The position numbers and the translations under genes are program-made. The notes under the pieces are model-generated. The model saw only the letters and a list, made by a program, of their open reading frames with translations, had not been told where the DNA came from and ran no database searches. From NCBI RefSeq assembly GCF_031458235.1, contig NZ_JAVDYB010000001.1:3307001-3371000 (forward strand): 64,000 bases of DNA, given 5' to 3'. Below, piece after piece: positions 1 through 64,000 of the stretch. Each line of letters opens with the position of its first letter. Positions within the stretch are counted from its first letter, which is position 1. Source of the DNA: Catenuloplanes atrovinosus. GTDB taxonomy: Bacteria; Actinomycetota; Actinomycetes; Mycobacteriales; Micromonosporaceae.

Positions 1-1221
<1,221 letters not shown>

Positions 1222-1252
1222 GCGGCACCGCGTGACGCGGGCGGCGCGGGGG

Positions 1253-1678
1253 TCAGTCGTGATCCCCGCGCCGCCCGCGCTTGATCGCCCCGCGCTGCTT
1301 CTTCTCCATGATCCGGCGCTCCACCGAGCCCTTCGTCGGCTTGGTCGCGCGCCGCTGCCGGGGCGGCGCCGCGACCGCCCGCGCGATCAGCGCCGCCAGC
1401 CGGGCCCGGGCCGCCTCCCGGTTGCGCAGCTGTGAGCGGAACTCCGACGCCACGATCGTCACCGCGCCGTCGACCAGCCGGTTGCCGAGCCGCTCCAGCG
1501 CGCGCTCGCGCAGCATCGGCGGCAGCACCGAGGAGGCGGCCGGCGACCAGCTCAGCTCCACCCGGCTGTCCGTGGTGTTCACGCCCTGCCCGCCGGGACC
1601 GCCCGCGCGGGAGAACCGCCAGCTCAGCTCCGCGGCCGGGATGATCAGCCGGTCGGAGACGTGAAGATCGTCCGCCAT
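1253..1678 (-). CDS. arfB: Peptidyl-tRNA hydrolase ArfB (YaeJ/ICT1-type ribosome rescue factor)
   Basis: A 141-residue class-I release-factor-like protein. It carries the GGQ motif (GGPGGQGVNTTDSR) that hydrolyses peptidyl-tRNA on stalled ribosomes, and a basic C-terminal tail (MEKKQRGAIKRGRRG) of the kind that enters the empty mRNA channel in ArfB. There is no codon-recognition domain, and the length matches ArfB (~140 aa). ATG at 1678 was chosen because the protein then begins MADDLHVSDRLIIP like the family; 13 codons upstream are open but look non-coding. It sits tail-to-tail with the xylanase, so it is transcribed independently of it. Confidence 0.93.
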   Translation of the reverse strand: MADDLHVSDRLIIPAAELSWRFSRAGGPGGQGVNTTDSRVELSWSPAASSVLPPMLRERALERLGNRLVDGAVTIVASEFRSQLRNREAARARLAALIARAVAAPPRQRRATKPTKGSVERRIMEKKQRGAIKRGRRGDHD

Positions 1679-1726
1679 GCACCCCACGGTAGTGGGCGGG
1701 CCGCGCGGCCCGCCCACCGTACCCCG

Positions 1727-3115
1727 TCAGGGCCTCGGCACCGGGGACCCGAGCTTGGACACCGAGACCGGCGCCGGCACGCCGTCGTGCGCCGGCACGG
1801 TCGTGTCCAGCAGGCCCAGCCGCCGGATCGCGCCGCGCGCCACCACCTGCTGCGTGGTCGTCACCCGCTCCGAGCGGCCGGTGCCGACGAACGACACGAA
1901 CCAGTGCCCGATCGTGGAGACCCGGTTCTTGAAGCCGACCAGGTAGAGCAGGTGCACGGCCAGCCACATGAACCAGCCGATCACGCCGGTGAACTTCATC
2001 CCGCCGGTGCTGGCCACGGCCGAGAACCGGGAGATCGTGGCCATGCTGCCCTTGTCGTGGTACTTGAACGGCTCCGGCGCCGGCTTGCCCGCCAACCGCC
2101 GCTTGATCGTCTCGGCCGCGTACCGTCCGCTCTGGATCGCCACCTGCGCGACGCCCGGCAGCCGGTCCAGCGACATCATGTCGCCCACCGCGAAGATCTC
2201 CGGGTGACCCGGCACCGTGCAATCCGGGTTGACCAGAATCCGCCCGGCCCGGTCCGTCTCCGCGCCGGCCGCCGCCGCGATCTTGCGGGCCAGCGGCGGC
2301 GCCGACACCCCGGCCGCCCAGATCTTCGTGGCCGCCTCGATCCGCTGCCGGCCGCGCGACGTCTCCACGTCGATGCCGCCCTCGTCGACGCCGACCACCT
2401 TCGTGCCCAGCTCGACCTCCACGCCGATCCTGTGAAGCTGGCGCAGCGCCTGCGTCGACAGGTGATCACCGAAGCTCGGCAGCACCGCGTCCACCGCGTC
2501 GACCAGTATCACCCGCGCCCGCTTCGGATCGATCCGCCGGTACTGCCCCGGCAGCGTCCGGTGCGCCAGCTCCGCGATCTGCCCGGCCATCTCCACGCCG
2601 GTCGGGCCCGCGCCGACCACCACGAACGTCAGCCAGCGGTCGATCGCCTCCGGATCGTTCTCGATCTCCGCCATCTCGAACGCGCCGAAGATCCGCCCGC
2701 GCAGTTCCAGCGCGTCGTCGATGCTCTTCATGCCCGGCGCGTTCTCCGCGAACTGGTCGTTCCCGAAGTACGACTGCGACGCTCCCGCCGCCACGATCAG
2801 CGAGTCGTAGGGCACCTGGTACTCGATCCCGGTCGGCGCGTTCGCCGTCACCGTCCGCCGCTCGACGTCCACCTCCGTGGCCCACCCGAGCAGCACCTCC
2901 ACGTTCTCCTGCCGCCGCAGGATCTCCCGCACCGGCGGCGCGATCTCCCCCTCCGACAGAATCCCGGTCGCCACCTGATAGAGCAGCGGCTGGAACAGGT
3001 GATGCGTGGTCCCGTTGATCAAGGTCACGTGCACGTCCGCGCGTTTGAGCGCCTTCGTGGCGAAGAGTCCGCCGAACCCGGCGCCCACGACGACAACCCG
3101 ATGTTGCTCACTCAT
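1727..3115 (-). CDS. ndh: Type II NADH dehydrogenase (NDH-2), NAD(P)/FAD oxidoreductase
   Basis: A 462-residue flavoprotein that passes electrons from NADH to menaquinone without pumping protons. Two Rossmann motifs are present: GAGFGG at residues 11-16 for FAD, and GAGPTG at 168-173 for NADH. The FAD-contacting FAVGDM segment is also visible. The hydrophobic region around VIGWFMWLAVHLLYLVGF fits the membrane anchor found in actinobacterial NDH-2. ATG 3115 has AAGGGGA about 9 nt upstream; the longer in-frame extension lacks a ribosome site. It is monocistronic, with arfB downstream on the same strand about 50 bp away. Confidence 0.93.
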   Translation of the reverse strand: MSEQHRVVVVGAGFGGLFATKALKRADVHVTLINGTTHHLFQPLLYQVATGILSEGEIAPPVREILRRQENVEVLLGWATEVDVERRTVTANAPTGIEYQVPYDSLIVAAGASQSYFGNDQFAENAPGMKSIDDALELRGRIFGAFEMAEIENDPEAIDRWLTFVVVGAGPTGVEMAGQIAELAHRTLPGQYRRIDPKRARVILVDAVDAVLPSFGDHLSTQALRQLHRIGVEVELGTKVVGVDEGGIDVETSRGRQRIEAATKIWAAGVSAPPLARKIAAAAGAETDRAGRILVNPDCTVPGHPEIFAVGDMMSLDRLPGVAQVAIQSGRYAAETIKRRLAGKPAPEPFKYHDKGSMATISRFSAVASTGGMKFTGVIGWFMWLAVHLLYLVGFKNRVSTIGHWFVSFVGTGRSERVTTTQQVVARGAIRRLGLLDTTVPAHDGVPAPVSVSKLGSPVPRP

Positions 3116-3306
3116 GCCGGATTCCCCTTCACGCTGCGGTCCCGCGACGGGAGGCACTGAGCCCATGGTTCACTCGCAAGCTCGCTCATGGCTCTCCCTT
3201 TCCCCCGAAGTCCCCATCGCTCACGTTACGGCCCACCCGTCCCCGATGGGCCTCATTGCCTCCGCCGACTTCCCCACAGTGCCCAGGATCAACGTCGAGA
3301 CCACTA

Positions 3307-3389
3307 TTTTCCCGCTTCCGGCACGGTCGCGGTCCGCATGCTCCCGCGGGCACCGCTCGGCCGTGGCCGGCCTCCCTGCCGGTCCCGCA
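3307..3389 (+). repeat. Interspersed intergenic repeat, copy A
   Basis: One of six copies in this window of an ~80-bp repeat. Its conserved blocks are, in order, CCCGCTTCCGGC, then GCATGCTCCCGCGGGCACCG, then a variable GGCCGTGGCC block, then GGCCTCCCTGCCGGTCCCGC. This copy has all blocks intact and serves as the reference. It lies between genes, upstream of ndh and beyond the 3' end of the GH97 gene. The blocks contain short self-complementary stretches (CCCGCGGG, GGCCGTGGCCGGCC). No transposase or protein product is associated. Confidence 0.85.
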
Positions 3390-3583
3390 CCCGGCCCCGA
3401 CCGGCCGTCCCGCCGGGGCGACGGGCGAGACCTCCGGCGCCGGGACATCCACGCCCGACCAACCCGACGGTCCCGCCGCGATCCCCCGCCCCGCCGGGCG
3501 CACCCGTCCCTCAGTGGACCGCCGCTTCGCGCTCTACCGGATTCGCACGCGAAGCCGGTTCCCCAGGTCCTCCATTGGCGAGT

Positions 3584-3630
3584 GATACGTGAAGCACGTC
3601 TCGAGGCACTCATGACGTGCTCTACGTATC
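3584..3630. repeat. Imperfect 16-bp inverted repeat (hairpin) 3' of the GH97 gene
   Basis: GATACGTGAAGCACGT (3584-3599) and ACGTGCTCTACGTATC (3615-3630) are inverse complements except for a two-base mismatch in the middle, with a 15-base spacer. It begins about 70 bp past the GH97 stop codon. Its composition is more AT-rich than the surroundings. It may be a transcription terminator for the GH97 gene or a protein-binding dyad. There is no T-tract. Confidence 0.6.
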
Positions 3631-3697
3631 TTTGGCCGCGCACACCGACCGTGACATCCGGCGATCTCGAGAGAAACGCCCGCGATGAGCACCCGCG

Positions 3698-6259
3698 TCA
3701 GGCGCAGGAGAGCCGGGCCGCGGCCCAGTCGGCGTGGTCGAAGTTCTTGCCGTCGCCGGCGTCGGTGACGCGGAGGGTGAGGCGGCGGACGCCGGTGACG
3801 TCGGCGGTGACGGGCTGGGCCGGGTCGCCGCTGCGCAGCACGCCGGTGCCGGCGAGTGAGCGGCCGTCGCCGAGCACCTCGAAGGTGGCGGACCCGGGGG
3901 TGGTGACCTCGTCGTCGATGCCGACGAGCGCGGCGAACGACGTGCAGGCGCCGCCGAGCCAGACCGTCACCTCGGCGGGCGCGTGCATGCCGAGGCCCTT
4001 CGCGTGGACGGTGCCGCGCAGCGTGAGCGGGTTGCCGTCGCCGGCGGACTGCTCGCCGTTGGAGCGGTCGCGTTCCACCGGGCCGTAGCCGTTGGACTCG
4101 GCGAGGAACGGCAGGTCGCTCACCCACGCGTCGCCGGTGGGCGCGGGTGGGGGCACGAAGACGCGGACGGCCTGCTCGACGTGTACGGTCCGGCCGCGCC
4201 AGCGGTAGGTCGCCACGATCGGCAGCTCCACCGTGCCGATCACGTCGTCGGGCACGGTCAGGCGCCACGATCCGGACAGTGACTCGCCGCCGCGCAGACG
4301 GGCCGCGGTCACCGGGTCGCCGCCGGACGCGGGCGCCAGCCGCACCTCGGTGATCGGCCCGCCGGCCGGCAGCGTGAACGTGGCGCGGACGTCGACGGAC
4401 GCGCCCGGCCGCGTCTCGGTGGACGGCGGCGTCACGGTCAGGACCGTGGCCGGCACCGGCTCGATCGGGCGGTCGCAGGTGGCCGACCCGGTGTACGGGC
4501 ACAGCGCCGTGACGAATCCGCCGTTCGCGGCCAGCGGCACGGTCAGCGTGTCGCCGCGGCGGACGATCCGGCTCTCCCGGACCAGGCCGTGGCCGCCGTC
4601 CCGCAGCGTCTCGGCCAGCCACCGCCCGCCGGGCAGGAAGCCGAGGTCGATCGCGGTGTCCCCGGCCGGCTCGGCGCTGATGCCGGCCGCCCACCAGCGG
4701 TCACCGGAGCGGCGCGCCAGGACCGCGGACCGTCCCGGCTCGCCGGACAGCAGCCGCGTCTCGTCCCACACCACCGGGATCTGGTTGAGCGTGCGCAGCG
4801 CCTCCGGATGCGACTCGTACGTCTCGAACCGGTCCGCCAGGTGCTGCCAGCCGGACTCGTAGACCACGGCGAGCGCCACCTCGTGCGCGTCGGTGGTGTC
4901 GCGGTCGGACACCACCCAGGTGACCGGCGTGTAGTCCATGCCGCCGGTGACGTTCCGGGTGAACGGGAAGATCGTGTTGGTGGCCGCGCGGGTGCGGGAC
5001 TGTTCGGCGCCGCGCACCGCCTCCTGGGTGAGCACGTGCGGCCAGGTGCGCTGCAGGCCGCGCGGGGTGGTGGCGCCGTGGAAGTTGACCATCAGCTTGA
5101 GCTCGGCCGTGGCGGGCAGGATCTCGTCGTACCAGCGGAACCGCGCCTGGCTGTCCGAGTCCATGAAGTCGATCTTCACGCCGGCCACGCCCCAGGACTT
5201 CAGCCGCGGCAGCACGGTGTCGCGCTCCTGCGGCGTGTCCAGCGCGGTCCAGTGCAGCCACAGCAGGATGTCGACGCCGCGGGCCCGCGCGTAGCGGACC
5301 AGTTCCGGCACCCAGGACGCGTTCCACCCCTCGTCGATCAGCACGTACGGCCAGCGGTTGCGCGCGGCGAAGTCGACGTACTGCCGCTGGCGCACCGGGT
5401 CGGCCGGGCTGCCCCGCTCGGACAGCCAGGACCACGCGACGAGCCCCGGCCGTACCCACGAGGTGTCCTTGATCTTCGAGGCCGGCGCCAGGTCGTCGAC
5501 GAGCGTGCTCTCCGTGACGGTGGCCAGGTCGCCCACGATGGTGACGCGCCACGGCGTGCTCAGCGGACCGTCCGCGGTGACCGTCGCGTCGGCGAGCTCG
5601 ACCGCATAGCCGCCGCCGCCCGCGTGGGTGAGCCGGCCGCCCGCGTACCGCCCGTCCACGTCGGACTCCGCGAGCATGGCGTAGGTGCCGCCGATCCGGA
5701 ACAGCGCGGGAAAACCGTAGTCGGCCACCGGCGCCGCACCGGCCGTGGTCCGGCTCCAGGGCTCCTCGTAGTTCGGCGTGTACGGCAGCAGCCAGGCGTC
5801 GGCGTCCGGCGGGATCACGTACGACGAGGTCTCGCCGATGACCGTGACCGGCCCGTCATCCGGCAGCACGTACCGGTAGGCCGCGCCCTCCGCGGAGACC
5901 CGCACCACCAGGTCCAGCCGCGCCCCGCCCGCACCGGTGAACGAGAACGTCGACTCGCGCAGCGTGGTGTCCCGCTCGAGCCGTTTGCCGGTGGTCATCG
6001 TGTACCGCTCGCGCAGCGTGCGGCTGCTGCGGGAGACGAAGGTGAGCCCGTCGCTCAGGTCCGCCTCCGCGGTGCGGATGCCGATCGGCGCGGCCGGCAG
6101 CACCGAGTCGACGCCGAACGCGAGCCGCCCCTGATCCAGCCCCACGCGCGCCGTCACCTCCCCGCCCGGCGCCGCCACCGTCCACTCCAAACCCACCCGA
6201 TCCACCGGCGCCCCCGGCACCATGGCAACGACGAGAGCGGCGGTCAGCAGCACGTGCAC
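3698..6259 (-). CDS. Secreted GH97 glycosidase (alpha-glucosidase/alpha-galactosidase type) with C-terminal NPCBM
   Basis: 853 residues with an N-terminal signal-like segment (HVLLTAALVVAMVPG). An N-terminal beta-sandwich (~25-265) is followed by the GH97 TIM barrel (~265-510). The barrel contains VKIDFMDSD (Asp364) and TQEAVRGAE (Glu413), at the positions where retaining GH97 enzymes have an Asp nucleophile and Glu acid/base. The invertase-type catalytic base pattern was not seen. An Ig-like segment follows (~605-705), then an NPCBM domain (~708-853; AKGLGMHAPAEV, GKNFDHADW). The GTG start at 6259 is supported by GGAGG 7 nt upstream; a longer frame is not needed. Exact sugar specificity cannot be read from sequence. 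Confidence 0.88.
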   Translation of the reverse strand: MHVLLTAALVVAMVPGAPVDRVGLEWTVAAPGGEVTARVGLDQGRLAFGVDSVLPAAPIGIRTAEADLSDGLTFVSRSSRTLRERYTMTTGKRLERDTTLRESTFSFTGAGGARLDLVVRVSAEGAAYRYVLPDDGPVTVIGETSSYVIPPDADAWLLPYTPNYEEPWSRTTAGAAPVADYGFPALFRIGGTYAMLAESDVDGRYAGGRLTHAGGGGYAVELADATVTADGPLSTPWRVTIVGDLATVTESTLVDDLAPASKIKDTSWVRPGLVAWSWLSERGSPADPVRQRQYVDFAARNRWPYVLIDEGWNASWVPELVRYARARGVDILLWLHWTALDTPQERDTVLPRLKSWGVAGVKIDFMDSDSQARFRWYDEILPATAELKLMVNFHGATTPRGLQRTWPHVLTQEAVRGAEQSRTRAATNTIFPFTRNVTGGMDYTPVTWVVSDRDTTDAHEVALAVVYESGWQHLADRFETYESHPEALRTLNQIPVVWDETRLLSGEPGRSAVLARRSGDRWWAAGISAEPAGDTAIDLGFLPGGRWLAETLRDGGHGLVRESRIVRRGDTLTVPLAANGGFVTALCPYTGSATCDRPIEPVPATVLTVTPPSTETRPGASVDVRATFTLPAGGPITEVRLAPASGGDPVTAARLRGGESLSGSWRLTVPDDVIGTVELPIVATYRWRGRTVHVEQAVRVFVPPPAPTGDAWVSDLPFLAESNGYGPVERDRSNGEQSAGDGNPLTLRGTVHAKGLGMHAPAEVTVWLGGACTSFAALVGIDDEVTTPGSATFEVLGDGRSLAGTGVLRSGDPAQPVTADVTGVRRLTLRVTDAGDGKNFDHADWAAARLSCA

Positions 6260-6275
6260 GAGGACCTCCAGCGAT

Positions 6276-6289
6276 GGAAATCGATTCCC
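6276..6289. promoter_or_regulatory. Possible LacI-type operator upstream of the GH97 gene
   Basis: A 14-bp dyad, GGAAATCGATTCCC, is centred at 6282/6283 with one mismatched pair. The CG centre and flanking A/T with G/C ends resemble LacI-family operators. It lies just upstream of the ribosome site of the GH97 gene. Assigned by pattern only. Confidence 0.35.
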
Positions 6290-6333
6290 TCTGGGACCCT
6301 ATGCGGCGCACGGCCGCCAGACAATGGGCGCCC

Positions 6334-6439
6334 GCGGAACCGGCGGGGAGGCCGGCCGCGGACCCGGCGGGGGCCGGCCACGGCCCGGCCGGTGCCCGCT
6401 CCGAGCACCCGGATCGCGACCACGCCGGAGGCGGGTGAA
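6334..6439 (-). repeat. Interspersed intergenic repeat, copy E (diverged, enlarged)
   Basis: Read on the minus strand, this copy has CCGCCTCCGGCGTGGTCGCG, a degenerate middle block ending GGGCACCGG, then GGCCGTGGCCGGC, and finally GGCCTCCCCGCCGGTTCCGC. An extra ~25 bp of GC-rich sequence lies between the last two blocks. It sits between the MFS stop codon and the GH97 start. Clearly related to copies A-C but more decayed. Confidence 0.65.
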
Positions 6440-6461
6440 GCGGAGCTGCCCAGATCGTCGG

Positions 6462-7622
6462 TCACCGCCCGGCCGCCGCGACCGGCACGCCGGACGACCG
6501 GACGTCGACCGCGCGCGCGGCGACCACGATGACGGCGGCCAGCACGACCGGGATGGCGAGCGCGACCGGCAGGCCGGTGAGGGCGGCGCCGCCGCCGATG
6601 AGGACCGGGCCGGCGAAGAAGCCGAGCCAGCCGATGCTGGCGGCGCGCGCGATGGCGCGGGCCGGGCGGTCGGGGTTGCGGGCGCCGGCGGCGGAGAAGA
6701 CCTGTGGCGCGATGGTGGACAGGCCGGCGCCGAGGCAGCCGAAGCCGATCACGCCGGCGATCGGGTGGTGGACGAGCAGCGCGGCGCCGAGGCCGCCCGC
6801 GGCCAGCAGGCCACCGGCGCGGACCACCGCGACCGGGCCGAACCGGGCGGTGAGCGGGTCGCCGGCGAGCCGGCCGGCGGTCATCGCGGCGAAGAACGCG
6901 GCGTAGGCGCCGGCCGCGAGCGCCGCGGAACCGCCGAGGCTGTCGCGGACGTAGACGGTGCTCCAGTCCGCGGCGGCGCCCTCGCCGATCAGCGCGCAGA
7001 AGGCCAGGCCGCCCAGCAGCAGTACGCCGCGCAGCGGGCCCGGGTTCTGTCGTACCTCTGTGGCAGGGTGTTCCCGGGTGGCCTCGAACGACTGCGCGAC
7101 CGCCCAGGCCGTGACCGCGGCCATGACCACCGCCACGGAGGCGAACGTGACGACCGGCCCGGCCCCGGCCGCGGCGAACGCGCCGCCCGCCGCCGCGCCC
7201 AGGAAGCCGCCGATGCTGTAGGCGGCGTGGAAGGAGGACATGATGGGTGAGCCCCAGGCACGCTCGATCTCCACGCCGCGCGCGTTCATGGCCACGTTCA
7301 GCGTGCCGTGCACCACGCCGAAGGCGAAGAGCGCCAGCGCGAGCGTGGCCAGGTTCGGCGCGAGCGCGACCGGGATCAGCAGGAAGCCGTCGGCCAGCGC
7401 GACCGGGGTGAGCACGCGGCGGGTGCCGAACCGGTCGACCAGCGTGCCGACCAGCTGCATGCCCGTGATCGCCCCCGCGGCGAGCGCGAGCAGTGCCAGG
7501 CTGAGCAGGCCGTCGGAGAGGCCGAGGTGCTCCTTCACGGCGGGGATGCGCGCGGTCCAGACGCCGATCAGCGTGCCGTAGAGCAGGAACAGCAGGGCGG
7601 TGGCGAGACGCGCTTTCTTCAT
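6462..7622 (-). CDS. MFS transporter (12 TM, YbjJ/fucose-permease-like)
   Basis: 386 residues with about twelve hydrophobic segments. The MFS signature after TM2 is visible as DRFGTRRVL, and a polar break separates two six-helix halves. The N-terminus MKKARLATALLFLLYGTLIGVWTARIP resembles sugar or drug permeases that begin directly in TM1. ATG 7622 was picked because it opens just before TM1; it has no strong ribosome site. It is divergent from the AlkZ-like gene with 30 bp between starts, so the two share a promoter region. Substrate unknown. Confidence 0.85.
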   Translation of the reverse strand: MKKARLATALLFLLYGTLIGVWTARIPAVKEHLGLSDGLLSLALLALAAGAITGMQLVGTLVDRFGTRRVLTPVALADGFLLIPVALAPNLATLALALFAFGVVHGTLNVAMNARGVEIERAWGSPIMSSFHAAYSIGGFLGAAAGGAFAAAGAGPVVTFASVAVVMAAVTAWAVAQSFEATREHPATEVRQNPGPLRGVLLLGGLAFCALIGEGAAADWSTVYVRDSLGGSAALAAGAYAAFFAAMTAGRLAGDPLTARFGPVAVVRAGGLLAAGGLGAALLVHHPIAGVIGFGCLGAGLSTIAPQVFSAAGARNPDRPARAIARAASIGWLGFFAGPVLIGGGAALTGLPVALAIPVVLAAVIVVAARAVDVRSSGVPVAAAGR

Positions 7623-7652
7623 ACCGTGAACATAGAGGAAGGATCGAGCACT

Positions 7653-8756
7653 GTGGAGGTCACGCGCGAGCAGGTGCTCGGGTTCCGGATCCGGGCGCAG
7701 CAGCTCGACCGGGCGCCCGGCACCGGCAGGGTGCAGGACACGGCGCTGCTGGACTACGGCGCGCAGGACACCGGGCCGGACGGTGCCCACTGGGCGCTGG
7801 AGACGCGCGGACTCGACACCGCCGCGGTGCCGGACGACGCGCTGAGCATGCTGTGGACGCTGCGCGGCGGGCCGCACCTCTACCGGCGCGCGGACCTGCC
7901 GGCGGTGGCGGCCGCGGTGGCGCCGTTCTCCGACGAGGACGCGGGCAAGCGCATCTACGACGCGGCGAAGCCGCTGCGCCAGGCCGGGATCGGCAACCTG
8001 GAGGCGCTCGACGTGGTCGCCGGCCACCTGCGTGAGATCGTGTCCGCACCGACCGTGAAGGGCGAGGTGTCCGGCCGGCTGTCCGCGGTGCTGGACCCGC
8101 CGCACCTGCGTGCCTGCAAGCCGTGCGGCGTGACGCACGCCTGGGAGATGCCGTTCCGGCTGGCCGCCGTGCGCGCCGGCCTGGAGCTGGAGCCGGGCAC
8201 GTCACCGCCGGTGCTGCGGCGCATCCCGGGGTTCACCGGCCCGGCGGCGAGCGTGCCGCCGCGATTCGACGTCATCCGGGCGTACCTGCGGCTGCTCGGG
8301 CCGGCCACGCCCAAGCAGGTGGCCGCGTTCCTGGACGCGCCGGTCAAGGCCGTGACCGCGCGCTGGCCGGCCGACGTCACCGAGGTGACCGTGGCCGGCC
8401 GGGCCTGCTCGATCCTGACCGGGGACGTGGACGCGCTGGCCGCCGGGCCGGCCGAGGTGACTCGGCTGCTCGGCCCGTACGACCTGTTCGTCCAGGCCAA
8501 GGACCGCGACCTGCTGATCGGCGACCCGGCGCGGGCCAAGGCGGTCTGGCCGGTGCTCGGCCGCCCCGGCGTGGTGCTGCTCGACGGCGACCCGCTCGGC
8601 ACCTGGCGACCCCGCAAGCAGGGCAAACGGTTCCGCCTGGAGGTGGACCTGTGGGCGCCGGTGTCGCCGGCCGCGCGGGCCGCGGTCGAGGAGCAGGCCG
8701 AGCGGCTGGCGGCCTATCGGGGCACGCCACTGACCGGCCTGGACCTCAAGGAGTGA
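7653..8756 (+). CDS. Winged-helix DNA-binding protein, AlkZ/YcaQ-like (HTH_42)
   Basis: 367 residues of the PF06224-type family, which includes the DNA glycosylases AlkZ and YcaQ that unhook alkylated or crosslinked bases. The N-terminus VLGFRIRAQQLDR matches the region carrying the catalytic Gln-containing motif of that family, but the exact QxQ/QxD pattern is not clear here, so glycosylase activity is uncertain. Internal winged-helix segments are seen (FDVIRAYLRLLGPATPKQVAAFLD). The GTG start at 7653 has GAGGAAGGA about 10 nt upstream. Its stop codon (8754-8756) abuts the stop codon of the opposing tldE-like gene with no spacer. Confidence 0.8.
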   Translation: MEVTREQVLGFRIRAQQLDRAPGTGRVQDTALLDYGAQDTGPDGAHWALETRGLDTAAVPDDALSMLWTLRGGPHLYRRADLPAVAAAVAPFSDEDAGKRIYDAAKPLRQAGIGNLEALDVVAGHLREIVSAPTVKGEVSGRLSAVLDPPHLRACKPCGVTHAWEMPFRLAAVRAGLELEPGTSPPVLRRIPGFTGPAASVPPRFDVIRAYLRLLGPATPKQVAAFLDAPVKAVTARWPADVTEVTVAGRACSILTGDVDALAAGPAEVTRLLGPYDLFVQAKDRDLLIGDPARAKAVWPVLGRPGVVLLDGDPLGTWRPRKQGKRFRLEVDLWAPVSPAARAAVEEQAERLAAYRGTPLTGLDLKE

Positions 8757-10103
8757 TCACCCGGCCGCGTTGCCGGTGTAGTTCCACGACGCCAGCCGCA
8801 GCGCCGGGGCGCGGAAGCCGGTGTCCAGCCGGTTCGCGGGCTGGCCGACCGCGGACGCGCCCACGCCGAGCACCGCGCCGGGCGCGAGCGCCAGCGGGTA
8901 CGACTGGGTGAAGCGCAGGTTCTGCACCGGGCGCACCACCCGCCCGTCCTCGATCAGCCACAGCCCGTTGCGGGTCAGTCCAGTCATGACCAGCGTCTTC
9001 GGGTCGAGCACCCGGGTGTACCAGTTGTCGGTGACCAGCAGCCCGCGTTCGACGTCGCGGACCAGCGCGGCCACGTGCGAGTCCGCCTCCGGCCCGTCCA
9101 CCTCGTCGGCCGGCCCGGCACCGGACGGCAGCAGGTGCAGGCAGCTCGCCAGCACGCCGAAGCCCGAGTCGCTGTGGTGGCCGGTGGAGAGGCCGCCGGT
9201 CAGCGCCGCGGTCTGCCGGTCGTGCAGGATCGTGCGGATCACGCCCTTCTCCACCAGTGGCACGGTGCCGCGGATCGTGCCCTCGCCGTCGAACGGCAGG
9301 CCGGTGCCGCCCGGCGCCACCGGGTCGTCGAGCAGCGTGATCGCGGGGTCGAGCTGGTCCGCGCCGAGCCGGGCGAACGACATGCCCTCGGCGAACGTCC
9401 GGCCGTTGAAGCCGAAGATCGCCAGGCAGTTGAGCACGTCCGCGACCGCGGTCGGTTCCAGCACCACCTCGTACCGGCCGGGCAGCAGCGCCTCCGGGCG
9501 GTCGGACGCGCGGGCCTTCGCGGCGGCGCGCGCGCCGAGCACGGCGCCGTCCAGGTCGGCCAGCCGCACCGAGGCGAGCCGGGACACGCCGTCCGAGGTC
9601 TCGGTGCGCGCGATGCCGTCCAGCGCGGCCTCCGTGGTGTGCCCCTCCGCGACGTGCCCGAGCGTGTTGGCGAACGCGGCGCGGTGCGTGGTGGTGGACA
9701 CGTACCCGGCCGCCTCCAGGCCGTCGGCCGCGCGCACGAAGTCGCGCACGCGCGCGGCCCGGTCCGCGGGCGTGGCCGCCGCGGTCTCCTCGTCCAGGTT
9801 GCCGCGCTCGCGCGCGGCGGCCGGGGGTGTCAGGCCGGGCCAGGTGCGGTCCGCCGGTGCCGCGGCCAGCGCGGCGCCGGCCCGGGCGATCAGCGCCTCC
9901 GGGTCCGGGCCGGACAGCGCCACGGTACGGCCGTCGCGGTGCACGCGCAGGCGTACCTCCGTGGTCTCGGTCGTGATGTTCTGGTGGATCGCCGAGTTCG
10001 CGAACCGGGTCAGGCCGCGCGCGACGTGCTGCACGAACACCTCGGCCTCCGCGCCGGGCAGCGCCTCGGCGACGCGCGCGGCGACGGCGTCGGCGGCGGT
10101 CAT
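8757..10103 (-). CDS. tldE: TldE/PmbA-like subunit of the TldD/E metalloprotease
   Basis: 448 residues of the TldD/PmbA family. It is the non-metal partner: it lacks the HExxxH motif seen in the upstream gene. In the known pair the heterodimer degrades unfolded peptides and matures some RiPP and CcdA-type substrates. Family features include the C-terminal GVLASCLHLLPSG and DNWYTRVLDPKTLVMTG segments. ATG 10103 overlaps the stop codon of the upstream tldD (ATGA), so the two are translationally coupled. No RiPP precursor is evident nearby. Confidence 0.9.
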   Translation of the reverse strand: MTAADAVAARVAEALPGAEAEVFVQHVARGLTRFANSAIHQNITTETTEVRLRVHRDGRTVALSGPDPEALIARAGAALAAAPADRTWPGLTPPAAARERGNLDEETAAATPADRAARVRDFVRAADGLEAAGYVSTTTHRAAFANTLGHVAEGHTTEAALDGIARTETSDGVSRLASVRLADLDGAVLGARAAAKARASDRPEALLPGRYEVVLEPTAVADVLNCLAIFGFNGRTFAEGMSFARLGADQLDPAITLLDDPVAPGGTGLPFDGEGTIRGTVPLVEKGVIRTILHDRQTAALTGGLSTGHHSDSGFGVLASCLHLLPSGAGPADEVDGPEADSHVAALVRDVERGLLVTDNWYTRVLDPKTLVMTGLTRNGLWLIEDGRVVRPVQNLRFTQSYPLALAPGAVLGVGASAVGQPANRLDTGFRAPALRLASWNYTGNAAG

Positions 10104-11536
10104 CCGCGCACCCCCACGCGCACGTTCTGGAATCGGGCCGGCGCGGCCGGGTGCCCGGTGTGCCCGATCTGCCCGGGCTGGCCCTTGCCGCAGTTCGGCG
10201 TGCCGTAGGCGATGATCTCGGAGGAGAGCATGTCCATCGAGCCCCAGAACACCGGGCCGATCCCGGTGTACGTGGGATTGCGCAGCAACCGGCCCAGCCT
10301 GCCCTTCTTCACCTCGTAACCGACCTCCGTGCCGAACTGGAAGTTGAGCCGCTTGTCGTCGATCGACCAGGACCGGTTCGTCTCCATCAGAATCCCGTCG
10401 TCGGTGGCCGCGATGATCTCGTCGAGCGTGTGCGGGCCGGGCTCCAGGCCCACGTTCGTCATCCGCACCATGGGCAGCGACTGCCAGCCGTCCGCGCGCA
10501 CGCTGCCGCCGTACGGCAGCCCGGCCACGCTCGCGGAGTCGCGCCCGGCCAGCACGCCCACCCAGATGCCGTCGCGGACCGCGTCGCGCGGGACCGCGGG
10601 CGAGCCCTCGTCGTCGTAGCCGAACGAGCCGAGCGCGCCCGGGATGGTCGGGTCGATCACCACGTTGAGCAGGTCGGAGCCGTACCGCAGCTCGCCCAGC
10701 TTGGCCAGGTCGAGCCAACTGGTGCCGGCGAACGCGGCCTCCCAGCCGAGAATCCGGTCCAGCTCGATCGCGTGCCCGATCGACTCGTGGATCTGCAGCG
10801 CGAGCTGCTCGCCGCCGAGGATCAGCGTGGTCTCGCCGGACGGGCAGAGCGGCGCGGACAGCAGCGCGCGGGCCTCGTCCGCCACCCGTTCCGCGTGCGC
10901 GGCCAGGTCGAGCTCGGTCACCAGCTCCCAGCCGCGGGTGCCGTACTGGCCGCGATGCGAGGGGTAGGACCGGCGCTGCGTCTCGCCGTCGCCGATCGCG
11001 GTCGCCCAGATCCCGCCGCCGCACTCGCGGATGTGCTGGTCGATGCGGTGGCCCTCGGAGGAGACGAACCACTTGCGGGTGTCCCAGATCTGGTAGACGC
11101 CCTCGGCGAGGTCGGCGCCGGCCGCGTGCGCGGTCTTGGTGGCGTCGGAGAGCAGGTCACCCTTGTCGGAGAGCGGCACCGACAGCGGGTCCACGTCGCA
11201 GCCGCTGGCCCAGGAGTCGATGCTGGCCGCCGCCGGGGTGAACTCGACGGGACGGCCGGGCACGGTCGCGGAGGCCTCGGCGATCTCGGCCGCGGTCCGG
11301 CCCGCCTTCCGCGCCGCTATATCGGACAGATCGGATATGGCGTAGAAGCCCCAGGAGTCGCCGACCAGCGCGCGCACGCCGAGGCCGGCGTCCTCCCGCT
11401 GCGCCAGCTCCTCGATTTCACCGTTGCGGGCGTGCATCGACTCGTACCGTCGATGCATCACCCGCGCGTCCGCGTAGCGGGCGCCGGCGGCCAGCGCCGC
11501 CTCGATCGCCGCATGCGCCTCGTCGAAGTCGCTCAT
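10100..11536 (-). CDS. tldD: TldD metalloprotease subunit
   Basis: 478 residues, usual length for TldD. The zinc-binding HExxxH motif is seen as IHESIGHAIELD with the His/Glu/His at residues 250, 251 and 255, inside the long helix typical of TldD. Forms the catalytic subunit with the product of the coupled downstream gene (4-bp ATGA overlap). ATG 11536 follows CTGGAG a few bases upstream. Cytoplasmic. Confidence 0.93.
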   Translation of the reverse strand: MSDFDEAHAAIEAALAAGARYADARVMHRRYESMHARNGEIEELAQREDAGLGVRALVGDSWGFYAISDLSDIAARKAGRTAAEIAEASATVPGRPVEFTPAAASIDSWASGCDVDPLSVPLSDKGDLLSDATKTAHAAGADLAEGVYQIWDTRKWFVSSEGHRIDQHIRECGGGIWATAIGDGETQRRSYPSHRGQYGTRGWELVTELDLAAHAERVADEARALLSAPLCPSGETTLILGGEQLALQIHESIGHAIELDRILGWEAAFAGTSWLDLAKLGELRYGSDLLNVVIDPTIPGALGSFGYDDEGSPAVPRDAVRDGIWVGVLAGRDSASVAGLPYGGSVRADGWQSLPMVRMTNVGLEPGPHTLDEIIAATDDGILMETNRSWSIDDKRLNFQFGTEVGYEVKKGRLGRLLRNPTYTGIGPVFWGSMDMLSSEIIAYGTPNCGKGQPGQIGHTGHPAAPARFQNVRVGVRG

Positions 11537-11546
11537 GGACTCCAGG

Positions 11547-11900
11547 CTATTGGTTCTCCGCGGCCTCCTCGTCCTCCGCCGCGCCCTCGTCCACCGCTTC
11601 CTCCTCGTCGGGTGCCTCGCCGCACCGGTTCATCCGCTCCAGGTGGAACAGGCCGCCCGGCTTCTTCGGCGGCGTGTGCGCGAACTCCACGCAGTCCCCG
11701 ACCTGGAGCCCCGGCACCTTCCGCTCCACCGGGTTCTGCTCGAAGCAGTAGTCCGCGCCGGTGGTGGCGTTGACGCAGACCTTCGGATCGATCGAGATCA
11801 CCTCGCCGGTACGGTCCTGAGGCGTGGCGGCGCACGCCGCGAGCCCCGCTCCGGCGAGCGCGAGGACCAGCAGGCGGGCAACATGGTGTCCAGCGGACAA
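11547..11900 (-). CDS. Small lipoprotein, function unknown
   Basis: 117 residues with a lipoprotein signal: hydrophobic ARLLVLALAGAG followed by the lipobox LAAC. The mature part has three further cysteines and a conserved-looking core (ICVNATT...CFEQNPVERKVPGLQVGDCVEF style spacing), then a very acidic tail (EEEAVDEGAAEDEEAAENQ). TTG at 11900 is the best start: AAAGGAAAG lies just upstream, and no ATG or GTG in frame fits before the signal peptide. It precedes tldD by 10 bp and could be co-transcribed with it. No family recognised. Confidence 0.7.
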   Translation of the reverse strand: MSAGHHVARLLVLALAGAGLAACAATPQDRTGEVISIDPKVCVNATTGADYCFEQNPVERKVPGLQVGDCVEFAHTPPKKPGGLFHLERMNRCGEAPDEEEAVDEGAAEDEEAAENQ

Positions 11901-12052
11901 GGCTTTCCTTTCAGCGACGTGCCAAAACAGGCGACCGGGGCCGCACGGTTCCGCGTACCGCCGGATGATGATCGTGATCCGGCCGCCGCGGTCCCGCACC
12001 CCGTCATACGAAGCCGGACCCGCCACGGATCAAACCCCTGCGGAAGGTACGC

Positions 12053-12673
12053 ATGAACCTGACGCTCGTCGTCGGCAGCGGCCGCTGCGGCTCCACGGTC
12101 CTGTCCCGCGTCCTCCGCGACCACCCCGACATCCTCAGCGTCGGCGACCTGCCGCCGGTCGTCCGCGCCGGCCCACCCCCGCCGATCGCGCGCCTCTACC
12201 GCGGGCTGCTCACCCGCCTGGCCGCCCGCTCAGGCCGCACCACGATCGTCGCCACCGCCGCGCTGCACCGGCTCCCCGCCCTGCACACCGCGTTCCCCGA
12301 GGCCCGGCTCGTGCACCTGTACCGCGACGGCCCCGACTGCGCCGTCGCCACCCGCCGCCGCCGCGCCGCCCTTCCGGCACTCGGCGCCAGGTGGTCCACC
12401 GACATCGTCGACGGCGTCGCCCTCCTCGAGATGCTGCCCGCCGCCCGAACCAGCGGCCTGCGCTACGAGGACCTCGTCCACTCCCCCGAGGCCACGCTCA
12501 TCCACCTCGCCGCCACCCTCAACCTCCCCGTCGACGGCGACTGGCTGTCCCGCTCCCGCACCCACCTGGACACGTCCACCATCGGCCTCGCCGCCACCCT
12601 CCCGGACGAGGACCGGGCGGCGCTGGAGGCCGCCTGCGCCCCGGGCATGAAGGCCCTCGGCCTGACGGCTTAG
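12053..12673 (+). CDS. Sulfotransferase-family protein
   Basis: 206 residues. The N-terminal GSGRCGSTVLSRVL matches the 5'-phosphosulfate-binding loop of PAPS-dependent sulfotransferases, and VHLYRDGPDCAVATRRRR corresponds to the 3'-phosphate-binding strand and helix. RYEDLVHSP is the conserved downstream segment. It is shorter than typical (250-300 aa), so the acceptor side may be reduced. ATG 12053 has GGAAGG 7 nt upstream. It may sulfate a small molecule or glycan; there are no PAPS-synthesis genes here. Confidence 0.8.
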   Translation: MNLTLVVGSGRCGSTVLSRVLRDHPDILSVGDLPPVVRAGPPPPIARLYRGLLTRLAARSGRTTIVATAALHRLPALHTAFPEARLVHLYRDGPDCAVATRRRRAALPALGARWSTDIVDGVALLEMLPAARTSGLRYEDLVHSPEATLIHLAATLNLPVDGDWLSRSRTHLDTSTIGLAATLPDEDRAALEAACAPGMKALGLTA

Positions 12674-12689
12674 CTGCCGCGCGGGACAC

Positions 12690-13136
12690 TCACGATCGGT
12701 CGAGTGTCCAGGTGACGACCGGCGGCCGGACCGTCGCGCAGATCGGGCCGCCCTTGGCGTCGGTGAGGCCGAGGCGGGCGACGAGGACTCCGTGGCCGGT
12801 GGCGGCGTCCGCGATCAGCGCCTCGCCCGCGTCCGCCGGGTGGAGTTTCGCGCGGCGGAACGGGTGCGCGCCGCCGCTGACCCAGCAGAGGTAGACGAAG
12901 CGGGCGCCGCGCCGGCCGTGGACGAACGGCCCGCCGAAGTCGAGACCTGACCCGTCCGGCAGCGGCTTCGTGACGAGGTCCAGGTCCCACACCGCCGAGG
13001 CGGCGTCCCCCGGGATCAGCTCGATCACGTCGGCGCGGCGCTGCACGCCCACATGCACGTCCCGGTACGGCGGACCGGCCGGATTCGTGTCGGCGACGCG
13101 GCCCGGCAGGCCGGTGCCCTCGATGCGCAACCGCAT
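12690..13136 (-). CDS. DUF5990-family protein
   Basis: 148 residues beginning MRLRIEGTGLPGR, with the internal patterns VHVGVQRR, WDLDL and GPFVHGRRGARFVYLCW, which I associate with the DUF5990 family of actinobacteria. It has no signal peptide and no catalytic motif that I can name. ATG 13136 gives the family-like N-terminus; a GTG six codons upstream is possible. It ends tail-to-tail 16 bp from the sulfotransferase gene and is followed upstream by a GNAT gene on the same strand. Confidence 0.7.
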   Translation of the reverse strand: MRLRIEGTGLPGRVADTNPAGPPYRDVHVGVQRRADVIELIPGDAASAVWDLDLVTKPLPDGSGLDFGGPFVHGRRGARFVYLCWVSGGAHPFRRAKLHPADAGEALIADAATGHGVLVARLGLTDAKGGPICATVRPPVVTWTLDRS

Positions 13137-13168
13137 CGGGTCACCATCGCACACCGGGGCGGCCACCG

Positions 13169-13684
13169 TCAGTCCAGCGCCGGTGCCGGGTCGGTGCGGA
13201 GGCGGCTGTAGAGCATGCCGTCCCGCCACCCGCCGTCGGCGAACTCGATGGCACGCATGGTGCCCTCGAGCTGGAAGCCGGCCTTCAGCAGTGCCCGCTG
13301 CTCCGGCACGTTGTCCGCCTGCGTGCCGGCGGAGATCCGCATCGCGGGCGTGTGCCGGAACAGGTAGTCGCAGAGCAGCACCTGCGCGCGCCAGCCGAAC
13401 CCCCGGCCCCGCCACTCCGGCAGCAGCACGATGCCGATCTCCCAGTTCGGCGCGCCGCCGAACCGGCACGCGCGGAAGCTGACGACCCCGGCGGCCTCAC
13501 CGTCGACGTCGACGATCAGCCGCGAGTCGGGCGTGCCGCCGAGGTAGCCGTCGGCGGCGAACCGCCGGTCGATCGCGCCCGCGTCCCGGAAGCCGGACCA
13601 GTCCGGCCCGATCAGGCCGGGCTCGACCGCGAACCGGCGCATCATCGGCAGGTCGCCGGCGGTGACGGCACGCAATTGCAGCAT
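13169..13684 (-). CDS. GNAT N-acetyltransferase (RimJ/RimL-like)
   Basis: 171 residues. The acetyl-CoA pyrophosphate-binding loop is visible as WRGRGFGWRAQ, followed by LLKAGFQLEGTMRAIEF, the typical C-terminal strand/helix of RimJ/RimL-type GNATs that acetylate N-termini or small molecules. ATG 13684 opens MLQLRAVTAGDLP, a normal family start. It lies about 30 bp upstream of the DUF5990 gene on the same strand and may share a transcript. Acceptor unknown. Confidence 0.88.
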   Translation of the reverse strand: MLQLRAVTAGDLPMMRRFAVEPGLIGPDWSGFRDAGAIDRRFAADGYLGGTPDSRLIVDVDGEAAGVVSFRACRFGGAPNWEIGIVLLPEWRGRGFGWRAQVLLCDYLFRHTPAMRISAGTQADNVPEQRALLKAGFQLEGTMRAIEFADGGWRDGMLYSRLRTDPAPALD

Positions 13685-13753
13685 CACCCGATCAGACCAC
13701 ACCGTAACCGCGGCCACAGCTCCGCCGGACCCGGCGGCCGTAGGGTGATCGTC

Positions 13754-14560
13754 GTGGAGCCCATCGATCTCGACCGGGACGGCACCCGGCTGCACGCGCT
13801 GTGGCGGCCCGGCACCGGGACCCCGCTGGTGATCGTGCCGGGCGTGATGACGGACGCGCGGGGCTGGCGGCACGTCGCCGCCGCGATCGCCGGCCCGGAG
13901 CCGATCCTGATCCTCAACCGCCGGGGCCGCGCACCGAGCGGCGATCTCGGCGAGGACTACTCCGTCGAGACCGAGGTGCGGGACCTGCTCGCCTGGCTGC
14001 GGCACCTGGGCGCGCCGGTGCGGCTGTTCGGCTGGAGCTACGGCGGCCTGATCGCGATCGAGGCGGCCACCCGGACCGCGGCCGTCCGGCAACTCCTCGC
14101 GTACGAGCCGGTGATCGCCCCGTTCGCCGCCCACGCCATCCCCGCGCTGCGCGCCGCGACCGAGGCCGGCGACCTCGACCGCGCGGTCCAGGTGGTCAGC
14201 CGGGACATCTCGCGCACCCCGCCCGAGCGGCTGGCGGCGCTGCGCGACTCGCCGGCGTGGGCGCCGCTGCGGGCGTGGGCGGCACCGGTCGCCGGCGAGA
14301 CGGTGGCGCTGAACGCGTTCACGCCCGACCCGGGCCGCTGGGCCGGGATCGCCGTACCGATCGATCTGATCATCGGCGCGGAGAACACCGACACCGAACC
14401 GTACGGCACCGCGTTCGCCGCGGTCGCCCGGCTGCTGCCCGGCGCGGCCGTGCACGTGCTGGCCGGCCAGGGTCACCTCGCCCACGTGACGGGCGCGGAC
14501 CGGCTCGGGCGGCTGATCGGCGACCTCACAGCCGCTCGCGGAGCGTCACTCCCGGGTTGA
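13754..14560 (+). CDS. Alpha/beta-fold hydrolase
   Basis: 268 residues. The nucleophile elbow GWSYGG and the oxyanion-hole region VIVPGVMTDARGW are visible, and a C-terminal GQGHLAHV supplies the catalytic His; the acidic member is probably in the IIGAENTDTEP loop. Soluble, with no signal peptide. GTG 13754 was preferred (AGGGTGA upstream); GTG 13745 is also in frame. The 3' end overlaps the opposing membrane-protein gene by 35 bp. Substrate unknown. Confidence 0.85.
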   Translation: MEPIDLDRDGTRLHALWRPGTGTPLVIVPGVMTDARGWRHVAAAIAGPEPILILNRRGRAPSGDLGEDYSVETEVRDLLAWLRHLGAPVRLFGWSYGGLIAIEAATRTAAVRQLLAYEPVIAPFAAHAIPALRAATEAGDLDRAVQVVSRDISRTPPERLAALRDSPAWAPLRAWAAPVAGETVALNAFTPDPGRWAGIAVPIDLIIGAENTDTEPYGTAFAAVARLLPGAAVHVLAGQGHLAHVTGADRLGRLIGDLTAARGASLPG

Positions 14561-15026
14561 GGTGCTCCCACTCGCGGATCACCTCGTTCGGCATCGACGC
14601 GATGCGGATGCGGTCCCCGCGCACGATCCGCGGATACTGCTTCGGGACCAGGTACTCACCGATCACCAGGTTGACCAGCATCAGGAACACCACCACGAAC
14701 AGCGCGATCGGCCCGGCCAGATCCGTCCGGCCCGGGTGCGCGATCAGCGAGTACGCGATCCACGCCGCCGCGCTGATGCCGATCACCAGCATCGACGGTA
14801 CGACCACCCGCCGCCGGAACCGCTCCAGCGCGTAGCTGCGCCGCAGGATCTGCGCCTCCGACTCGGTGACCGGCAGCGTGAGCGTCGCGTGGGAGTCGCC
14901 GCGCCACAGCGGCAGGCAGGACACCTCCGCGGTCTCGTTCGCGTACTCACCGTCGAAGATCGACCGAGGCGGCAGGTGCAGGTGCGGCAGGTCGGTCCGC
15001 GCGATGACCACGGTGGCGGTGTCCAT
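14526..15026 (-). CDS. Hypothetical membrane protein with two TM helices
   Basis: 166 residues: a soluble N-terminal region (~90 aa), two hydrophobic helices (VVVPSMLVIGISAAAWIAYSLI and GPIALFVVVFLMLVNLVIG, described only in part), and a short C-terminal soluble tail. ATG 15026 has AGAGGG 9 nt upstream; ATGs at 15035 and 15050 are in frame and possible. It overlaps the 3' end of the alpha/beta hydrolase gene by 35 bp. I recognise no family. Confidence 0.65.
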   Translation of the reverse strand: MDTATVVIARTDLPHLHLPPRSIFDGEYANETAEVSCLPLWRGDSHATLTLPVTESEAQILRRSYALERFRRRVVVPSMLVIGISAAAWIAYSLIAHPGRTDLAGPIALFVVVFLMLVNLVIGEYLVPKQYPRIVRGDRIRIASMPNEVIREWEHLNPGVTLRERL

Positions 15027-15096
15027 GCAGCTCATCCCTCTGATCAACATGAGAGCCCGCCCTCACTGTAGGCATGATGCACGGCGGATGGTTGCC

Positions 15097-15344
15097 GATC
15101 GTGGGGAGCAGCTCGGTCTCCTCGAACGCGTCGCCCCAGCTCTGGTGCACCACCGGCTCGTCGTCGCGCGGCGGCAGCTCCGGCACGATCCGCCGGCCGT
15201 CGCTGCCCTCGGGCAGCTCCGCGTCGTGGTGCTGCGCCCGGACCACGTCGGTGCCGGCCGCCCGGGCGCGGCGGTGGCCACCACGTCACGCTGCACGTCG
15301 ACGACGAGCAGCGCCGTCCTGGGCCGGTCGGTGAGCGTGGTCAT
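15097..15344 (-). pseudogene. Isochorismatase-family hydrolase remnant (frameshifted, truncated)
   Basis: The start MTTLTDRPRTALLVVDVQRD is the standard N-terminus of cysteine hydrolases of the isochorismatase/nicotinamidase family, including the catalytic Asp in VVDVQ. After ~20 codons the match moves to another frame, where QHHDAELPEGSDGRRIVPEL and EPVVHQSWGDAFEETELLP continue the same family. About 20 residues that normally lie between are missing, so an internal deletion explains the frame change. The match then stops, and the C-terminal half with the catalytic Cys is absent. The gene cannot make a working enzyme. Confidence 0.8.
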
Positions 15345-15682
15345 GGTTCGGCAACCTCCGGCGGCGGTGACTCGTCATTCACCGGGGACGCTGGACCGGG
15401 GGTACGGCAAAACCGGGTGAGCACCCGATGAGCTACCGGATGAACATCACGCTCGGTAACACTGAGCGGGGACGATCCAGGGGGTACGACGATGACGTGC
15501 GGTTGTTCGGTGGCGGGCCTGTCCCGCCCGGCGGGCCGGCGGGCCCCCGCCTCGGTCCGCACCTGCGCCCGCTGCCGCCGCTGGTCCGGCGCGTCCACGC
15601 TGGCCCCGCACATCCCCGTCACCGTGACCGGCGCCAGCTCCTGCAGCGTCACCAGCCCGCCGGCACCCGAGCGGTAGCGGGC
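15345..15682. other. Mostly non-coding interval with one possible small ORF
   Basis: About 340 bases between the isochorismatase remnant and the BNR-protein stop codon. The only candidate gene is the small plus-strand ORF at 15492. No repeat or terminator was recognised. Confidence 0.5.
15492..15677 (+). CDS. Possible small Cys-containing protein
   Basis: A 61-codon frame starting MTCGCSVAGLSRPAGRR and containing CARC, so four of its five cysteines form two CxC/CxxC-like pairs that could bind metal. AGGGGG lies 9 nt upstream of the ATG, a good ribosome site. It is Arg/Ser/Thr-rich without a known domain. It could be a real small protein or chance in GC-rich DNA; the ribosome site is the main support. 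It converges on the BNR-protein gene with 5 bp between stops. Confidence 0.35.
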   Translation: MTCGCSVAGLSRPAGRRAPASVRTCARCRRWSGASTLAPHIPVTVTGASSCSVTSPPAPER

Positions 15683-16729
15683 TCAGGACAGCACCGCGAG
15701 CCGCCCCGCCTCGCCCGACGCCCAGCACACCGGCCCGTGGCGCCCCGCCACGCAGTCGACCGCGTCGAAACTGCCGCCGTCGAACTCCGTCCACGTGCGG
15801 CCGCCGTCGCGGCTGATCGAGCTGCCGGTCGGGCCGACCGCCAGCACACCTGCTCCCCGGCCCGGGACCCACGCCGCGCCCGACCGGTACTCCCCCGGCG
15901 GCACCGCGGCCGCCGTCCACCGGCCGTCGCGGAACACGGCCGCGCCGCGCGGCGCCTCGGACGGGACCGCGTAGTCGCCGCCGACCGCGACGCCGTGCGC
16001 CGCGTCCCGGAACGCCAGCGAGTAGATGCCCGCGGACGGCCCGGACGGCACCGGCGTGGTGGCCACCCGCCAGCTCCGGCCGTGGTCCTTCGAGGAGAAG
16101 ACCCGCGCGGCCGAGCCGCCGCCGGTCGCGAACCAGTACCGCCCGCCGGTGCCGGCGACCAGGCAGGTGCCGCTGGCCGCGAACGCGAACTCGCCCGGCA
16201 GCGCGGCCGGCATCCGCGCCGGCGACAGCACCGACCAGCTCCGCCCGCCGTCCGACGTGGACAGGACGCGGAACGCGCCGTCCACCGGGTCGGACAGCGC
16301 CAGCCCGTGCCGGGAGTCGGTGAACGCCAAGCAGTCGTAGAAGGCGGCCGGGTCGGGGTTGCGGAACGTCTCGGTCCAGGTGCGCCCGCCGTCGGCCGTA
16401 CGGTAGACGCGCGAGTCCGCACCGGTGCCGATGGACAGCGCGACCGCGTGGTGCGCGTCGAACGCCTCGATGTCGCGGAACTGCAGCGTCTCCGTGCCGG
16501 GTGGTCCGGCCGGGGACCAGTGCCGGCCGCCGTCGACGGTCCGCAGCACCGTCCCGGAACTGCCGGAGGCCCACACCACCCGCGGCGACACCACGGACAG
16601 GCCGCGCAGCCGGGCCTCGCTGCCGGACGGCGTCAGCGACCACGAGGGCCCGGACCCGGCGGCGGACGCCGCGGCGGGCGCCGGCAGCACGACGGCGGCA
16701 ACGGCAACGGCGGTGAGCAGACGCCTCAT
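15683..16729 (-). CDS. Secreted YCF48/BNR-repeat beta-propeller protein
   Basis: 348 residues with a signal peptide (RRLLTAVAVAAVVLPAPAAASA). At least five Asp-box/BNR motifs recur: TVDGGRHW, TADGGRTW, TSDGGRSW, SKDHGRSW and SRDGGRTW, spaced as the blades of a six- or seven-bladed propeller. This fold is found in sialidase-like proteins and YCF48 photosystem assembly factors; in actinobacteria such proteins are often labelled oxidoreductase without proof. No sialidase Arg triad or catalytic Tyr/Glu pattern was identified. Function unknown; exported. Confidence 0.8.
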   Translation of the reverse strand: MRRLLTAVAVAAVVLPAPAAASAAGSGPSWSLTPSGSEARLRGLSVVSPRVVWASGSSGTVLRTVDGGRHWSPAGPPGTETLQFRDIEAFDAHHAVALSIGTGADSRVYRTADGGRTWTETFRNPDPAAFYDCLAFTDSRHGLALSDPVDGAFRVLSTSDGGRSWSVLSPARMPAALPGEFAFAASGTCLVAGTGGRYWFATGGGSAARVFSSKDHGRSWRVATTPVPSGPSAGIYSLAFRDAAHGVAVGGDYAVPSEAPRGAAVFRDGRWTAAAVPPGEYRSGAAWVPGRGAGVLAVGPTGSSISRDGGRTWTEFDGGSFDAVDCVAGRHGPVCWASGEAGRLAVLS

Positions 16730-16810
16730 GCCGCCGAACCTAGCACGACGTCAATCGATGCGCGGCCCACTGAACACGATGGACGGTATCGCGACCGCCA
16801 CCGTCCTCGA

Positions 16811-18310
16811 TCAGGTGTTCAGCGGGCGCCGCGCGATCAGCAGCGCGTGCGTGACCGGCCAGTCCAGCGGCGTGCCGTCCGGCCGGTGCAGCGACGCGAC
16901 CGGGGCCAGGCGGTTCTCCACGATCCAGTCGTTGCGCGTGGTGTGCGAGGCCGCGTCCACCTCGAACCCGACGTCGGTCAGCAGGCCCTTCCAGTCCGCC
17001 ATCTCCAGGCCGCAGAACTGCTCCTGCGTCTCGGAGAGCCAGTTGTCCGTGTAGTCCTTCCGGGTGAGGAAGTCCATCGCGTCGCCGAGCGTCAGCTCCA
17101 CCACGTCGTCCGACACCGGCCGATAGCCGAACGGGAACCGGAAGTCCACCGCGAACTGGTCGAGCCGGGCCCGCGTCGACAGCCCGCCGACGTACGCCGC
17201 GACGTCCCCGGACAACTCCGCCACCGGCGACGCCGGATTCGCACCGTCCGACGTGGACAGCCGCAGGTGGACCAGCTGGTCCCGCCCGTCCGGCCCGCAC
17301 ACGTCGCTGTTGATCCACACGCCGCCCGGCACGGTGTGCTCGTAGATGGCGGCCACGAACCGCCGCAGCGACTCCATCCGTGCGCCGTACGACCAGATCT
17401 CGTGCGTCAGCGCGAACGTCATGGTGGTGTCGATCGAGCGTGGCGCGAACACCGCACCGCCCAGCACGTTGCGCCGGTAGAAGAACACGTTCGGGTTCCG
17501 GAACGCGCCCTGCGCCTTCTTGTGCACGCACTCCTCGTACAGGTGGCGCGCCACCTCCACGCCGATCAGATCGCTCTCCCGCAGCGCCGGCTCGGCGTCC
17601 GCCATCTCCAGCACCGCGCCCGCGCCGCACCCGATGTCCACGATCCGCCCCGGCCGCACGTGCTCGCGGACCAGCCGCCACTTGCGGTCCGCGCCCGCCG
17701 CGAACGCCTCCACGTACGTCCGGTAGTCGCGGGTGGCGGTCAGCCCGCCCTCGTCGCCCACCACCGGGTCGTTGACCACCGCGCGTACCGCCTCGGCCAG
17801 CCGGTACCGCCCGAACACGTCCACCGACGCCGGATGCGCCAGCTCCCGCCACCGCTCGTCGCCGGCCGCCAGCCGCATCAGCACGTCCCACGGCCGCTCC
17901 GGCGGCTCCGGCAGCGCCGGATCGTCCTCCACCGGCAGCACCGTGAACCCGAGCCCCGCGTACAGCGCCGCCACCGCCGGCGTCGAACAGGCGACCACCG
18001 CGTTCCCCGGCGTCAGCGCCAGCCCGGTGGCGACCTCGACGTTCTTGACCGTCACGGCCGCGAACCGGTCCGTCGGCGCGGTGTCGAAGACCGGCACCAC
18101 CAGCGACCGCAGCCCCTCGGCCGCGCTCAGCCGCTCGATCGCGGCCTCCCGCCGGTGATACGGAATCGGGTTACGCTTCGTGTTCTCATGGTTCGCCGAC
18201 GTCACCGCCCACACCACGGTCGCGTCCCCGGCGACCCGCGTCAGGAACTCCGCCTGGAAGCGCGTCAGCAGGTGGTGCCGGCCGGGAAAGAGCAGGTAGT
18301 CGAAGCCCAT
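16811..18310 (-). CDS. Fusion: degenerate NadM-like adenylyltransferase domain + class I SAM methyltransferase
   Basis: 499 residues. Residues 224-231 (VDIGCGAG) are the SAM-binding motif I of a class I methyltransferase occupying ~190-499. The first ~180 residues parallel archaeal-type NMN adenylyltransferase (NadM): a strand/loop LLFPGRHHL, then NPIPYHRREAAIERL matching the PFTAGER block, LRSLVVPVFD, and a C-terminal GDERWRELAHPASVDVF helix. The catalytic HxGH of NadM is replaced (LTRF), so nucleotidyl transfer looks lost. It may act as a ligand-binding or targeting domain. Upstream (18361-18442) is repeat copy B. Substrate not inferable. Confidence 0.75.
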   Translation of the reverse strand: MGFDYLLFPGRHHLLTRFQAEFLTRVAGDATVVWAVTSANHENTKRNPIPYHRREAAIERLSAAEGLRSLVVPVFDTAPTDRFAAVTVKNVEVATGLALTPGNAVVACSTPAVAALYAGLGFTVLPVEDDPALPEPPERPWDVLMRLAAGDERWRELAHPASVDVFGRYRLAEAVRAVVNDPVVGDEGGLTATRDYRTYVEAFAAGADRKWRLVREHVRPGRIVDIGCGAGAVLEMADAEPALRESDLIGVEVARHLYEECVHKKAQGAFRNPNVFFYRRNVLGGAVFAPRSIDTTMTFALTHEIWSYGARMESLRRFVAAIYEHTVPGGVWINSDVCGPDGRDQLVHLRLSTSDGANPASPVAELSGDVAAYVGGLSTRARLDQFAVDFRFPFGYRPVSDDVVELTLGDAMDFLTRKDYTDNWLSETQEQFCGLEMADWKGLLTDVGFEVDAASHTTRNDWIVENRLAPVASLHRPDGTPLDWPVTHALLIARRPLNT

Positions 18311-18360
18311 CCGATCTTCCTAGCGCATGCGCGCCACAAAACCAAAGATCAAAATCTTGC

Positions 18361-18442
18361 TCTTCCCACTCCCGGCGTGGTCACGCTCCGCATGCTCCCG
18401 CGGGCACCGGTCGGCCGCGGGCGGCCTCCCTGCCGGTCCCGC
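18361..18442 (+). repeat. Interspersed intergenic repeat, copy B
   Basis: Carries GCATGCTCCCGCGGGCACCG and GGCCTCCCTGCCGGTCCCGC without change, separated by GTCGGCCGCGGGC, and starts with CCCACTCCCGGCG in place of CCCGCTTCCGGC. It lies between the methyltransferase start and the end of the histidine-kinase gene. With copy A this is the best-preserved member. Confidence 0.85.
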
Positions 18443-18545
18443 TGTGGGAATCCCGGCGGCTCCGGGTGCGGACGGGCCTGACCACCGGTCCGCCGCGGAA
18501 TCCGGACGCACTCACGGACGACGGGCCACCGGGACGCCCTGGGGA

Positions 18546-19742
18546 TCAGACGTGGCCGTCGTCGGCGGTGGACGCGACCGGCTCGGCCGTCAGGGGCAGG
18601 CGGGCGACCACGCGGTATCCGCCGTCGGGACGGGCGCCGGTGCGCACCACGCCGCCGGCCAGCCGGGCGCGCTCGTGCATGCCGACCAGGCCGTGCCGGG
18701 CCCGGGCCGGCTCCTCCATCAGGCGCGGCAGCGTGGCGGGCGGCCCGTTGACCACCTCGACCACCAGTTCCTCCCCCTCCACCGCGACGCGCACGTGGGT
18801 GGCGGCGCCCGGCGCGTGCCGGATCACGTTGCTCAGCGACTCCTGCACGATCCGGTACGCCGCGCGGCCCACCGTGTCGTCGCGCGGCTCCGCGTCCACG
18901 TCCAGCGAGACCGGCACGCCGCCACGGCGCGCGGACTCGGCCAGGTCGCCGAGGCTGCGCAGGTCCGGCATCGGCCGCAGTTCGCCGTCCGCGCCCTCGT
19001 CGCGCAGCAGCGCCAGCAGCGCGCGCATCTCGCGCAGCGTGGTGCGGGTGCCGGCCGCGATCCGCCCGAACTCCTCCCGCGACTCCGGGTCGATGTCCGG
19101 GATGCGGTACGCCGCGGACGTCGCCTGCATGTGGATCACGGACATGCCGTGCGCGACCACGTCGTGCAGCTCACGCGCGATCCGGTTGCGCTCCTCGACC
19201 AACGCCCGCTGCGACTGCTCCAGCGCCACGTCCCGGCGGGCCTGGGCCAGCTCCCGGCGCACGGCCAGCCGCTGCCGCCAGGCGATCGTGCCGAACAGCA
19301 CCATCACCGAGTTCGTCGCGTAGGTGATCAGCGCGGTGTCGGCCACCTCGATCGTCCGGCCGCGCGGGTCGACCATCGACAGCAGGATGCCGAAGAGCCC
19401 GCTGGCCCACCAGATCACCACCGCCTCGCGCCACGGCCAGCGCAGCCCGACCAGCCCCACGTGCGCGACCAGCGTGAGCATCACCGGCGGCTGGAACGGC
19501 CAGATGCCGTGCGCGCCCTCCTGCGCGAGCGCGAACACCGCCACGGCCGCGAGCTGCACCACCGTGGCGATCCGCGGCCGCCGCAGGCTCAGCGCCAGCG
19601 CGGCGGCCTGCGCGGTGGCGGCGGCCCAGGCGATCAGCAGCGGCACGCCGTACTCGTCGGTCATCACGGTGGCGGTGCCGACCAGCAGCATGCCGGCCAG
19701 CGAGCCGACCACCAGCCACCACTGCCTCGGCACCCCGTTCAC
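18546..19742 (-). CDS. NarL/DesK-type sensor histidine kinase (HisKA_3), orphan
   Basis: About 398 residues. The N-terminal half has five or six hydrophobic segments (WWLVVGSLAGMLLVG, ALALSLRR and PPVMLTLVAHVGLVG regions) forming a membrane sensor without a large outer domain. The dimerisation/phosphoacceptor segment is RNRIARELHDVVAHGMSVI with the His of the H-box. The ATPase domain has SNVIRHAPGAATHV (N-box) and GHGLVGMHERARLAGG (G-box; written as RHGLVGMHERARLAGG in the sequence). GTG 19742 opens just before TM1; GTG 19769 and 19733 are alternatives. No NarL-type response regulator is adjacent, which is unusual for this family. Confidence 0.85.
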   Translation of the reverse strand: MNGVPRQWWLVVGSLAGMLLVGTATVMTDEYGVPLLIAWAAATAQAAALALSLRRPRIATVVQLAAVAVFALAQEGAHGIWPFQPPVMLTLVAHVGLVGLRWPWREAVVIWWASGLFGILLSMVDPRGRTIEVADTALITYATNSVMVLFGTIAWRQRLAVRRELAQARRDVALEQSQRALVEERNRIARELHDVVAHGMSVIHMQATSAAYRIPDIDPESREEFGRIAAGTRTTLREMRALLALLRDEGADGELRPMPDLRSLGDLAESARRGGVPVSLDVDAEPRDDTVGRAAYRIVQESLSNVIRHAPGAATHVRVAVEGEELVVEVVNGPPATLPRLMEEPARARHGLVGMHERARLAGGVVRTGARPDGGYRVVARLPLTAEPVASTADDGHV

Positions 19743-19866
19743 GTCCGCGACGTTACCGACCCCGGTCACCCCTGGTCGTCCCCCTGCCGGTGCATGCCGA
19801 CCCCTACGGGCAGCGTGGCTCTCCCGGCGGACGACCGGGACCCGTCCCATCACCGAGAGTTGACGC

Positions 19867-20406
19867 ATGAACCCGTACACCTGGCTCGGCCCGCTCGTGC
19901 TGATCGAGGGGCCGGCGGCGACCGTGAGCGCCGGCTCGCTGGTCGGCGCCGGCGTCGCGCGCTTCCTGCCGGTCTGGGTGATCGTCGTGCTCGCGGACGT
20001 GGCCGGTGACAGCCTGCTCTACCTGGCCGGGCGTTCGTCGCGGCACCCGCGGGTGGCCGCGCTGCTGGCCCGCATCGGCGTCACGTCGCGCCGCGCGGCC
20101 GGCTTCACCCGCGACCTGCCCCGACTGGTGATCACCGCGAAGGTGCTGGACGTGCTGGCCGTCCCCGCGTTCGTGGCGGCCGGCATCGCCCGAATCCCGT
20201 ACCAGCGGTTCGCGGCCTGGGTGACGGCCGGCGCGGCGGTGCGGGCCGCGGTGCTGATCGGCGCCGGCGCGCTGCTCGGCAGCCGGCTGACCGGCCTGCT
20301 GGAGCTGCCCGGCGGCTTCCTGCTGCTCGCCGCCGTGGTGGCCGGCCCGGCGCTGCTGCTCAACCTGCTCGTCAAGCGCCTCACCAGGAAGCGGATAGCG
20401 GCGTGA
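19867..20406 (+). CDS. DedA/VTT-like membrane protein
   Basis: 179 residues, with hydrophobic segments covering most of the length. The N-terminal LVLIEGPAATVSAGSLVGAG matches the re-entrant E/GP-containing loop of DedA (SNARE-associated) proteins; FVAAGIARIPYQRFAAWV matches the conserved G...R..F second-half loop. DedA proteins are lipid scramblases or transporters affecting membrane homeostasis. ATG 19867 has GAGAG upstream. Divergent from the histidine kinase, and its stop codon begins the terminator hairpin at 20404. Confidence 0.8.
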   Translation: MNPYTWLGPLVLIEGPAATVSAGSLVGAGVARFLPVWVIVVLADVAGDSLLYLAGRSSRHPRVAALLARIGVTSRRAAGFTRDLPRLVITAKVLDVLAVPAFVAAGIARIPYQRFAAWVTAGAAVRAAVLIGAGALLGSRLTGLLELPGGFLLLAAVVAGPALLLNLLVKRLTRKRIAA

Positions 20407-20434
20407 CCGGGCTCCCCCTACGGGAGCCCGGTCA
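20404..20434. terminator. Bidirectional terminator hairpin between DedA-like and DUF1996 genes
   Basis: Perfect 13-bp inverted repeat TGACCGGGCTCCC (20404-20416) and GGGAGCCCGGTCA (20422-20434) with a 5-base loop. It starts at the stop codon of the DedA-like gene and ends 11 bp before the stop of the opposing DUF1996 gene. There is no T-tract, as is common in actinobacterial terminators. Confidence 0.85.
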
Positions 20435-20445
20435 GCATCGGTGGA

Positions 20446-22002
20446 TCAGAAGTTGCCCTGCGCGTTGCACTTCGCGTGCTGGTTGATGCAGTTGCGGACG
20501 CGCTCGGCGAGCGCCTGCGGCACCCAGGCGTTGAAGAAGTCGCCGTGCATGGAGTAGCCGGTGCCGGACGAGAGCGTGATGCCCTCGGTGTCCGTGTTCA
20601 GCGGGTACGGCAGCATGAACGAGATCGACGGGATCGCCACCGGGTACTTGCCGGAGCACCTGCCCTGCGCGTCGGCCGGGCCCACGTGCGACTTGTGGTC
20701 CGGGCTGTCCAGGTGCACGCCGTCCCAGCAGTCCGGGAAGGTGAGCTGGCGGATCAGCTCCGCGGTCGGCGCGCAGACCGGCCACTCGCCGTCCTTGGTC
20801 CGGCCGGTCTCGCCGCCCACGCCCGCGCACCAGAACTGGTTGTTCTGCCCCTTGCTGGTCTGCTGCTTCGCGTCACCGGCGATCATCCGGAAGCCGGACG
20901 GGAACGGCACGGTCGCGGCGTAGTCCTTCAGGCGCGAGCCGTAGTAGACCGTGACCTCCTTCGGCATGACCGGCTTGCCGTCCTTGAGCAGCGTCGGCAC
21001 CCAGTAGGCGGAGAAGTCCTGGGTGGACGGCTCGCAGGTGGTGGCCTTCGCGGCGAACAGCGACTCCGCGGTCGAGGCCGCGCTGGTGGTCTTGTTGCCC
21101 CAGAACGTGTGGTCGTGCGACGCGCCCGGCAGGTTCGGCGCGACGATCGGGTCGTCCGGCCTGGTGTGGCTGATCTTGCAGGAGGCGTGGAACTCCGGCA
21201 CCATCCGCTCGGCCGGCGTCTTCGGCGTGATCGCGCGGAACGCGGCCAGTTCCTGCGCCCACTTGGCCTGGTCCATCACGACCCAGCCGGCGCCGGTCTG
21301 CGGCGCGGTGCCGGTCGGCGTGGGCGACACGCTCGCGGACGCGGTCGCGCTCGGGCTCGCCGGCGCGCCGGTGGTCGCGGTCGCGGCCGGGCTCGCCGGC
21401 GCGGTGGTGCCCGGCGCGCCGGTGCCGCCGCCGGCCCGGGTGAAGCGCAGCCAGTTGAGGTTCACGAAGTCGCTGCGGCTCTTGCTGACCAGGTTCACCA
21501 CCACGGTCTGCGTACCGCCGAGCGTGGTCTTGCTGACCGCCTTGCCGGTGACCCAGCTCTGCCAGTTGCCGGTCTTGCTGATCGGGAACGCGGCGAGCAG
21601 CTCACCGGTCGGGCTCCCGGCACGCACCTCGACCGAGCCGCCCTCGGAGTTCGCCGAGGCCACGCGCGCCTCGATGGTCAGCGGGCCGCCGGCCGCCGCG
21701 CCGAGGTCCACGTTGTCGTAGCGCATCCAGTCGCCGTTGCTGAGCCAGCCGACGTTGCGGCCGCCGCCGGTGTCGCTGGTGCCCTCGGTCTGCGCGCCCT
21801 GGTGGGCCGCGTACGACTCGGCCTCGAGGACGCCGGGGATCGGCGTCTGGTTGCTGCCCGCGTTCGCGGTGGCGACGAGCACGCCGCTGCCGGCGAGCGC
21901 CGCGACCACCGGGATCGCCAGCAGGAACATCCGCTTCTTGCTCTTTTTTCCAGATTTATCCGGCGATGCGCCGGACAGCGGAGCCGAGGGGTCGCTCTGC
22001 AT
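20446..22002 (-). CDS. Secreted CBM6-DUF1996 protein
   Basis: 518 residues. An N-terminal cytosolic stretch with KSGKKSKKR precedes a signal/TM helix (MFLLAIPVVAALAGSGVLV). Next comes a CBM6/CBM35-like domain (~50-190: PGVLEAESYAAHQGAQ, WMRYDNVDLG, NLNWLRFT), then an Ala/Thr/Pro/Ser linker, then DUF1996 (~240-515; EFHASCKISH, HDHTFWGN, CWDGVHLDSPDHKSH, with several His and Cys). DUF1996 proteins are secreted by fungi and actinomycetes and are often induced on polysaccharide; the activity is unknown. ATG 22002 has GGAGG upstream. The LacI-type operator at 22095 probably controls it. Confidence 0.9.
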   Translation of the reverse strand: MQSDPSAPLSGASPDKSGKKSKKRMFLLAIPVVAALAGSGVLVATANAGSNQTPIPGVLEAESYAAHQGAQTEGTSDTGGGRNVGWLSNGDWMRYDNVDLGAAAGGPLTIEARVASANSEGGSVEVRAGSPTGELLAAFPISKTGNWQSWVTGKAVSKTTLGGTQTVVVNLVSKSRSDFVNLNWLRFTRAGGGTGAPGTTAPASPAATATTGAPASPSATASASVSPTPTGTAPQTGAGWVVMDQAKWAQELAAFRAITPKTPAERMVPEFHASCKISHTRPDDPIVAPNLPGASHDHTFWGNKTTSAASTAESLFAAKATTCEPSTQDFSAYWVPTLLKDGKPVMPKEVTVYYGSRLKDYAATVPFPSGFRMIAGDAKQQTSKGQNNQFWCAGVGGETGRTKDGEWPVCAPTAELIRQLTFPDCWDGVHLDSPDHKSHVGPADAQGRCSGKYPVAIPSISFMLPYPLNTDTEGITLSSGTGYSMHGDFFNAWVPQALAERVRNCINQHAKCNAQGNF

Positions 22003-22094
22003 GGTGGGAGGCCTCCGGGCCGTATATGGTGTGGGCGTCGCGCGGCGGACAGACATCCCCGCGCGGGTGTTCCGGTCGGAACTCTAGGACCGGA

Positions 22095-22106
22095 GAGAGC
22101 GCTCTC
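22095..22106. promoter_or_regulatory. LacI-family operator upstream of the DUF1996 gene
   Basis: Perfect 12-bp palindrome GAGAGCGCTCTC, 93 bp upstream of the DUF1996 start. The core GAGCGCTC is that of CebR/CelR-type cellulose-utilisation operators in actinobacteria (known consensus TGGGAGCGCTCCCA). This differs from the two palindromes near the LacI gene at 27745, so a different regulator, not in this window, is expected to bind. Confidence 0.7.
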
Positions 22107-22190
22107 ACAAGCCGGTGCGCCCCGCTTAAGACAAAGCTAAGGGAAAGCCTTCACTCGCCGGCCGCGGGCCGGGCCGAGGGCCGACCGCGC

Positions 22191-22221
22191 GGGCGGGTCC
22201 GGGCTGGGACCGGTCCCGCCC
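22191..22221 (-). terminator. Possible terminator after the GH42 gene
   Basis: GGGCGGGTCCG (22191-22201) pairs with CGGTCCCGCCC (22211-22221) with one mismatch, starting 10 bases beyond the GH42 stop codon. It would end the sugar-uptake operon before the DUF1996 promoter. There is no T-tract. Confidence 0.5.
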
Positions 22222-22230
22222 ACACGGGGT

Positions 22231-24285
22231 CTAGCGGGTGCGGCGCAGGATCGCGACCGCGCGCGGCGCCAGCGGCGTGACGGTGCCGAGCAGCGGCTCG
22301 CCGTCGAGGCCGGGCAGCTCGACCGGCACGTCGGTGCGGTTGATCAGGAACCAGAAGTCCTCGCCCGCACCGGTACGGATGGCCAGCTCCACCTGGCCGC
22401 GGGCCTCCTCCGGCAGCGGGCTGGCGATGCCGGCCGACCGCAGCAGCTCGGCCAGCAGCGAGGTCAGTCCCTCCGGCCCGAGGCGGGTGGAGACGTAGGT
22501 GGCGGTGCCGGCCGGGTCGCCCGCGCCGGGCTCGCCGTCGGAGGAGCCGGCCGAGACGGTACGCCGGGTGATCGCCGCGCGGCCCGCGTGCTCGCCGGTC
22601 TTGTACCAGGCCAGCACGTCCACGTCCGGCGCGACCACGTCGATCCGGTCGGTCCACAGCGTGCCGTCCGTGCCGTTGTCCAGCGCGACGCTGTCACCCT
22701 CGAGCAGCGGGCCGAACTCCTCGATCCGGATGCCCAGCAGCTCGCGCAGCGCACCCGGGTATCCGCCCAGCCACACGTGGTCGTTCTCGTCCACGATGCC
22801 GGAGAAGTAGGTGGTGACCAGGTGGCCGCCGCCCGCGACGTACGCCTCCAGGCGCCGCGCCAGCTCGCCCGGCACCACGTGCAGGATCGGCGCGATCACC
22901 AGGTCGTACCCGGTCAGGTCGGCCGCGACCGGCACCACGTCGACCGGCACGCCGTTGGCCAGGAACGCGGTGTACCAGTCCAGCGCCTCCGCCCGGTAGC
23001 GCAGCTTCTCGGTCGGGTGCGAGTCCAGCTCGCTGGCCCACCAGGAGTCCCAGTCGAACAGGATGGCGGCGCGCGACGGCGCCTGGTCCGTACCCGCGAC
23101 GGGTTGAATGGTCCTGAGGTCCTCGCCCAGCCGCGCGACCGCGCGGAAGACCGCGCTGTCCGTGCCGGCGTGCGGCAGCATCGCGGAGTGGTACTTCTCC
23201 GCGCCGCCCCTGGACTGGCGCCACTGGAAGAAGCAGACCGCGTCCGCGCCGTGCGCCACGTGGATCAGCGAGTCGCGGCCCAGCTCGCCGGGGCGCTTGG
23301 CGAGGTTGATCGGCTGCCAGTTGACCGCGCTCGTGGAGTGCTCCATCAGGAACCACGGCCGGCCGGCCGCGAGGTGGCCGGTCAGGTTCGCGGAGAAGGA
23401 CAGCTCGTCCAGGCCCTGCGGCCCGGGCCAGAAGTAGTGGTCGTTGGAGACGAAGTCGACCTCGGAGGCCCAGTCCGCGTAGTTCATGCCCTTGGTCTCG
23501 CCCATCACCATGAAGTTGGTGGTGACCGGTACGTCCGGGGTGAGCTCGCGGAGGATCTCCCGCTCGGCGACCAGGTACTCCTTGAGCGCGTCCGAGCTGA
23601 AGCGCTTGAAGTCCAGCTGCTGCGTCGGGTTCGGGTAGCTGGCGGCCTGGCGCGGCGGCAGGATCTGGCCCCAGGCGCTGTACCGCTGCGACCAGAACGC
23701 GGTGGCCCAGGCGTCGTTGAGCGCCTCGATCGTGCCGTACCGGGCCTTGAGCCAGGTGCGGAACGCGCGCGCCGCGTCGTCCGAGAAGTCGTACACGTTG
23801 TGGCAGCCCAGCTCGTTGCTGACGTGCCAGGCGGTCAGCGCCGGGTGGTTCGCGTACCGGGTGGCCAGCTCGCGGACCAGCGTGAGCGCGTACTCCCGGA
23901 AGATCGGCGAGGTGGGACGCCAGTGCTGGCGGGCGCCCGGCCAGACCGTGTTGCCGGCGTTGTCCACCGGCAGGATCTCCGGGTGCGACGTGGTCAGCCA
24001 CGGCGGCGGGGACGCGGTCGCGGTGGCCAGGTCGACCGCGATGCCGTTGGCGTGCAGCAGGTCCATCGCGTCGTCGAGCCAGGCCCAGTCGTACGTGCCC
24101 GCGTTCGGCTGGATGCGCGCCCAGGAGAAGATCGCCAGCGAGACGATGTTGACGCCCGCCTCCCGCATGGCGGCGACGTCCTCATCCCAGACCTCGCGCG
24201 GCCACTGGTCGGGGTTGTAGTCGGCGCCGAACGCCATCCGCGGCCCGGCCTCGGCGGAGGGCCAGCGCAGCCACCGGTGTTCCAC
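22231..24285 (-). CDS. GH42 beta-galactosidase
   Basis: 684 residues, the normal length for GH42, with TIM barrel, trimerisation and C-terminal domains. The start matches the family (FGADYNPDQWP). The acid/base Glu158 is in WHVSNELGCH and the nucleophile Glu315 is in WFLMEHSTSA. No signal peptide, so it hydrolyses imported beta-galactosides in the cytoplasm. GTG 24285 was chosen over ATG 24318 because AAGGGAG lies 8 nt upstream of the GTG. It is the last gene of the operon permease-permease-binding protein-GH42, separated from the binding-protein gene by a hairpin. Confidence 0.95.
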   Translation of the reverse strand: MEHRWLRWPSAEAGPRMAFGADYNPDQWPREVWDEDVAAMREAGVNIVSLAIFSWARIQPNAGTYDWAWLDDAMDLLHANGIAVDLATATASPPPWLTTSHPEILPVDNAGNTVWPGARQHWRPTSPIFREYALTLVRELATRYANHPALTAWHVSNELGCHNVYDFSDDAARAFRTWLKARYGTIEALNDAWATAFWSQRYSAWGQILPPRQAASYPNPTQQLDFKRFSSDALKEYLVAEREILRELTPDVPVTTNFMVMGETKGMNYADWASEVDFVSNDHYFWPGPQGLDELSFSANLTGHLAAGRPWFLMEHSTSAVNWQPINLAKRPGELGRDSLIHVAHGADAVCFFQWRQSRGGAEKYHSAMLPHAGTDSAVFRAVARLGEDLRTIQPVAGTDQAPSRAAILFDWDSWWASELDSHPTEKLRYRAEALDWYTAFLANGVPVDVVPVAADLTGYDLVIAPILHVVPGELARRLEAYVAGGGHLVTTYFSGIVDENDHVWLGGYPGALRELLGIRIEEFGPLLEGDSVALDNGTDGTLWTDRIDVVAPDVDVLAWYKTGEHAGRAAITRRTVSAGSSDGEPGAGDPAGTATYVSTRLGPEGLTSLLAELLRSAGIASPLPEEARGQVELAIRTGAGEDFWFLINRTDVPVELPGLDGEPLLGTVTPLAPRAVAILRRTR

Positions 24286-24321
24286 GTGTGTTGCTCCCTT
24301 GTGGTGGGTGTGGTTCATGGC

Positions 24322-24350
24322 CGCGCCGGGCCCGTGGAGGACCCGGCGCG
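24322..24350 (-). promoter_or_regulatory. Intercistronic hairpin between binding-protein and GH42 genes
   Basis: CGCGCCGGG (24322-24330) and CCCGGCGCG (24342-24350) form a perfect 9-bp stem with an 11-base loop. Hairpins at this point in sugar-ABC operons often stabilise the upstream message or partly terminate, so the binding protein is made in excess over downstream genes. That role is inferred. Confidence 0.55.
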
Positions 24351-24367
24351 GGTGGCACGGAGCGGCC

Positions 24368-25705
24368 CTACTTGACGGTGAAGCCCTGCTCGTTGCCGTA
24401 CTTGACGGACGCGTCCTGCCAGGCCTTGAGGCCGTCGGCCAGCTTGGTCGAGGAGATGTACGCCTGGCCCGCGGTGTCCTTGAAGATCGAGTTCGCGTAG
24501 ACCTGGTACGGCAGGTACGACCAGCCGGGCACCACGTTCGCGGAGGACTGCGCGAAGATCTCGTTGATCTTCTGGCCGCCGAAGTACTCGAACTCCTTGG
24601 CCTGGAACTCCGGCGAGTTCAGGTCCGCGGTGGTGGCCGGGAACGCGCCGTTGTCGATGCGGGTCTTCACGCCCTCACCGGCGGTCAGGTAGTCCAGGAA
24701 CCCGTAGGCGAGCGCCTTGCGGGTGGACGCCTCCATCACGGACATCGCGGAGCCGCCGTTCTCGGCGGTGGCGGTGCCGCCCTTCTCCCACTGCGGCATC
24801 GGCGCGACGCGCCACTTGCCGGACGCGTTCGGCGAGCCGGAGACCAGGTTGCTCGGCATCCAGGCGCCGACCACGAGCGTGGCCAGCGTGCCGTTGCCCA
24901 GCGCCTGGAACCACTCGTCGGTCCAGCCGGAGATGCTGGACAGCAGCTTCTCGTCGATCATCTTCTGCCACAGCGCGGTGTACTTCTGCGCGCCCGCGTC
25001 GGCGAAGTTGATGGTGATGTCGGTGCCGTTGACCGTGTACGGCTTGCCACCGGCCTGCCAGATCATCGACGTGGTGGTGCCGGCGTCGCCGCTGTCCGAG
25101 GCGATGTAGACCTTCGGGTCCGCCGCGTGCAGCTTCTTCGCGGCCTCGTAGTACTCGTCCCAGGTGGTCGGCACGGCGACGCCGTGCTTGTCGAAGACCT
25201 CCTTGTTGTAGTACAGCACCATCGGGCCGGAGTCGAGCGGCAGGCCGAAGACGCCGCCGTTGGCGGAGACCGCGTTCCACGGGCCGGGCGCGAACTTGTC
25301 CTTGTACGCGGAGGCGCCGAAGCCGGACAGATCCGCCACGTTCTTCGCCAGCGAGAACTGCGAGAGCGCGTAGTACTCGATGTGCGCCAGGTCCGGCACG
25401 CCCTTACCGGCCGAGAGCGCGTTCTGCAGCGCCACGTACTGGTCCTGGTTCGTACCCGCGTTGACGACGTTGATCTTGACCTTGGGGTACTTGGTCATGA
25501 ACGCCTGTGCGGTCGGCGCGATCGTGGTGTCCCACGACCAGACGAGCAGTTCGCCGCCCTCCTCCAGCGCCTTGGTGACGTCGTCCGCGGAGACGGTCTC
25601 GCCACCGGTGCCGGAGTCGTCGCCGCCACCGCAGGCCGCCAGCACGGAGGCCACGCCGACGGCGCCGGCCAGGCGCAGCAGGTTGCGCCGAGAGGTGTAC
25701 ATCAT
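24368..25705 (-). CDS. Sugar ABC transporter substrate-binding lipoprotein
   Basis: 445 residues of the extracellular solute-binding protein family 1. A Tat/Sec-like RRNLLRLAG start is followed by the lipobox LAAC and an acidic/Gly linker. The family pattern is seen in LPLDSGPMVLYYNKEVFDKHGV and PTTWDEYYEAAKKLHAAD. ATG 25705 has GGAAGGA about 10 nt upstream. Third gene of the operon, downstream of both permeases; with GH42 next, the likely ligand is a galactoside or galactan oligosaccharide. No ATPase gene is present, so a shared MsiK-type ATPase elsewhere is expected. Confidence 0.93.
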   Translation of the reverse strand: MMYTSRRNLLRLAGAVGVASVLAACGGGDDSGTGGETVSADDVTKALEEGGELLVWSWDTTIAPTAQAFMTKYPKVKINVVNAGTNQDQYVALQNALSAGKGVPDLAHIEYYALSQFSLAKNVADLSGFGASAYKDKFAPGPWNAVSANGGVFGLPLDSGPMVLYYNKEVFDKHGVAVPTTWDEYYEAAKKLHAADPKVYIASDSGDAGTTTSMIWQAGGKPYTVNGTDITINFADAGAQKYTALWQKMIDEKLLSSISGWTDEWFQALGNGTLATLVVGAWMPSNLVSGSPNASGKWRVAPMPQWEKGGTATAENGGSAMSVMEASTRKALAYGFLDYLTAGEGVKTRIDNGAFPATTADLNSPEFQAKEFEYFGGQKINEIFAQSSANVVPGWSYLPYQVYANSIFKDTAGQAYISSTKLADGLKAWQDASVKYGNEQGFTVK

Positions 25706-25748
25706 TCGAGGTGTTCCTTCCGGAGAATGTTGTGGGTGCCCGAAAAGC

Positions 25749-26660
25749 TCATTCTTTGACGCTGCCGGCCGCCAGACCCGACTGCCAGTACCGCTGGAGC
25801 AGCAGGAACGCGGCGATCAGCGGGATGATCATCAACAGCGAACCGGTGATCACGAGGTGGAAGATGACCTCGCCGCCGTTCGTGGTCGCCTGCGCGTTCC
25901 ACGCGTTCAGGCCGAGCGTCAGCGGGTACCAGTCGGGGTCCTTCAGCATGATCAGCGGAAGGAAGTAGTTGTTCCAGGTCGCGACCGTGGTGAACAGCAG
26001 GACCGTGACGATGCCGGGGGCCAGCAGCGGGAGCCCGACCTGGAAGAACGTGCGGAACTCGCCGGACCCGTCGACGCGCGCCGCCTCCAGCAGCTCGGTC
26101 GGGATCGCCTCGTTCGCGAACGTCCACATCAGGTACAGGCCGAACGGGGAGATCAGTGAGGGAATGATGATCGCCCAGGGGGTGTCGGTCAAGCCCATCT
26201 CGCTGAACATGAGGAACGTCGGCACCGCGAGCGCCGTGCCGGGCACCGCGACCGCGCCGATCACGACCGCGAACACCGCGCCCCGGCCCGGGAACCGGAA
26301 CTTCGCCAGGCCGTAGCCGCCGAGGACGGCCAGGAACGTCGCGCCACCGGCCCCCACCACCACGTACAGCAGGGTGTTGACGAACCAGCGAACGAAGATC
26401 CCATCGTTGTACGTCAGGGTCTGCGCGATGTTCTGGAACAGCAGGAACTCGCCGTCCGCGAACCACAGGCCGAACGAGTCGGTCAGCCCCTCGCGGCTCT
26501 TGGTCGCGTTCACGATCAGCCAGAACAGCGGCACGACGCTGTAGAGCAGAATGACGCCGGTGGCGAGCGTGAGCGTGATGCTCTTGCGCGGCGTGGTGGT
26601 GTACCTCTTGACCCTCTTCACGGCCGGCTGGGTGGGCGGCGCCTGCTGAAGCGTCGTCAT
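25749..26660 (-). CDS. Sugar ABC transporter permease (MalG-type)
   Basis: 303 residues with about six TM helices. The cytoplasmic EAA loop is visible as EAARVDGSGEFRTFFQVGLP, the ATPase contact. The N-terminus is polar and basic. The start lies 3 bp beyond the stop of the MalF-type permease gene, so the two are co-translated. Together they form the membrane channel for the binding protein encoded downstream. Confidence 0.94.
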   Translation of the reverse strand: MTTLQQAPPTQPAVKRVKRYTTTPRKSITLTLATGVILLYSVVPLFWLIVNATKSREGLTDSFGLWFADGEFLLFQNIAQTLTYNDGIFVRWFVNTLLYVVVGAGGATFLAVLGGYGLAKFRFPGRGAVFAVVIGAVAVPGTALAVPTFLMFSEMGLTDTPWAIIIPSLISPFGLYLMWTFANEAIPTELLEAARVDGSGEFRTFFQVGLPLLAPGIVTVLLFTTVATWNNYFLPLIMLKDPDWYPLTLGLNAWNAQATTNGGEVIFHLVITGSLLMIIPLIAAFLLLQRYWQSGLAAGSVKE

Positions 26661-26663
26661 CGC

Positions 26664-27563
26664 TCAGCTCTCCTTCCGCATGCCGCGCAGCTGGATCACG
26701 TAGGCGACGAGCATGGTGACCAGGCCCATGATGATCGCGATGGTCGCCGAGTAGTTGTACTGCTGGCCGTTGAAGGACAGCGAGTACGCGTAGTAGTTCG
26801 GCGTGAAGAACGTGGTGATCGCGTTCGGCGCCAGCTTCTGCAGGATCGACGGCTCGGTGAACAGCTGGAAGCTGCCGATGATGGAGAAGATGGTGGCGAT
26901 GACCAGCGCGCCCCGGATGGCCGGCAGCTTGATCGAGCGGATGATCCGGAACTGGCCGGCCCCGTCGATCTCCGCGGCCTCGTAGAGCGAGGAGGGGATG
27001 ACCCGCAGCGCGGAGTAGAAGATCAGCATGTTGTAGCCGACGAATTCCCAGGTCACGATGTTGCCGATGCTGGCGAGGATCCAGTCCGGGCCCAACGGGG
27101 CGGGGATGGAGATCCCGAACGCCTCGTTGATGTTGCCGACCAGGCCGAACTGGTTGCCGTACATGAAGCCCCACATGATCGCGGCGACCACGGCTGGCAC
27201 CGCGTACGGCAGGAAGATCGTGATGCGGAAGAAGCCGGCCGCGTGCAACCGGCCGCTGTCGATCGCCAGCGCGGCCAGCAGCGCGATGCCGAGCATGATG
27301 GGCACCTGGACGACCAGGAAGATCGCGACCCGGGCCAGGCCGTCCCAGAAGTTGGGGTCGGTCAGCGCCTGCTGATAGTTCTCCAGGCCGACGAACGAGG
27401 TGCCGCCGATGAGCCGGGTCTTGAACAGGCTGATGTAGATCGAGTATGCGATCGGAGCGAGGAAGACCAGCGCGAAGACCGCCATGAACGGCCCCACGAA
27501 CTGCCACCCGGTCCACGATCGCCGACGGCGCGGCCTCGGAAGCGCCGCTTGCGCCGTAGTCAT
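26664..27563 (-). CDS. Sugar ABC transporter permease (MalF-type)
   Basis: 299 residues, about six TM helices, with the EAA loop EAAEIDGAGQFRIIRSIKLP. First gene of the uptake operon. ATG 27563 lies 26 bp downstream of the palindromic operator O1, a position suited to repression of this operon by the divergent LacI regulator. The N-terminus is arginine-rich (PRPRRRRSW) before TM1. Confidence 0.94.
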   Translation of the reverse strand: MTTAQAALPRPRRRRSWTGWQFVGPFMAVFALVFLAPIAYSIYISLFKTRLIGGTSFVGLENYQQALTDPNFWDGLARVAIFLVVQVPIMLGIALLAALAIDSGRLHAAGFFRITIFLPYAVPAVVAAIMWGFMYGNQFGLVGNINEAFGISIPAPLGPDWILASIGNIVTWEFVGYNMLIFYSALRVIPSSLYEAAEIDGAGQFRIIRSIKLPAIRGALVIATIFSIIGSFQLFTEPSILQKLAPNAITTFFTPNYYAYSLSFNGQQYNYSATIAIIMGLVTMLVAYVIQLRGMRKES

Positions 27564-27588
27564 CCCATGTACCCCCTAGCAACACTGC

Positions 27589-27606
27589 TATGTTTGCGCA
27601 AACATA
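27589..27606. promoter_or_regulatory. LacI-type operator O1 (ABC operon)
   Basis: Perfect 18-bp palindrome TATGTTTGCGCAAACATA with a central CG, the hallmark of LacI-family operators, 26 bp upstream of the first permease start. Its half-site ATGTTTRCG is shared with O2. Confidence 0.88.
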
Positions 27607-27675
27607 CAGCTCAGTCGTGGGTGGCTCACCGGGGGTCAGAGGTTTCGATCCGATAACGAGCGTCACGGGAGTGCA

Positions 27676-27691
27676 ATGTTTACGTAAACAT
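27676..27691. promoter_or_regulatory. LacI-type operator O2 (lacI-side)
   Basis: Perfect 16-bp palindrome ATGTTTACGTAAACAT, 54 bp upstream of the regulator's TTG start. Differs from O1 only at the two bases flanking the central CG. The centres of O1 and O2 are 86 bp apart (27597.5 and 27683.5), so joint binding with looping is possible. Confidence 0.88.
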
Positions 27692-27744
27692 CGTGCGGTG
27701 ATAGTTTCACCACGTCTACGGCGCGTCAAGAGAAGGCGTGAAGG

Positions 27745-28797
27745 TTGTTCACCTCGGAGAATCCTGAGAGCACCACGCCCCGGCGGCGCAAACGAGGTGT
27801 CTCGATGGCCGACGTGGCCCGCCTGGCGGGCGTCTCGGCCCAGACCGTCTCGCGCGTCTCCACCGGGCACCCCGGCGTCATCGAGTCGACCCGCGCCCAG
27901 GTGCTGGCCGCCATGAAGGAACTCGGCTACCGCCCGAACAGCGCGGCCCGCGCGCTGAAACGCGGCGAGTTCCGCACCATCGGCGTCATCCTGTTCACGC
28001 TCGCCACCACCGGCAACAGCCGCACCGTCGAGGCGATCGCCGACCACGCCGCGCGCGAGGGCTACGCCATCACCATCATCCCGGTCGCGGCCCCCACCCA
28101 GGACGGCGTGCTCGGCGCCTTCACCCGCCTCGGCGAACTCGCGGTCGACGGCGCCATCGTCATCATGGAGGTCCACCTCCTCGACACCACCCGCATCACG
28201 CTCCCCCCGGGCGTCCAGGTCGTCGTGGTCGACTCCGACGCCGGCGACACGTACACCGTGGTCGACACCGACCAGGCCGACGGCGCCCGCGCCGCCGTCC
28301 GCCACCTCCTCTCCCTCGGCCACCACACGGTCCACCACGTCACCGGCCCCGCCTCCTCCTTCGCCAGCGAACGCCGCGCCGCCGCCTGGCGCTCCGTCCT
28401 CACCGACGCCGGCCGCCCCGTCCCACCCGCACTCACCGGCGACTGGTCCGCCGACTCCGGCTACGCGGCCGGCCTCCAACTCGCCGCCGACCCGTCATGC
28501 ACCGCGGTCTTCGCCTCCAACGACCAGATGGCGCTGGGATTGCTGCGCGCCTTCCACGAGCGCGGGCTGGCGGTCCCGGGACGGATCAGCGTGGTCGGCT
28601 TCGACGACATCCCGGAATCACGCAACTTCCTCCCGCCACTGACCACGGTCCACCAGGACTTCGCGGAGATGGGCCGCCGGTGCGTCCAGATGGTCCTCCG
28701 CCAGATCCGCAACGAGGGCACCACCCCGGGCACGACGCTGGTTCCGACCCGCCTGGTGGAACGCTCCAGCACAGCACCGCCCCCTCCCCCTTCGTAG
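27745..28797 (+). CDS. LacI-family transcriptional regulator
   Basis: 350 residues. An N-terminal extension of ~20 residues precedes the LacI helix-turn-helix (MADVARLAGVSAQTVSRV) and the hinge helix (NSAARALKRGE). A sugar-binding periplasmic-fold domain follows (TIGVILFT, FASNDQMALGLLRAF, ISVVGFDDIPESRNFLPPLTTV). The TTG at 27745 has AGAAGG upstream; ATG 27805 at the HTH is an alternative, with GAGG 7 nt away. It is divergent from the beta-galactoside uptake operon and almost certainly represses it and itself through O1 and O2. The tail is Pro-rich. Confidence 0.93.
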   Translation: MFTSENPESTTPRRRKRGVSMADVARLAGVSAQTVSRVSTGHPGVIESTRAQVLAAMKELGYRPNSAARALKRGEFRTIGVILFTLATTGNSRTVEAIADHAAREGYAITIIPVAAPTQDGVLGAFTRLGELAVDGAIVIMEVHLLDTTRITLPPGVQVVVVDSDAGDTYTVVDTDQADGARAAVRHLLSLGHHTVHHVTGPASSFASERRAAAWRSVLTDAGRPVPPALTGDWSADSGYAAGLQLAADPSCTAVFASNDQMALGLLRAFHERGLAVPGRISVVGFDDIPESRNFLPPLTTVHQDFAEMGRRCVQMVLRQIRNEGTTPGTTLVPTRLVERSSTAPPPPPS

Positions 28798-28900
28798 GCA
28801 CCGGGCGCCGAGGGCGGCGGCACTAGCCGCTGGCCCCGGCCCGGGCACCAAGTACCAGCCCGGCGACGGGCCGGGCACCGGCATCGGCCACTGGCACCCG

Positions 28901-28993
28901 GCGCCGGGCACGGGCACCGCGTGCCGGGCACGGGCACCGCGCGCCGGGCACGGGCACCGCGCGCCGGGCACGGGCGCCGGGCACGGGCGCCGG
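28901..28993. repeat. Tandem repeat, 20-bp unit, about 4.7 copies
   Basis: Unit GCGCCGGGCACGGGCACCGC, at 28901-28920, 28921-28940 (one change), 28941-28960 and 28961-28980 (two changes near the end), then a 13-base partial unit. Looser versions of GGGCACCGG extend back to about 28840. Minisatellite-like; no spacer sequences. Confidence 0.85.
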
Positions 28994-29113
28994 ATTCCTC
29001 AGCCGCCGAATTGCGAAGCCCGAAAGCACGAGAACCGCGGCGACGTGAAGGCCTGGCCGGGCCTGCCGGTCAAGATTCGCCCGGTACGACTTCGGCGTCG
29101 CAGTCTTTCCGCG

Positions 29114-29201
29114 GTCCACAGGCCGGTGGCCCACTTTGTGAGGCTCAGGCACGTTATTCGAGCGGAATAACGTGCCTGAGCCTCACATCGCCACAGTGGA
29201 C
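29114..29201. repeat. Long palindrome / hairpin element
   Basis: A perfect 22-bp inverted repeat (29138-29159 and 29165-29186; arms begin GTGAGGCTCAGGCACG) with a 5-base loop. Outer bases pair further with bulges (GTCCAC at 29114-29119 with GTGGAC at 29196-29201). The arm contains an AT-rich ACGTTATTC tip. It is not next to a gene end: the nearest stop codon is more than 300 bp away. It could be a remnant of a small mobile element or a protein-binding cruciform. Confidence 0.8.
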
Positions 29202-29250
29202 GATCAACTCGCGTCCGCGATATGGCGAAATTTCGGGCGCGGAGCGCCCA
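29196..29250. repeat. Direct repeat DR-1 (GAAATTTC + stem-loop), first copy
   Basis: Contains ATGGCGAAATTTCGGGCGCG followed by GAGCGCCC. The 8-bp dyad GAAATTTC is followed by a stem GGGCGC/GCGCCC around GGA. The second copy is 125 bp downstream. Confidence 0.65.
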
Positions 29251-29318
29251 CCGTGCCCCTCGCACAGGCCTGAGGACCGCAACCGCCTGGCATCGCGGCG
29301 AATCGTCCGACCAGCGTG

Positions 29319-29375
29319 GAAAGCATGGTCGATCCGCATCGGCTTTATGACGAAATTTCGGACACGGAGTGCCCG
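29319..29375. repeat. Direct repeat DR-1 (GAAATTTC + stem-loop), second copy
   Basis: Contains ATGACGAAATTTCGGACACG followed by GAGTGCCC. Compared with the first copy, one stem pair changes from G-C to A-T on both sides (CGC/GCG to CAC/GTG), keeping pairing, while another position is now mismatched. Confidence 0.65.
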
Positions 29376-29676
29376 AGACCGATGTGCGCGATGGCCCGTT
29401 AACACGGTGGCCCGGTAGGCGACGGCGCGGAGGCACTGCAGGGCGAAAGCACGGCGTCCGGCGGTGCGGCGGGAGGACGGCACCGCCGGACGACGGCGTG
29501 GCAGAGCGGGGCGAACCAGTCGGCGACAGCGTGGCAGGGCGACGCGGCAGAGCGGCACGACCGGCGACAACCCGACAAAGCGACGCGACAGAGCGACGCA
29601 GCCAGCGACGACGCGGCAGGGGGCGCGGGAAAGCGACGGCGGGGCGGGGACTGGGTTTGGATTTGGCGGGCCGGCG

Positions 29677-29716
29677 GCGGGACCGGCAGGGAGGAGCGCC
29701 AGCGACGACCGGTGCC
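29677..29716 (-). repeat. Interspersed intergenic repeat, copy D, IS-separated left part
   Basis: Read on the minus strand, this part ends with CTCCCTGCCGGTCCCGC, the 3' block of the repeat. It is cut at 29716 by the IS element. Joined with 31267-31317 after removing the IS and one target duplication, it rebuilds a complete copy. Confidence 0.8.
29707..29716. repeat. 10-bp target-site duplication, left (IS element)
   Basis: GACCGGTGCC directly before the IS left end; the identical sequence follows the right end at 31267-31276. Confidence 0.92.
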
Positions 29717-29748
29717 CAATGCCACTTAGCTTATTTTGATCTTGGTGG
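29717..29748 (+). repeat. IS terminal inverted repeat, left
   Basis: 32 bp beginning CAATGCCACTTAGC; its exact inverse complement lies at 31235-31266. Confidence 0.95.
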
Positions 29749-29932
29749 TGGGTGGAAGCGGTACGTGGCGGGGCTGGGGTGGCGGGTGGAGGCGGGTTCG
29801 TGGCGTTGTTTGGGTCGGTACATGTTGCGGCGGCAGCGTTTGACGGCGCGGGGGCAGGTGCGGTGGCGGCGGGCGGGGTTGAGTGTGCGGGTGATCTGGG
29901 CCCAGATGCGGGGTAGTCGGGTGGTCCAGTCT

Positions 29933-31198
29933 TCAGGGGGAAATGGCCGCTGAGCCGGTGGCTGAGCGGCGCGCGAGGCGTAGTGCGCGGGTGAAGCTGA
30001 TCCGGTCGGGGTCGATCGCGGCAGCGTCGGCGGCGCGGGTGATCAGCACGGTCATGGCGTGCTGGATTAGTAGCCAGGCCCAGATTTCCTGGTGGACGAG
30101 GTCGGGCAGTTTCGAGCGCAGGATCCGGCCGGGCCCGCGGAGGTGGGTTTTGAGCTGGTCGTTGGCGGTTTCGTGTTCCCAGCGCAGGTGGTATGCCTCG
30201 GCGAGTTCGTCCGGGCCGGCCTGGGCGGGGTCGATGATGGTGGTGGCCAGGGTGATCAGTTCGCTGGTGCCGTTACCACTACGGTCGGGTACGTCGTATG
30301 CGACGACTCGGGCGAGGTGGGCGGCGGGCAGGCCACGGTCGTTGATCGCGTCGTCGCAGGTGTCCAGGGTCCGGTCGGCCGCGGCGGCCAGGATCCGGTC
30401 CCGGCGGCCACCACGGATCGTCTTGTCCATCAACACGGTCAGATAGGTGCCGTCGGCCAAAACCTCGATCACCGGCAGCCGGATCCCGGCCTGGATCCGC
30501 CAGAGCAGGTCCGCGCCGGTCGCCTGCGCCCGGTCCCACGCCGCGAACGAGTAAAACGACCGGTCCGCGGTCAGTAGTTCCCCGCGGCGCAGCCGTGCAT
30601 ACAACGGCATGGCCAGGGTCTGTTCCCCGACCGCATACGCGCCGACCTCCGCCGCCAAAAACGCGTGCGTCCCGCACTCAGTCAACGCCACGACCCGGGC
30701 CTTCGGGAACGCCGACGGGCCACCACCGGTCCGGGAATACCCGAACTCGGCCGCGTTCTCCGTCGTGTCCGGCACGTCCACGTCGAACCCGTCGATGGCA
30801 AGGACCCGCCAGTCCCGCAACCACGCACCTGACGTGACCGCGGACGCGACCGGCCGGGCGACCCGCTCGAACACCTCCGCCAGCACATCCCGGCCCAGCC
30901 GCTTACGGGCCTGACTGATCCCACCGGCCGTCGGCGGCGACCACCCCGCGTCCCAGCACCCGAACCGATCCAACGCCCCGGTCACCTTCACCGCGACCTC
31001 GGCATAATCATCATCCGGGAACAGCCACAAACCCATCGTCAGATACGCCGTCACATGCGGCGGCAACTTCCCATCCGACCGCCTCGCCTGCACCCCACAC
31101 TCCGCGACCGCGGCATCCACCACGTCCCGCGGCACCGCCGTGACCAGCACCCCGACCGACACCTGATCCGGCCGCACATCCACACCCGACACCACCAC
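29933..31198 (-). CDS. IS4-family transposase
   Basis: 421 residues. An N-terminal IS4 domain (~20-110) precedes the DDE catalytic core: Asp136 in LAIDGFDVDVPD, Asp212 in LLTADRSFYS, and Glu343 within the IS4 signature Y-(2)-R-(3)-E-(6)-K, seen as Tyr336, Arg339, Glu343, Lys350. No stop or frameshift interrupts it, so it is probably functional. The GTG start at 31198 lies 36 bp inside the inner edge of the right inverted repeat. About 180 bp at the left end of the IS are non-coding. Confidence 0.95.
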   Translation of the reverse strand: MVVSGVDVRPDQVSVGVLVTAVPRDVVDAAVAECGVQARRSDGKLPPHVTAYLTMGLWLFPDDDYAEVAVKVTGALDRFGCWDAGWSPPTAGGISQARKRLGRDVLAEVFERVARPVASAVTSGAWLRDWRVLAIDGFDVDVPDTTENAAEFGYSRTGGGPSAFPKARVVALTECGTHAFLAAEVGAYAVGEQTLAMPLYARLRRGELLTADRSFYSFAAWDRAQATGADLLWRIQAGIRLPVIEVLADGTYLTVLMDKTIRGGRRDRILAAAADRTLDTCDDAINDRGLPAAHLARVVAYDVPDRSGNGTSELITLATTIIDPAQAGPDELAEAYHLRWEHETANDQLKTHLRGPGRILRSKLPDLVHQEIWAWLLIQHAMTVLITRAADAAAIDPDRISFTRALRLARRSATGSAAISP

Positions 31199-31234
31199 AT
31201 CGAAGCAGACAAACCAGCCACACCACCCACCAGA

Positions 31235-31266
31235 CCACCAAGATCAAAATAAGCTAAGTGGCATTG
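31235..31266 (-). repeat. IS terminal inverted repeat, right
   Basis: Exact inverse complement of the left end (29717-29748). The transposase promoter should lie just inside it. Confidence 0.95.
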
Positions 31267-31317
31267 GACCGGTGCCCGCGGGAGCATGCGGACCCCGGCC
31301 ACGCCGGAAGCGGGAAA
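31267..31317 (-). repeat. Interspersed intergenic repeat, copy D, right part (and right target duplication)
   Basis: Read on the minus strand it has CCCGCTTCCGGCGTGGCCG, then GCATGCTCCCGCGGGCACCG, then breaks at the IS end. Bases 31267-31276 are the right-hand 10-bp target duplication. It ends 12 bp before the GH51 stop codon. Confidence 0.88.
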
Positions 31318-31328
31318 GCACAGAGGCC

Positions 31329-32834
31329 TTAAGAGAACGAAACCGCCGTCCACGACACCGGCGGCAGCGTGATCGTCACCGTCCCGTCCTCCACGGTGGC
31401 CGACGGGTTGGCCCGCGTGCCCACCCGCTCCGGGTTCGCCAGGGTGTTCGCCGCGTGCATGTCGTCGTCCCAGATGCCCTCCGCGCGCACCGCGGTCACT
31501 GCGAGGCCGCGCACGGAGATGGTCACCGTCGTCGGTTCGGTCAGGTGGCGGTTCTGCAGGAAGACCGCCAGTGAGCCGGCCTCGTCGAATGTCGCGGCGG
31601 CCGCGATGACCGGGACGTCGCCGTGGGCGGGGGTGGGTACGGTGTCCGCGTCCAGCTGCACCCGCAGGGCCGAGCCGCGTGCGAGGCGGGAGGTCAGGGA
31701 GAACGGGAAGAAGGTGGTCTGGCGCCAGGCGGGGCCGCCGGGTTCGGTCATGATGGGGCCGATGACGTTGACCAGCTGGGCGAGGCTGGCCGACGTGACC
31801 CGGTCGGCGTGGTTGAGCAGGGAGATGAGCAGGCCGCCGACCGTGACGGCGTCGGCGACGGAGTAGACGTCCTCCAGCAGGCGGGGGGCGATCGGCCAGT
31901 GGTCGGCCGGGAACGTGTCCTCGACGGCGTTCCAGCGGGAGGCGTACCAGACGTTCCACTCGTCGAAGGAGATGTCGATGCGCTTGTCGGCGCGTTTGAC
32001 GGCGCGCACGTGGTCGGCGGTGGCCACGACCGCGTCGATGAACGCGTCCATGTCGACGCCGGAGGCGAGGAAGCTGGCGTAGTCGCCGTCGCGGGGTTCG
32101 TAGTAGGCGTGGCAGGAGATGTAGTCGACCTCGTCGTAGGCGTGCTCCAGCACCACGCGCTCCCACGTGCCGAACGTGGGCATGCCGCGGGACGAGGAGC
32201 CGCAGACCACGAGTTCGAGGTCGCGGTCGAGCTGGCGCATCGCGTTCGCGGTCATCGCGGCGAGTTTGCCGTAGTCCTCGGCGTCGCGGCGGCCGAGCTG
32301 CCAGGGGCCGTCCATCTCGTTGCCGAGGCACCACATGCGTACGCCGAACGGCTCGGCCCGGCCGTTGGCGGCGCGCTGTGCGGCGCGTGCGGTGCCGGTG
32401 GGGACGTTCGCGTACTCGAGGAGCGCGAGCGCCTCGGGCACGCCGCGGGTGCCGAGGTTGACGGCCAGCATGAGTTCCGAGCCGACCAGGTCCAGCCAGG
32501 TCTGGAACTCGTGCAGCCCGACCTGGTTGGTCTCGGTGGAGTGCCAGGCGAGGTCGAGCCGGCGGGGGCGGTCCGCGGCCGGGCCGACGCCGTCCTCCCA
32601 CTGGTAGCCGGAGACGAAGTTGCCGCCGGGGTAGCGGATGGCGGAGACGCCCAGCTGCTTGACCAGCTCGACCACGTCGCGGCGGAACCCGTCGGGGCCC
32701 GCGGTGGGGTGGCCGGGCTCGTGGATTCCGTCGTAGATGTGCCGGCCGAGGTGCTCGACGAAGCCGCCGAACAGCCGCCGCCGCACGGCGCCGATGGTGA
32801 ACGCGGGGTCGAGGGTGAGGCGCGCGCGGGCCAT
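31329..32834 (-). CDS. GH51 alpha-L-arabinofuranosidase
   Basis: 501 residues, usual GH51 length, no signal peptide, so it is intracellular. Family motifs: LFGGFVEHLGRHIYDGI near the N-terminus and SAIRYPGGNFVSGYQWEDGVG. The acid/base Glu173 is in WCLGNEMDGPWQ and the nucleophile Glu292 in ISFDEWNVWY. It removes arabinofuranosyl side chains from arabinoxylan or arabinan oligosaccharides, complementing the GH10 xylanase and GH42 enzyme in this window. ATG 32834 has AAGGAG 9 nt upstream. It starts 23 bp after the DUF418 gene. Confidence 0.96.
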   Translation of the reverse strand: MARARLTLDPAFTIGAVRRRLFGGFVEHLGRHIYDGIHEPGHPTAGPDGFRRDVVELVKQLGVSAIRYPGGNFVSGYQWEDGVGPAADRPRRLDLAWHSTETNQVGLHEFQTWLDLVGSELMLAVNLGTRGVPEALALLEYANVPTGTARAAQRAANGRAEPFGVRMWCLGNEMDGPWQLGRRDAEDYGKLAAMTANAMRQLDRDLELVVCGSSSRGMPTFGTWERVVLEHAYDEVDYISCHAYYEPRDGDYASFLASGVDMDAFIDAVVATADHVRAVKRADKRIDISFDEWNVWYASRWNAVEDTFPADHWPIAPRLLEDVYSVADAVTVGGLLISLLNHADRVTSASLAQLVNVIGPIMTEPGGPAWRQTTFFPFSLTSRLARGSALRVQLDADTVPTPAHGDVPVIAAAATFDEAGSLAVFLQNRHLTEPTTVTISVRGLAVTAVRAEGIWDDDMHAANTLANPERVGTRANPSATVEDGTVTITLPPVSWTAVSFS

Positions 32835-32857
32835 GCGACGGGCTCCTTGAACTGGTC

Positions 32858-34012
32858 CTACGTGTCGATCTTGAGCTTAACGACGCCGTGGGTCCAGCGG
32901 CGCAGCAGCCACTCCGCGGGTCCGTACCGGAACCGGCGCAGCCACCACGCGCTGGCGGCGGCCTGGCCCGCGAAGATCGCCACGGCGATGAGCAGCACCG
33001 GCGCGGGTGGCGTGTGCCCGGCCAGGCCGAGGCCCGCGCCCGTGAAGATGAGCACGCAGAGCAGCGACTGGCCGAGGTAGTTGGTCAGCGCCATCCGGCC
33101 GGCCGGGGCGAGCGCGGCGCCGAGCGGGCGGTGCCGGTGGATCAGCCGCAGCAGCGTGGCGGCGTAGGCGGCGGCCAGCAGCGGCGCGGTGACGATGCTG
33201 ACCAGCAGGCTGGTCAGGTTCGCGGTGCCGCCGGTGACGAACACGATGGCGCCGGCCAGGCCGATCGGATAGCCGACGATCTCCGCCCTCAACAGCATCG
33301 GACGGTACGGGTCGAGGTGCGCCAGCAGGCGGTGCTTCCCGGCGGCGAGGCCGGCCAGGAACGCGGCGAGTGCGAGCGGGCCCTGCACGACGAGGCTGCC
33401 CGCCATCGACGGCAGTGCCCGCAGGTGCTCGCGCACCACCTCGGCGTACCCGCCCCGGAGGGCCTCGGTCGATCGCGCGCCGGCCTGGACCGCGGCGGCG
33501 TGGTCCGGCACCAGCGTGACGCCCTGGACCGCGGCGAGCGCGACGCCGAACGCGATCACACCGACGATCGTCCCGGCCGCGATCAACGCGGTGCGCGGCC
33601 GGATGTCCCGGACCCCGAACAGGATCAGGCCCATCAGCGCGTACGTGGTGAGGATGTCCCCCTGGAACAGCAGCACCGCGTGCAGCGCGCCGAGCACGAA
33701 CAGGCCCGCGAGCCGGCGCAGGAACGCGGCCCGGAAGTCGGTGCCGCGCCGCGCGGCGGAGTCGAGTTGGAGCGTGAAGCTGTAGCCGAACAGGAACGCG
33801 AACAGCAGGTACGCCTTCATCGCGAACAGCAGTTCCACCGCGCCGCTCACCAGCCGGTCCAGCGTGCCGTGCGCCGGGTCGTGCACCAGGTGGAACGGGT
33901 ACCCGGACGCGAAGAACGCGATGTTCACCAGCAGGATCAGCCCGAGTGCCGCGCCGCGCAGCGCGTCGACGTCGGCGATCCGCGCGCCGGCCTTCTCATC
34001 GACCATCGTCAT
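32858..34012 (-). CDS. DUF418-family membrane protein
   Basis: 384 residues with about ten TM helices. The N-terminal RIADVDALRGAALGLILLVNI is the family start, and the C-terminal GRMALTNYLGQSLLCVLIFTG and WWLRRFRYGPAEWLLRRWTHG are the DUF418 signature. The role is unknown; often described as an uncharacterised inner-membrane or acyltransferase-3-like protein. ATG 34012 (or 34006) precedes the first helix. GH51 follows on the same strand after 23 bp, so co-transcription is possible though no functional link is evident. Confidence 0.9.
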   Translation of the reverse strand: MTMVDEKAGARIADVDALRGAALGLILLVNIAFFASGYPFHLVHDPAHGTLDRLVSGAVELLFAMKAYLLFAFLFGYSFTLQLDSAARRGTDFRAAFLRRLAGLFVLGALHAVLLFQGDILTTYALMGLILFGVRDIRPRTALIAAGTIVGVIAFGVALAAVQGVTLVPDHAAAVQAGARSTEALRGGYAEVVREHLRALPSMAGSLVVQGPLALAAFLAGLAAGKHRLLAHLDPYRPMLLRAEIVGYPIGLAGAIVFVTGGTANLTSLLVSIVTAPLLAAAYAATLLRLIHRHRPLGAALAPAGRMALTNYLGQSLLCVLIFTGAGLGLAGHTPPAPVLLIAVAIFAGQAAASAWWLRRFRYGPAEWLLRRWTHGVVKLKIDT

Positions 34013-34107
34013 GCGACAGACGCTAGGGTGCCGGTGGGTGCCGTCCCATCCGGCGGGCCCGAGGGCGTGCGCGGGGGCCAGCCCTACCCCCGCGCGCGCC
34101 GGTGGGC

Positions 34108-34749
34108 TCAGCCGTTGACGGTCAGGCTGGTCTTCGCCAGCTCGTAGGCGGGCAGCATCGCCTGGTGCTCCTCCGGGTCGAACGCATCCAGCGACACCGC
34201 GAGCACGCCCGCGCCGGCGGCCAGCGCGAACGCGCGCTCCGGCTCCAGCGAGTCGTCGAGCTGGCTCTTGGCCTGGTAGACCACCTCGAGGCCGGGCTTG
34301 CCGCCGACCTGCACGTCGGTGAACGCCGGCGTCTGCGCCTCCTCGCCGATGAACGCGGTGAGCGCGGTGCGCAGGTCGCCGGCCGGTCCGCTGTAGACGC
34401 GGATGAAGCCGAGCTGGCCGGCGGGCTTGGCGTCGATCTCGCAGATCGGCGACATCGTGCCGCGGTTGAAGATCTCGGCCAGCTCCGGGTCGGCCGCGGA
34501 GGTGTCCACCGCCTTCGGCTTCCACGACTCGGCGATGCCGAACGACACCGGCATCGCGCAGCCGCTGTCCGCGGCGCCGACCCGGGCCGCCTCCGGGGCT
34601 CCGGCCGGGGCGGGCGCGGCGGCCGAGGTGGGTGCGGTGGAGGCGTTCGGGGCGGCGGCCGGCTGCTCCGCCTCCGGGCTCTGGCAGGCGGCGGCGAGCA
34701 TCAGGGTGGCGAGGGCGAGCGCGCGGCGCGCGTGGGGTGCGGTTCTCAC
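34108..34749 (-). CDS. Lipoprotein of unknown function
   Basis: 213 residues from a GTG start. The signal peptide RRALALATLMLAAAC ends in the lipobox LAAAC; an Ala/Pro/Glu-rich linker (~20-55) leads to a compact ~150-residue domain with two cysteines (SGCAMPVSF, PICEIDAKP) that may form a disulphide. A similar layout is common for small actinobacterial lipoproteins. No family recognised. The gene is transcribed towards the DUF418 gene with a ~95-bp gap between them. Confidence 0.8.
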   Translation of the reverse strand: MRTAPHARRALALATLMLAAACQSPEAEQPAAAPNASTAPTSAAAPAPAGAPEAARVGAADSGCAMPVSFGIAESWKPKAVDTSAADPELAEIFNRGTMSPICEIDAKPAGQLGFIRVYSGPAGDLRTALTAFIGEEAQTPAFTDVQVGGKPGLEVVYQAKSQLDDSLEPERAFALAAGAGVLAVSLDAFDPEEHQAMLPAYELAKTSLTVNG

Positions 34750-34767
34750 GAGTCCGGGAGTCTACAA

Positions 34768-34896
34768 ATGACCTCGGAGTCCGCTGGGAGGCCCCGGAAT
34801 CGAATCTACGTGGTTACCAGCGACGAGCCGGCCGGCGACCACGACCGGCGCCGCACGCTGCTGCGGGACAGCGTGGCGCGCGCGGTCGCGCCGTGA
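34768..34896 (+). CDS. Possible 42-aa protein
   Basis: An ATG frame MTSESAGRPRNRIYVVTSDE running to TGA at 34896, divergent from the lipoprotein gene. Third positions in the second half are strongly G/C-biased, as in real genes here. There is no clear ribosome site, and the reading frame is short. It may be a small protein or chance. Confidence 0.3.
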   Translation: MTSESAGRPRNRIYVVTSDEPAGDHDRRRTLLRDSVARAVAP

Positions 34897-34900
34897 CCGG

Positions 34901-35350
34901 TCACTCCGGCTCAGCGGTCAGCGTCAACAGGTTCGCCCGGACCTTCTCCAGCAGGTCGACCAGCACGGCCCGCTGATCCGCAGCCATGCCGGCCGTGGCG
35001 GTCTCGGCCAGCGTGCGCCAGGCCGCCTCGATCTCCGCGATGCCGGCCCGCCCCTTGCCGGTCAGCTCGATCCGGGTGGCGCGCCGGTCGCCCGGCACCG
35101 GCCGGCGGACGAACCAGCCGCCGCTCTCCAGCCGGCTGAGGCTGCGCGTCACGGTCGGCTGCTCCACGCCGAGCCGGGCCGCGATCTCGGAGACCGTCAT
35201 CCCGCCGGGCTCCTGGCCCAGCATCCACAGCAGGACGTCCTGGCCCGGGTGCAGCGCGAGACGGCTCAGGACGTCGGCCTGCGCACTCCGGTACAGCTTG
35301 GCGACCTTGACCAGAGCCTTGTTGGTGGCCAGTACGTCCGCGAGTTCCAC
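34901..35350 (-). CDS. MarR-family transcriptional regulator
   Basis: 149 residues. The winged helix is clear: GMTVSEIAARLGVEQPTVTRSLSRLE (recognition helix region) and the wing VRRPVPGDRRATRIELTGKG. Flanking helices form the dimer interface. GTG 35350 start. Divergent from an SDR gene across a 77-bp gap that contains a perfect dyad (35391-35419), so it probably represses both itself and the SDR until a small aromatic or quinone-like ligand binds. Confidence 0.94.
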   Translation of the reverse strand: MELADVLATNKALVKVAKLYRSAQADVLSRLALHPGQDVLLWMLGQEPGGMTVSEIAARLGVEQPTVTRSLSRLESGGWFVRRPVPGDRRATRIELTGKGRAGIAEIEAAWRTLAETATAGMAADQRAVLVDLLEKVRANLLTLTAEPE

Positions 35351-35390
35351 CCCGGCAGTTTACGGGTTGACGTACCGCCGCCCCCTGATT

Positions 35391-35419
35391 CATAGTCGGC
35401 TAACCTATAGCCGACTATG
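35391..35419. promoter_or_regulatory. MarR operator between marR-like and SDR genes
   Basis: Perfect 12-bp inverted repeat CATAGTCGGCTA (35391-35402) and TAGCCGACTATG (35408-35419) with a 5-base spacer. It ends 8 bp before the SDR start, overlapping its ribosome site region, and lies 40 bp from the regulator start. Internal ATAG-like arms match MarR-type sites. Confidence 0.85.
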
Positions 35420-35427
35420 GAGTTGAG

Positions 35428-36186
35428 ATGGAAACGGGTCTGTCCGGCAGGGTCGCGCTCGTCACCGGCGCGTCCGGCGCCATCGGCCGCGCCACCGCAC
35501 TGCAACTGGCCGCGGAGGGAGCCGCCGTCGCGGTGTCCTGGCGCACCGACCACGACGCGATCACGGACGTGGTCGACACGATCACGCGCGCGGGCGGACG
35601 CGCCCACCCGGTGCGGCTCGACCACGGCGACCCCGACGGCGCGCGCGGCGTGCTGGAGGAGGTCGCCGCGGCGCTCGGGCCGGTGACCGTGCTGGTCGCG
35701 AACGCCGTGCAGTGGCCGTCCTTCGACGCGGACGAGATCGGCGGCCTCCGCACGGCGCTGGCGGTCAACACGGTCGGCCCGGCCGCGCTGATCGACGCGG
35801 CGCTGCCGGCCATGCGCGCGGCCGCCTGGGGCCGCATCGTCGCCGTCTCGACCGACGTGGTGGAGCAGCCCATGGCCGGCCCGATCGCGTACGTGACGGC
35901 CAAGGGCGCGCTGGAGGCGGCCGCGCGCGTGCTCGCGGTCCGGGAGGCGCGCCACGGCATCCTCACCAACGTGGTGCGCCCCGGCTTCACGCTCACCGCA
36001 CGCGCGCTGTCCGCCCCGTTCCTCGGCCCGGAGGCGGTCCGGTCGGAGTCCGTCAAGACCCCGACCGGCCGCATCTGTGCGCCCGAGGACGTCGCCACCG
36101 CCATCACATACCTGGCCTCCGCCGCCAACGGCCACATCAACGGCCAGACCCTCTCCCTCGCCGGCGGGCGCGAACTCGTCCGCTGA
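35428..36186 (+). CDS. SDR-family oxidoreductase
   Basis: 252 residues, classical short-chain dehydrogenase. Cofactor motif TGASGAIG at residues 13-20, catalytic Ser141 (VAVSTD), Tyr155 and Lys159 (IAYVTAK). The C-terminal INGQTLSLAGG resembles FabG-type members. Likely an NADPH-dependent 3-ketoacyl or carbonyl reductase. Under control of the divergent MarR protein, as its promoter region carries the operator. Substrate not determined by sequence. Confidence 0.92.
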   Translation: METGLSGRVALVTGASGAIGRATALQLAAEGAAVAVSWRTDHDAITDVVDTITRAGGRAHPVRLDHGDPDGARGVLEEVAAALGPVTVLVANAVQWPSFDADEIGGLRTALAVNTVGPAALIDAALPAMRAAAWGRIVAVSTDVVEQPMAGPIAYVTAKGALEAAARVLAVREARHGILTNVVRPGFTLTARALSAPFLGPEAVRSESVKTPTGRICAPEDVATAITYLASAANGHINGQTLSLAGGRELVR

Positions 36187-36224
36187 CCCTCCACGAACGA
36201 CGCTCGAACGGGGTCTTGCGGCCA

Positions 36225-36303
36225 CGGATCGGACAGGGAGGCCGGCCACGGCCGACCGGTGCCCGCGGGAGCGTGCGGAACCCGGCCCGCCGGAAGCGGG
36301 AAA
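36225..36303 (-). repeat. Interspersed intergenic repeat, copy C
   Basis: Read on the minus strand: TTTCCCGCTTCCGGCGGGCC, then GCACGCTCCCGCGGGCACCG (one change), GTCGGCCGTGGCC, then GGCCTCCCTGTCCGATCCG (3' block diverged). It sits between two convergent SDR genes and could also serve as part of their terminators. Confidence 0.85.
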
Positions 36304-36355
36304 TGAAGAGGGTTTCATCGGGTCGAGGGGCGGACGGGTGCGGGCGCCGGGAGGG

Positions 36356-37066
36356 TCAGCCGAACAGGGCGGCCTGGATGTCGGCGTAGAACAGGGCGGG
36401 GTCGCGGGAGAGGGAGGCCTTGACGTTGGCGGTCGGGGCGTCGGCGATCACCTCGAGCGCGCCCGCCTCCAGGCCGTCCAGGGCCATGGCGACGACCTCG
36501 TGCGGCGGGAGTTTGGGGATGTCGTAGGCGGCCATCATGTCGGTGTCCGCGATGGCCAGGGCCAGCGCGGTGACCTGGGTCTTCTGGTCGGCCAGCTCCA
36601 TCCGGACGCCGTTGGTGAGGGACCACTCCGCGGCCTTGGAGGCGGCGTAGCCGTTGCTGGCGGGCGCGAAGGTGTACCAGCTCAGCGCGGAGATGACGTT
36701 GAGGATGGCGCCGCCGGCCAGCCGGGGGGCGAACGCGCGGGTGACGGCGAGCGTGCCCCAGAAGTTGGTGTCGAACTCGCGGTGGATGTTCTCGGTGGAC
36801 GGGCCGAGCAGCGGCGCGTTCGTGGAGATGCCGGCGTTGTTGATCAGGATGTTCAGGTCGCCGACCTCGGCCGCGGCGGCCTCGATGGACGCCGGGTCGG
36901 TGATGTCCAGCCGGAGCGGTACGGCGCCCGGGACGTCGATGAGGTCGGGGCGGCGGGCGGTGGCGTACACGGTGGTGGCGCCGCGGGCCAGGAGAGCCTC
37001 GGCGAAGGCCTTGCCGAGACCGCGGTTGGCGCCGGTCACGAGTGCTGTTGAGCCGTTGATCTGCAT
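36356..37066 (-). CDS. SDR-family oxidoreductase
   Basis: 236 residues. TGANRGLG near residues 11-18 binds NAD(P); LINNAG is present; the catalytic Tyr-x-x-x-Lys is YAASKAA, with Ser in VISALSW. It resembles YciK/CsgA-like short SDRs found with MerR regulators. ATG 37066. A dyad-containing element at 37083 looks like a MerR-type promoter, but no MerR gene is adjacent. Confidence 0.92.
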   Translation of the reverse strand: MQINGSTALVTGANRGLGKAFAEALLARGATTVYATARRPDLIDVPGAVPLRLDITDPASIEAAAAEVGDLNILINNAGISTNAPLLGPSTENIHREFDTNFWGTLAVTRAFAPRLAGGAILNVISALSWYTFAPASNGYAASKAAEWSLTNGVRMELADQKTQVTALALAIADTDMMAAYDIPKLPPHEVVAMALDGLEAGALEVIADAPTANVKASLSRDPALFYADIQAALFG

Positions 37067-37082
37067 GACGGCAACGCTAGGA

Positions 37083-37102
37083 CCTCACGTTGACGTCAGA
37101 GG
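37083..37102 (-). promoter_or_regulatory. Possible MerR-type promoter element for the SDR gene at 36356
   Basis: On the minus strand CCTCTGACGTCAACGTGAGG has complementary CCTC/GAGG ends around ACGTCAACGT, reminiscent of dyads in the long spacer of MerR-controlled promoters. It lies 17 bp upstream of the start. The inner pairing is imperfect, so this is tentative. Confidence 0.35.
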
Positions 37103-37110
37103 CAAGTGTT

Positions 37111-37129
37111 GCGAGGTGCGTCACCTCGC
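37111..37129 (-). terminator. Small hairpin at the end of the membrane-protein gene
   Basis: GCGAGGTG (37111-37118) and CACCTCGC (37122-37129), perfect 8-bp arms with a 3-base loop, overlapping the stop codon of the gene at 37121. Could end that transcript before the SDR gene. Confidence 0.5.
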
Positions 37130-38104
37130 GGGTCGGGGCGGGAGCGTGAGGTCCAGGCGGGTGTCCGCGGCCGGGACCACGTAGACCGGGCCGGCGCCGG
37201 GGCGCCAGGAGGCCGGGAGCAGGAGGAGGACGTCGTCGCGCTGGGCGAGCAGGCGAAGGTTCCAGTAGCGGATGCGGTAGCGGCCGGCCAGCGGGCCGAG
37301 GTCCTGGGACTCGATCCCGTCGCCGGCGATGGCGAGGCGCTCGGCGGCGTAGAGCACGACCCGCGGGCGGCCGTCGAGGTTCGCGGCCAGGTAGCGGGCG
37401 TAGTCGCGGCCGATCCGCTGCGCGTAGAGGCCGGTGGCCCAGAGCAGCGCGGTGACGGCGAGCACGGCCAGGGTCAGGCTGCGCAGGCGGGCCGGGATCG
37501 CGGCCTCCTCGGGCTGCGCGGGCCGGCCGTGCAGTGCGTGACCGTAGGCCAGCAGGCCGACCGACCCGGCCAGGATCAGCGGCAGCGCGATGCCGAGCGG
37601 CTGGCCGATCCGGCCACGGTCCAGCAGCCCGGCGGCGGAGAGCGCGCATCCGGCCATTCCGGCGGTACGGCACACCCGGGCGCCGCGGCGGATCCAGCGG
37701 GTACGCCGGGGCGTGGCGGTGCCGCGCAGCACCGGCACGACGATCCGACGGTGCAGCGTGAGCGCGGGCAGCGCGGCCAGGCCCACCGCGATCAGCGGCT
37801 GGAACGCCGCGTTCACGCTGTGGATCAGGTAGTCCGCGACGGAGAAGCCGAGCGCGGACGCGTCCACGCCGAAGTAGTCGAACGTGGCCCGCAGCCGGAT
37901 CGTGCCGAAGTAGTAGAGGACCGCGCTGATCAGCGCGGTCTGGGTGGCGACCGTGCCGGCCACCCGCCACATCGCGCTGCCCCACAGCGCGCCGGCCCGG
38001 ACGCTCTCGCCGGTCTCCGCCACCGGGCCGGGTCGCTCCGGCGCGTCCGGGCCGGCGGGCTGCGCGGGCACCACCGGCACCACGGGCACCACGGGTTCAG
38101 GCAT
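37121..38104 (-). CDS. Multi-pass membrane protein of unknown function
   Basis: 327 residues. A Pro/Val-rich start is followed by about four TM helices (TALISAVLYYFGTIRLR, LIAVGLAALPALTL, IALPLILAGSVGLLAYG and LTLAVLAVTALLWATGLYA regions) and a ~100-residue C-terminal soluble domain beginning GRDYARYLAANLDGRPRVVLY. No known family. It overlaps the upstream Pro-rich gene by 8 bp (38097-38104), so the two are likely co-translated and their products may interact. Confidence 0.75.
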   Translation of the reverse strand: MPEPVVPVVPVVPAQPAGPDAPERPGPVAETGESVRAGALWGSAMWRVAGTVATQTALISAVLYYFGTIRLRATFDYFGVDASALGFSVADYLIHSVNAAFQPLIAVGLAALPALTLHRRIVVPVLRGTATPRRTRWIRRGARVCRTAGMAGCALSAAGLLDRGRIGQPLGIALPLILAGSVGLLAYGHALHGRPAQPEEAAIPARLRSLTLAVLAVTALLWATGLYAQRIGRDYARYLAANLDGRPRVVLYAAERLAIAGDGIESQDLGPLAGRYRIRYWNLRLLAQRDDVLLLLPASWRPGAGPVYVVPAADTRLDLTLPPRPAR

Positions 38105-38651
38105 CCAGGTCGGTCTCCCCCGGCGTCCCCGTGCGCTCCGCGGGCGTGCCCGGATCCGCCGGCGCGTGCTCCAGGACGACCGGGGGCGCGTCGTCGCCCG
38201 GCGCCGGGAGCGGCGGTTCGGCCACGCCCCAGCCGGAGAACGGCGCCTCCGGCATCAGCTCCGGCGACACCGGCTCGGCGTCGTCCTCGGCCGTGACCGG
38301 CACGGTGTCGCGGGTGACCCGGTCCGCCGCACCGGACGATTGCGGCGCGTCCCGCGTGCCCGCCGACGACGGACGGTGCCGGTCGGGCCGGCCCGCTCGG
38401 CCGGGCTCCGGGGGCTGAGCGGCCGGTTCGGCGGCGCGCCTGGACCCGCCCGCGGGCGGATGACCGGCCGGGGCGCACATCGACGGCAGCGGGTCGCCGG
38501 AGAGCGGCGCGCAGTGGGCAGGCGCGGGCGGCTCGGCCCCGCTCGTGTCGGCCGGGCCGTGCGACGCACAGCCCACGCAGGCCCAGAGGCCGATACTGAT
38601 CAGGAAGAGCACGCCCGTGCGGGAGGTCGCCACGGGTCGAGTGTGCGGCAC
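38097..38651 (-). CDS. Hypothetical Pro-rich exported/anchored protein
   Basis: 184 residues from a GTG. One hydrophobic segment (GVLFLISIGLWACVGC) could be an anchor or a lipoprotein-like signal (VGC). The rest is disordered, rich in Pro/Ala/Glu with little predicted structure. It overlaps the start of the downstream membrane-protein gene by 8 bp. The start is uncertain because no ribosome site stands out. Confidence 0.55.
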   Translation of the reverse strand: MPHTRPVATSRTGVLFLISIGLWACVGCASHGPADTSGAEPPAPAHCAPLSGDPLPSMCAPAGHPPAGGSRRAAEPAAQPPEPGRAGRPDRHRPSSAGTRDAPQSSGAADRVTRDTVPVTAEDDAEPVSPELMPEAPFSGWGVAEPPLPAPGDDAPPVVLEHAPADPGTPAERTGTPGETDLDA

Positions 38652-38736
38652 CGCGCGACGTTTCGGCAGGTCAGAGGCGATAAAAAGCGGACAATCGCAC
38701 CTGTGGGTGACGGGCGCGCCGGTCTACGCTCGGGGT

Positions 38737-39471
38737 GTGCGACGAGTGCTTCTGCCGTGGGCGTGCGGGCTGCTGCTGCTCGCCGGGTGCGCCGCGCCGC
38801 GTCCGCCCGGGCCGACGGTCGCCCAGGTGCTCGCGGACATCCGGGCGAGTGCGGAGCTGCTGCGCACCGGGTCGTACCGGGCCACGTTCGACGTGCGCAT
38901 CCCTGATCAGACCGTGCGCTGGACCGGGGTGCTGCGCACGCTCGGCGGCACCGGCGCGATCTGGTCGGTGGACGGCACCGTCAGCGACGACGGCCGGATC
39001 ATCGACGCGCTCAGCGTCGTCGACGCGGGCGGCGTCCGCTACCTGGACTCGATGACCAAGACCTTCCACGGGTACGAGTGGGGCGCGCTGAGCGGGAGCG
39101 ACCGGCTCACCTACTACTGGCGCGGCGGCGCGCCCCGGCCGCTGCCGGACGTCGACCCCTACCTGTGGTGCGACCTGACCGGCGCGCGCGTCGCGGTCAC
39201 CGCGCGCACGCTGGACGGCGGCACGCGGTACCGGCTCACCGGCTGGACGCCCGGCCCGGCCCTGGCGTACGCGCTGGGCCGCGCCGGCCTGGCGCCGGGC
39301 GCGCCGGGCACCGTGCTGGACCTGACGCTGGCCGCGGACGGCCGGCCGGCCCGGCTGGACGCGACGACCGCCGGGACGACGGTCACCCTGGTGGTGACCG
39401 GCACCGGCATCCGCGAGCGGATCAAGGTGCCGGAGCGCGGCCAGTTCACCTCCATGCACTACTGGTTCTGA
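38737..39471 (+). CDS. LppX/LprG-like lipoprotein
   Basis: 244 residues from GTG 38737. Signal peptide RRVLLPWACGLLLLAGC with lipobox LAGC. The mature part (TVAQVLADIRASAELLRTGSYRATF..., ending RERIKVPERGQFT) resembles the LppX_LprAFG fold, a half-barrel that carries lipids across the envelope; typical are pairs of tryptophans and Thr-rich strands. The match is by overall pattern only. Its 3' end overlaps the opposing TIM-barrel gene by 13 bp. Confidence 0.65.
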   Translation: MRRVLLPWACGLLLLAGCAAPRPPGPTVAQVLADIRASAELLRTGSYRATFDVRIPDQTVRWTGVLRTLGGTGAIWSVDGTVSDDGRIIDALSVVDAGGVRYLDSMTKTFHGYEWGALSGSDRLTYYWRGGAPRPLPDVDPYLWCDLTGARVAVTARTLDGGTRYRLTGWTPGPALAYALGRAGLAPGAPGTVLDLTLAADGRPARLDATTAGTTVTLVVTGTGIRERIKVPERGQFTSMHYWF

Positions 39472-40355
39472 CAGGCCAGCAGATAGTCGCGGGTGCGGGC
39501 GGCAACCGCGGCCGCGTCCTCGGTGCCGGGCGGCGGCTCGTGGGCCACCACCACGAACGCGTCCTGGCCGCGCTCGCGCATCGCGTCCAGCACCGGCGGC
39601 AGCGCGGGCAGGCCGTGCGGCGGCTCGCAGCACGCGCCCAGCGCGACCGCCTGGCCGTACGCCAGCGACTCCCGCTGCGCGCGGATCGCCAGCCGCGGAT
39701 CGATCTGCTTGACGTGCACCAGCCCGACGCGGTCCGGGTGCTCCGCGATCAGCGCGGCCGGATCGCCGCCCGCGTAGGCGACGTGGCCGGTGTCCAGGCA
39801 GAGCGACACGTACGCGGGGTCGGTCTCGGCCAGGAACCGCCCGATCTGTGCGACGGTCTCCAGGTGGGTGTCCGCGTGCGGCTGGACCGACAGCGTCAGC
39901 CCGTACTCCCCCAGCGCGTGCTTGCCGAGCTCGTTCGCGGTCCGGACCAGCACCTTCCAGCCGTCGTCGTCGAGCTTGTCCGACTCGGCCCAGGCGCCTG
40001 TGAACTCGTCCCGGTAGCCGGGGACCGGCACGAACACCAGGTCACGCGCGCCGGTCCCGGCGGCCAGTTCGGCCGCGCGCCGGGTGCGGGCCAGCATGTC
40101 ACCGAACTCGCCGGCCCGGTGCAGTCCGCCGCAGCCGTGCACGGTGCCGGCGCAGACGCGCAGGCCACGGCGGGCCAGCTCGTCGTTGAGGCGGGACGGG
40201 TCGGTCGGCAGGTAGCCGTACGGGCCGAGTTCGAGCCAGCCGTACCCGGCCCCGGCCAGCTCGTCCAGGAATCGCCGCCACGGCGGGCGCGGTCCCGCGC
40301 CGGCCCACCGCACTCCCCACGATGCTGGACAATTCCCCAGAATCAGGTTGACCAC
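39459..40355 (-). CDS. Sugar phosphate isomerase/epimerase-like TIM barrel (IolE/inosose-dehydratase type)
   Basis: 298 residues of the AP_endonuc_2/xylose-isomerase-like TIM-barrel superfamily. Start GNCPASWGV, then metal-site motifs: SLCLDTGHVAYAGGDP, VHVKQIDP and VVAHEPPPGTEDA. These match inosose dehydratases and related epimerases that use a divalent metal. GTG 40355. It stands alone; no inositol or rhizopine genes flank it, so the precise reaction stays open. Confidence 0.8.
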   Translation of the reverse strand: MVNLILGNCPASWGVRWAGAGPRPPWRRFLDELAGAGYGWLELGPYGYLPTDPSRLNDELARRGLRVCAGTVHGCGGLHRAGEFGDMLARTRRAAELAAGTGARDLVFVPVPGYRDEFTGAWAESDKLDDDGWKVLVRTANELGKHALGEYGLTLSVQPHADTHLETVAQIGRFLAETDPAYVSLCLDTGHVAYAGGDPAALIAEHPDRVGLVHVKQIDPRLAIRAQRESLAYGQAVALGACCEPPHGLPALPPVLDAMRERGQDAFVVVAHEPPPGTEDAAAVAARTRDYLLACQNQ

Positions 40356-40468
40356 GACGCACCTCCCGATGACCCGGCCTCATCGCACAGAGCCATCTCG
40401 ATGCAATAGCGCCAGACACGGTACGTCAAGAGTCAGTTACTTTGTGCGCACAAGCGCATGGCCACCGA

Positions 40469-40876
40469 TCAGAGCAGGTTCTGCTGCATGGCCTGCGCGT
40501 TCAGCTGGGTGGCCAGGCGCGCGGCGGCGGCGCGGGCCTCGATGTGCAGGCGCGCCACGTTCAGGCCGTCGTCGCCGAGCACGGCCAGCAGCGCCATCTC
40601 GCCGATCGCGTAGACGGCGAAGTAGCCACCCTGGCTGCGCACCGTGCACTCGCTGAAGCCGCCCTGGTTGAGCGCGGCGCCGCAGGTGCGGCCGATGCCG
40701 TACGCGGCGGCGGCCAGCGCGGCAAGGTCGTGCGGCTCGGCCTGGGTCAGCAGGTCGTGCAGCACCAGCAGCCCGTCCACGCCGGAGATGATGCTGCCCC
40801 GCACGCCGCTCACCTGGGTGCGCAGCGAGGCGAGCTCGGTCCGGGCGGCGTGGTACGGATCGTGTGGTGCGGTCAT
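40469..40876 (-). CDS. Roadblock/LC7-domain protein RB4
   Basis: 135 residues. The core has the roadblock pattern of beta strands with a central helix (GSIISGVDGLLVLHD, GGYFAVYAIGEMALLAVLGDDGLNVARLHIEAR). Such proteins are MglB-like GTPase regulators. ATG 40876 is preferred, although GTG 40936 overlaps the preceding stop codon (GTGA) and would add a 20-residue polar tail. Last gene of the four-gene roadblock cluster. Confidence 0.8.
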   Translation of the reverse strand: MTAPHDPYHAARTELASLRTQVSGVRGSIISGVDGLLVLHDLLTQAEPHDLAALAAAAYGIGRTCGAALNQGGFSECTVRSQGGYFAVYAIGEMALLAVLGDDGLNVARLHIEARAAAARLATQLNAQAMQQNLL

Positions 40877-40932
40877 GGTCGTCACGGTCTCTCTCCGGGC
40901 GGCAGGTGGGCGTCGTTCGGGGGGCTGCGTGG

Positions 40933-41862
40933 TCACAGGTTGCGCAGGGCGGCCATGATCCGGCCCAGGGTCGGCGAGTCGTCGGTGAACGGCCGGTTCA
41001 GGAGACTGAGCAGCGACGGCGTCTCTCCGTCCGCGAGCCGCACCGGCGGCTCCGGTCCCGGGTCGGGCTCCGGCGACTCCCGGGCGGTGCGGCGCGGCAG
41101 CAGCGTGTCGGCAGAATCGAGGGTAGCCCCGGAAAGCGCACCAATGGGGTCGGACGTGGGCATCATCTCCCCAGGCCAGGCCATGTCCGGCGCGATCTCC
41201 ACGGCCCCGTCCGGCGGCGGGACGTACGGCCGCGGGACGTACGGCGGCGGCTCACCGGCCGGGAAGCCGACACCGTCCGGCACGTCACCCGGCGAGGCCG
41301 CATCCGGCTCCCGGTGACCGGCGGCGAATCCGGCCCCCGACTCGGTCCCGGCCGGAGCGGGCGGCGGAACCGCGTCCTCGAACGGAGAGATCACCTCGGC
41401 GGCCGGCGGCACCGGGTGAACCGGCGTCGCGCCGATCGCCGGCGGTCCGTCGCGGTAGACCGCCGCCGCGCGGCGGAACTCGTGGCGGGCCATCGCCAGG
41501 TTCGCGCCGGACCGCCGCAACGTCAGGTGCACGACCTCCGCGCCCCGCCCCGGCCGCTCCACCAGGCGCAGCACGTGGAAGAACTCACCGCTGGTCAGCA
41601 GCAGGTCGTCGACGTCGCCGCCGGCCGTGAGGCGAAGCAGTTCCCGGGCGGCCTGGACCATGACGACCGCGACCGTGGCCGTACCGTCGGTCGGCTCTTC
41701 GGGGCCGCCGGGCGTGGACGTCCAGGTCGGCGCGCTCGCGCCCTCCGCGACCAGCGCCACCCGCCGCGCGCCCGGTATCCGCAGCGCCTCGGCGAGCGCG
41801 CGTATCGGGCGGTCGCCGGCCTCCCCCGTCATCGCCATCGCCGTCCCGCGTCCGTTGAACAC
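40933..41862 (-). CDS. Roadblock-like protein RB3 with long Pro-rich extension
   Basis: 309 residues. The N-terminal ~130 are roadblock-like (ALVAEGASAPTW, LLLTSGEFFHVLRLVERPGRG, RSGANLAMARHEFRRA) and closely parallel RB1 (LIRLLQPRRQGEALF, NRANLGMARHQLKRI), so the two are paralogues. A ~140-residue disordered Pro/Glu-rich region follows, with a conserved-looking C-terminal TPSLLSLLNRPFTDDSPTLGRIMAALRNL region. The C-terminus may dock a partner. Its stop overlaps a possible GTG of RB4. Confidence 0.75.
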   Translation of the reverse strand: MFNGRGTAMAMTGEAGDRPIRALAEALRIPGARRVALVAEGASAPTWTSTPGGPEEPTDGTATVAVVMVQAARELLRLTAGGDVDDLLLTSGEFFHVLRLVERPGRGAEVVHLTLRRSGANLAMARHEFRRAAAVYRDGPPAIGATPVHPVPPAAEVISPFEDAVPPPAPAGTESGAGFAAGHREPDAASPGDVPDGVGFPAGEPPPYVPRPYVPPPDGAVEIAPDMAWPGEMMPTSDPIGALSGATLDSADTLLPRRTARESPEPDPGPEPPVRLADGETPSLLSLLNRPFTDDSPTLGRIMAALRNL

Positions 41863-42009
41863 TGTGTCCTCGCCGTGACCGGCACGTCAGTCCCCCGCGT
41901 GCGGCCGAGCGCACAGTCGATGACCGAGGCCCGCGTACCGCCGCGCACCCCGGGGTGGTGAAAGAGAGTCGCCCGTGCCGGCCGGCCGTCGCGGCCGGCC
42001 GGGACCGGG

Positions 42010-42441
42010 TCAGACGGGGACGAAGCCGGTGTCCACCTGCTTCATCACCATGCGGGCCTGGGCGAAGAGCATGCCGATGTTCACCTGGCGGCGGCAGACC
42101 ACCACCGCGACCAGGTCCTGGTTCGACGCGCTGCGCATGAACAGGTGCACCAGGTTGTCGCTGTTGATCAGGATTTCCTGGAAGTAGTGACGGTCGGACC
42201 GCACGCCGCGCTGCGTCTTCCAGACGTCCTCGATCATCGTGACGTTGCGGCCCTGGAACAGGTCGAACGTCGCCGCCGCGAGGAGGTCCAGGATCTCCGG
42301 CGGGTGGTCGTCGAGCGTGTCCGCGACCAGGAGCATGCCGGTCGACATGTCGACCCAGCCGGAGGCGATGCACTCGGGCACCTGGTGCCGGAAGTCCCGT
42401 ACCGTGTCGGTGACGATCTGGGACAGGCTTCGTTCTGCCAC
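42010..42441 (-). CDS. Roadblock/LC7-like protein RB2
   Basis: 143 residues. ASGWVDMSTGMLLVADTL, YFQEILINSDNLVHLFMR and DLVAVVVCRRQVNIGMLFAQARMVM follow the roadblock strand order. No enzyme motif. It lies 22 bp downstream of RB1 and should share its transcript. Function probably regulatory, by analogy with MglB-like partners of small GTPases. Confidence 0.75.
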   Translation of the reverse strand: MAERSLSQIVTDTVRDFRHQVPECIASGWVDMSTGMLLVADTLDDHPPEILDLLAAATFDLFQGRNVTMIEDVWKTQRGVRSDRHYFQEILINSDNLVHLFMRSASNQDLVAVVVCRRQVNIGMLFAQARMVMKQVDTGFVPV

Positions 42442-42463
42442 TGCGTTCCCCCTCCGGTACGGC

Positions 42464-42838
42464 TCAGACCTCGAGCTCGGCCTCGATGCGCTTGAGCTGG
42501 TGGCGGGCCATGCCGAGGTTGGCGCGGTTCTTGCTGAGCGCCAGGTACATGAACAGCGCCTCGCCCTGACGGCGCGGCTGGAGCAGCCGGATCAGGTGGT
42601 ACTGGGTGTCCAGCGTGATGAGGATGTCCTCGATGCCGTCCGGCAGGCCGAGCATCTCCAGCGTGCGCAGCTTCGCGCGGACCACGTCCGTGTTGCCGGC
42701 CGCGGCGATCGTCACGTCCATGCCCGGGCCGCCACCCATCACGCCCAGCGTCAGACCGCTGGTGTAGTCGACGAGCGCGACAGCGATGGCACCGTCGATG
42801 GACATCGCGTCCTTGAGCGCGGCATCGATGTTTGCCAC
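42464..42838 (-). CDS. Roadblock/LC7-domain protein RB1
   Basis: 124 residues; GAIAVALVDYTSGLTLGVMGGG, ILITLDTQYHLIRLLQPRRQG and LSKNRANLGMARHQLKRIEAELE are a typical bacterial roadblock core. The GTG start at 42838 has GGAGGAACA upstream and excludes the ~79-residue upstream open stretch. First gene of the cluster RB1-RB2-RB3-RB4, behind a ~350-bp leader. Confidence 0.85.
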   Translation of the reverse strand: MANIDAALKDAMSIDGAIAVALVDYTSGLTLGVMGGGPGMDVTIAAAGNTDVVRAKLRTLEMLGLPDGIEDILITLDTQYHLIRLLQPRRQGEALFMYLALSKNRANLGMARHQLKRIEAELEV

Positions 42839-43190
42839 TGTTCCTCCGGTTGTTGCGGCGATCCGACTCGCCGTGCGGCGAATACGGAAGGTGGTGGGAT
42901 CATGAGCGACCGGTGAAGCTTTGCATGGATCCAGTCTGAATCGAAAACGCGATCCGAGTTCTGCCTGACCAGGCAAGGCGAAGATCGCCCGAACGACTCG
43001 GAGCGGAACGGAACGGATGGTTGCGCTACGCACTCCGAGTTGGTAGCGACTACGAGAAGTAGCCTCCTTTGACACTCTCAGTCAGCCCCAGCTCAACGTT
43101 GATTTAACACCACGAACGGGCCGACTGAGCGGTTGATCAGACAGATCGGAAGAACCGGAATCGGTCATCCGACAGCGAACCCGACAATGG
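42839..43190. other. Leader / intergenic region upstream of the roadblock cluster
   Basis: About 350 bp with no gene, between the RB1 start and the amidohydrolase stop. It is less GC-rich than its surroundings. TGCCTG and CAGGCA (42962-42975) form a small dyad. The minus-strand section around 43110-43125 (GTTAAATCAACG) is a candidate promoter core. No riboswitch fold that I can name was seen. Confidence 0.5.
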
Positions 43191-44024
43191 TCACGGAATG
43201 GGCGGAAGCCCGTATATCTCGCGCGCATTCCCGGACAGCACCGCGTCCCGATCCACCGGCGGGATCAGCGCGCGGACCATGCCGTACCACTGCCGATAGT
43301 CGGAGGCGAGGGTCAACACCGGCCAGTCGCTGCCGAACAGGCAGCGCCCCGGCCCGAACAGCTCCAGCGCGGTCTCCAGGTACGGGCGCACCTGATCGGG
43401 CGTCCAGGTGTCGTACGCCGCCTCGGTGACCAGCCCGGAGAGCTTGCAGCGCACGTGCGGCAGCCCGGCCAGCCCGGCCAGCGCGTCCCGCCACGCCCGG
43501 CGGCCCTCGCCGGTGGCGACCGGCGGCTTGCCCAGGTGGTCCAGCACGATCGTGGTGCCGGGGCACGCGCGCGCCAGCGTGAGCAGCTCGCCGAGCTGGT
43601 GGTGCCGGACGCACGCGTCGAACGTCAGGCCGGCCTCGCCGAGCGCGCGCACGCCGTACCGGAAATGACCCGTCGCGGCGAACCCGGGCCCCTCGTCCTG
43701 GATGTTGCGGCGCACGCCGACCACGAACGGGTCGGTGGCGTACTCGTCGATCAGCCCGTCCGCACCGGGCCCGATCTCCAGCGGCGCGTAGGCGACCATG
43801 CCCAGGATGCGCGGGTACGCCTCCGCGGCGGCGCGCACCCACTCCACCTCGGCCCGCGCCTGCCCGGGCGCGCAGTCGGCCTGCACCATCACCAGCCCGG
43901 GCAGCTCACCCAGTTCGGCCGCGAGGTCGGCCGGCCGGTACGCGCGGTCCAGCGCGGTCCCCGCCAGCCAGGGATAGCGCAGCGTCTCCGGATTCCAGAA
44001 GTGCACATGCGCATCGACGTACAT
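43191..44024 (-). CDS. Amidohydrolase-2 family hydrolase (L-fuconolactonase-like)
   Basis: 277 residues, metal-dependent TIM barrel. The N-terminal YVDAHVHFWNPETLRYPWL matches sugar-lactone hydrolases of the L-fuconolactonase group (HxH metal site, HFW). IVLDHLGKP supplies further ligands and CLFGSDWPV the catalytic Asp. It opens the lactone formed from a sugar dehydrogenase product. Downstream of the TetR gene (3 bp apart), so probably one transcript. The FAH hydrolase and SDR at 47-49 kb could follow it in the same pathway. Confidence 0.85.
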   Translation of the reverse strand: MYVDAHVHFWNPETLRYPWLAGTALDRAYRPADLAAELGELPGLVMVQADCAPGQARAEVEWVRAAAEAYPRILGMVAYAPLEIGPGADGLIDEYATDPFVVGVRRNIQDEGPGFAATGHFRYGVRALGEAGLTFDACVRHHQLGELLTLARACPGTTIVLDHLGKPPVATGEGRRAWRDALAGLAGLPHVRCKLSGLVTEAAYDTWTPDQVRPYLETALELFGPGRCLFGSDWPVLTLASDYRQWYGMVRALIPPVDRDAVLSGNAREIYGLPPIP

Positions 44025-44026
44025 GC

Positions 44027-44587
44027 CTACCGATTGTGCGGTCGCACTCCGTCCAGCGCCATGGCCAGTACCCGGTCACGCTGCGCGTCGTCGGTGTACG
44101 CGCCGGCCGTGATGCCGCTGACCATGCGCAGCACGTCGTCGAAGCTGGTGTCCGGGCGCACCGCGCCGGCCTCCTGCGCGCGGGCGAACAGCGGGCGGCC
44201 CGCCGCGTACATGTCCGCGCGGCAGCTCAGGAACATGGCCGACTCCGTGTTCAGCGCCTCCTTGATCGCGCGCTTGGTCGCGGCGAACCCGACGAACCGG
44301 CGCAGCCACGTCTCCAGCGCGTCCCACGGCGGCAGCTCGCCGACCTCGTCCGCCACGTCGCAGAGCTGCTCGATCTCGCCGACGTACACGGCCTCGAACA
44401 GGTCCTGGCGGGCCGGGAAGTTGCGATACAGCGTGCCGATGCCGACGCCGGCCCGGCGCGCGATCTCCTCCAGCGACGCCTCGGTCCCCTTCTCCGCGAA
44501 GACCTCGCGCGCCGCGGCCAGCAGCGCGTCGTAGTTGCGCCGGGCGTCGGCCCGCTGCGGTCGCCGCAGGACGGCAGTCCGCTCCAT
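44027..44587 (-). CDS. TetR-family transcriptional regulator
   Basis: 186 residues. HTH: ASLEEIARRAGVGIGTLYRNFPARQDLFEAVY, a textbook TetR DNA-binding domain, followed by an all-helical ligand domain. ATG 44587 with GGGAGAG 8 nt upstream. Divergent from an MFS efflux gene; two identical dyads in the gap are its likely operators. Probably a repressor released by a toxic ligand, and it may also set the level of the amidohydrolase gene immediately downstream. Confidence 0.94.
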   Translation of the reverse strand: MERTAVLRRPQRADARRNYDALLAAAREVFAEKGTEASLEEIARRAGVGIGTLYRNFPARQDLFEAVYVGEIEQLCDVADEVGELPPWDALETWLRRFVGFAATKRAIKEALNTESAMFLSCRADMYAAGRPLFARAQEAGAVRPDTSFDDVLRMVSGITAGAYTDDAQRDRVLAMALDGVRPHNR

Positions 44588-44611
44588 CACGTCACTCTCC
44601 CACGGTTGAAC

Positions 44612-44627
44612 CGGAGGCAACCCTCCG
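44612..44627. promoter_or_regulatory. TetR operator O1
   Basis: CGGAGG-CAAC-CCTCCG; core GGAGG-N4-CCTCC, perfect. The identical core recurs at O2 with centres 22 bp apart. Confidence 0.75.
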
Positions 44628-44633
44628 TTATGG

Positions 44634-44649
44634 TGGAGGGGTGCCTCCA
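44634..44649. promoter_or_regulatory. TetR operator O2
   Basis: TGGAGG-GGTG-CCTCCA; core GGAGG-N4-CCTCC, perfect. Two helical turns from O1, so two dimers could sit on one DNA face. Confidence 0.75.
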
Positions 44650-44694
44650 CTTTAACAGGCACCACTCCTCTTCCCCTTGAAGGGCCGCCGCCCC

Positions 44695-46119
44695 ATGGCA
44701 TCCACCAGCACCACCCGCGTGTTCGCGATCCTCGCGTCCGCCGCGGGCACCGTCTCACTCATGCAGTCGCTGATCACGCCGGTCCTGCCGACCATCCAGC
44801 GCGACCTGCACACCGACGCCGGCACCGCCACCTGGGTCTTCACCTCCTGGCTGCTCGCCGCCGCGGTCGCCACCCCGATGCTCGGCCGGGTCGGCGACAT
44901 GATCGGCAAGCGCCGCGTCCTGGTCGCCGCCCTGATCGTGCTCGCGGTCGGCTGCCTGGTCGCGGCGCTCGCCCCCACCATCACCGTGCTCATCGCCGGC
45001 CGGGTGCTCCAGGGCCTCGGCGGCGCGGTCTTCCCGCTGGCGTTCGGCATCATCCGAGACGAGTTCCCGCCCGCGCGCGTCGCGTCCGCGGTCGGCGGCA
45101 TGTCCGCGGTCATCGCGGCCGGCGGCGGCGTCGGCATCGTGCTGGCCGGCCCGGTCGTCGGCGCGCTCGACTGGCGCTGGCTGTTCTGGCTGCCACTGGT
45201 CGCCGCGCTCACGGTCGCCGCGTTCGCGCTCCGCGTCGTGCCGGAATCCCCCGTCCGCACCCCCGGCAGGATCAACTGGATCGCCGCCGCGCTGATGTCC
45301 TCGTGGCTGATCGCGCTGCTGCTGCCGCTCTCCAAGGCGAACGCCTGGGGCTGGGACTCGCCGCGGGTCATCGGGCTGTTCATCGCCGCCGCCGTGCTGC
45401 TCGCCACCTGGATCGTCTTCGAGTACCGGTCCGTGAACCCGCTGATCGACATGCGGATGATGCGCCGGCCGGCCGTCTGGACCACCAATCTGGTCGCGCT
45501 GCTGTTCGGCGCCGGCATGTTCGGCTGCTACGCGTTCCTGCCGCAGCTCATCCAGACCCCGGCCGCGGCCGGTTACGGCTTCGGCGCCAGCCTCACCACC
45601 ACCGGCCTGCTCATGCTGCCGATGCTGGTCGCGATGGCCGCGGCCGGCTCGCTCAGCGGCCCGCTCAGCACGCGCCTGTCCGGCAAGGCCCAGCTCGTCA
45701 TCGGCGCCGCCCTGGTCGCGCTGGCCTGCGCCACCATCGCGGTCGCGCACGACGCCCCGTGGCAGGTCGCCACCGCGGGCGCGGTCTTCGGCCTCGGCCT
45801 CGGCGTCTCGTTCGCCGCGATGATCAACCTGATCGTGCACGCGGTCCCGGCGTCGCAGACCGGCACCGCCAGCGGCATGAACACCAACATCCGCACGATC
45901 GGCGCGTCCATCGGCACCGCCGTCGTCTCGTCCATCGTCACCGGCCACCTGCAGCCGAACGGCCTGCCCTACGAGTCCGGCTACACCAACGCGTTCTGGC
46001 TGATGGCGGCGCTCGCCGCGACCGCCATCGCGCTGTCCCTGCTGGTCCCGGTGGTCCGCCCGCACCGCGAGCCCCGGCTCACCACCGACACCCCGGCACC
46101 GGCGCTCGCCGACGCGTGA
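44695..46119 (+). CDS. MFS drug-type transporter (DHA2-like)
   Basis: 474 residues with ~14 hydrophobic segments. Motif A is visible as GRVGDMIGKRRVLV and the family start as LQSLITPVLPTIQRDL (sequence MQSLITPVLPTIQRDL). Related to EmrB/QacA-type proton antiporters. ATG 44695 preferred; a TTG at 44677 is in frame. Controlled by the divergent TetR via the twin operators. The substrate may be a drug or sugar; drug efflux is the usual role for this arrangement. Confidence 0.88.
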   Translation: MASTSTTRVFAILASAAGTVSLMQSLITPVLPTIQRDLHTDAGTATWVFTSWLLAAAVATPMLGRVGDMIGKRRVLVAALIVLAVGCLVAALAPTITVLIAGRVLQGLGGAVFPLAFGIIRDEFPPARVASAVGGMSAVIAAGGGVGIVLAGPVVGALDWRWLFWLPLVAALTVAAFALRVVPESPVRTPGRINWIAAALMSSWLIALLLPLSKANAWGWDSPRVIGLFIAAAVLLATWIVFEYRSVNPLIDMRMMRRPAVWTTNLVALLFGAGMFGCYAFLPQLIQTPAAAGYGFGASLTTTGLLMLPMLVAMAAAGSLSGPLSTRLSGKAQLVIGAALVALACATIAVAHDAPWQVATAGAVFGLGLGVSFAAMINLIVHAVPASQTGTASGMNTNIRTIGASIGTAVVSSIVTGHLQPNGLPYESGYTNAFWLMAALAATAIALSLLVPVVRPHREPRLTTDTPAPALADA

Positions 46120-46583
46120 CCACCCAATCCGTCCGGCGCGGGTCTCCCGGCTCGCGCCGGACGCTTCAGCCGATTCTCCCGCTCCCGGCGCGGCCCGTCC
46201 CGCATGCTCCCGCGGGCAAACCTCGCGGCGGCTCCGCCGCCGCATCGGAGCCGGTTCCCCGGTGGTCGCCGAGCCCCGCGATCACCGTCGCCGGTCACCA
46301 CACCGTCGCGCCGCGTCGTCCAGCCCGGCGATCTTCGGGCTGGTCACACAGATTTGCCGGCCCGAGGACGACCTCCGCAGCGTGACTCCCCGTAATTGCC
46401 GAGAACACCCCGCGCACACGGTTAGAGCCCATACCTGAGAGTAGTTTCCAAGCAAGATCACGATCGGGTGACGAGTTCGTGAAGACCAGGACGTTAGCAG
46501 GCCGCCACAACCGGCTCTGAGCTGCGGGTTCACCCATCGTGGTCCGCTGTGGACGATTGCGCGCCGCGCTTACGCTGCGCAGC
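46120..46583. other. Intergenic region, contains repeat copy F
   Basis: About 460 bp without a gene. It holds a partial interspersed repeat (46173-46218). The rest, 46330-46560, is less GC-rich and includes the promoter region of the downstream lipoprotein gene. No terminator dyad is obvious after the MFS gene. Confidence 0.5.
46173..46218 (+). repeat. Interspersed intergenic repeat, copy F (5' half only)
   Basis: TCCCGCTCCCGGCGCGGCCC followed by CGCATGCTCCCGCGGGCA; the match then ends, so the 3' blocks are missing. Same orientation as copies A and B. Located 54 bp after the MFS stop codon. Confidence 0.75.
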
Positions 46584-47291
46584 ATGTTCAACGGGGACAC
46601 CTCTGTCAGCCGGCGCCGCATGATGCTCGGCGTGCTCAGCTTCGCGGCGGCCGGCGTGCTGGCCACCGCCTGCGCGGCCACGTCCACCGAGCCGTCGGCG
46701 AGCGGTTCGGGGTCGCCCGCCCCGCAGCCGGTGGCGACCGGCGACCCCCTGCCGTTCGGGCCGGAGGGCTTCGGCCACCTCACCGTGGGGATGAAGGAGG
46801 AGGACGCGCTCGCCACCGGCGACCTGCAGGCCGCGCCGATCTCCACGGTGCTGAACCGGAACGTGTACTCGTTCGTCGGCGGCCCGGAGCCGGATCCGAG
46901 CCGGATGGCCGCGGACGAGGAGCTGGAGGACGCGGTCGCCAAGGCGGACGACCCGGCCGCCGAGTCGGCGAAGGACTCGGCCGACGCGGCGAAGCTCTAC
47001 GCGGACTCCACCAAGCGGACGCTGGAGCGCATGGTCGCGTTCCTGGAGGCCGGCGGCGCGTCGTTCCGCCACGGCTACCTGGACACGATCGCGGCGCCGA
47101 AGGACGCGGCCACGGCGGAGGGCATCAAGCGCGGCTCGTCCCGCGCCGAGCTGGAGACCGCGTACGAGAACCGCGGCCTCGCCAAGGGCTCCGACGGCAA
47201 CTACAAGATGCCGGCCGGCCGCGAGTGGCAACTGATCTTCGAGATGGACGGCAACAAGGTCAAGTACATGTCGCTGGCCCGCAAGTACTGA
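46584..47291 (+). CDS. Lipoprotein of unknown function
   Basis: 235 residues. An RRR-containing n-region (SVSRRRMMLGVLSFAAAG) suggests Tat-type export, and the lipobox is LATAC. A Ser/Pro linker precedes a domain with FGPEGFGHLTVGMKEEDALATG, a phrase seen in actinobacterial lipoproteins that start with a small beta-rich repeat, then a helical segment (AKDSADAAKLYADSTKRTLE). No known function. A strong terminator follows at 47301. Confidence 0.8.
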   Translation: MFNGDTSVSRRRMMLGVLSFAAAGVLATACAATSTEPSASGSGSPAPQPVATGDPLPFGPEGFGHLTVGMKEEDALATGDLQAAPISTVLNRNVYSFVGGPEPDPSRMAADEELEDAVAKADDPAAESAKDSADAAKLYADSTKRTLERMVAFLEAGGASFRHGYLDTIAAPKDAATAEGIKRGSSRAELETAYENRGLAKGSDGNYKMPAGREWQLIFEMDGNKVKYMSLARKY

Positions 47292-47300
47292 CACGCCCGC

Positions 47301-47334
47301 CGGCGGGCGGTACTTGTGCTCGCACCGCCCGCCG
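47301..47334 (+). terminator. Terminator after the lipoprotein gene
   Basis: Perfect 11-bp stem CGGCGGGCGGT (47301-47311) / ACCGCCCGCCG (47324-47334), 12-base loop, followed by CGTTTA. It begins 9 bp past the stop codon. Confidence 0.8.
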
Positions 47335-47384
47335 CGTTTAGCTATCTACCGATCTCTATTCACGAGTGTCGGGTGGTGGTGGGC

Positions 47385-48224
47385 GTGCGGTTGTTGCGGG
47401 TGGGGCCGGCCGGTGCGGAGCGGCCGGCGATGCTGGACGACGAGGGCCGGTTACGCGATCTCTCCGGCGTGATCCCCGACGTCGGCCCGGCTTTCCTGTC
47501 CGCCGGCGGCCTCGGTGAGCTCCCTCCCGGCCTGCCGGTGCTCGACCCGGAGGGCCTGCGGATCGGCCCGCCGGTCGGCGGCATCGGCAAGATCGTGTGC
47601 ATCGGGCTGAACTACCACGATCACGCCGCGGAGACCGGCGCGCCGACGCCGTCCGAGCCGGTGGTGTTCATGAAGGCGCCGGACACGGTCGTCGGGCCGT
47701 ACGACGACGTGCTGATCCCGCGCGGCAGCGAGAAGACCGACTGGGAGGTCGAGCTGGCCGTGGTGATCGGCCGGACCGCCGCCTACCTCGACGACGCCGC
47801 GCAGGCCCGGGACCACATCGCGGGTTACGCGATCGCGCACGACGTCTCCGAGCGCGCGTTCCAGCTGGAGCACGGCGGCCAGTGGGACAAGGGCAAGAAC
47901 TGCGCCACGTTCAACCCGCTCGGCCCGTGGCTGGTCACCGCGGACGAGGTCCCCGACCCGCAGCGCCTCGGCCTGCGCCTGCGCGTCAACGGCGAGGCCC
48001 GGCAGACCGGGAGCACCAAGGACATGGTCTTCGGCGTGTACGAGATCGTCCGCTACCTGTCCCGGTTCATGACGCTGCACCCGGGCGATGTGATCAACAC
48101 GGGTACGCCGGCCGGCGTCGCGCTCGGGCAGCCGGATCCGAAGCCCTATCTGCGTCCCGGCGACGTGGTGGAGCTGGAGATCGACGCGCTCGGCACCCAG
48201 CGCCAGACCTTCCGGGCGGCCTGA
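47385..48224 (+). CDS. Fumarylacetoacetate hydrolase (FAH) family protein
   Basis: 279 residues. Family motifs: IGKIVCIGLNYHDHAAETG, PDTVVGPYDDVLIP, DWEVELAVVIGR with metal-binding acidic residues, GYAIAHDVSERAFQ, and INTGTPAGVALGQ. Such enzymes cleave or hydrolyse 2,4-diketo acids. The GTG at 47385 follows a GGTGG-rich stretch. It lies one base from the SDR start downstream, so both are one unit. With the amidohydrolase at 43191 it suggests 2,4-diketo-3-deoxy-sugar-acid breakdown. Confidence 0.9.
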   Translation: MRLLRVGPAGAERPAMLDDEGRLRDLSGVIPDVGPAFLSAGGLGELPPGLPVLDPEGLRIGPPVGGIGKIVCIGLNYHDHAAETGAPTPSEPVVFMKAPDTVVGPYDDVLIPRGSEKTDWEVELAVVIGRTAAYLDDAAQARDHIAGYAIAHDVSERAFQLEHGGQWDKGKNCATFNPLGPWLVTADEVPDPQRLGLRLRVNGEARQTGSTKDMVFGVYEIVRYLSRFMTLHPGDVINTGTPAGVALGQPDPKPYLRPGDVVELEIDALGTQRQTFRAA

Positions 48225-48225
48225 C

Positions 48226-48975
48226 ATGGACGAGTTCTCGGGGCTGTCCGCGCTGGTCACCGGCGGCGCGTCGGGCATCGGGCTGGCCACCGCGCGCTGG
48301 CTGGCCGCGCGCGGCGCGCACGTCGCCGTGCTGGACCGCGCGCCGGAGGGGCTGCCGGAGTCGCTGGCCGGGTTCACCGCGGACGTGACGGACGACGCGG
48401 CGGTCCGCGCGGCGGTGGACGCGGCGGCGGACCGGCTGGGCGGGCTGGACATCCTGATCAACAACGCGGGCGTGGGCGCGGTCGGCACGGTCGAGGACAA
48501 CGACGACGCGGAGTGGGCGCGCGTGTTCGACGTGAACGTGACCGGCATCGTCCGGGTCACCCGCGCCGCGCTCCCGCACCTGCGCGAGTCGGCCAGCGCC
48601 GCGATCGTGAACACCTGCTCGATCGCCGGGCACGTGGGCCTGCCGCAGCGCGCGCTCTACAGCGCCACCAAGGGCGCGGTGCAGGCGCTGACGCTGGCGA
48701 TGGCCGCGGATCACGTACGCGAGGGCATCCGCGTCAACTGCGTCAATCCCGGCACGGCGGACACGCCGTGGGTGCGGCGCCTGATGGCCGCCTCCGACGA
48801 CCCGGACGCCACGCTGGCGGCGCTGGAGGCGCGGCAGCCGACCGGGCGGCTGGTCACGGCGGACGAGGTGGCGGCCGCGATCGCGTACCTGGCGAGTCCG
48901 CACGCGAGCGCCACCACGGGCGCGGTGCTGGCGGTGGACGGGGGTGTGCACGGTCTTCGGCTGCCGCCGCGTTGA
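48226..48975 (+). CDS. SDR-family oxidoreductase (sugar-acid dehydrogenase-like)
   Basis: 249 residues. NAD(P) motif TGGASGIG near residues 13-20, NNAG, the catalytic Ser in NTCSIAG, and YSATKGA for Tyr/Lys; the C-terminal GAVLAVDGG is classical. In the L-fucose/L-rhamnose non-phosphorylating pathway an SDR of this type oxidises 2-keto-3-deoxy sugar acids to the 2,4-diketo acid cleaved by a FAH enzyme. The start follows the FAH stop by one base; its stop overlaps the start of the CPBP gene by one base (TGATG). Confidence 0.9.
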   Translation: MDEFSGLSALVTGGASGIGLATARWLAARGAHVAVLDRAPEGLPESLAGFTADVTDDAAVRAAVDAAADRLGGLDILINNAGVGAVGTVEDNDDAEWARVFDVNVTGIVRVTRAALPHLRESASAAIVNTCSIAGHVGLPQRALYSATKGAVQALTLAMAADHVREGIRVNCVNPGTADTPWVRRLMAASDDPDATLAALEARQPTGRLVTADEVAAAIAYLASPHASATTGAVLAVDGGVHGLRLPPR

Positions 48976-49715
48976 TGCGGTTTGCTGCACTGACAGTCGT
49001 GGATCCGATACACATCCCTCCCTCGGTGATCACGTACGGGTTCGCCCGGGTGACCGCGTCGGCCATGGCGGTCTTCGGACTGCTGTGGCTGGTCACCGAC
49101 GAGCGCATGCGGCCGGCGCTGGATCGCGTGCTCGGCGCCGGCCCGGATGTGGCCGGCGGGCTGCTCCAGGTGTGGCCGCTGTTCGCCTGGGCGGTCGCGG
49201 CCGCGCTCGTCGCCGCCCTGGCGGCGGGCCCGGCCGAGCACCCGCCGGGCACGGTGCTCCGCCGCGGCATGTGGTTGAGCCTGAACGCGGGCTTCTTCGA
49301 GGAGGTGCTGTTCCGCTGGCTGTTCTTCGTCAGCGCGGTGCCCATCCTGACCGCGCTCAACTGGATCACCGCCGGGCTGATCCGCCGGCTCTACGAGACG
49401 CTGCTGATCCCGCTGGCGAACGTCGCCACGCTCGGCCTGATGGAGGCGCACCTGACCGCGGCGCCGTCCTGGGTGCTGGCCGCCGCGCTGCTGACCGTCA
49501 ACGGCCGGTTCCGTAACCTGCACGCCTACCTGGGCGTGTTCGGGTGGATCAACTCCTGGTACATCGGCATGGTCATGTTCTATCTGACCTTCGGGTACGG
49601 CCTGGTCACCGCCATGATCGCGCATGCCGTGTACGACGCGGTCATCATCCTCGGCGCCACCGTCGCGGCCTGGCGCCGGCATCCGCACCTGACCCACCCG
49701 TACCCCCGATATTAG
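48975..49715 (+). CDS. CPBP-family intramembrane metalloprotease-like protein
   Basis: 246 residues, about six TM helices. The EEVLFR motif (FFEEVLFRWLFF) and the later HAVYDA segment correspond to the two conserved zinc-binding motifs of CAAX/Abi (CPBP) proteases. The spacing between them is longer than usual, and a polar stretch (NWITAGLIRRLYETLL) separates the helices. ATG 48975 overlaps the SDR stop by one base, so it is co-translated with that gene. Its link to sugar metabolism is unclear. Confidence 0.8.
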   Translation: MRFAALTVVDPIHIPPSVITYGFARVTASAMAVFGLLWLVTDERMRPALDRVLGAGPDVAGGLLQVWPLFAWAVAAALVAALAAGPAEHPPGTVLRRGMWLSLNAGFFEEVLFRWLFFVSAVPILTALNWITAGLIRRLYETLLIPLANVATLGLMEAHLTAAPSWVLAAALLTVNGRFRNLHAYLGVFGWINSWYIGMVMFYLTFGYGLVTAMIAHAVYDAVIILGATVAAWRRHPHLTHPYPRY

Positions 49716-49785
49716 GTTTTGAGAGAAACGAGGGATTTTTGGCTTTCGCCCGCCCTACCTACCCCGGTGATGGTGTTCTAGGGCA

Positions 49786-50862
49786 ATGATCCGCAGATGG
49801 GCGGCGAGCGTCGCGCTCGCGGTGGCACTGACCGGGTGTGGCGGCGACACGGCCGAGGTGGGCGCGCCGGACCGGGGCATGATCGGCATCGCCATGCCGA
49901 CGAAGGAGTCGCAGCGCTGGATCGGCGACGGCGAGAACATGGTCGCGCAGTTCTCGCTGCTCGGGTACCGCACGTCGTTGCAGTACGCGGACGACGACAA
50001 CGCGCTTCAGGTGTCCCAGATCCAGCAGATGCTCGACGACGGCGCCAAGGCGCTGGTGATCGGCGCGATCGACGGGACCAAGCTCAAGGACGTGCTCGCC
50101 GCGGCCGCGGCGGCGCAGGTGCCGGTGATCTCCTACGACCGGCTGATCCGCGGCACGAACGACATCGACTACTACGCCACCTTCGACAACTTCAAGGTCG
50201 GTGTTCTGCAGGCGGACTACATCGTCGACGCGCTGCGGCTGGCGCGCGGCGGCGGGCCGTACAACATCGAGCTGTTCGCGGGGTCGGCCGACGACAACAA
50301 CGCCACGTTCTTCTTCAACGGCGCGATGAGCGTGCTCCAGCCGTACATCAACGACGGCACGCTCGACGTGGTCAGCGGTGAGACGAGCTTCGAGGCCGTG
50401 GCCACCCAGCGGTGGGACGGCAAGGTCGCGAAGGAGCGGATGGCGCGGCTGCTCGGCTCCACCTACACCGGCGGCCGGCGGGTCGACGCGGTGCTCTCGC
50501 CGTACGACGGCATCTCCCGCGGCATCATCGAGGCGCTGCGCGAGAGCGGGTACGCCGAGAACGCGCTGCCGGTGCTGACCGGCCAGGACGCGGAGCTGGA
50601 CTCGGTCAAGCTGATCGCGGCCGGGCAACAGGGCCAGACCGTCTACAAGGACACGCGCGAACTCGCGAAGGTCGCGGTGCAGATGGTCAACTCGCTGGTC
50701 GGCGACGCCGGCGAGCCGGTCGTGAACGACACCACGCAGTACAACAACGGCGTCAAGGACGTGCGCACGTTCCTGCTCCAGCCGGTGAGCGTGACCAAGG
50801 CGAACTACCAGCGAGTGCTGGTCGAGGGCGGCTACTACACCGCCGCCGAGATCTCGGGATGA
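49786..50862 (+). CDS. Xylose/ChvE-type sugar-binding lipoprotein
   Basis: 358 residues. A signal peptide with lipobox LTGC is followed by a periplasmic-binding fold of the XylF/ChvE type: GIAMPTKESQRWIGDGENM, IQQMLDDGAKALVIGAIDG, VISYDRLIRGT, VLTGQDAELDSVKLI. No permease or ATPase gene lies next to it. Instead, 13 bp downstream, is an MCP gene, so its likely job is to present sugar to a chemoreceptor, as ChvE-type proteins do for VirA or MCPs. Confidence 0.9.
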   Translation: MIRRWAASVALAVALTGCGGDTAEVGAPDRGMIGIAMPTKESQRWIGDGENMVAQFSLLGYRTSLQYADDDNALQVSQIQQMLDDGAKALVIGAIDGTKLKDVLAAAAAAQVPVISYDRLIRGTNDIDYYATFDNFKVGVLQADYIVDALRLARGGGPYNIELFAGSADDNNATFFFNGAMSVLQPYINDGTLDVVSGETSFEAVATQRWDGKVAKERMARLLGSTYTGGRRVDAVLSPYDGISRGIIEALRESGYAENALPVLTGQDAELDSVKLIAAGQQGQTVYKDTRELAKVAVQMVNSLVGDAGEPVVNDTTQYNNGVKDVRTFLLQPVSVTKANYQRVLVEGGYYTAAEISG

Positions 50863-50875
50863 CTGTGGGGTCCGT

Positions 50876-52444
50876 GTGAGCAGATTCTTCGACCTCTCCG
50901 TACGCACCAAGCTGGCGCTGCTCGTCGCCGCGTCACTGATCGCGCTCGCCACCTGCATGACGGTCACCATCATCAGTGACCGGCAGGCCGACGAGGCCAG
51001 CGACCGCCTGGAGAACGTCAACGCGGCCAGCGCCCTGGTGCTGCGCCTGGACCAGCTGGCCAGCGAGCTGAAGGTCAACGGCCTCCAGTCGGTCGTCCGC
51101 GCCCGGCCGGCCGAGCAGACCGACCTGCTGTCCGCGACCGTCGCCGAGACCGAGGAGCTGCTGCGGCAGCTCGACGGCATCGCGCTGCCGGCCGGGCTGA
51201 AGTCCGCAGTCGACCGGATCAAGAGCGTGTACACCGACTACACCCAGGTCATCACGCGCTTCGTGGCCAGCGCGGTCGCGGAGCAGGCGCAGGCGCGGCT
51301 GTCCTGGGAGCAGACCGACGTCGACAACTACCTGACCAGCGCGGTGCTGGACAACGAGCGGCAACTGTTCGCCGCCACCATCCAGCAGGCGGACGCGGAC
51401 CGGGCCGCGGCCAGCAACCGCGCGCTGACCATCATGTGGATCACCGTGGTGCTCGCGGCCGTGGTGCTCGCCGCGTTCGCGTACCTGGTGGTCCAGTCCG
51501 TGGTGCCGCCGCTGTCCCGGGTCCGCGCCGCGCTCTCCGCGATGGCCGCCGGCGACCTGACCGTGCCGGCGAACGTGCGCTCCCGCGACGAGGTCGGCCA
51601 GATGGCGCAGGCCCTCGAGGAGGCGCAGAAGGACATCCGTACCGTGGTCGCCGCGGTCACCGAGGCCGCGCACTCGGTCGCCGCGTCCGCCGACCGGATC
51701 TCCACCACCTCGACCACCATGTCCCAATCCGCCTCGGACGCGTCCGACCAGGCACACGGCGTCGCCGAGGCCGCCGCGCGCGTGTCCAGCAACGTGGACG
51801 CGGTCGCGAACGGCACCCAGGAGATGGGCACCGCCATCCGCGAGATCGCGCACAACGCCACCGAGGCCGCGCGCTTCGCCGGCCAGGCCGTCCAGGTCGC
51901 GGAGACCACCACCGCGCAGGTCGGCAAGCTCGGCGAGTCCTCCGAGCAGATCGCCAACGTGGTCAAGGTGATCACCGCGATCGCGGGACAGACGAACCTG
52001 CTGGCGCTGAACGCCACCATCGAGGCCGCCCGGGCCGGCGAGTCCGGCAAGGGCTTCGCCGTGGTCGCCGGCGAGGTCAAGGAACTGGCCCAGGAGACCG
52101 CGCGCGCCACCGAGGACATCGCCCGCCAGGTCGAGGCGATCCAGAACGACACCGCGGGCGCCGTCTCCGCGATCGAGGAGATCAGCCACGTGATCGCGCA
52201 GATCAGCTCGTTCCAGACCACGATCGCGGGCGCGGTCGAGGAGCAGACCGCCACCACCACGGAGATGAACCGCAGCATCGCGGCGGCGGCCGAGGGCGCG
52301 GCCGGCATCGCGGCCAACATCTCCGGCCTGGCCACCGCCACCGAGGTGACCACGTCCGGCGTCGGCGAGTCGCAGTCCGCGGTCACCGACCTCGGCACCA
52401 TGGCGCACCGGCTGGAGAACCTGGTCTCCCACTTCCGGTACTGA
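50876..52444 (+). CDS. Methyl-accepting chemotaxis protein
   Basis: 522 residues from GTG 50876. TM1 (~13-33), a four-helix-bundle-type sensor domain (~35-185), TM2 (~188-210), HAMP (VVPPLSRVRAALSAMAAGDL...), then a long MA domain with the hairpin tip AIAGQTNLLALNATIEAARAGESGKGFAVVAGEVKELA, shown in part here, which contacts CheA/CheW. The C-terminus lacks a CheR-binding pentapeptide. Paired with the upstream sugar-binding lipoprotein, it probably senses sugars; its kinase may be the CheA-type protein at 61847. Confidence 0.94.
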   Translation: MSRFFDLSVRTKLALLVAASLIALATCMTVTIISDRQADEASDRLENVNAASALVLRLDQLASELKVNGLQSVVRARPAEQTDLLSATVAETEELLRQLDGIALPAGLKSAVDRIKSVYTDYTQVITRFVASAVAEQAQARLSWEQTDVDNYLTSAVLDNERQLFAATIQQADADRAAASNRALTIMWITVVLAAVVLAAFAYLVVQSVVPPLSRVRAALSAMAAGDLTVPANVRSRDEVGQMAQALEEAQKDIRTVVAAVTEAAHSVAASADRISTTSTTMSQSASDASDQAHGVAEAAARVSSNVDAVANGTQEMGTAIREIAHNATEAARFAGQAVQVAETTTAQVGKLGESSEQIANVVKVITAIAGQTNLLALNATIEAARAGESGKGFAVVAGEVKELAQETARATEDIARQVEAIQNDTAGAVSAIEEISHVIAQISSFQTTIAGAVEEQTATTTEMNRSIAAAAEGAAGIAANISGLATATEVTTSGVGESQSAVTDLGTMAHRLENLVSHFRY

Positions 52445-52531
52445 TCCTGGACGGCGCCGGCGCGGCGGCGGGCGCAGGCCGCCATGGGTGGCCCGCCCAC
52501 CGCACGGTCACGTCGTGGTTTACTGCCGGTC

Positions 52532-53398
52532 ATGATCGGCGACGTGCGGCTGCGTACCCGTCTGGCGGAGGCGTGGGGACTGACCGGGGCGACGGTCGAG
52601 GTGCACAACGGCGGTATCAACTCCGCCACCTGGTTCGTCGCCGATCGCGGTGAGCGCTGGGTGGCGAAGGCGGTCGCACCGGGCGCACGGCGGTCGTTCG
52701 CCGGCGGGCTGACGGTCGCGACCGCGCTCGACGCCGCCGGGATACCGGCCGGCGCGCCGGTCCCGGCCCGCGACGGGGACCTGGTCGTCGACGTCGACGG
52801 GATTCCGCTGGCGCTGCTCACCTGGGTCGACGGCGAGGAGGCGGACGACCGGCGGCTGATCGGCACGACGCTCGGGCGGGTGCACCGGACGCTGCGGGAC
52901 GTGCCGATGCCCGACGCCGAACGGTTCCACTGGGTCGACCCGCGCGCCGACCACCTGGGCCTCCGCCCGTGGGTGCGGCCGGCCGTGTCCGCCGCCGTCG
53001 AGGCCTACGACCGGCTCGGCCCGGAGACGTTGACGTGGGGGCTGCTGCACACCGACCCGAACCCGGACGCGTTCCGGGTGGACCGCGCCCGGGGCGTCTG
53101 CGGCGTGATCGACTGGAGCGTCGCCATGACCGGCCCGCTGCTGTACGACCTGGCGTCGGCCGTCATGTACGCGGGCGGCCCCGAGCACGCCCGGGACCTG
53201 ATCGAGTCCTACCATGCGGAGCGCGTCGTGCCGCGGGCCGAGGTCGACCGGGCCCTGGGGACCATGCTGCGGTTCCGGTGGGCGGTGCAGGCCGACTACT
53301 TCGCCCGCCGGATCGCCGGCGACGATCTGACCGGCGGCGCGGACAACGAGCGCGGCCTCGCGGACGCCGGAGCCTGGTTCAGCGCGTTCGGCCGGTGA
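52532..53398 (+). CDS. APH/choline-kinase-fold phosphotransferase
   Basis: 288 residues. The Brenner region is HTDPNPDAF, in place of the usual HGDxxxxN, so the catalytic Asp is kept but the metal-binding Asn is replaced (Ala at that place). The second metal site is VIDWS with Asp. It continues GPLLYDLASAVMY. Related to aminoglycoside, homoserine or fructosamine kinases. The substrate is uncertain, and antibiotic resistance cannot be assumed. The 3' end overlaps the opposing PNPOx gene by 20 bp. Confidence 0.82.
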   Translation: MIGDVRLRTRLAEAWGLTGATVEVHNGGINSATWFVADRGERWVAKAVAPGARRSFAGGLTVATALDAAGIPAGAPVPARDGDLVVDVDGIPLALLTWVDGEEADDRRLIGTTLGRVHRTLRDVPMPDAERFHWVDPRADHLGLRPWVRPAVSAAVEAYDRLGPETLTWGLLHTDPNPDAFRVDRARGVCGVIDWSVAMTGPLLYDLASAVMYAGGPEHARDLIESYHAERVVPRAEVDRALGTMLRFRWAVQADYFARRIAGDDLTGGADNERGLADAGAWFSAFGR

Positions 53399-53975
53399 TC
53401 GGCGGCAGCGGCAGCGGCAGGCCGGGCAGCCCGTCGATGCTGGTCGCGACGTGGTCCTTCGCGGCGAAGTACGCGCTGAGCGACTCGTCGTCCTCCCGTG
53501 CGAAGCGGCGGGCGTGCAGGTCCCGGTCGGCGTCGTAGGTCATGAACGGCACCGCGTAGCCGCAGGTGTCCCGGATCAGCGTCGCGCGGACCAGGATGAT
53601 CGCCCGCAGGCCGTGCCGGGTGTCGTCGATGGCCGGGAAGCGCGCGTGCAGCGCCGGCCAGCGGGGATCGTCCCGGAACACCGGCTCACCCCGGCCGTGC
53701 ACCCGCACGATGTTCGGCGGCCCGTCGAACGCGCACCACATGAGCGTGATCCGCCCGTTCTCCCGCAGGTGCGCGACGGTCTCCGCGTTCGACCCGGCGA
53801 AGTCCAGGTAGGCGACCGTGTGCGGGTCGATCACGGCCCACGACCCGCGTAACCCCTTCGGCGACAGGTTGATGGTGCCGTCCCCGGCCAGCGGCGCGGT
53901 CGCGGCGAAGAACATCGGCTGCGCCTCGATGAACTCCCACAGCCGCGGCGTGATCTCCTCGTACGTCTTCCCCAT
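53379..53975 (-). CDS. Pyridoxamine 5'-phosphate oxidase-like (split-barrel flavin) protein
   Basis: 198 residues. The FMN-type split barrel is recognised by MFFAATAPLAGDGTINLSPKG near the start, VAYLDFAGSNAETVAHLRENGRITLMWCAFDGPPNIVRVHGRG and a mid-protein CGYAVPFMTY. ATG 53975 excludes a ~31-codon upstream Gly-rich extension. Most family members bind FMN or F420 and reduce small molecules; the substrate is not evident. Divergent from the acyltransferase gene, convergent with the phosphotransferase. Confidence 0.85.
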   Translation of the reverse strand: MGKTYEEITPRLWEFIEAQPMFFAATAPLAGDGTINLSPKGLRGSWAVIDPHTVAYLDFAGSNAETVAHLRENGRITLMWCAFDGPPNIVRVHGRGEPVFRDDPRWPALHARFPAIDDTRHGLRAIILVRATLIRDTCGYAVPFMTYDADRDLHARRFAREDDESLSAYFAAKDHVATSIDGLPGLPLPLPPITGRTR

Positions 53976-54139
53976 GCCCCGCAGCCTCGCGCATCGCCCG
54001 CACCCCGGACCAGCACCCGCGACGCCGACGTCCGCAAGGATTCCGCCAACCGGCCGACCGGGTAGCACCGTGGGGGTACGGCGGAATGAGCACTGCGGGG
54101 TGACGTGGGTGGGGTGAGGGCGGGCCTAGCGTGCGCGGC

Positions 54140-55327
54140 ATGGCGGACGGCGTGCTGGTGCGAAGCATCGAGGCGGCGACGCCGCCCGGGCGGGACCGGG
54201 CGGTGGACGGGCTGCGGGCGGTGGCGATCCTCGGGGTGGTGCTGGGGCACTGGCTGGTGACCGCGATGGTGGTGACCGGCGACGGCGTGGGCCTGGCGAG
54301 CCCGCTGGCGCACCTCGGCGGGCTGGTCGCGGTCTCCTGGCTCCTGCAGACGCTGGCCGTGTTCTTCCTGGTCGGCGGCCGGGTCGCGGCGCTCGGGCAC
54401 CGGGGGCGCGATGTGCCGTACCGGGCGTGGCTCGCCGGGCGGCTGGCCCGGCTGCTCCGGCCGGTGCCGGTGCTGCTGGCGGTGTGGGCGGCCGGCACGG
54501 TCGGGCTGGTGCTGGCCGGTGCCGGGGAGACGACCGTGCGCACCGTGCTGACGCTGGTGCTGTCGCCGCTGTGGTTCCTGCTGGTCTTCGCGGGCCTGAC
54601 CGCGCTGACGCCGCTGGCCGTGCGCCTGCACCCGGCCTGGCCGCTGCTGACCGTGCTGGTGGTGGACGTGATCCGGTTCGGGTTCGACGGGCCCGCAGCG
54701 CTCGGCTGGATCAACCTGGCGGCGGGCTGGCTGGTCCCGTTCACGCTCGGCGCACGCTTTCCCTCCCGGCGGTACGGCTGGGTGCTGCTCGTCGGCGGTG
54801 CGGCCGCCACGGTGGCGCTGGTGCGCTGGGCCGGCTACCCGGCGTCGATGGTCGGCGTGCCCGGCGAGCTGTCCAATCTGAACCCGCCCACCCTGGCCGC
54901 GGTCACGTTCGGCCTGGCCCAGTGCGGTGCGGCGCTGCTGCTGCACGGTCCGCTCGACCGTCTGCTGCGGCGCTCGGCGCGCGCCTGGGCCGCAGTGGCG
55001 CTGCTTAACCTGTCCGCGATGACCGTGTTCCTCTGGCACCAGACCGCGATGATCGCGGTCACCGGCCTCGTACTGCTGACCGCCGGGCCGCTGCCCGGCC
55101 TGCACACCGCGCCGGAGACGCCGGCCTGGGCGGCGGCCCGACTGATGTGGCTGCCGCTGTTCGCGGCGGCGCTGGGCGTCTGCTGGGCGCTGTTCCGCCG
55201 GGCCGAGTCCCGGCCAGGTGCGCTGACCGGGACGAAAGGGCGGCCGGCGGCTATCCGGCGGCGGCCATGGAGTCCAGTGCCATGGCGGACTCCAGCGAGA
55301 CCACCCGCGCGTTCTGGAGGGCCGTGA
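54140..55327 (+). CDS. Acyltransferase-3 family membrane protein
   Basis: 395 residues with about ten TM helices. The family start RDRAVDGLRAVAILGVVLGHWLV contains the conserved RxxxLD-like motif and the catalytic-region His. It O-acylates sugars, peptidoglycan or secondary metabolites at the membrane. ATG 54140 (GTG 54131 also possible). The last ~25 residues (Arg/Pro-rich) lie antisense to the SnoaL-like gene and look non-conserved. Acceptor unknown. Confidence 0.82.
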   Translation: MADGVLVRSIEAATPPGRDRAVDGLRAVAILGVVLGHWLVTAMVVTGDGVGLASPLAHLGGLVAVSWLLQTLAVFFLVGGRVAALGHRGRDVPYRAWLAGRLARLLRPVPVLLAVWAAGTVGLVLAGAGETTVRTVLTLVLSPLWFLLVFAGLTALTPLAVRLHPAWPLLTVLVVDVIRFGFDGPAALGWINLAAGWLVPFTLGARFPSRRYGWVLLVGGAAATVALVRWAGYPASMVGVPGELSNLNPPTLAAVTFGLAQCGAALLLHGPLDRLLRRSARAWAAVALLNLSAMTVFLWHQTAMIAVTGLVLLTAGPLPGLHTAPETPAWAAARLMWLPLFAAALGVCWALFRRAESRPGALTGTKGRPAAIRRRPWSPVPWRTPARPPARSGGP

Positions 55328-55688
55328 CCTGCCAGCGTTCGTTCTGCCAGACGACGGCGAACAGCTGCATCACGTAGCGGGTGGGCAGCGGTGCGGACTC
55401 GCCGGGCAACAGGATGCCGGCGCGGTGGTGCACCACGCCGGCGCCGGGCGCGATGATCCGGGCGAAGCGCACCTCGCCGCGTACCAACTGGGAGCCCTTC
55501 ATCACGGTGTCGAAGATGGGCTGCTGGGCCGCGATCAGGGTCTCGCGTCCCTTGATGACCGTGCCTTCGAACTCGACGAGTTCGGCGTCATCCGCGAAGT
55601 CGGCGTAGAAGCCGGCGGCGTCGCCCCGGCCCCAGGCCTCGCACATGCGGGCCGGGATGGCGTTCATCGCCTCGACGGATTGGTCCAT
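55251..55688 (-). CDS. SnoaL-like/SgcJ-EcaC family small protein
   Basis: 145 residues with the NTF2-like cone fold pattern: IPARMCEAWGRGDAAGFYADFADDAELVEFEG, IKGRETLIAAQQPIFD, and VTALQNARVV at the end, as in SgcJ/EcaC-type proteins. ATG 55688 has GAGAGG 9 nt upstream; a GTG at 55697 overlaps the upstream AraC stop (GTGA). Either way it is the second gene of an AraC-led pair. Confidence 0.85.
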   Translation of the reverse strand: MDQSVEAMNAIPARMCEAWGRGDAAGFYADFADDAELVEFEGTVIKGRETLIAAQQPIFDTVMKGSQLVRGEVRFARIIAPGAGVVHHRAGILLPGESAPLPTRYVMQLFAVVWQNERWQVTALQNARVVSLESAMALDSMAAAG

Positions 55689-55693
55689 GACAT

Positions 55694-56668
55694 TCACCTC
55701 TCTGTGTGTGCGTCACCATCCTCACCGCGCTCCGCGCCGTGCGCCTTGACCATCCGTGCCCGGTTGCTGGACGTCAGCGCCGCGGCGTTGTAGCCGTAGG
55801 TGGACTTGAACAGCCGGCTGAAGTGCGCCGCGTCGGCGAACCCCCAGCGAAGGGCGACGGCGGCCACGGTACGGCCGGAGCCGGCCAACTCCGCGTGACA
55901 GCGGTCCAGGCGGCGCGTGCGGATCAGTGCGGCCACGGTCAGCGGCTCGTCCTCGAACAGCCGGTGCAGGCGGCGCACCGACATGTGGTGGGCGGCCGCC
56001 ACCTTCGCGGGGCTGAGGTCCCGGTCGCCCAGCCGTGCCTCGATGTAACCGGCGATCCGCGCGCGCACGTCGTCGTCCGGTGCCGGGCGGTCGTCGCCGA
56101 GCTGGGCGGACAACGCCACCGAGATCAGCTCGATCACCGCGGCCGCCGAGCGCGCCTCGTCCTCCGCGCGGAACCCGCCGGCCAGCGTCCGCGTCATGTC
56201 CCGGGCCAGCGCGGACACCAGCGCGCCCGGGCCGCGATCACCGCGGATGCGCACGCCGGCCACCCGGGCCGCGTCCCCGGGCGCGAGCCGCAGCGCCCGG
56301 CGCGGCACCATCAGCGTCACGCTGCGGGTGGCGGTGCTGGCGAACCGGACGGGCCGCGCCGGATCGATCAGCACCAGGTCGGCCGGCCCCAGTACGGCGT
56401 CGCCGCCACCCTGCTCCACCCGTACGTGGCCGCGCGTCAGCACGTCGATCTGCCACATCCCGCCGTCCTCGCCCCGGACGGACCGCGCGTCCCGGAAACA
56501 CTCCCCCTCCGGCGTGACCAGCTCGGTCAGCCGCATCGGGCCCAGGTCGCGGGTGGCGAGTGCGGCGCGGAACCCGTCACCGCCGGTGTGCCGGCCGGCT
56601 CGCAGCGGCGGCAGTCGGTTCGCGTCCAGCGCGTCCAGGAAGGCGTCACCGTCGGTCAGCGGGGTCAC
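55694..56668 (-). CDS. AraC-family transcriptional regulator
   Basis: 324 residues. The N-terminal ~200 residues form an AraC-binding-like domain (GEDGGMWQIDVLTRGHVRVEQGGG). The C-terminal HTH_18 spans RARIAGYIEARLGDRDLSPAKVAAAHHMSVRRLHRLF and RTVAAVALRWGFADAAHFSRLFKSTYGYN. GTG 56668. Divergent from an MFS gene with only 35 bp between starts, and followed by the SnoaL-like gene. It probably activates or represses both sides. Confidence 0.92.
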   Translation of the reverse strand: MTPLTDGDAFLDALDANRLPPLRAGRHTGGDGFRAALATRDLGPMRLTELVTPEGECFRDARSVRGEDGGMWQIDVLTRGHVRVEQGGGDAVLGPADLVLIDPARPVRFASTATRSVTLMVPRRALRLAPGDAARVAGVRIRGDRGPGALVSALARDMTRTLAGGFRAEDEARSAAAVIELISVALSAQLGDDRPAPDDDVRARIAGYIEARLGDRDLSPAKVAAAHHMSVRRLHRLFEDEPLTVAALIRTRRLDRCHAELAGSGRTVAAVALRWGFADAAHFSRLFKSTYGYNAAALTSSNRARMVKAHGAERGEDGDAHTER

Positions 56669-56703
56669 GCTCCGACCCTAACGAATTCCGGGATGATCGT
56701 CGG

Positions 56704-57885
56704 ATGCCGATCTCCTTCGCGCGCCGGGCGGGCGTGCTCGTCGCGATCGCCCTGTCCGCGTTCATCTTCAACTGCACGGAGAGTCTCCCGATCGGCCTGT
56801 TGCAGCCGATGGCCGAGGATCTCGGGGTGTCGCTGCCCGCGGTCGGGCTGCTGGTGACCGGGTACGGCGTGGCCGTGGCCGTGGTGTCGCTGCCGCTCGC
56901 GCACTGGACCCGGGCCTGGCCCCGGCGCTGGGTGCTGGCCGGCGTGCTCGGCACGGTGGCCGTGGCGAGCCTGGTGTCGGTGACCGTGGTCGCGTACCCG
57001 GTGCTGTTCGGCGCGCGGATCGCGATCGCGGTGGCGCAGGCGCTGTTCTGGGCCGTGATGACCACGACCGCGGCCGGGCTGTTCCCCGCGTCCGCGCGCG
57101 GCCGGGTGATGGGCGTGCTGTCCACGTTCGCGACGCTGGCCATCGTGCTCGGCGTGCCGGCCGGGACCTGGCTCGGGCAGCGAACCGGCTGGCGGGTGCC
57201 GTTCGCGGTGGCCGGGATCGCGGCGCTGGCCGCGGCCGTGCTGATCGTGGCGCTGCTGCCGACCTCCCGCCCGGAGGACAGCCACGCCGCGTACGGGTCC
57301 ACGCCGGACCGCCGGCGGTTCGCGGTCGCGCTGGCCACCACCACGCTCAGCGTGACCGCCCTGTTCACCGGTTACACGTACGTGACGGAGTACCTGACCG
57401 GCGCGGCCGGCTTCGCGCGCGAGCTGGTCGGTGCGCTGCTGTTCGTCTACGGCGCGGCCGGCCTGGCCGGGGTCGCGCTGGCCGGGCAGCTGCTCGACCG
57501 ATGGCCGCGGGCCGTGCTGCTCGCCGCGCTGGGCGGGCAGGCGGTCGCGTCGGCGCTGCTCTACGCGTACCCGCGCGAGGGTTTCCTGGTGGTCGGCGGG
57601 CTGGCGCTGCTGGGCGCGGCCGGCCCGCCGGTCTTCATGGCCACGCAGGCGCGCATGCTGCAGTTCGCGCCGGGCCGCACGGAGATCGGCTTCGCGGCGA
57701 ACTCGGGCGCGTTCAACGTCGGCATCGCGTGCGGCGCGCTGCTCGGCGGCGTGCTGCTGTCCGGCGCGGGCGTGCGGGTCGCGTTCCTGGCCGGCGCCGC
57801 GGTGGCGCTGGCGGCGCTCGTGCTGGTGCTCGCGGAGCCGCGCCCGCGCGTCCCCGGCCGGCTGTCCACCGGCACGGCCGGCTAG
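56704..57885 (+). CDS. MFS transporter (AraJ/Cmx-like)
   Basis: 393 residues, 12 TM. The start FIFNCTESLPIGLLQPMAEDLGVS is the family signature of sugar-efflux and chloramphenicol-exporter type MFS proteins (motif with TE..P.GLLP). Other segments: PASARGRVMGVLSTFATLAIVLGVPAGTWLGQRTGWR. Likely an exporter of a small molecule. The close head-to-head arrangement with the AraC gene suggests control by it. Confidence 0.9.
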   Translation: MPISFARRAGVLVAIALSAFIFNCTESLPIGLLQPMAEDLGVSLPAVGLLVTGYGVAVAVVSLPLAHWTRAWPRRWVLAGVLGTVAVASLVSVTVVAYPVLFGARIAIAVAQALFWAVMTTTAAGLFPASARGRVMGVLSTFATLAIVLGVPAGTWLGQRTGWRVPFAVAGIAALAAAVLIVALLPTSRPEDSHAAYGSTPDRRRFAVALATTTLSVTALFTGYTYVTEYLTGAAGFARELVGALLFVYGAAGLAGVALAGQLLDRWPRAVLLAALGGQAVASALLYAYPREGFLVVGGLALLGAAGPPVFMATQARMLQFAPGRTEIGFAANSGAFNVGIACGALLGGVLLSGAGVRVAFLAGAAVALAALVLVLAEPRPRVPGRLSTGTAG

Positions 57886-57891
57886 AGCAGG

Positions 57892-58773
57892 TCAGTCCAG
57901 GTCGGACATCCTCTGCTCCAGCACCAGTTCCAGGCAGCGCAGGCGGGCCGGGGAGAAGTCGTAGGGCATCTTGCCGGCGGCTTCGAGCACGCTCATTCCC
58001 CGCCGGCCGGGGACGGGGCAGGCCTCGTCGGTGGGTGGGTACAGGACGTCCCAGGCGTCGAAGAGGGCATCTTCCTCCTTGTCCAGGCCGGACTCCACGA
58101 AGGCGGCGTGCAGGGTGCGCTCGAAGGCGTTTCGCTCGGCGGCCACCTGCGCCACCCGTGGATCATCGACCGGGACGCTGTCGTCCAGCGCCTCCTCGGC
58201 GGCATCGATGCGGTCGGACTCCTCCCGCAGCGTGGGATGCGTGGCCAGGACGATGAAGCGGCCGGCCTGGACGGCCGCGCCGAGCGGGCCGAGGATTCGC
58301 TCGGTGACCAGCAGGGCGTCCAGGTCCGCCTGGCGCAGGGAGCCTTCGGGCAGGTTCCTGAGGCGCTGGGTGACGAAGTCGGAGAGCAGGCCCATCCGGC
58401 TGCCTACGGTGCGCATCCGCTGCACGGCGGTCCGTTGCCGCCGCAGTTCCGCCTCCTGGTCGGCGAGTGTCTCCTCCAACCGCTCCAGGATGCCCGCGAT
58501 GCCGTCCTCGCCGTCCGTGCCGGCGGAGGCCGTGCCGGTGGTGAAGGCGTCGCGGATGTCGTCCAGGGCGATCCCGGCGTCGGCCATCTTGCGGATCCAC
58601 AGCAGACGGATCATGTCCTCGTACCCGTAGCGGCGGCGGCCGTCACCGCCCCGCTCGGGCTCCGGAAGCAGGCCGATCTCGTGGTAGTGGCGGATCGCCC
58701 GTGGCGTGCTGCCGACGAAGGCCGCCGCGTCACCGATCTTGACATAGCGGGGTGACGTGAAAGACGCGTACAT
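57892..58773 (-). CDS. MerR-family transcriptional regulator
   Basis: 293 residues. Winged HTH: YVKIGDAAAFVGSTPRAIRHYHEIGLLPEPERG..RRRYGYEDMIRLLWIRKM. A coiled-coil dimerisation helix (GILERLEETLADQEAELRRQRTAVQRMR) and a ~130-residue C-terminal effector domain follow, more than in small MerR proteins, without the metal-site cysteines. It is convergent with the MFS gene, 6 bp apart. The ligand is unknown. Confidence 0.92.
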   Translation of the reverse strand: MYASFTSPRYVKIGDAAAFVGSTPRAIRHYHEIGLLPEPERGGDGRRRYGYEDMIRLLWIRKMADAGIALDDIRDAFTTGTASAGTDGEDGIAGILERLEETLADQEAELRRQRTAVQRMRTVGSRMGLLSDFVTQRLRNLPEGSLRQADLDALLVTERILGPLGAAVQAGRFIVLATHPTLREESDRIDAAEEALDDSVPVDDPRVAQVAAERNAFERTLHAAFVESGLDKEEDALFDAWDVLYPPTDEACPVPGRRGMSVLEAAGKMPYDFSPARLRCLELVLEQRMSDLD

Positions 58774-58854
58774 GAGCGGGGACCTTCCCTCCGGCGATCG
58801 GGACGTAGGTCCACTTGACCATATGCCGCTACGGAAGGTGCAACCCCGTACGCA

Positions 58855-60828
58855 CTACACCGCCGGGAGCGTGAAGTTGAAGCAGGCGCCCTGGCCGGGG
58901 CTGCCGGTCGCCCAGATGTGGCCGCCGTGGCGGTCGATGATGCGCCAGACCGTGGTGAGGCCGATGCCGGTGCCGGGGAAGTCGTCATTGGTGTGCAGGC
59001 GGCCGAACGGGCGGAAGAGCTGGTCGGCCTTGTCCGAGGGGAAGCCGGCGCCGTTGTCGCGGATGTAGAAGACGCCGTCGTCGCAGCCGATCTCGATGCG
59101 GGCGTCCGGGGTGCGGCTGGTGAACTTCCAGGCGTTGCCGAACAGGTTGACCAGTACCACCCGGATCAGCTCCACGTCGCCGGACGCGGTCATGCCCGGG
59201 GCGATGACGGTGGTCACGGCACGGTCCGGGAAACGGAGCCGGAAGTCGTCGACCACCTCGGCCGCGACCGTGGAGACGTCCACGGTGTCGCGGCGGATGT
59301 CGCCGCGGCTGGCGCGCGCGAGCAGCAGCAGCGACTCGACCAGCGCGGCCATCCGCCAGGCCGCGCCGTGCACGCGGGTCAGGTCCTGGCGGGCGCGGTC
59401 GGAGGTGTCCGGGTCGTCGAGCAGTTCCTCGGTGAAGCCGAGGATGGTCTGCAGCGGCGCGCGCAGGTCGTGGGAGACGCTGCCGCTGAACGCCTCCAGC
59501 TCGCGGTTGCGCCACTCCAGTTCGTCGACCATGCGCGCGCGGGCCTCGGCGGCGTCCCGGGCGGCGCGCTCCTCGGCCGCGACGATCTCCCGGGTGAGCA
59601 GTTCCTCGCGGATCCGGCGGGACTCGTCCTGGAGGTGCTTGCGGCGCAGGTGGGCGCGGACGTGGGCGCGCAGCGTGCCGGGACCGTCGACGGTACGGAC
59701 GTAGTCGTCCGCGCCGGAGGCCAGCGAGCTGAGCATCACCTCCCCGTCCTCCTGGCCCACCATGATCAGCGGGATGTCGCGCAGCCCGGGCACGCCCTTG
59801 ATCCGCTCGCACGCCTGCCGCGCCTCGGCCACGGCCTGTTCCGTCGCGGTCGCGCCGAACGCGGGCACGGCCCCGAGCACCACGCAGTCGGCCGGCTGGT
59901 GGGCGAGCATGACCATGGCGTCGTCCGCGTGCCGCGCGTGCACCACCTCGTAGCCGTCCTCGCGCAGCGCCGCCTGTGCCTGGGCCAGGTAGGCGGGGTC
60001 GACGCCGATCATGAGGACCTTCTTCGGCCCGTGCATGCCGCGCGGCGCCTCGATCGGCAGCGCGGCCGCGGTCTGCCGGAGCACGGCGGCGAGCTTGGCC
60101 AGCAGCACCGCGAAGTCGTCCTGCTTGCGGACGAACGCGTCCGCGCCCGCGTCCAGGATCTGCAGTTCGGTGGCGTAGTCGTCGGAGGCGGTGAGCAGCA
60201 GGCAGGGCAGGTTGCGCAGCGCCGCGTCCAGGCGGATGCGGCGGATCACGGTGGCGCCGTCGATGCCGGGGAGCATGCCGTCGACGATCACCGCGCTGGG
60301 CCGGCGGTCCGCGGCGACGCGCAGGCCCTCCTCGCCGGTGCCGGCGGTCAGCACGGCGTACCCGGCGTCCTCCAGCGCCTCGGTGACCACGGCGCGGAAC
60401 GTGGCGCTGTCGTCGATGACCAGCACGGTCCGCGCGTGCGAGGAGGGCGATCCCCGGCTGCGCAGCAGTTCCCGGCTGCGCGCGACGACGAGGTGGCCGT
60501 CGTAGGGCTTGCCGACGTACTCGTCCGCGCCGGTGGCGAGGCCGCGGACCCGGTCCTTCACCTCGGCCTCGCTGGAGAGCAGGATGCGCACGGCACCGGC
60601 CTGGAGCGGGATCTCACCGGCGTCGCGCAGCAGGTCGACGCCGTCCGCGTCGGGCAGCAGCACGTCCAGGAGGATCACGTCGAAGCGCTCCCGGTGGAAC
60701 GCCGCGCGCGCCTCCGCGCCGGTCGCGGCCAGCACGGTGCGGAAGCCGGCCTCCTCGAAGACCTCGTGCAGGTCCATCCGTACGGTGAGGCTGTCGTCGA
60801 CGATCAGCACGGTGGGGGCAGCGGTCAT
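58855..60828 (-). CDS. Hybrid histidine kinase with three N-terminal receiver domains
   Basis: 657 residues, cytoplasmic. REC1 (~1-125) has phosphoacceptor Asp55 (VILLDVLLPD), REC2 (~133-255) Asp183 (VIVDGMLPGID). REC3 (~268-398) has Gly319 where Asp should be (CVVLGAVPA) and a broken acidic pair, so it cannot be phosphorylated normally. A coiled coil (EERAARDAAEARARMVDELE) leads to HisKA with His453 (SGSVSHDLRAPLQ) and an HATPase domain (NLFGNAWKFTSR, DNGAGF, GTGIGLTTVWRIIDRHGG). No membrane segment. ATG overlaps the cheB stop (ATGA); third gene of the chemosensory operon. Confidence 0.92.
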   Translation of the reverse strand: MTAAPTVLIVDDSLTVRMDLHEVFEEAGFRTVLAATGAEARAAFHRERFDVILLDVLLPDADGVDLLRDAGEIPLQAGAVRILLSSEAEVKDRVRGLATGADEYVGKPYDGHLVVARSRELLRSRGSPSSHARTVLVIDDSATFRAVVTEALEDAGYAVLTAGTGEEGLRVAADRRPSAVIVDGMLPGIDGATVIRRIRLDAALRNLPCLLLTASDDYATELQILDAGADAFVRKQDDFAVLLAKLAAVLRQTAAALPIEAPRGMHGPKKVLMIGVDPAYLAQAQAALREDGYEVVHARHADDAMVMLAHQPADCVVLGAVPAFGATATEQAVAEARQACERIKGVPGLRDIPLIMVGQEDGEVMLSSLASGADDYVRTVDGPGTLRAHVRAHLRRKHLQDESRRIREELLTREIVAAEERAARDAAEARARMVDELEWRNRELEAFSGSVSHDLRAPLQTILGFTEELLDDPDTSDRARQDLTRVHGAAWRMAALVESLLLLARASRGDIRRDTVDVSTVAAEVVDDFRLRFPDRAVTTVIAPGMTASGDVELIRVVLVNLFGNAWKFTSRTPDARIEIGCDDGVFYIRDNGAGFPSDKADQLFRPFGRLHTNDDFPGTGIGLTTVWRIIDRHGGHIWATGSPGQGACFNFTLPAV

Positions 60829-61850
60829 ACCAGCGCCGCCAGTCGCTCCGCGATCTCGGCCGGCGGCAGCGACTCGGCCGCGGCGCCGAGTTGCACGGCC
60901 TCGCGCGGCATGCCGTAGACCACGCTGGTCGCCTCGTCCTGCGCGTACGTGCGGGCGCCGGCCCGGCGCATGGCCAGCAGCCCGGCGGCGCCGTCGCGGC
61001 CCATGCCGGTGAGCAGCGCGCCGGCCGCGGTCGGGCCGTACGCCTCCGCGACGCTCTCGAACAGCGTGTCGACGCTCGGGCGGCAGGAGTGGCGCTCCGG
61101 CGCGTCGCTGAGGTGCAGCGTGCCGCCGCGGACCAGCAGGTGGCGGTTGGGCGGCGCGACGATGATCCGCCCGGCGCCGGTCGAGACCGGGACGCCGCTG
61201 GCCGCGTACGACACCGGCCGGCGAACCTGACCGGCGAGCCAGTCGGTGAACGCGGTCGCGAAGGCCTCGTTCGCGGACAGGTGTTGCACGTAGAGGATCG
61301 GCAGCGGGAAGGTGACCGGCAGCCGGCTGAGGATCTGGGTGATCGCACCCGGCCCGCCGGTGGACGCGCCGATCACCACCAGCCGCGTGCCCGTGGCGCG
61401 GTTCGCCGGCTCGGTCACGGGCGTGGGCTCCGGCGCCGCCATCCGCCGCCGGGTCACCACCCTGATCCGGGAGACCACCTTCACGGCGGTACGCAGCCGC
61501 GCGCCCCAGGTGTGGTCGGAATCGTCCCCGCGCGGCTTCTCCAGCACGTCCACCGCGCCCGCGGCCAGCACGTCGTAGGTGCCGAGCGCCTCCCGCCGGG
61601 CCGCGGACGACACCACCAGGATCGGCGTCGGGCAACTCTGCATGATCTGCTCGGTGGCCTCCAGCCCGCTCATCCCGGGCAGCATCACGTCCATGGTGAT
61701 CACGTCGGGGCGCAGCCGGCGGCACTTCTCCACCGCTTCCGTGCCGCTCACCGCCTCGCCGACGATCTGCACGCCGGGGTCGAGGGTCAGCGCCTCGCGC
61801 AGCGCCGCGCGCACGGTCGCCGAGTCCTCCACCACCAGCACCCGGATCAC
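60825..61850 (-). CDS. cheB: CheB-type methylesterase response regulator
   Basis: 341 residues. The N-terminal REC domain has Asp54 (ITMDVMLPG). The catalytic domain has Ser163 (IGASTGG), His190 (YVQHLSANE) and Asp286 (TGMGRDG), the triad that demethylates MCP glutamates and deamidates Gln. GTG 61850 overlaps the stop of the upstream CheA-type gene (GTGA), and its own stop overlaps the next start (ATGA). Phosphorylated by the CheA-type kinase encoded just upstream. Confidence 0.95.
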   Translation of the reverse strand: MIRVLVVEDSATVRAALREALTLDPGVQIVGEAVSGTEAVEKCRRLRPDVITMDVMLPGMSGLEATEQIMQSCPTPILVVSSAARREALGTYDVLAAGAVDVLEKPRGDDSDHTWGARLRTAVKVVSRIRVVTRRRMAAPEPTPVTEPANRATGTRLVVIGASTGGPGAITQILSRLPVTFPLPILYVQHLSANEAFATAFTDWLAGQVRRPVSYAASGVPVSTGAGRIIVAPPNRHLLVRGGTLHLSDAPERHSCRPSVDTLFESVAEAYGPTAAGALLTGMGRDGAAGLLAMRRAGARTYAQDEATSVVYGMPREAVQLGAAAESLPPAEIAERLAALV

Positions 61851-64000
61851 GCGGCGCCCACCAGGCCCTTGATGTAGTCCAGCAGTTCCTCCTGGTCGAA
61901 CTCGCTCTTGACCACGTACGCGCTGGCGCCCACGTCGAAGCCGCGCCGCCGGTCCTCCGGCGAGGAGCGGGAGGTGACCAGGATCGCCGGGGTCTCGCGC
62001 AGCACCGGGTCGGCGCGGGTCAGCTCGACGAACGTGAACCCGTCGATGCCGGGCATGTCCACGTCGACCAGGAACAGCGCGTACGACCGGTGCTTCGCCC
62101 GCTCCAGGCCCTCCTCGCCGGACGCGGCCAGGTCGACCTGGTAGCCGGCCGACTCCAGGATGGACTGTTCCAGCATCCGGGTGGTGAGGGAGTCGTCGAC
62201 GACCAGGATCGGCCGGCCCCGCGCACCGGCGGCGGACGGCAGCGCGACCGGCTCGGCCGCGTGCTGGGCGGTGGCCCGGCCGCCCGCCGCGACCAGGCCG
62301 TGCGGGTCCAGCACCGGGCGCGGGTTGCCCTCCGCGTCCATGGACAGCCCGCTGATCACCGGCCCGGCCGGAGCCAGCTCCGGCAGCGGGCGCACGATCA
62401 GCACGGACGTGCCGAGCAGCCGCTCCACGCACATCGCCACCAGGTCCGCGCCGGCCTTGACCACCACCGCGACCGCCGCGGTCTTCGCGGCCGGTGGCGT
62501 GCCGCCGAGCGCGCGGGCCAGCGGGAGGAACGGGATCACCCGCCCGTCGTGCGTGATCACCTCGGCGGCGGCCGCGGCCGCGACCTCCTCGCCGGTGAGC
62601 CGCAGGCAGGTCTCCACCGCGTCCAGCGGCACGGAGGCCAGCGATCCGCCCGCCTCCACGGTCAGCCCGTGCAGCGAGACCAGGGACAGCGGCACCACCA
62701 GTTCCAGGCGCGTGCCCTCGCCGGGCGTGGTGTCGATGCCGACGTCGCCGCCGAGTTGCTCGGCCACGTCGCGGACCGCGTCCAGGCCGATGCCGCGGCC
62801 GGACACGCCGGTGACGGACGCGGCCGTGCTGATCCCGCCGCGCATCAGCAGTCCCATCAGCGTGCGCGCGTCCGCGGGCTCGTCCGGCGCCAGCAGCCCC
62901 TGCGCCTCCGCGGTGCGCCGCACCGCGGCCAGGTCGAAGCCGCGCCCGTCGTCCCGGCACTCGAACGCCGCGAACTTGCCGCGGTGCGTGACGGTGACGG
63001 TCACGTGCCCGTCCGCGGGCTTACCGGCCGCGAGCCGCTCCTGCTCCGGCTCGATGCCGTGCGCGACCGCGTTGCGTACCACGTGTTGCAGGGCTCCTGA
63101 GGTCTGGCTCAGCACCTGCGGATCGAGCCGCAGCTCACCGCCGTGGCCCTCGAACACCACGCGTCTGTTGTGGACGGTGGCGGCGTCGTGCACGGCGCGG
63201 TGCAGCGTGGTCAGCACGGCGGCGACCGGGACCAGGCGCAGCCGCTCGGCCCGGCCGCGCACGTCGTCCAGCTCGCGTTCGACCTGTTCCACGGTCTCGG
63301 TGAGCTGCCGGCCGAGCGCGCCCAGCTCCGCGGTCAGCCGGGACGCCATCGCGCCGGCCTGGTCGGTGTAGCGCGGCTCGCCGCCGCCGTGGCCGAGCCC
63401 GGTGACCGGGTCGATGTGGGTGACCGCGCCGGTCCGGCCCACCCGCAGCTGGTCGGCGAGCGCGGCCGCGGCCCGGTGCGCGCGCTGCACGGTGGCCAGC
63501 TGCCGGCGGATCGGCCCGAACCGCGCGTGCGCCTCGTCCACGGCCTCCAGCAGCTCGTCCACGTCGGACGTCTCGCTGCGCACCGGCTGCGCCGCCGCGG
63601 GCGCCTCGGCGAGGGCGGGGACCTCCGGGGGGACGGCCGGCGGCTCCCGCGGCTCCGGCGCCTCCGCCCGGGGCGGCGACGTGCGTGGCGGCGACGTGCG
63701 CGCGGGCGACGTGCGCGGCGGCGGGGCCGGTGCGGGCGCCGCCGCGTCGCCGCCCAGCCCGTGGACCCGCGCGGTCATCGCGTCGGAGAGCGCGAGCAGC
63801 CGGGAGATCTCGGCCGGCGGGACCGGCGTCGCACCGCCCCGGAACGGGATGAGGATCTCCTCCAGCGCGTGCGCGTCGTCCGCGATCTCGGTCTGCCTGA
63901 CCACGCGCGCCGCGCCCTTGAGCGTGTGCGCGGCCCGCAGCAGCCGTGCCACCGGCTCCGCGCCGCCCTGCTGCGTCAGGTCCAGCACGCCCTGGCTGAG
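61847..64000 (-). CDS. CheA-type hybrid kinase with C-terminal receiver (5' end outside window)
   Basis: 718 visible residues; the start lies beyond base 64000 and the frame is open to the edge. Order: an Hpt (P1) domain with phospho-His in AAHTLKGAARVV, a Pro-rich linker with repeated RTSPP units, a helical dimerisation stretch, the P4 kinase domain (LQHVVRNAVAHGIEPEQER, DDGRGFD, GRGIGLDAV), a CheW-like P5 domain, then REC with Asp in LFLVDVDMPGIDG. This is the CheA-CheY fusion layout of chemosensory pathways. It can phosphorylate its own REC and CheB. CheW and CheR are not in view. Confidence 0.95.
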   Translation of the reverse strand, partial: LSQGVLDLTQQGGAEPVARLLRAAHTLKGAARVVRQTEIADDAHALEEILIPFRGGATPVPPAEISRLLALSDAMTARVHGLGGDAAAPAPAPPPRTSPARTSPPRTSPPRAEAPEPREPPAVPPEVPALAEAPAAAQPVRSETSDVDELLEAVDEAHARFGPIRRQLATVQRAHRAAAALADQLRVGRTGAVTHIDPVTGLGHGGGEPRYTDQAGAMASRLTAELGALGRQLTETVEQVERELDDVRGRAERLRLVPVAAVLTTLHRAVHDAATVHNRRVVFEGHGGELRLDPQVLSQTSGALQHVVRNAVAHGIEPEQERLAAGKPADGHVTVTVTHRGKFAAFECRDDGRGFDLAAVRRTAEAQGLLAPDEPADARTLMGLLMRGGISTAASVTGVSGRGIGLDAVRDVAEQLGGDVGIDTTPGEGTRLELVVPLSLVSLHGLTVEAGGSLASVPLDAVETCLRLTGEEVAAAAAAEVITHDGRVIPFLPLARALGGTPPAAKTAAVAVVVKAGADLVAMCVERLLGTSVLIVRPLPELAPAGPVISGLSMDAEGNPRPVLDPHGLVAAGGRATAQHAAEPVALPSAAGARGRPILVVDDSLTTRMLEQSILESAGYQVDLAASGEEGLERAKHRSYALFLVDVDMPGIDGFTFVELTRADPVLRETPAILVTSRSSPEDRRRGFDVGASAYVVKSEFDQEELLDYIKGLVGAA
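63671..63725. repeat. Short coding repeat encoding the RTSPP linker
   Basis: Three ~15-bp units starting GGCGACGTGCG encode the repeated Arg-Thr-Ser-Pro-Pro steps of the linker between the Hpt domain and the rest of the CheA-type kinase. Unit number may vary between strains by slippage. Confidence 0.6.

Follow-up and report, generated by a model that had tools for sequence, protein, structure and literature searches.

A dispersed repeat family tied to gene ends in Catenuloplanes and targeted by two insertion sequences

Repeats of about 80 bp recur between genes in a stretch of 64,000 nucleotides of Catenuloplanes atrovinosus, which raises the question of what they are and why they lie beside gene ends. 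This stretch, hereafter the window, covers positions 3,307,001-3,371,000 of a genome (G000) that forms one contig of 8,906,892 b. An earlier inspection of its letters, hereafter the sequence-only reading, had claimed six related copies and had proposed that they are REP/BIME-like elements, transcription terminators, sites for a nucleoid protein or a non-autonomous mobile element. That account mentioned none of four features described below: a strand rule, covariation, two target-specific insertion sequences (ISs) and two subtypes. At the level of sequence, the comparisons establish a dispersed, strand-tied gene-end element with a near-invariant core and covarying hairpins, which is a fixed target of two ISs.

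Copies in the window and extent of the family

Related sequence is found at all six places (Table 1). Copies A, B and C are near-full: A and B share 89% identity across 80 nt, and C, on the minus strand, is 86-87% complementary to both of them across 55-63 nt. Copy D is a single copy divided by a 1.55-kb IS. Copy F belongs to a subtype named type II, which has GCGGGCAAACC plus a different hairpin, and for this reason only its 5' half matches A. Four of the copies lie behind a gene of their own strand. Copy C is 52 nt past the stop of gene 36356-37039(-), which converges on 35428-36186(+), and the 5' part of D is 12 nt past that of gene 31329-32834(-), which encodes an Alpha-L-AF_C domain; E starts about 26 nt past the stop of gene 6462-7622(-) and F lies about 55 nt past that of gene 44695-46119(+), both MFS_1. 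Copies A and B break this rule, their upstream gene being on the opposite strand (for A, gene 1727-3088, 220 nt off).

Table 1. Copies of the repeat in the window and the IS that divides one of them
Feature	Positions	Strand	Basis or content
Copy A, type I	3309..3388	+	alignment
Copy E, diverged	6334..6439 (about)	-	nhmmer 26.3 bits, E 3.8e-6
Copy B, type I	18363..18442	+	alignment
Copy D, 3' part, cut off by IS	29677..29716	-	
IS within copy D	29717..31266	.	34-bp perfect inverted repeats, 10-bp target duplication GGCACCGGTC
Transposase of the IS in copy D	29933..31198	-	Nterm_IS4 + DDE_Tnp_1
Copy D, 5' part	31267..31317	-	
Copy C, type I	36225..36303	-	alignment
Copy F, type II	46174..46259 (about)	+	GCGGGCAAACCTCG + hairpin + CGGAGCCGGTTCC

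That the shared blocks exceed chance is borne out by the whole genome, where the 20-nt core GCATGCTCCCGCGGGCACCG has 157 matches at <=2 mismatches (77 forward and 80 reverse), the reversed pattern giving 0 + 0. The repeat family is confirmed as real and genome-wide. With 157 core matches and 1 genic copy among 108, it has the more than about 100 dispersed intergenic copies that are expected of REPs, and the description as REP/BIME-like with hundreds of copies was right in kind and in copy number. The statement that the copies lie always between genes holds nearly throughout this wider set and fails for the single genic copy.

Among 354 genomes of the family searched at <=2 mismatches, the core is abundant only in Catenuloplanes (108-254 matches per genome, 5/5 genomes) and in a second genus (5-108 matches in each of 6/6 genomes). 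Four matches each are found in G068 and G349, those of G349, which has no exact 14-mer, being counted without reading the loci. Exact 14-mer counts are 130-310 in Catenuloplanes, 2-90 in the second genus and 4 in G068, and they reach at most 2 per genome in the 342 family genomes outside both rich genera and G068. On reading 21 14-mer loci, elements of the same architecture were judged to be present in three more genomes from three genera (L268, L278 and L280); of the remaining loci, two are those of G068 and G323, which were already known, and 16 seem to match by chance. Related elements, at 4 or 1 per genome, are found in four further genera, three of these being by-eye calls.

Beyond the family, the exact 18-nt core is found in 0/318 sampled genomes of the order. 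Copy A has no BLAST match in phages and no match in plasmids. Five viral contigs hold the 17-nt core, all in one shared context; this context is unrelated to the element and the contigs were rejected as relatives. At gathering scores, no Rfam 15 model matches within the window. Over eight loci at E<=5, the sole Rfam match near an element is c4-a1b1 (L280, 1585-1646, E 0.44), which is sub-threshold (20.2 of 46.7 gathering bits) and lies at the tail end of the element.

Anatomy of the element and covariation of its hairpins

The consensus was drawn from 108 distinct G000 copies (of the 157 matches), those with a core at <=2 mismatches within fetched loci. It reads (T-rich)CCCGCTTCCGGC-GTGGTCGCGGT-CCGCATGCTCCCGCGGGCACCGGTC-[hairpin]-TCCCTG-CCGGTCCCGC and begins, as read off the alignment, with TTTTCCCGCTTCCGGC. 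On the sense strand, a T-rich edge, a CCCGC block, hairpin P1, the core, hairpin P2 and a tail near TGCCGGTCCCGCGG follow each other over about 80-120 nt, the 5' edge being sharp at CCC and the 3' edge blurred. Copies are mostly single, with some tandem or inverted pairs noticed (L095, L067, L020, L097). The 108-copy consensus lacks the GTAG or CGTC tag that marks the base of the 20-40 nt palindrome in REPs. No terminal inverted repeats or target duplication of the element were recognised in the alignments, and no empty site could be aligned to base level. An upstream palindrome, AAGATCAAGATCTTGATC, was rejected as a part of every element, only 2 exact occurrences being found in 1.264 Mb, both beside a core.

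The type I core, G[C/T]ATGCTCCCGCGGGCACCG, is near-invariant and contains the palindromic CCCGCGGG. Hairpin P1 is clear in the second genus and G068 and weak in Catenuloplanes, and P2 often has an apical CGCTGGCGCTC. The inner hairpin of type I, compared in 183 copies from several species, shows four main states, namely GTCGCTGGCGCTCC (68 copies), GGCCGTGGCCGGCC (25), GGCCGCGGGCGGCC (17) and GTCGCCGGCGCTCC (16). In type II, of which 48 copies were collected, ACCGG is replaced by AAACC or CAACC, and the stem is mostly longer and variable, often with an apical CGCTGGCGCTCC. The second genus retains the core, with C or T as second base, and has diverged flanks; its hairpins are GGTCCGC...GCGGACC for P1 and GGTCGG...CCGACC, often with an apical CTCGCTGGCGCTCGCC, for P2.

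The flanking hairpins covary around a fixed core, both in type II and in the cross-genus P1/P2. For the type II stem (47/48 copies, one being without a 3' anchor), the native pairing run is 6.47, compared with 5.08 +/- 0.19 when partners are shuffled; the copies being related, independent events are fewer than copies. The cross-genus alignment comprises 28/30 sequences, the incomplete loci L202 and L206 being omitted. Its P1/P2 structure is a manual drawing, a choice that works in its favour, and shows 8 pairs changed on both sides versus 3.8 +/- 1.2 after shuffling (0/500), with 84.0% of cells paired versus 81.9 +/- 0.4 shuffled and 25.6-47.0% slid; the slide control at +3 equals the native covariation score (0.091 vs 0.089). 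RNAalifold applied to this alignment gives a different, weak structure (10 pairs, -11.28 kcal/mol). In type I, the inner hairpin has both sides swapped at two pairs, and the 3' arm of the outer stem varies with a fixed 5' partner. A stable single-sequence fold was rejected, four hand-made consensus strings being no better than shuffles (z 0.70, 0.30, 0.21, -0.72). Wobble counts (14 GU and 7 AC in type II, 3 GU and 7 AC across genera) give no indication, by G-U/A-C asymmetry, of the strand read.

The layout is not that of an intrinsic terminator: the T-rich tract precedes the element rather than trailing it, and the consensus tail is C/G-rich. The proposal of a transcription terminator, taken in this intrinsic sense, thus finds no support. 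The element may still be a C-rich, directional 3'-end signal. The sense strand contains 44.1% C and 32.5% G, and it has 26.9 YC steps per 100 nt in the elements versus 19.3 in 113 other convergent gene ends; it is thus C>G and YC-rich, as in rut-like sequences.

Position behind genes and turnover between species

The directionality of the copies is new here. With genes called by our own codon-score caller, trained on G000, and not by a published one, 91/107 copies share the strand of their upstream gene, whose stop codon lies a median of 13 nt ahead of the element and at <=60 nt in 78/107, whereas intergenic positions at large give 49% on the same strand and 9.2% with a stop at <=60 nt. The strand bias against the 49% baseline has a binomial p of 1.5e-14, 16/107 copies breaking the rule. 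The earlier statement that copies lie next to a gene 3' end was an understatement, since the element is mostly oriented with that gene and close past its stop codon. The rule is followed by 29/35 copies in the top third of scores, 29/35 in the middle third and 33/37 in the bottom third; the bias being equal across thirds, it was seemingly not acquired with divergence. It extends to C. japonicus (same strand in 41/54, median 44 nt), and in the second genus and G068 it is kept in 25/29 loci with a called upstream gene (30 read). Of the 99 copies with both neighbours known, 64 lie between convergent genes, 21 + 13 between tandem genes and 1 between divergent genes; the background gaps >=90 nt, which include element-holding gaps, number 97 convergent, 107 + 111 tandem and 167 divergent.

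The T-rich motif [GC]ATHT[TAG] without the element is on the same strand in 50% and near a stop in 10% of cases, like general positions, and it was rejected as the sole cause of the position rule for this lack of bias. For copies with a spacer of at least 35 nt, an intrinsic terminator lies ahead of the element in 6/20 (all near copies, 6/85), compared with 7/128 element-free convergent ends (p 0.0027 vs 6/20), and in those that were read the T tract of the terminator runs up to the element. This suggests that the element may there lie beyond the transcript end.

At the scale of the genome, fork orientation is balanced (52/96), yet copies are denser on the origin side (KS p 6.3e-5), and the proposal of a nucleoid-protein site is neither supported nor excluded by these data. 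Exclusion from the terminus, as in Noc/SlmA-like systems, was rejected, because parS-like sites near 7.65 Mb place the copy gap at 4.0-5.15 Mb away from the terminus.

Turnover of the window sites was followed at B, D, E and F. Element sequence is present across all five species at site B alone: G000, G001 and G003 have the core, G002, which is C. japonicus, has it in reduced form, and G004 has a 5' remnant. The orthologs of the gene before D lack the element in 4/4 relatives, as do those of the gene before E, and two orthologs of the gene before F are also without it. By a strict test, 46 ortholog pairs comprise 13 with the element at both ends and 33 at one only; 17 of these 33 were reread (identity >=91%), which revealed a diverged or farther-off element in 5 and a 5' fragment in 2. 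By a looser test, 7/54 C. japonicus copies have a gene end in common with the window species, one of the 7 lying 327 nt away, and an eighth (L137/L106) was found on reading; these shared-site counts are biased upwards since the fetched regions were chosen around copies. Many gene ends thus have an element in one species and none in another.

Downstream of the 13 shared ends, the DNA is 0.62 identical versus 0.61 for random, and the 45-nt core is 0.91 similar versus 0.89 for any two copies. Elements at shared ends being no more alike than random copies, constrained descent and renewed insertion at favoured ends are indistinguishable. Shared gene ends often have different subtypes. A rare variant is common to L073 and L155.

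Insertion sequences in the core and nature of the element

The IS that divides copy D belongs to the IS4 family. G000 has two copies of it, whose transposases are identical, and G001 has six at 92%. All of the intact copies (8/8) lie at the same point of the repeat, where they duplicate GGCACCGGTC or a local variant. An IS110-family IS (DEDD_Tnp_IS110 + Transposase_20) has 5 copies in G000, also with identical transposases, and 5/5 are inserted at GCATG-CT-CCCGCGG in the core. Relatives of the IS4 transposase at 44-56% identity occur at 11 loci of the second genus, their ends being unmapped; 10 of these are without a core, and at L217 a core lies about 0.6 kb past the gene. The two IS110 relatives at 63-64% (L235, L236) have no core either. 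Distant relatives being mostly without a core, target specificity is established for close copies only. Complementarity of an IS110 bridge RNA to the target was not significant, a 7-nt match being also found in 31% of shuffles.

The search for a mobiliser targeted Y1_Tnp only (PF01797, E<=0.001) and found it in 0/5 genomes of the genus and 0/10 others, with controls positive in 5/14. Twelve of these 15 genomes are element-bearing (7 of the 10 outside the genus), those of L268, L278 and L280 having been left out. No RAYT/Y1 transposase was thus detected as mobiliser in these 15 genomes.

REP/BIME sequences are high-copy, intergenic, mostly downstream of coding regions, with convergent or unidirectional neighbours, and form hairpins (excerpts of PMC3733652; see also PMC2817692); REPs are hit by target-specific ISs, and CGTC REPs are apparently without a dedicated transposase (excerpts of PMC3733652). 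As far as these excerpts go, the family resembles REP/BIME in copy number, intergenic gene-end placement, hairpins and target-specific ISs, and it resembles CGTC REPs in that no dedicated transposase was detected. It is set apart from described REPs by its length (80-120 nt versus 20-40 nt), by having no GTAG/CGTC tag, by having no detected Y1/RAYT, by a position that depends on the strand and the stop codon of the gene before it, and by a near-invariant core between two hairpins that is kept across genera; its host, in Actinobacteria, differs as well. ISs that target REPs include IS621, ISPa11 and ISPpu9 (IS110 family) and ISRm22 (IS4 family), IS621 having a CT core (excerpts of PMC1525189 and PMC11208160). 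As described there for such ISs, every close IS copy lies in the same position of the repeat, the IS110 member at CT like IS621, and an IS4 member is likewise known for REPs (ISRm22); unlike those in the excerpts, the two ISs involve a new host group and a new repeat, on which both IS families insert. E. coli REP hairpins stabilise mRNA 3' ends without terminating (excerpt of PMC13289151). The present element shares with them, so far as this excerpt describes them, a GC-rich hairpin without a U tract behind genes, and differs by its sequence-conserved, orientation-tied core. In the open-licence PMC literature, no REP-like family of this sort was found for Actinobacteria, and no paper on such repeats was found for Catenuloplanes or Micromonosporaceae.

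We tentatively infer a REP-like family of 3'-UTR modules, dispersed and structured, that marks mRNA 3' ends, a reading that falls a little short of an even chance. Action at the mRNA 3' end is proposed because of the analogy with E. coli REP hairpins and the C-rich sense strand; the strand rule, the enrichment of convergent flanks and the covarying hairpins speak for it as well. Transcription would pass the stop codon, and the C-rich RNA and hairpins would define the mRNA 3' end; termination would take place downstream, probably by a Rho-type process, followed by trimming of the transcript back to the hairpin, and the core could be read by a sequence-specific factor. A more elaborate version, in which a Micromonosporaceae-specific signal has its core read by a factor that ends or matures transcripts one-directionally and spreads to gene ends by a RAYT-independent route sensing transcript or translation ends, is rather unlikely. 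The absence of any fold gain over shuffles, the absence of wobble asymmetry and the copies past ready-made terminators count against the 3'-end model. So do the hand-drawn origin of P1/P2 with the differing RNAalifold result and the +3 slide, the varying outer 3' arm of type I, the lack of extra similarity at orthologous gene ends and the 16/107 exceptions to the strand rule.

Almost as good a fit is a selfish element directed to gene ends. A non-autonomous mobile element without host benefit, inserted by an enzyme recognising gene or transcript ends (a T-rich tract after a terminator or stop), would account for the sharp 5' edge at T-rich sequence, the terminators ahead of 6/20 long-spacer copies and the different subtypes often found at shared gene ends, and the strand bias is as strong in consensus-like copies as in diverged copies. 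The 33/46 ortholog pairs filled in one species only agree with it under the strict test, 7 of the 17 reread holding an element or fragment. MITEs of insertion sequences are similarly short, non-coding, dispersed and patchy between species; unlike them, the repeat has no recognised terminal inverted repeats or target duplication, and no parent IS was found. Against such an element, the T-rich motif alone does not predict position, no autonomous relative was found, the Y1_Tnp search of 15 genomes was negative, and the core kept between genera suggests a constraint beyond recent copying. The earlier suggestion of a mobile element is a serious candidate, somewhat less likely than the 3'-end model.

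Part of the same evidence would suit a Rho-utilisation module, that is, a C-rich directional termination signal on which Rho loads where ribosomes leave at the stop: copies are on the same strand and close past stops, convergent flanks are enriched, the sense strand is C>G and YC-rich, and a simple test finds seemingly few intrinsic terminators (7/128 convergent ends that lack the element). However, Rho sites are not, to our knowledge, expected to need a near-invariant 20-nt core or covarying hairpins, which makes this account improbable. The covarying hairpins argue as well against a double-stranded DNA site for a nucleoid, gyrase or segregation protein, as do an orientation tied to the upstream gene and the balanced fork orientation; such a site would explain the palindrome in the core and the enrichment on the origin side, and gyrase targeting of E. 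coli REPs is a precedent (excerpts of PMC3733652), yet it appears very improbable. A compositional artefact of GC-rich intergenic DNA is already refuted by the 157 matches versus 0 in the reversed control and by the rarity of the exact 14-mer in the 342 other family genomes, and it retains practically no credibility.

The repeat may well be a signal of gene ends that became dispersed across the genome. The convergence of two unrelated IS families on one short core may keep ISs out of genes. The family also bears on two open questions, how RAYT-less repeats spread and why such repeats sit behind genes, and its clear strand and distance rule, its differing filled sites and its cross-genus core make both of them directly testable.

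Insertion sequences within the repeat

Two families of insertion sequence (IS) occupy defined positions in the REP-like intergenic repeat. In all five of its copies, the IS110-family element has entered the core of the repeat at the CT within GCATGCTCCCGCGG. As for the IS4-family element, one fixed point of the repeat is occupied in 8/8 copies having both ends, which come from two species. Diverged ends of an IS related to this latter were also seen in or near repeats at one further locus (L043).

Features noted in the window and in individual loci read (L)
Feature	Location	Remarks
IS110-family IS	L108:17288-18787; L234; L237-L240	5 copies, transposases identical
IS4-family IS	window 29717-31266; L059; L127-L132	repeat-inserted, 10-bp target duplication
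Repeat 5' half in tandem copies	L095:10576-10780; L067:9587-9720; L020	head-to-tail, spacing about 73-125 nt
Short tandem repeats (GCGAGGCTCTCGTCTTTCCC; GGTCGCGGCGCCTCG)	L106; L002	directly downstream of elements
Short tandem array (GGGCACGGGCACCGCG...)	window 28867-28992	intergenic, 20-nt spacing
Rfam match	L186:2633-2714	Actinobacteria sRNA Ms_AS-4, 60.6 bits, above gathering score
Copy B	window 18363-18442

Genomic distribution of the core

The exact 20-nt core is absent from the genome that holds the window across a 1.15-Mb stretch (4.00-5.15 Mb), which does not coincide with the terminus when the latter is located by means of parS-like sites.

The site of copy B

Element sequence is present at the site of copy B in the five Catenuloplanes species (5/5). 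This copy is an exception to the rule that the repeat usually lies on the strand of the upstream gene, close behind its stop codon, as it is found at the 5' side of the gene 16811-18310. An unannotated plus-strand transcript is possible at copy B.
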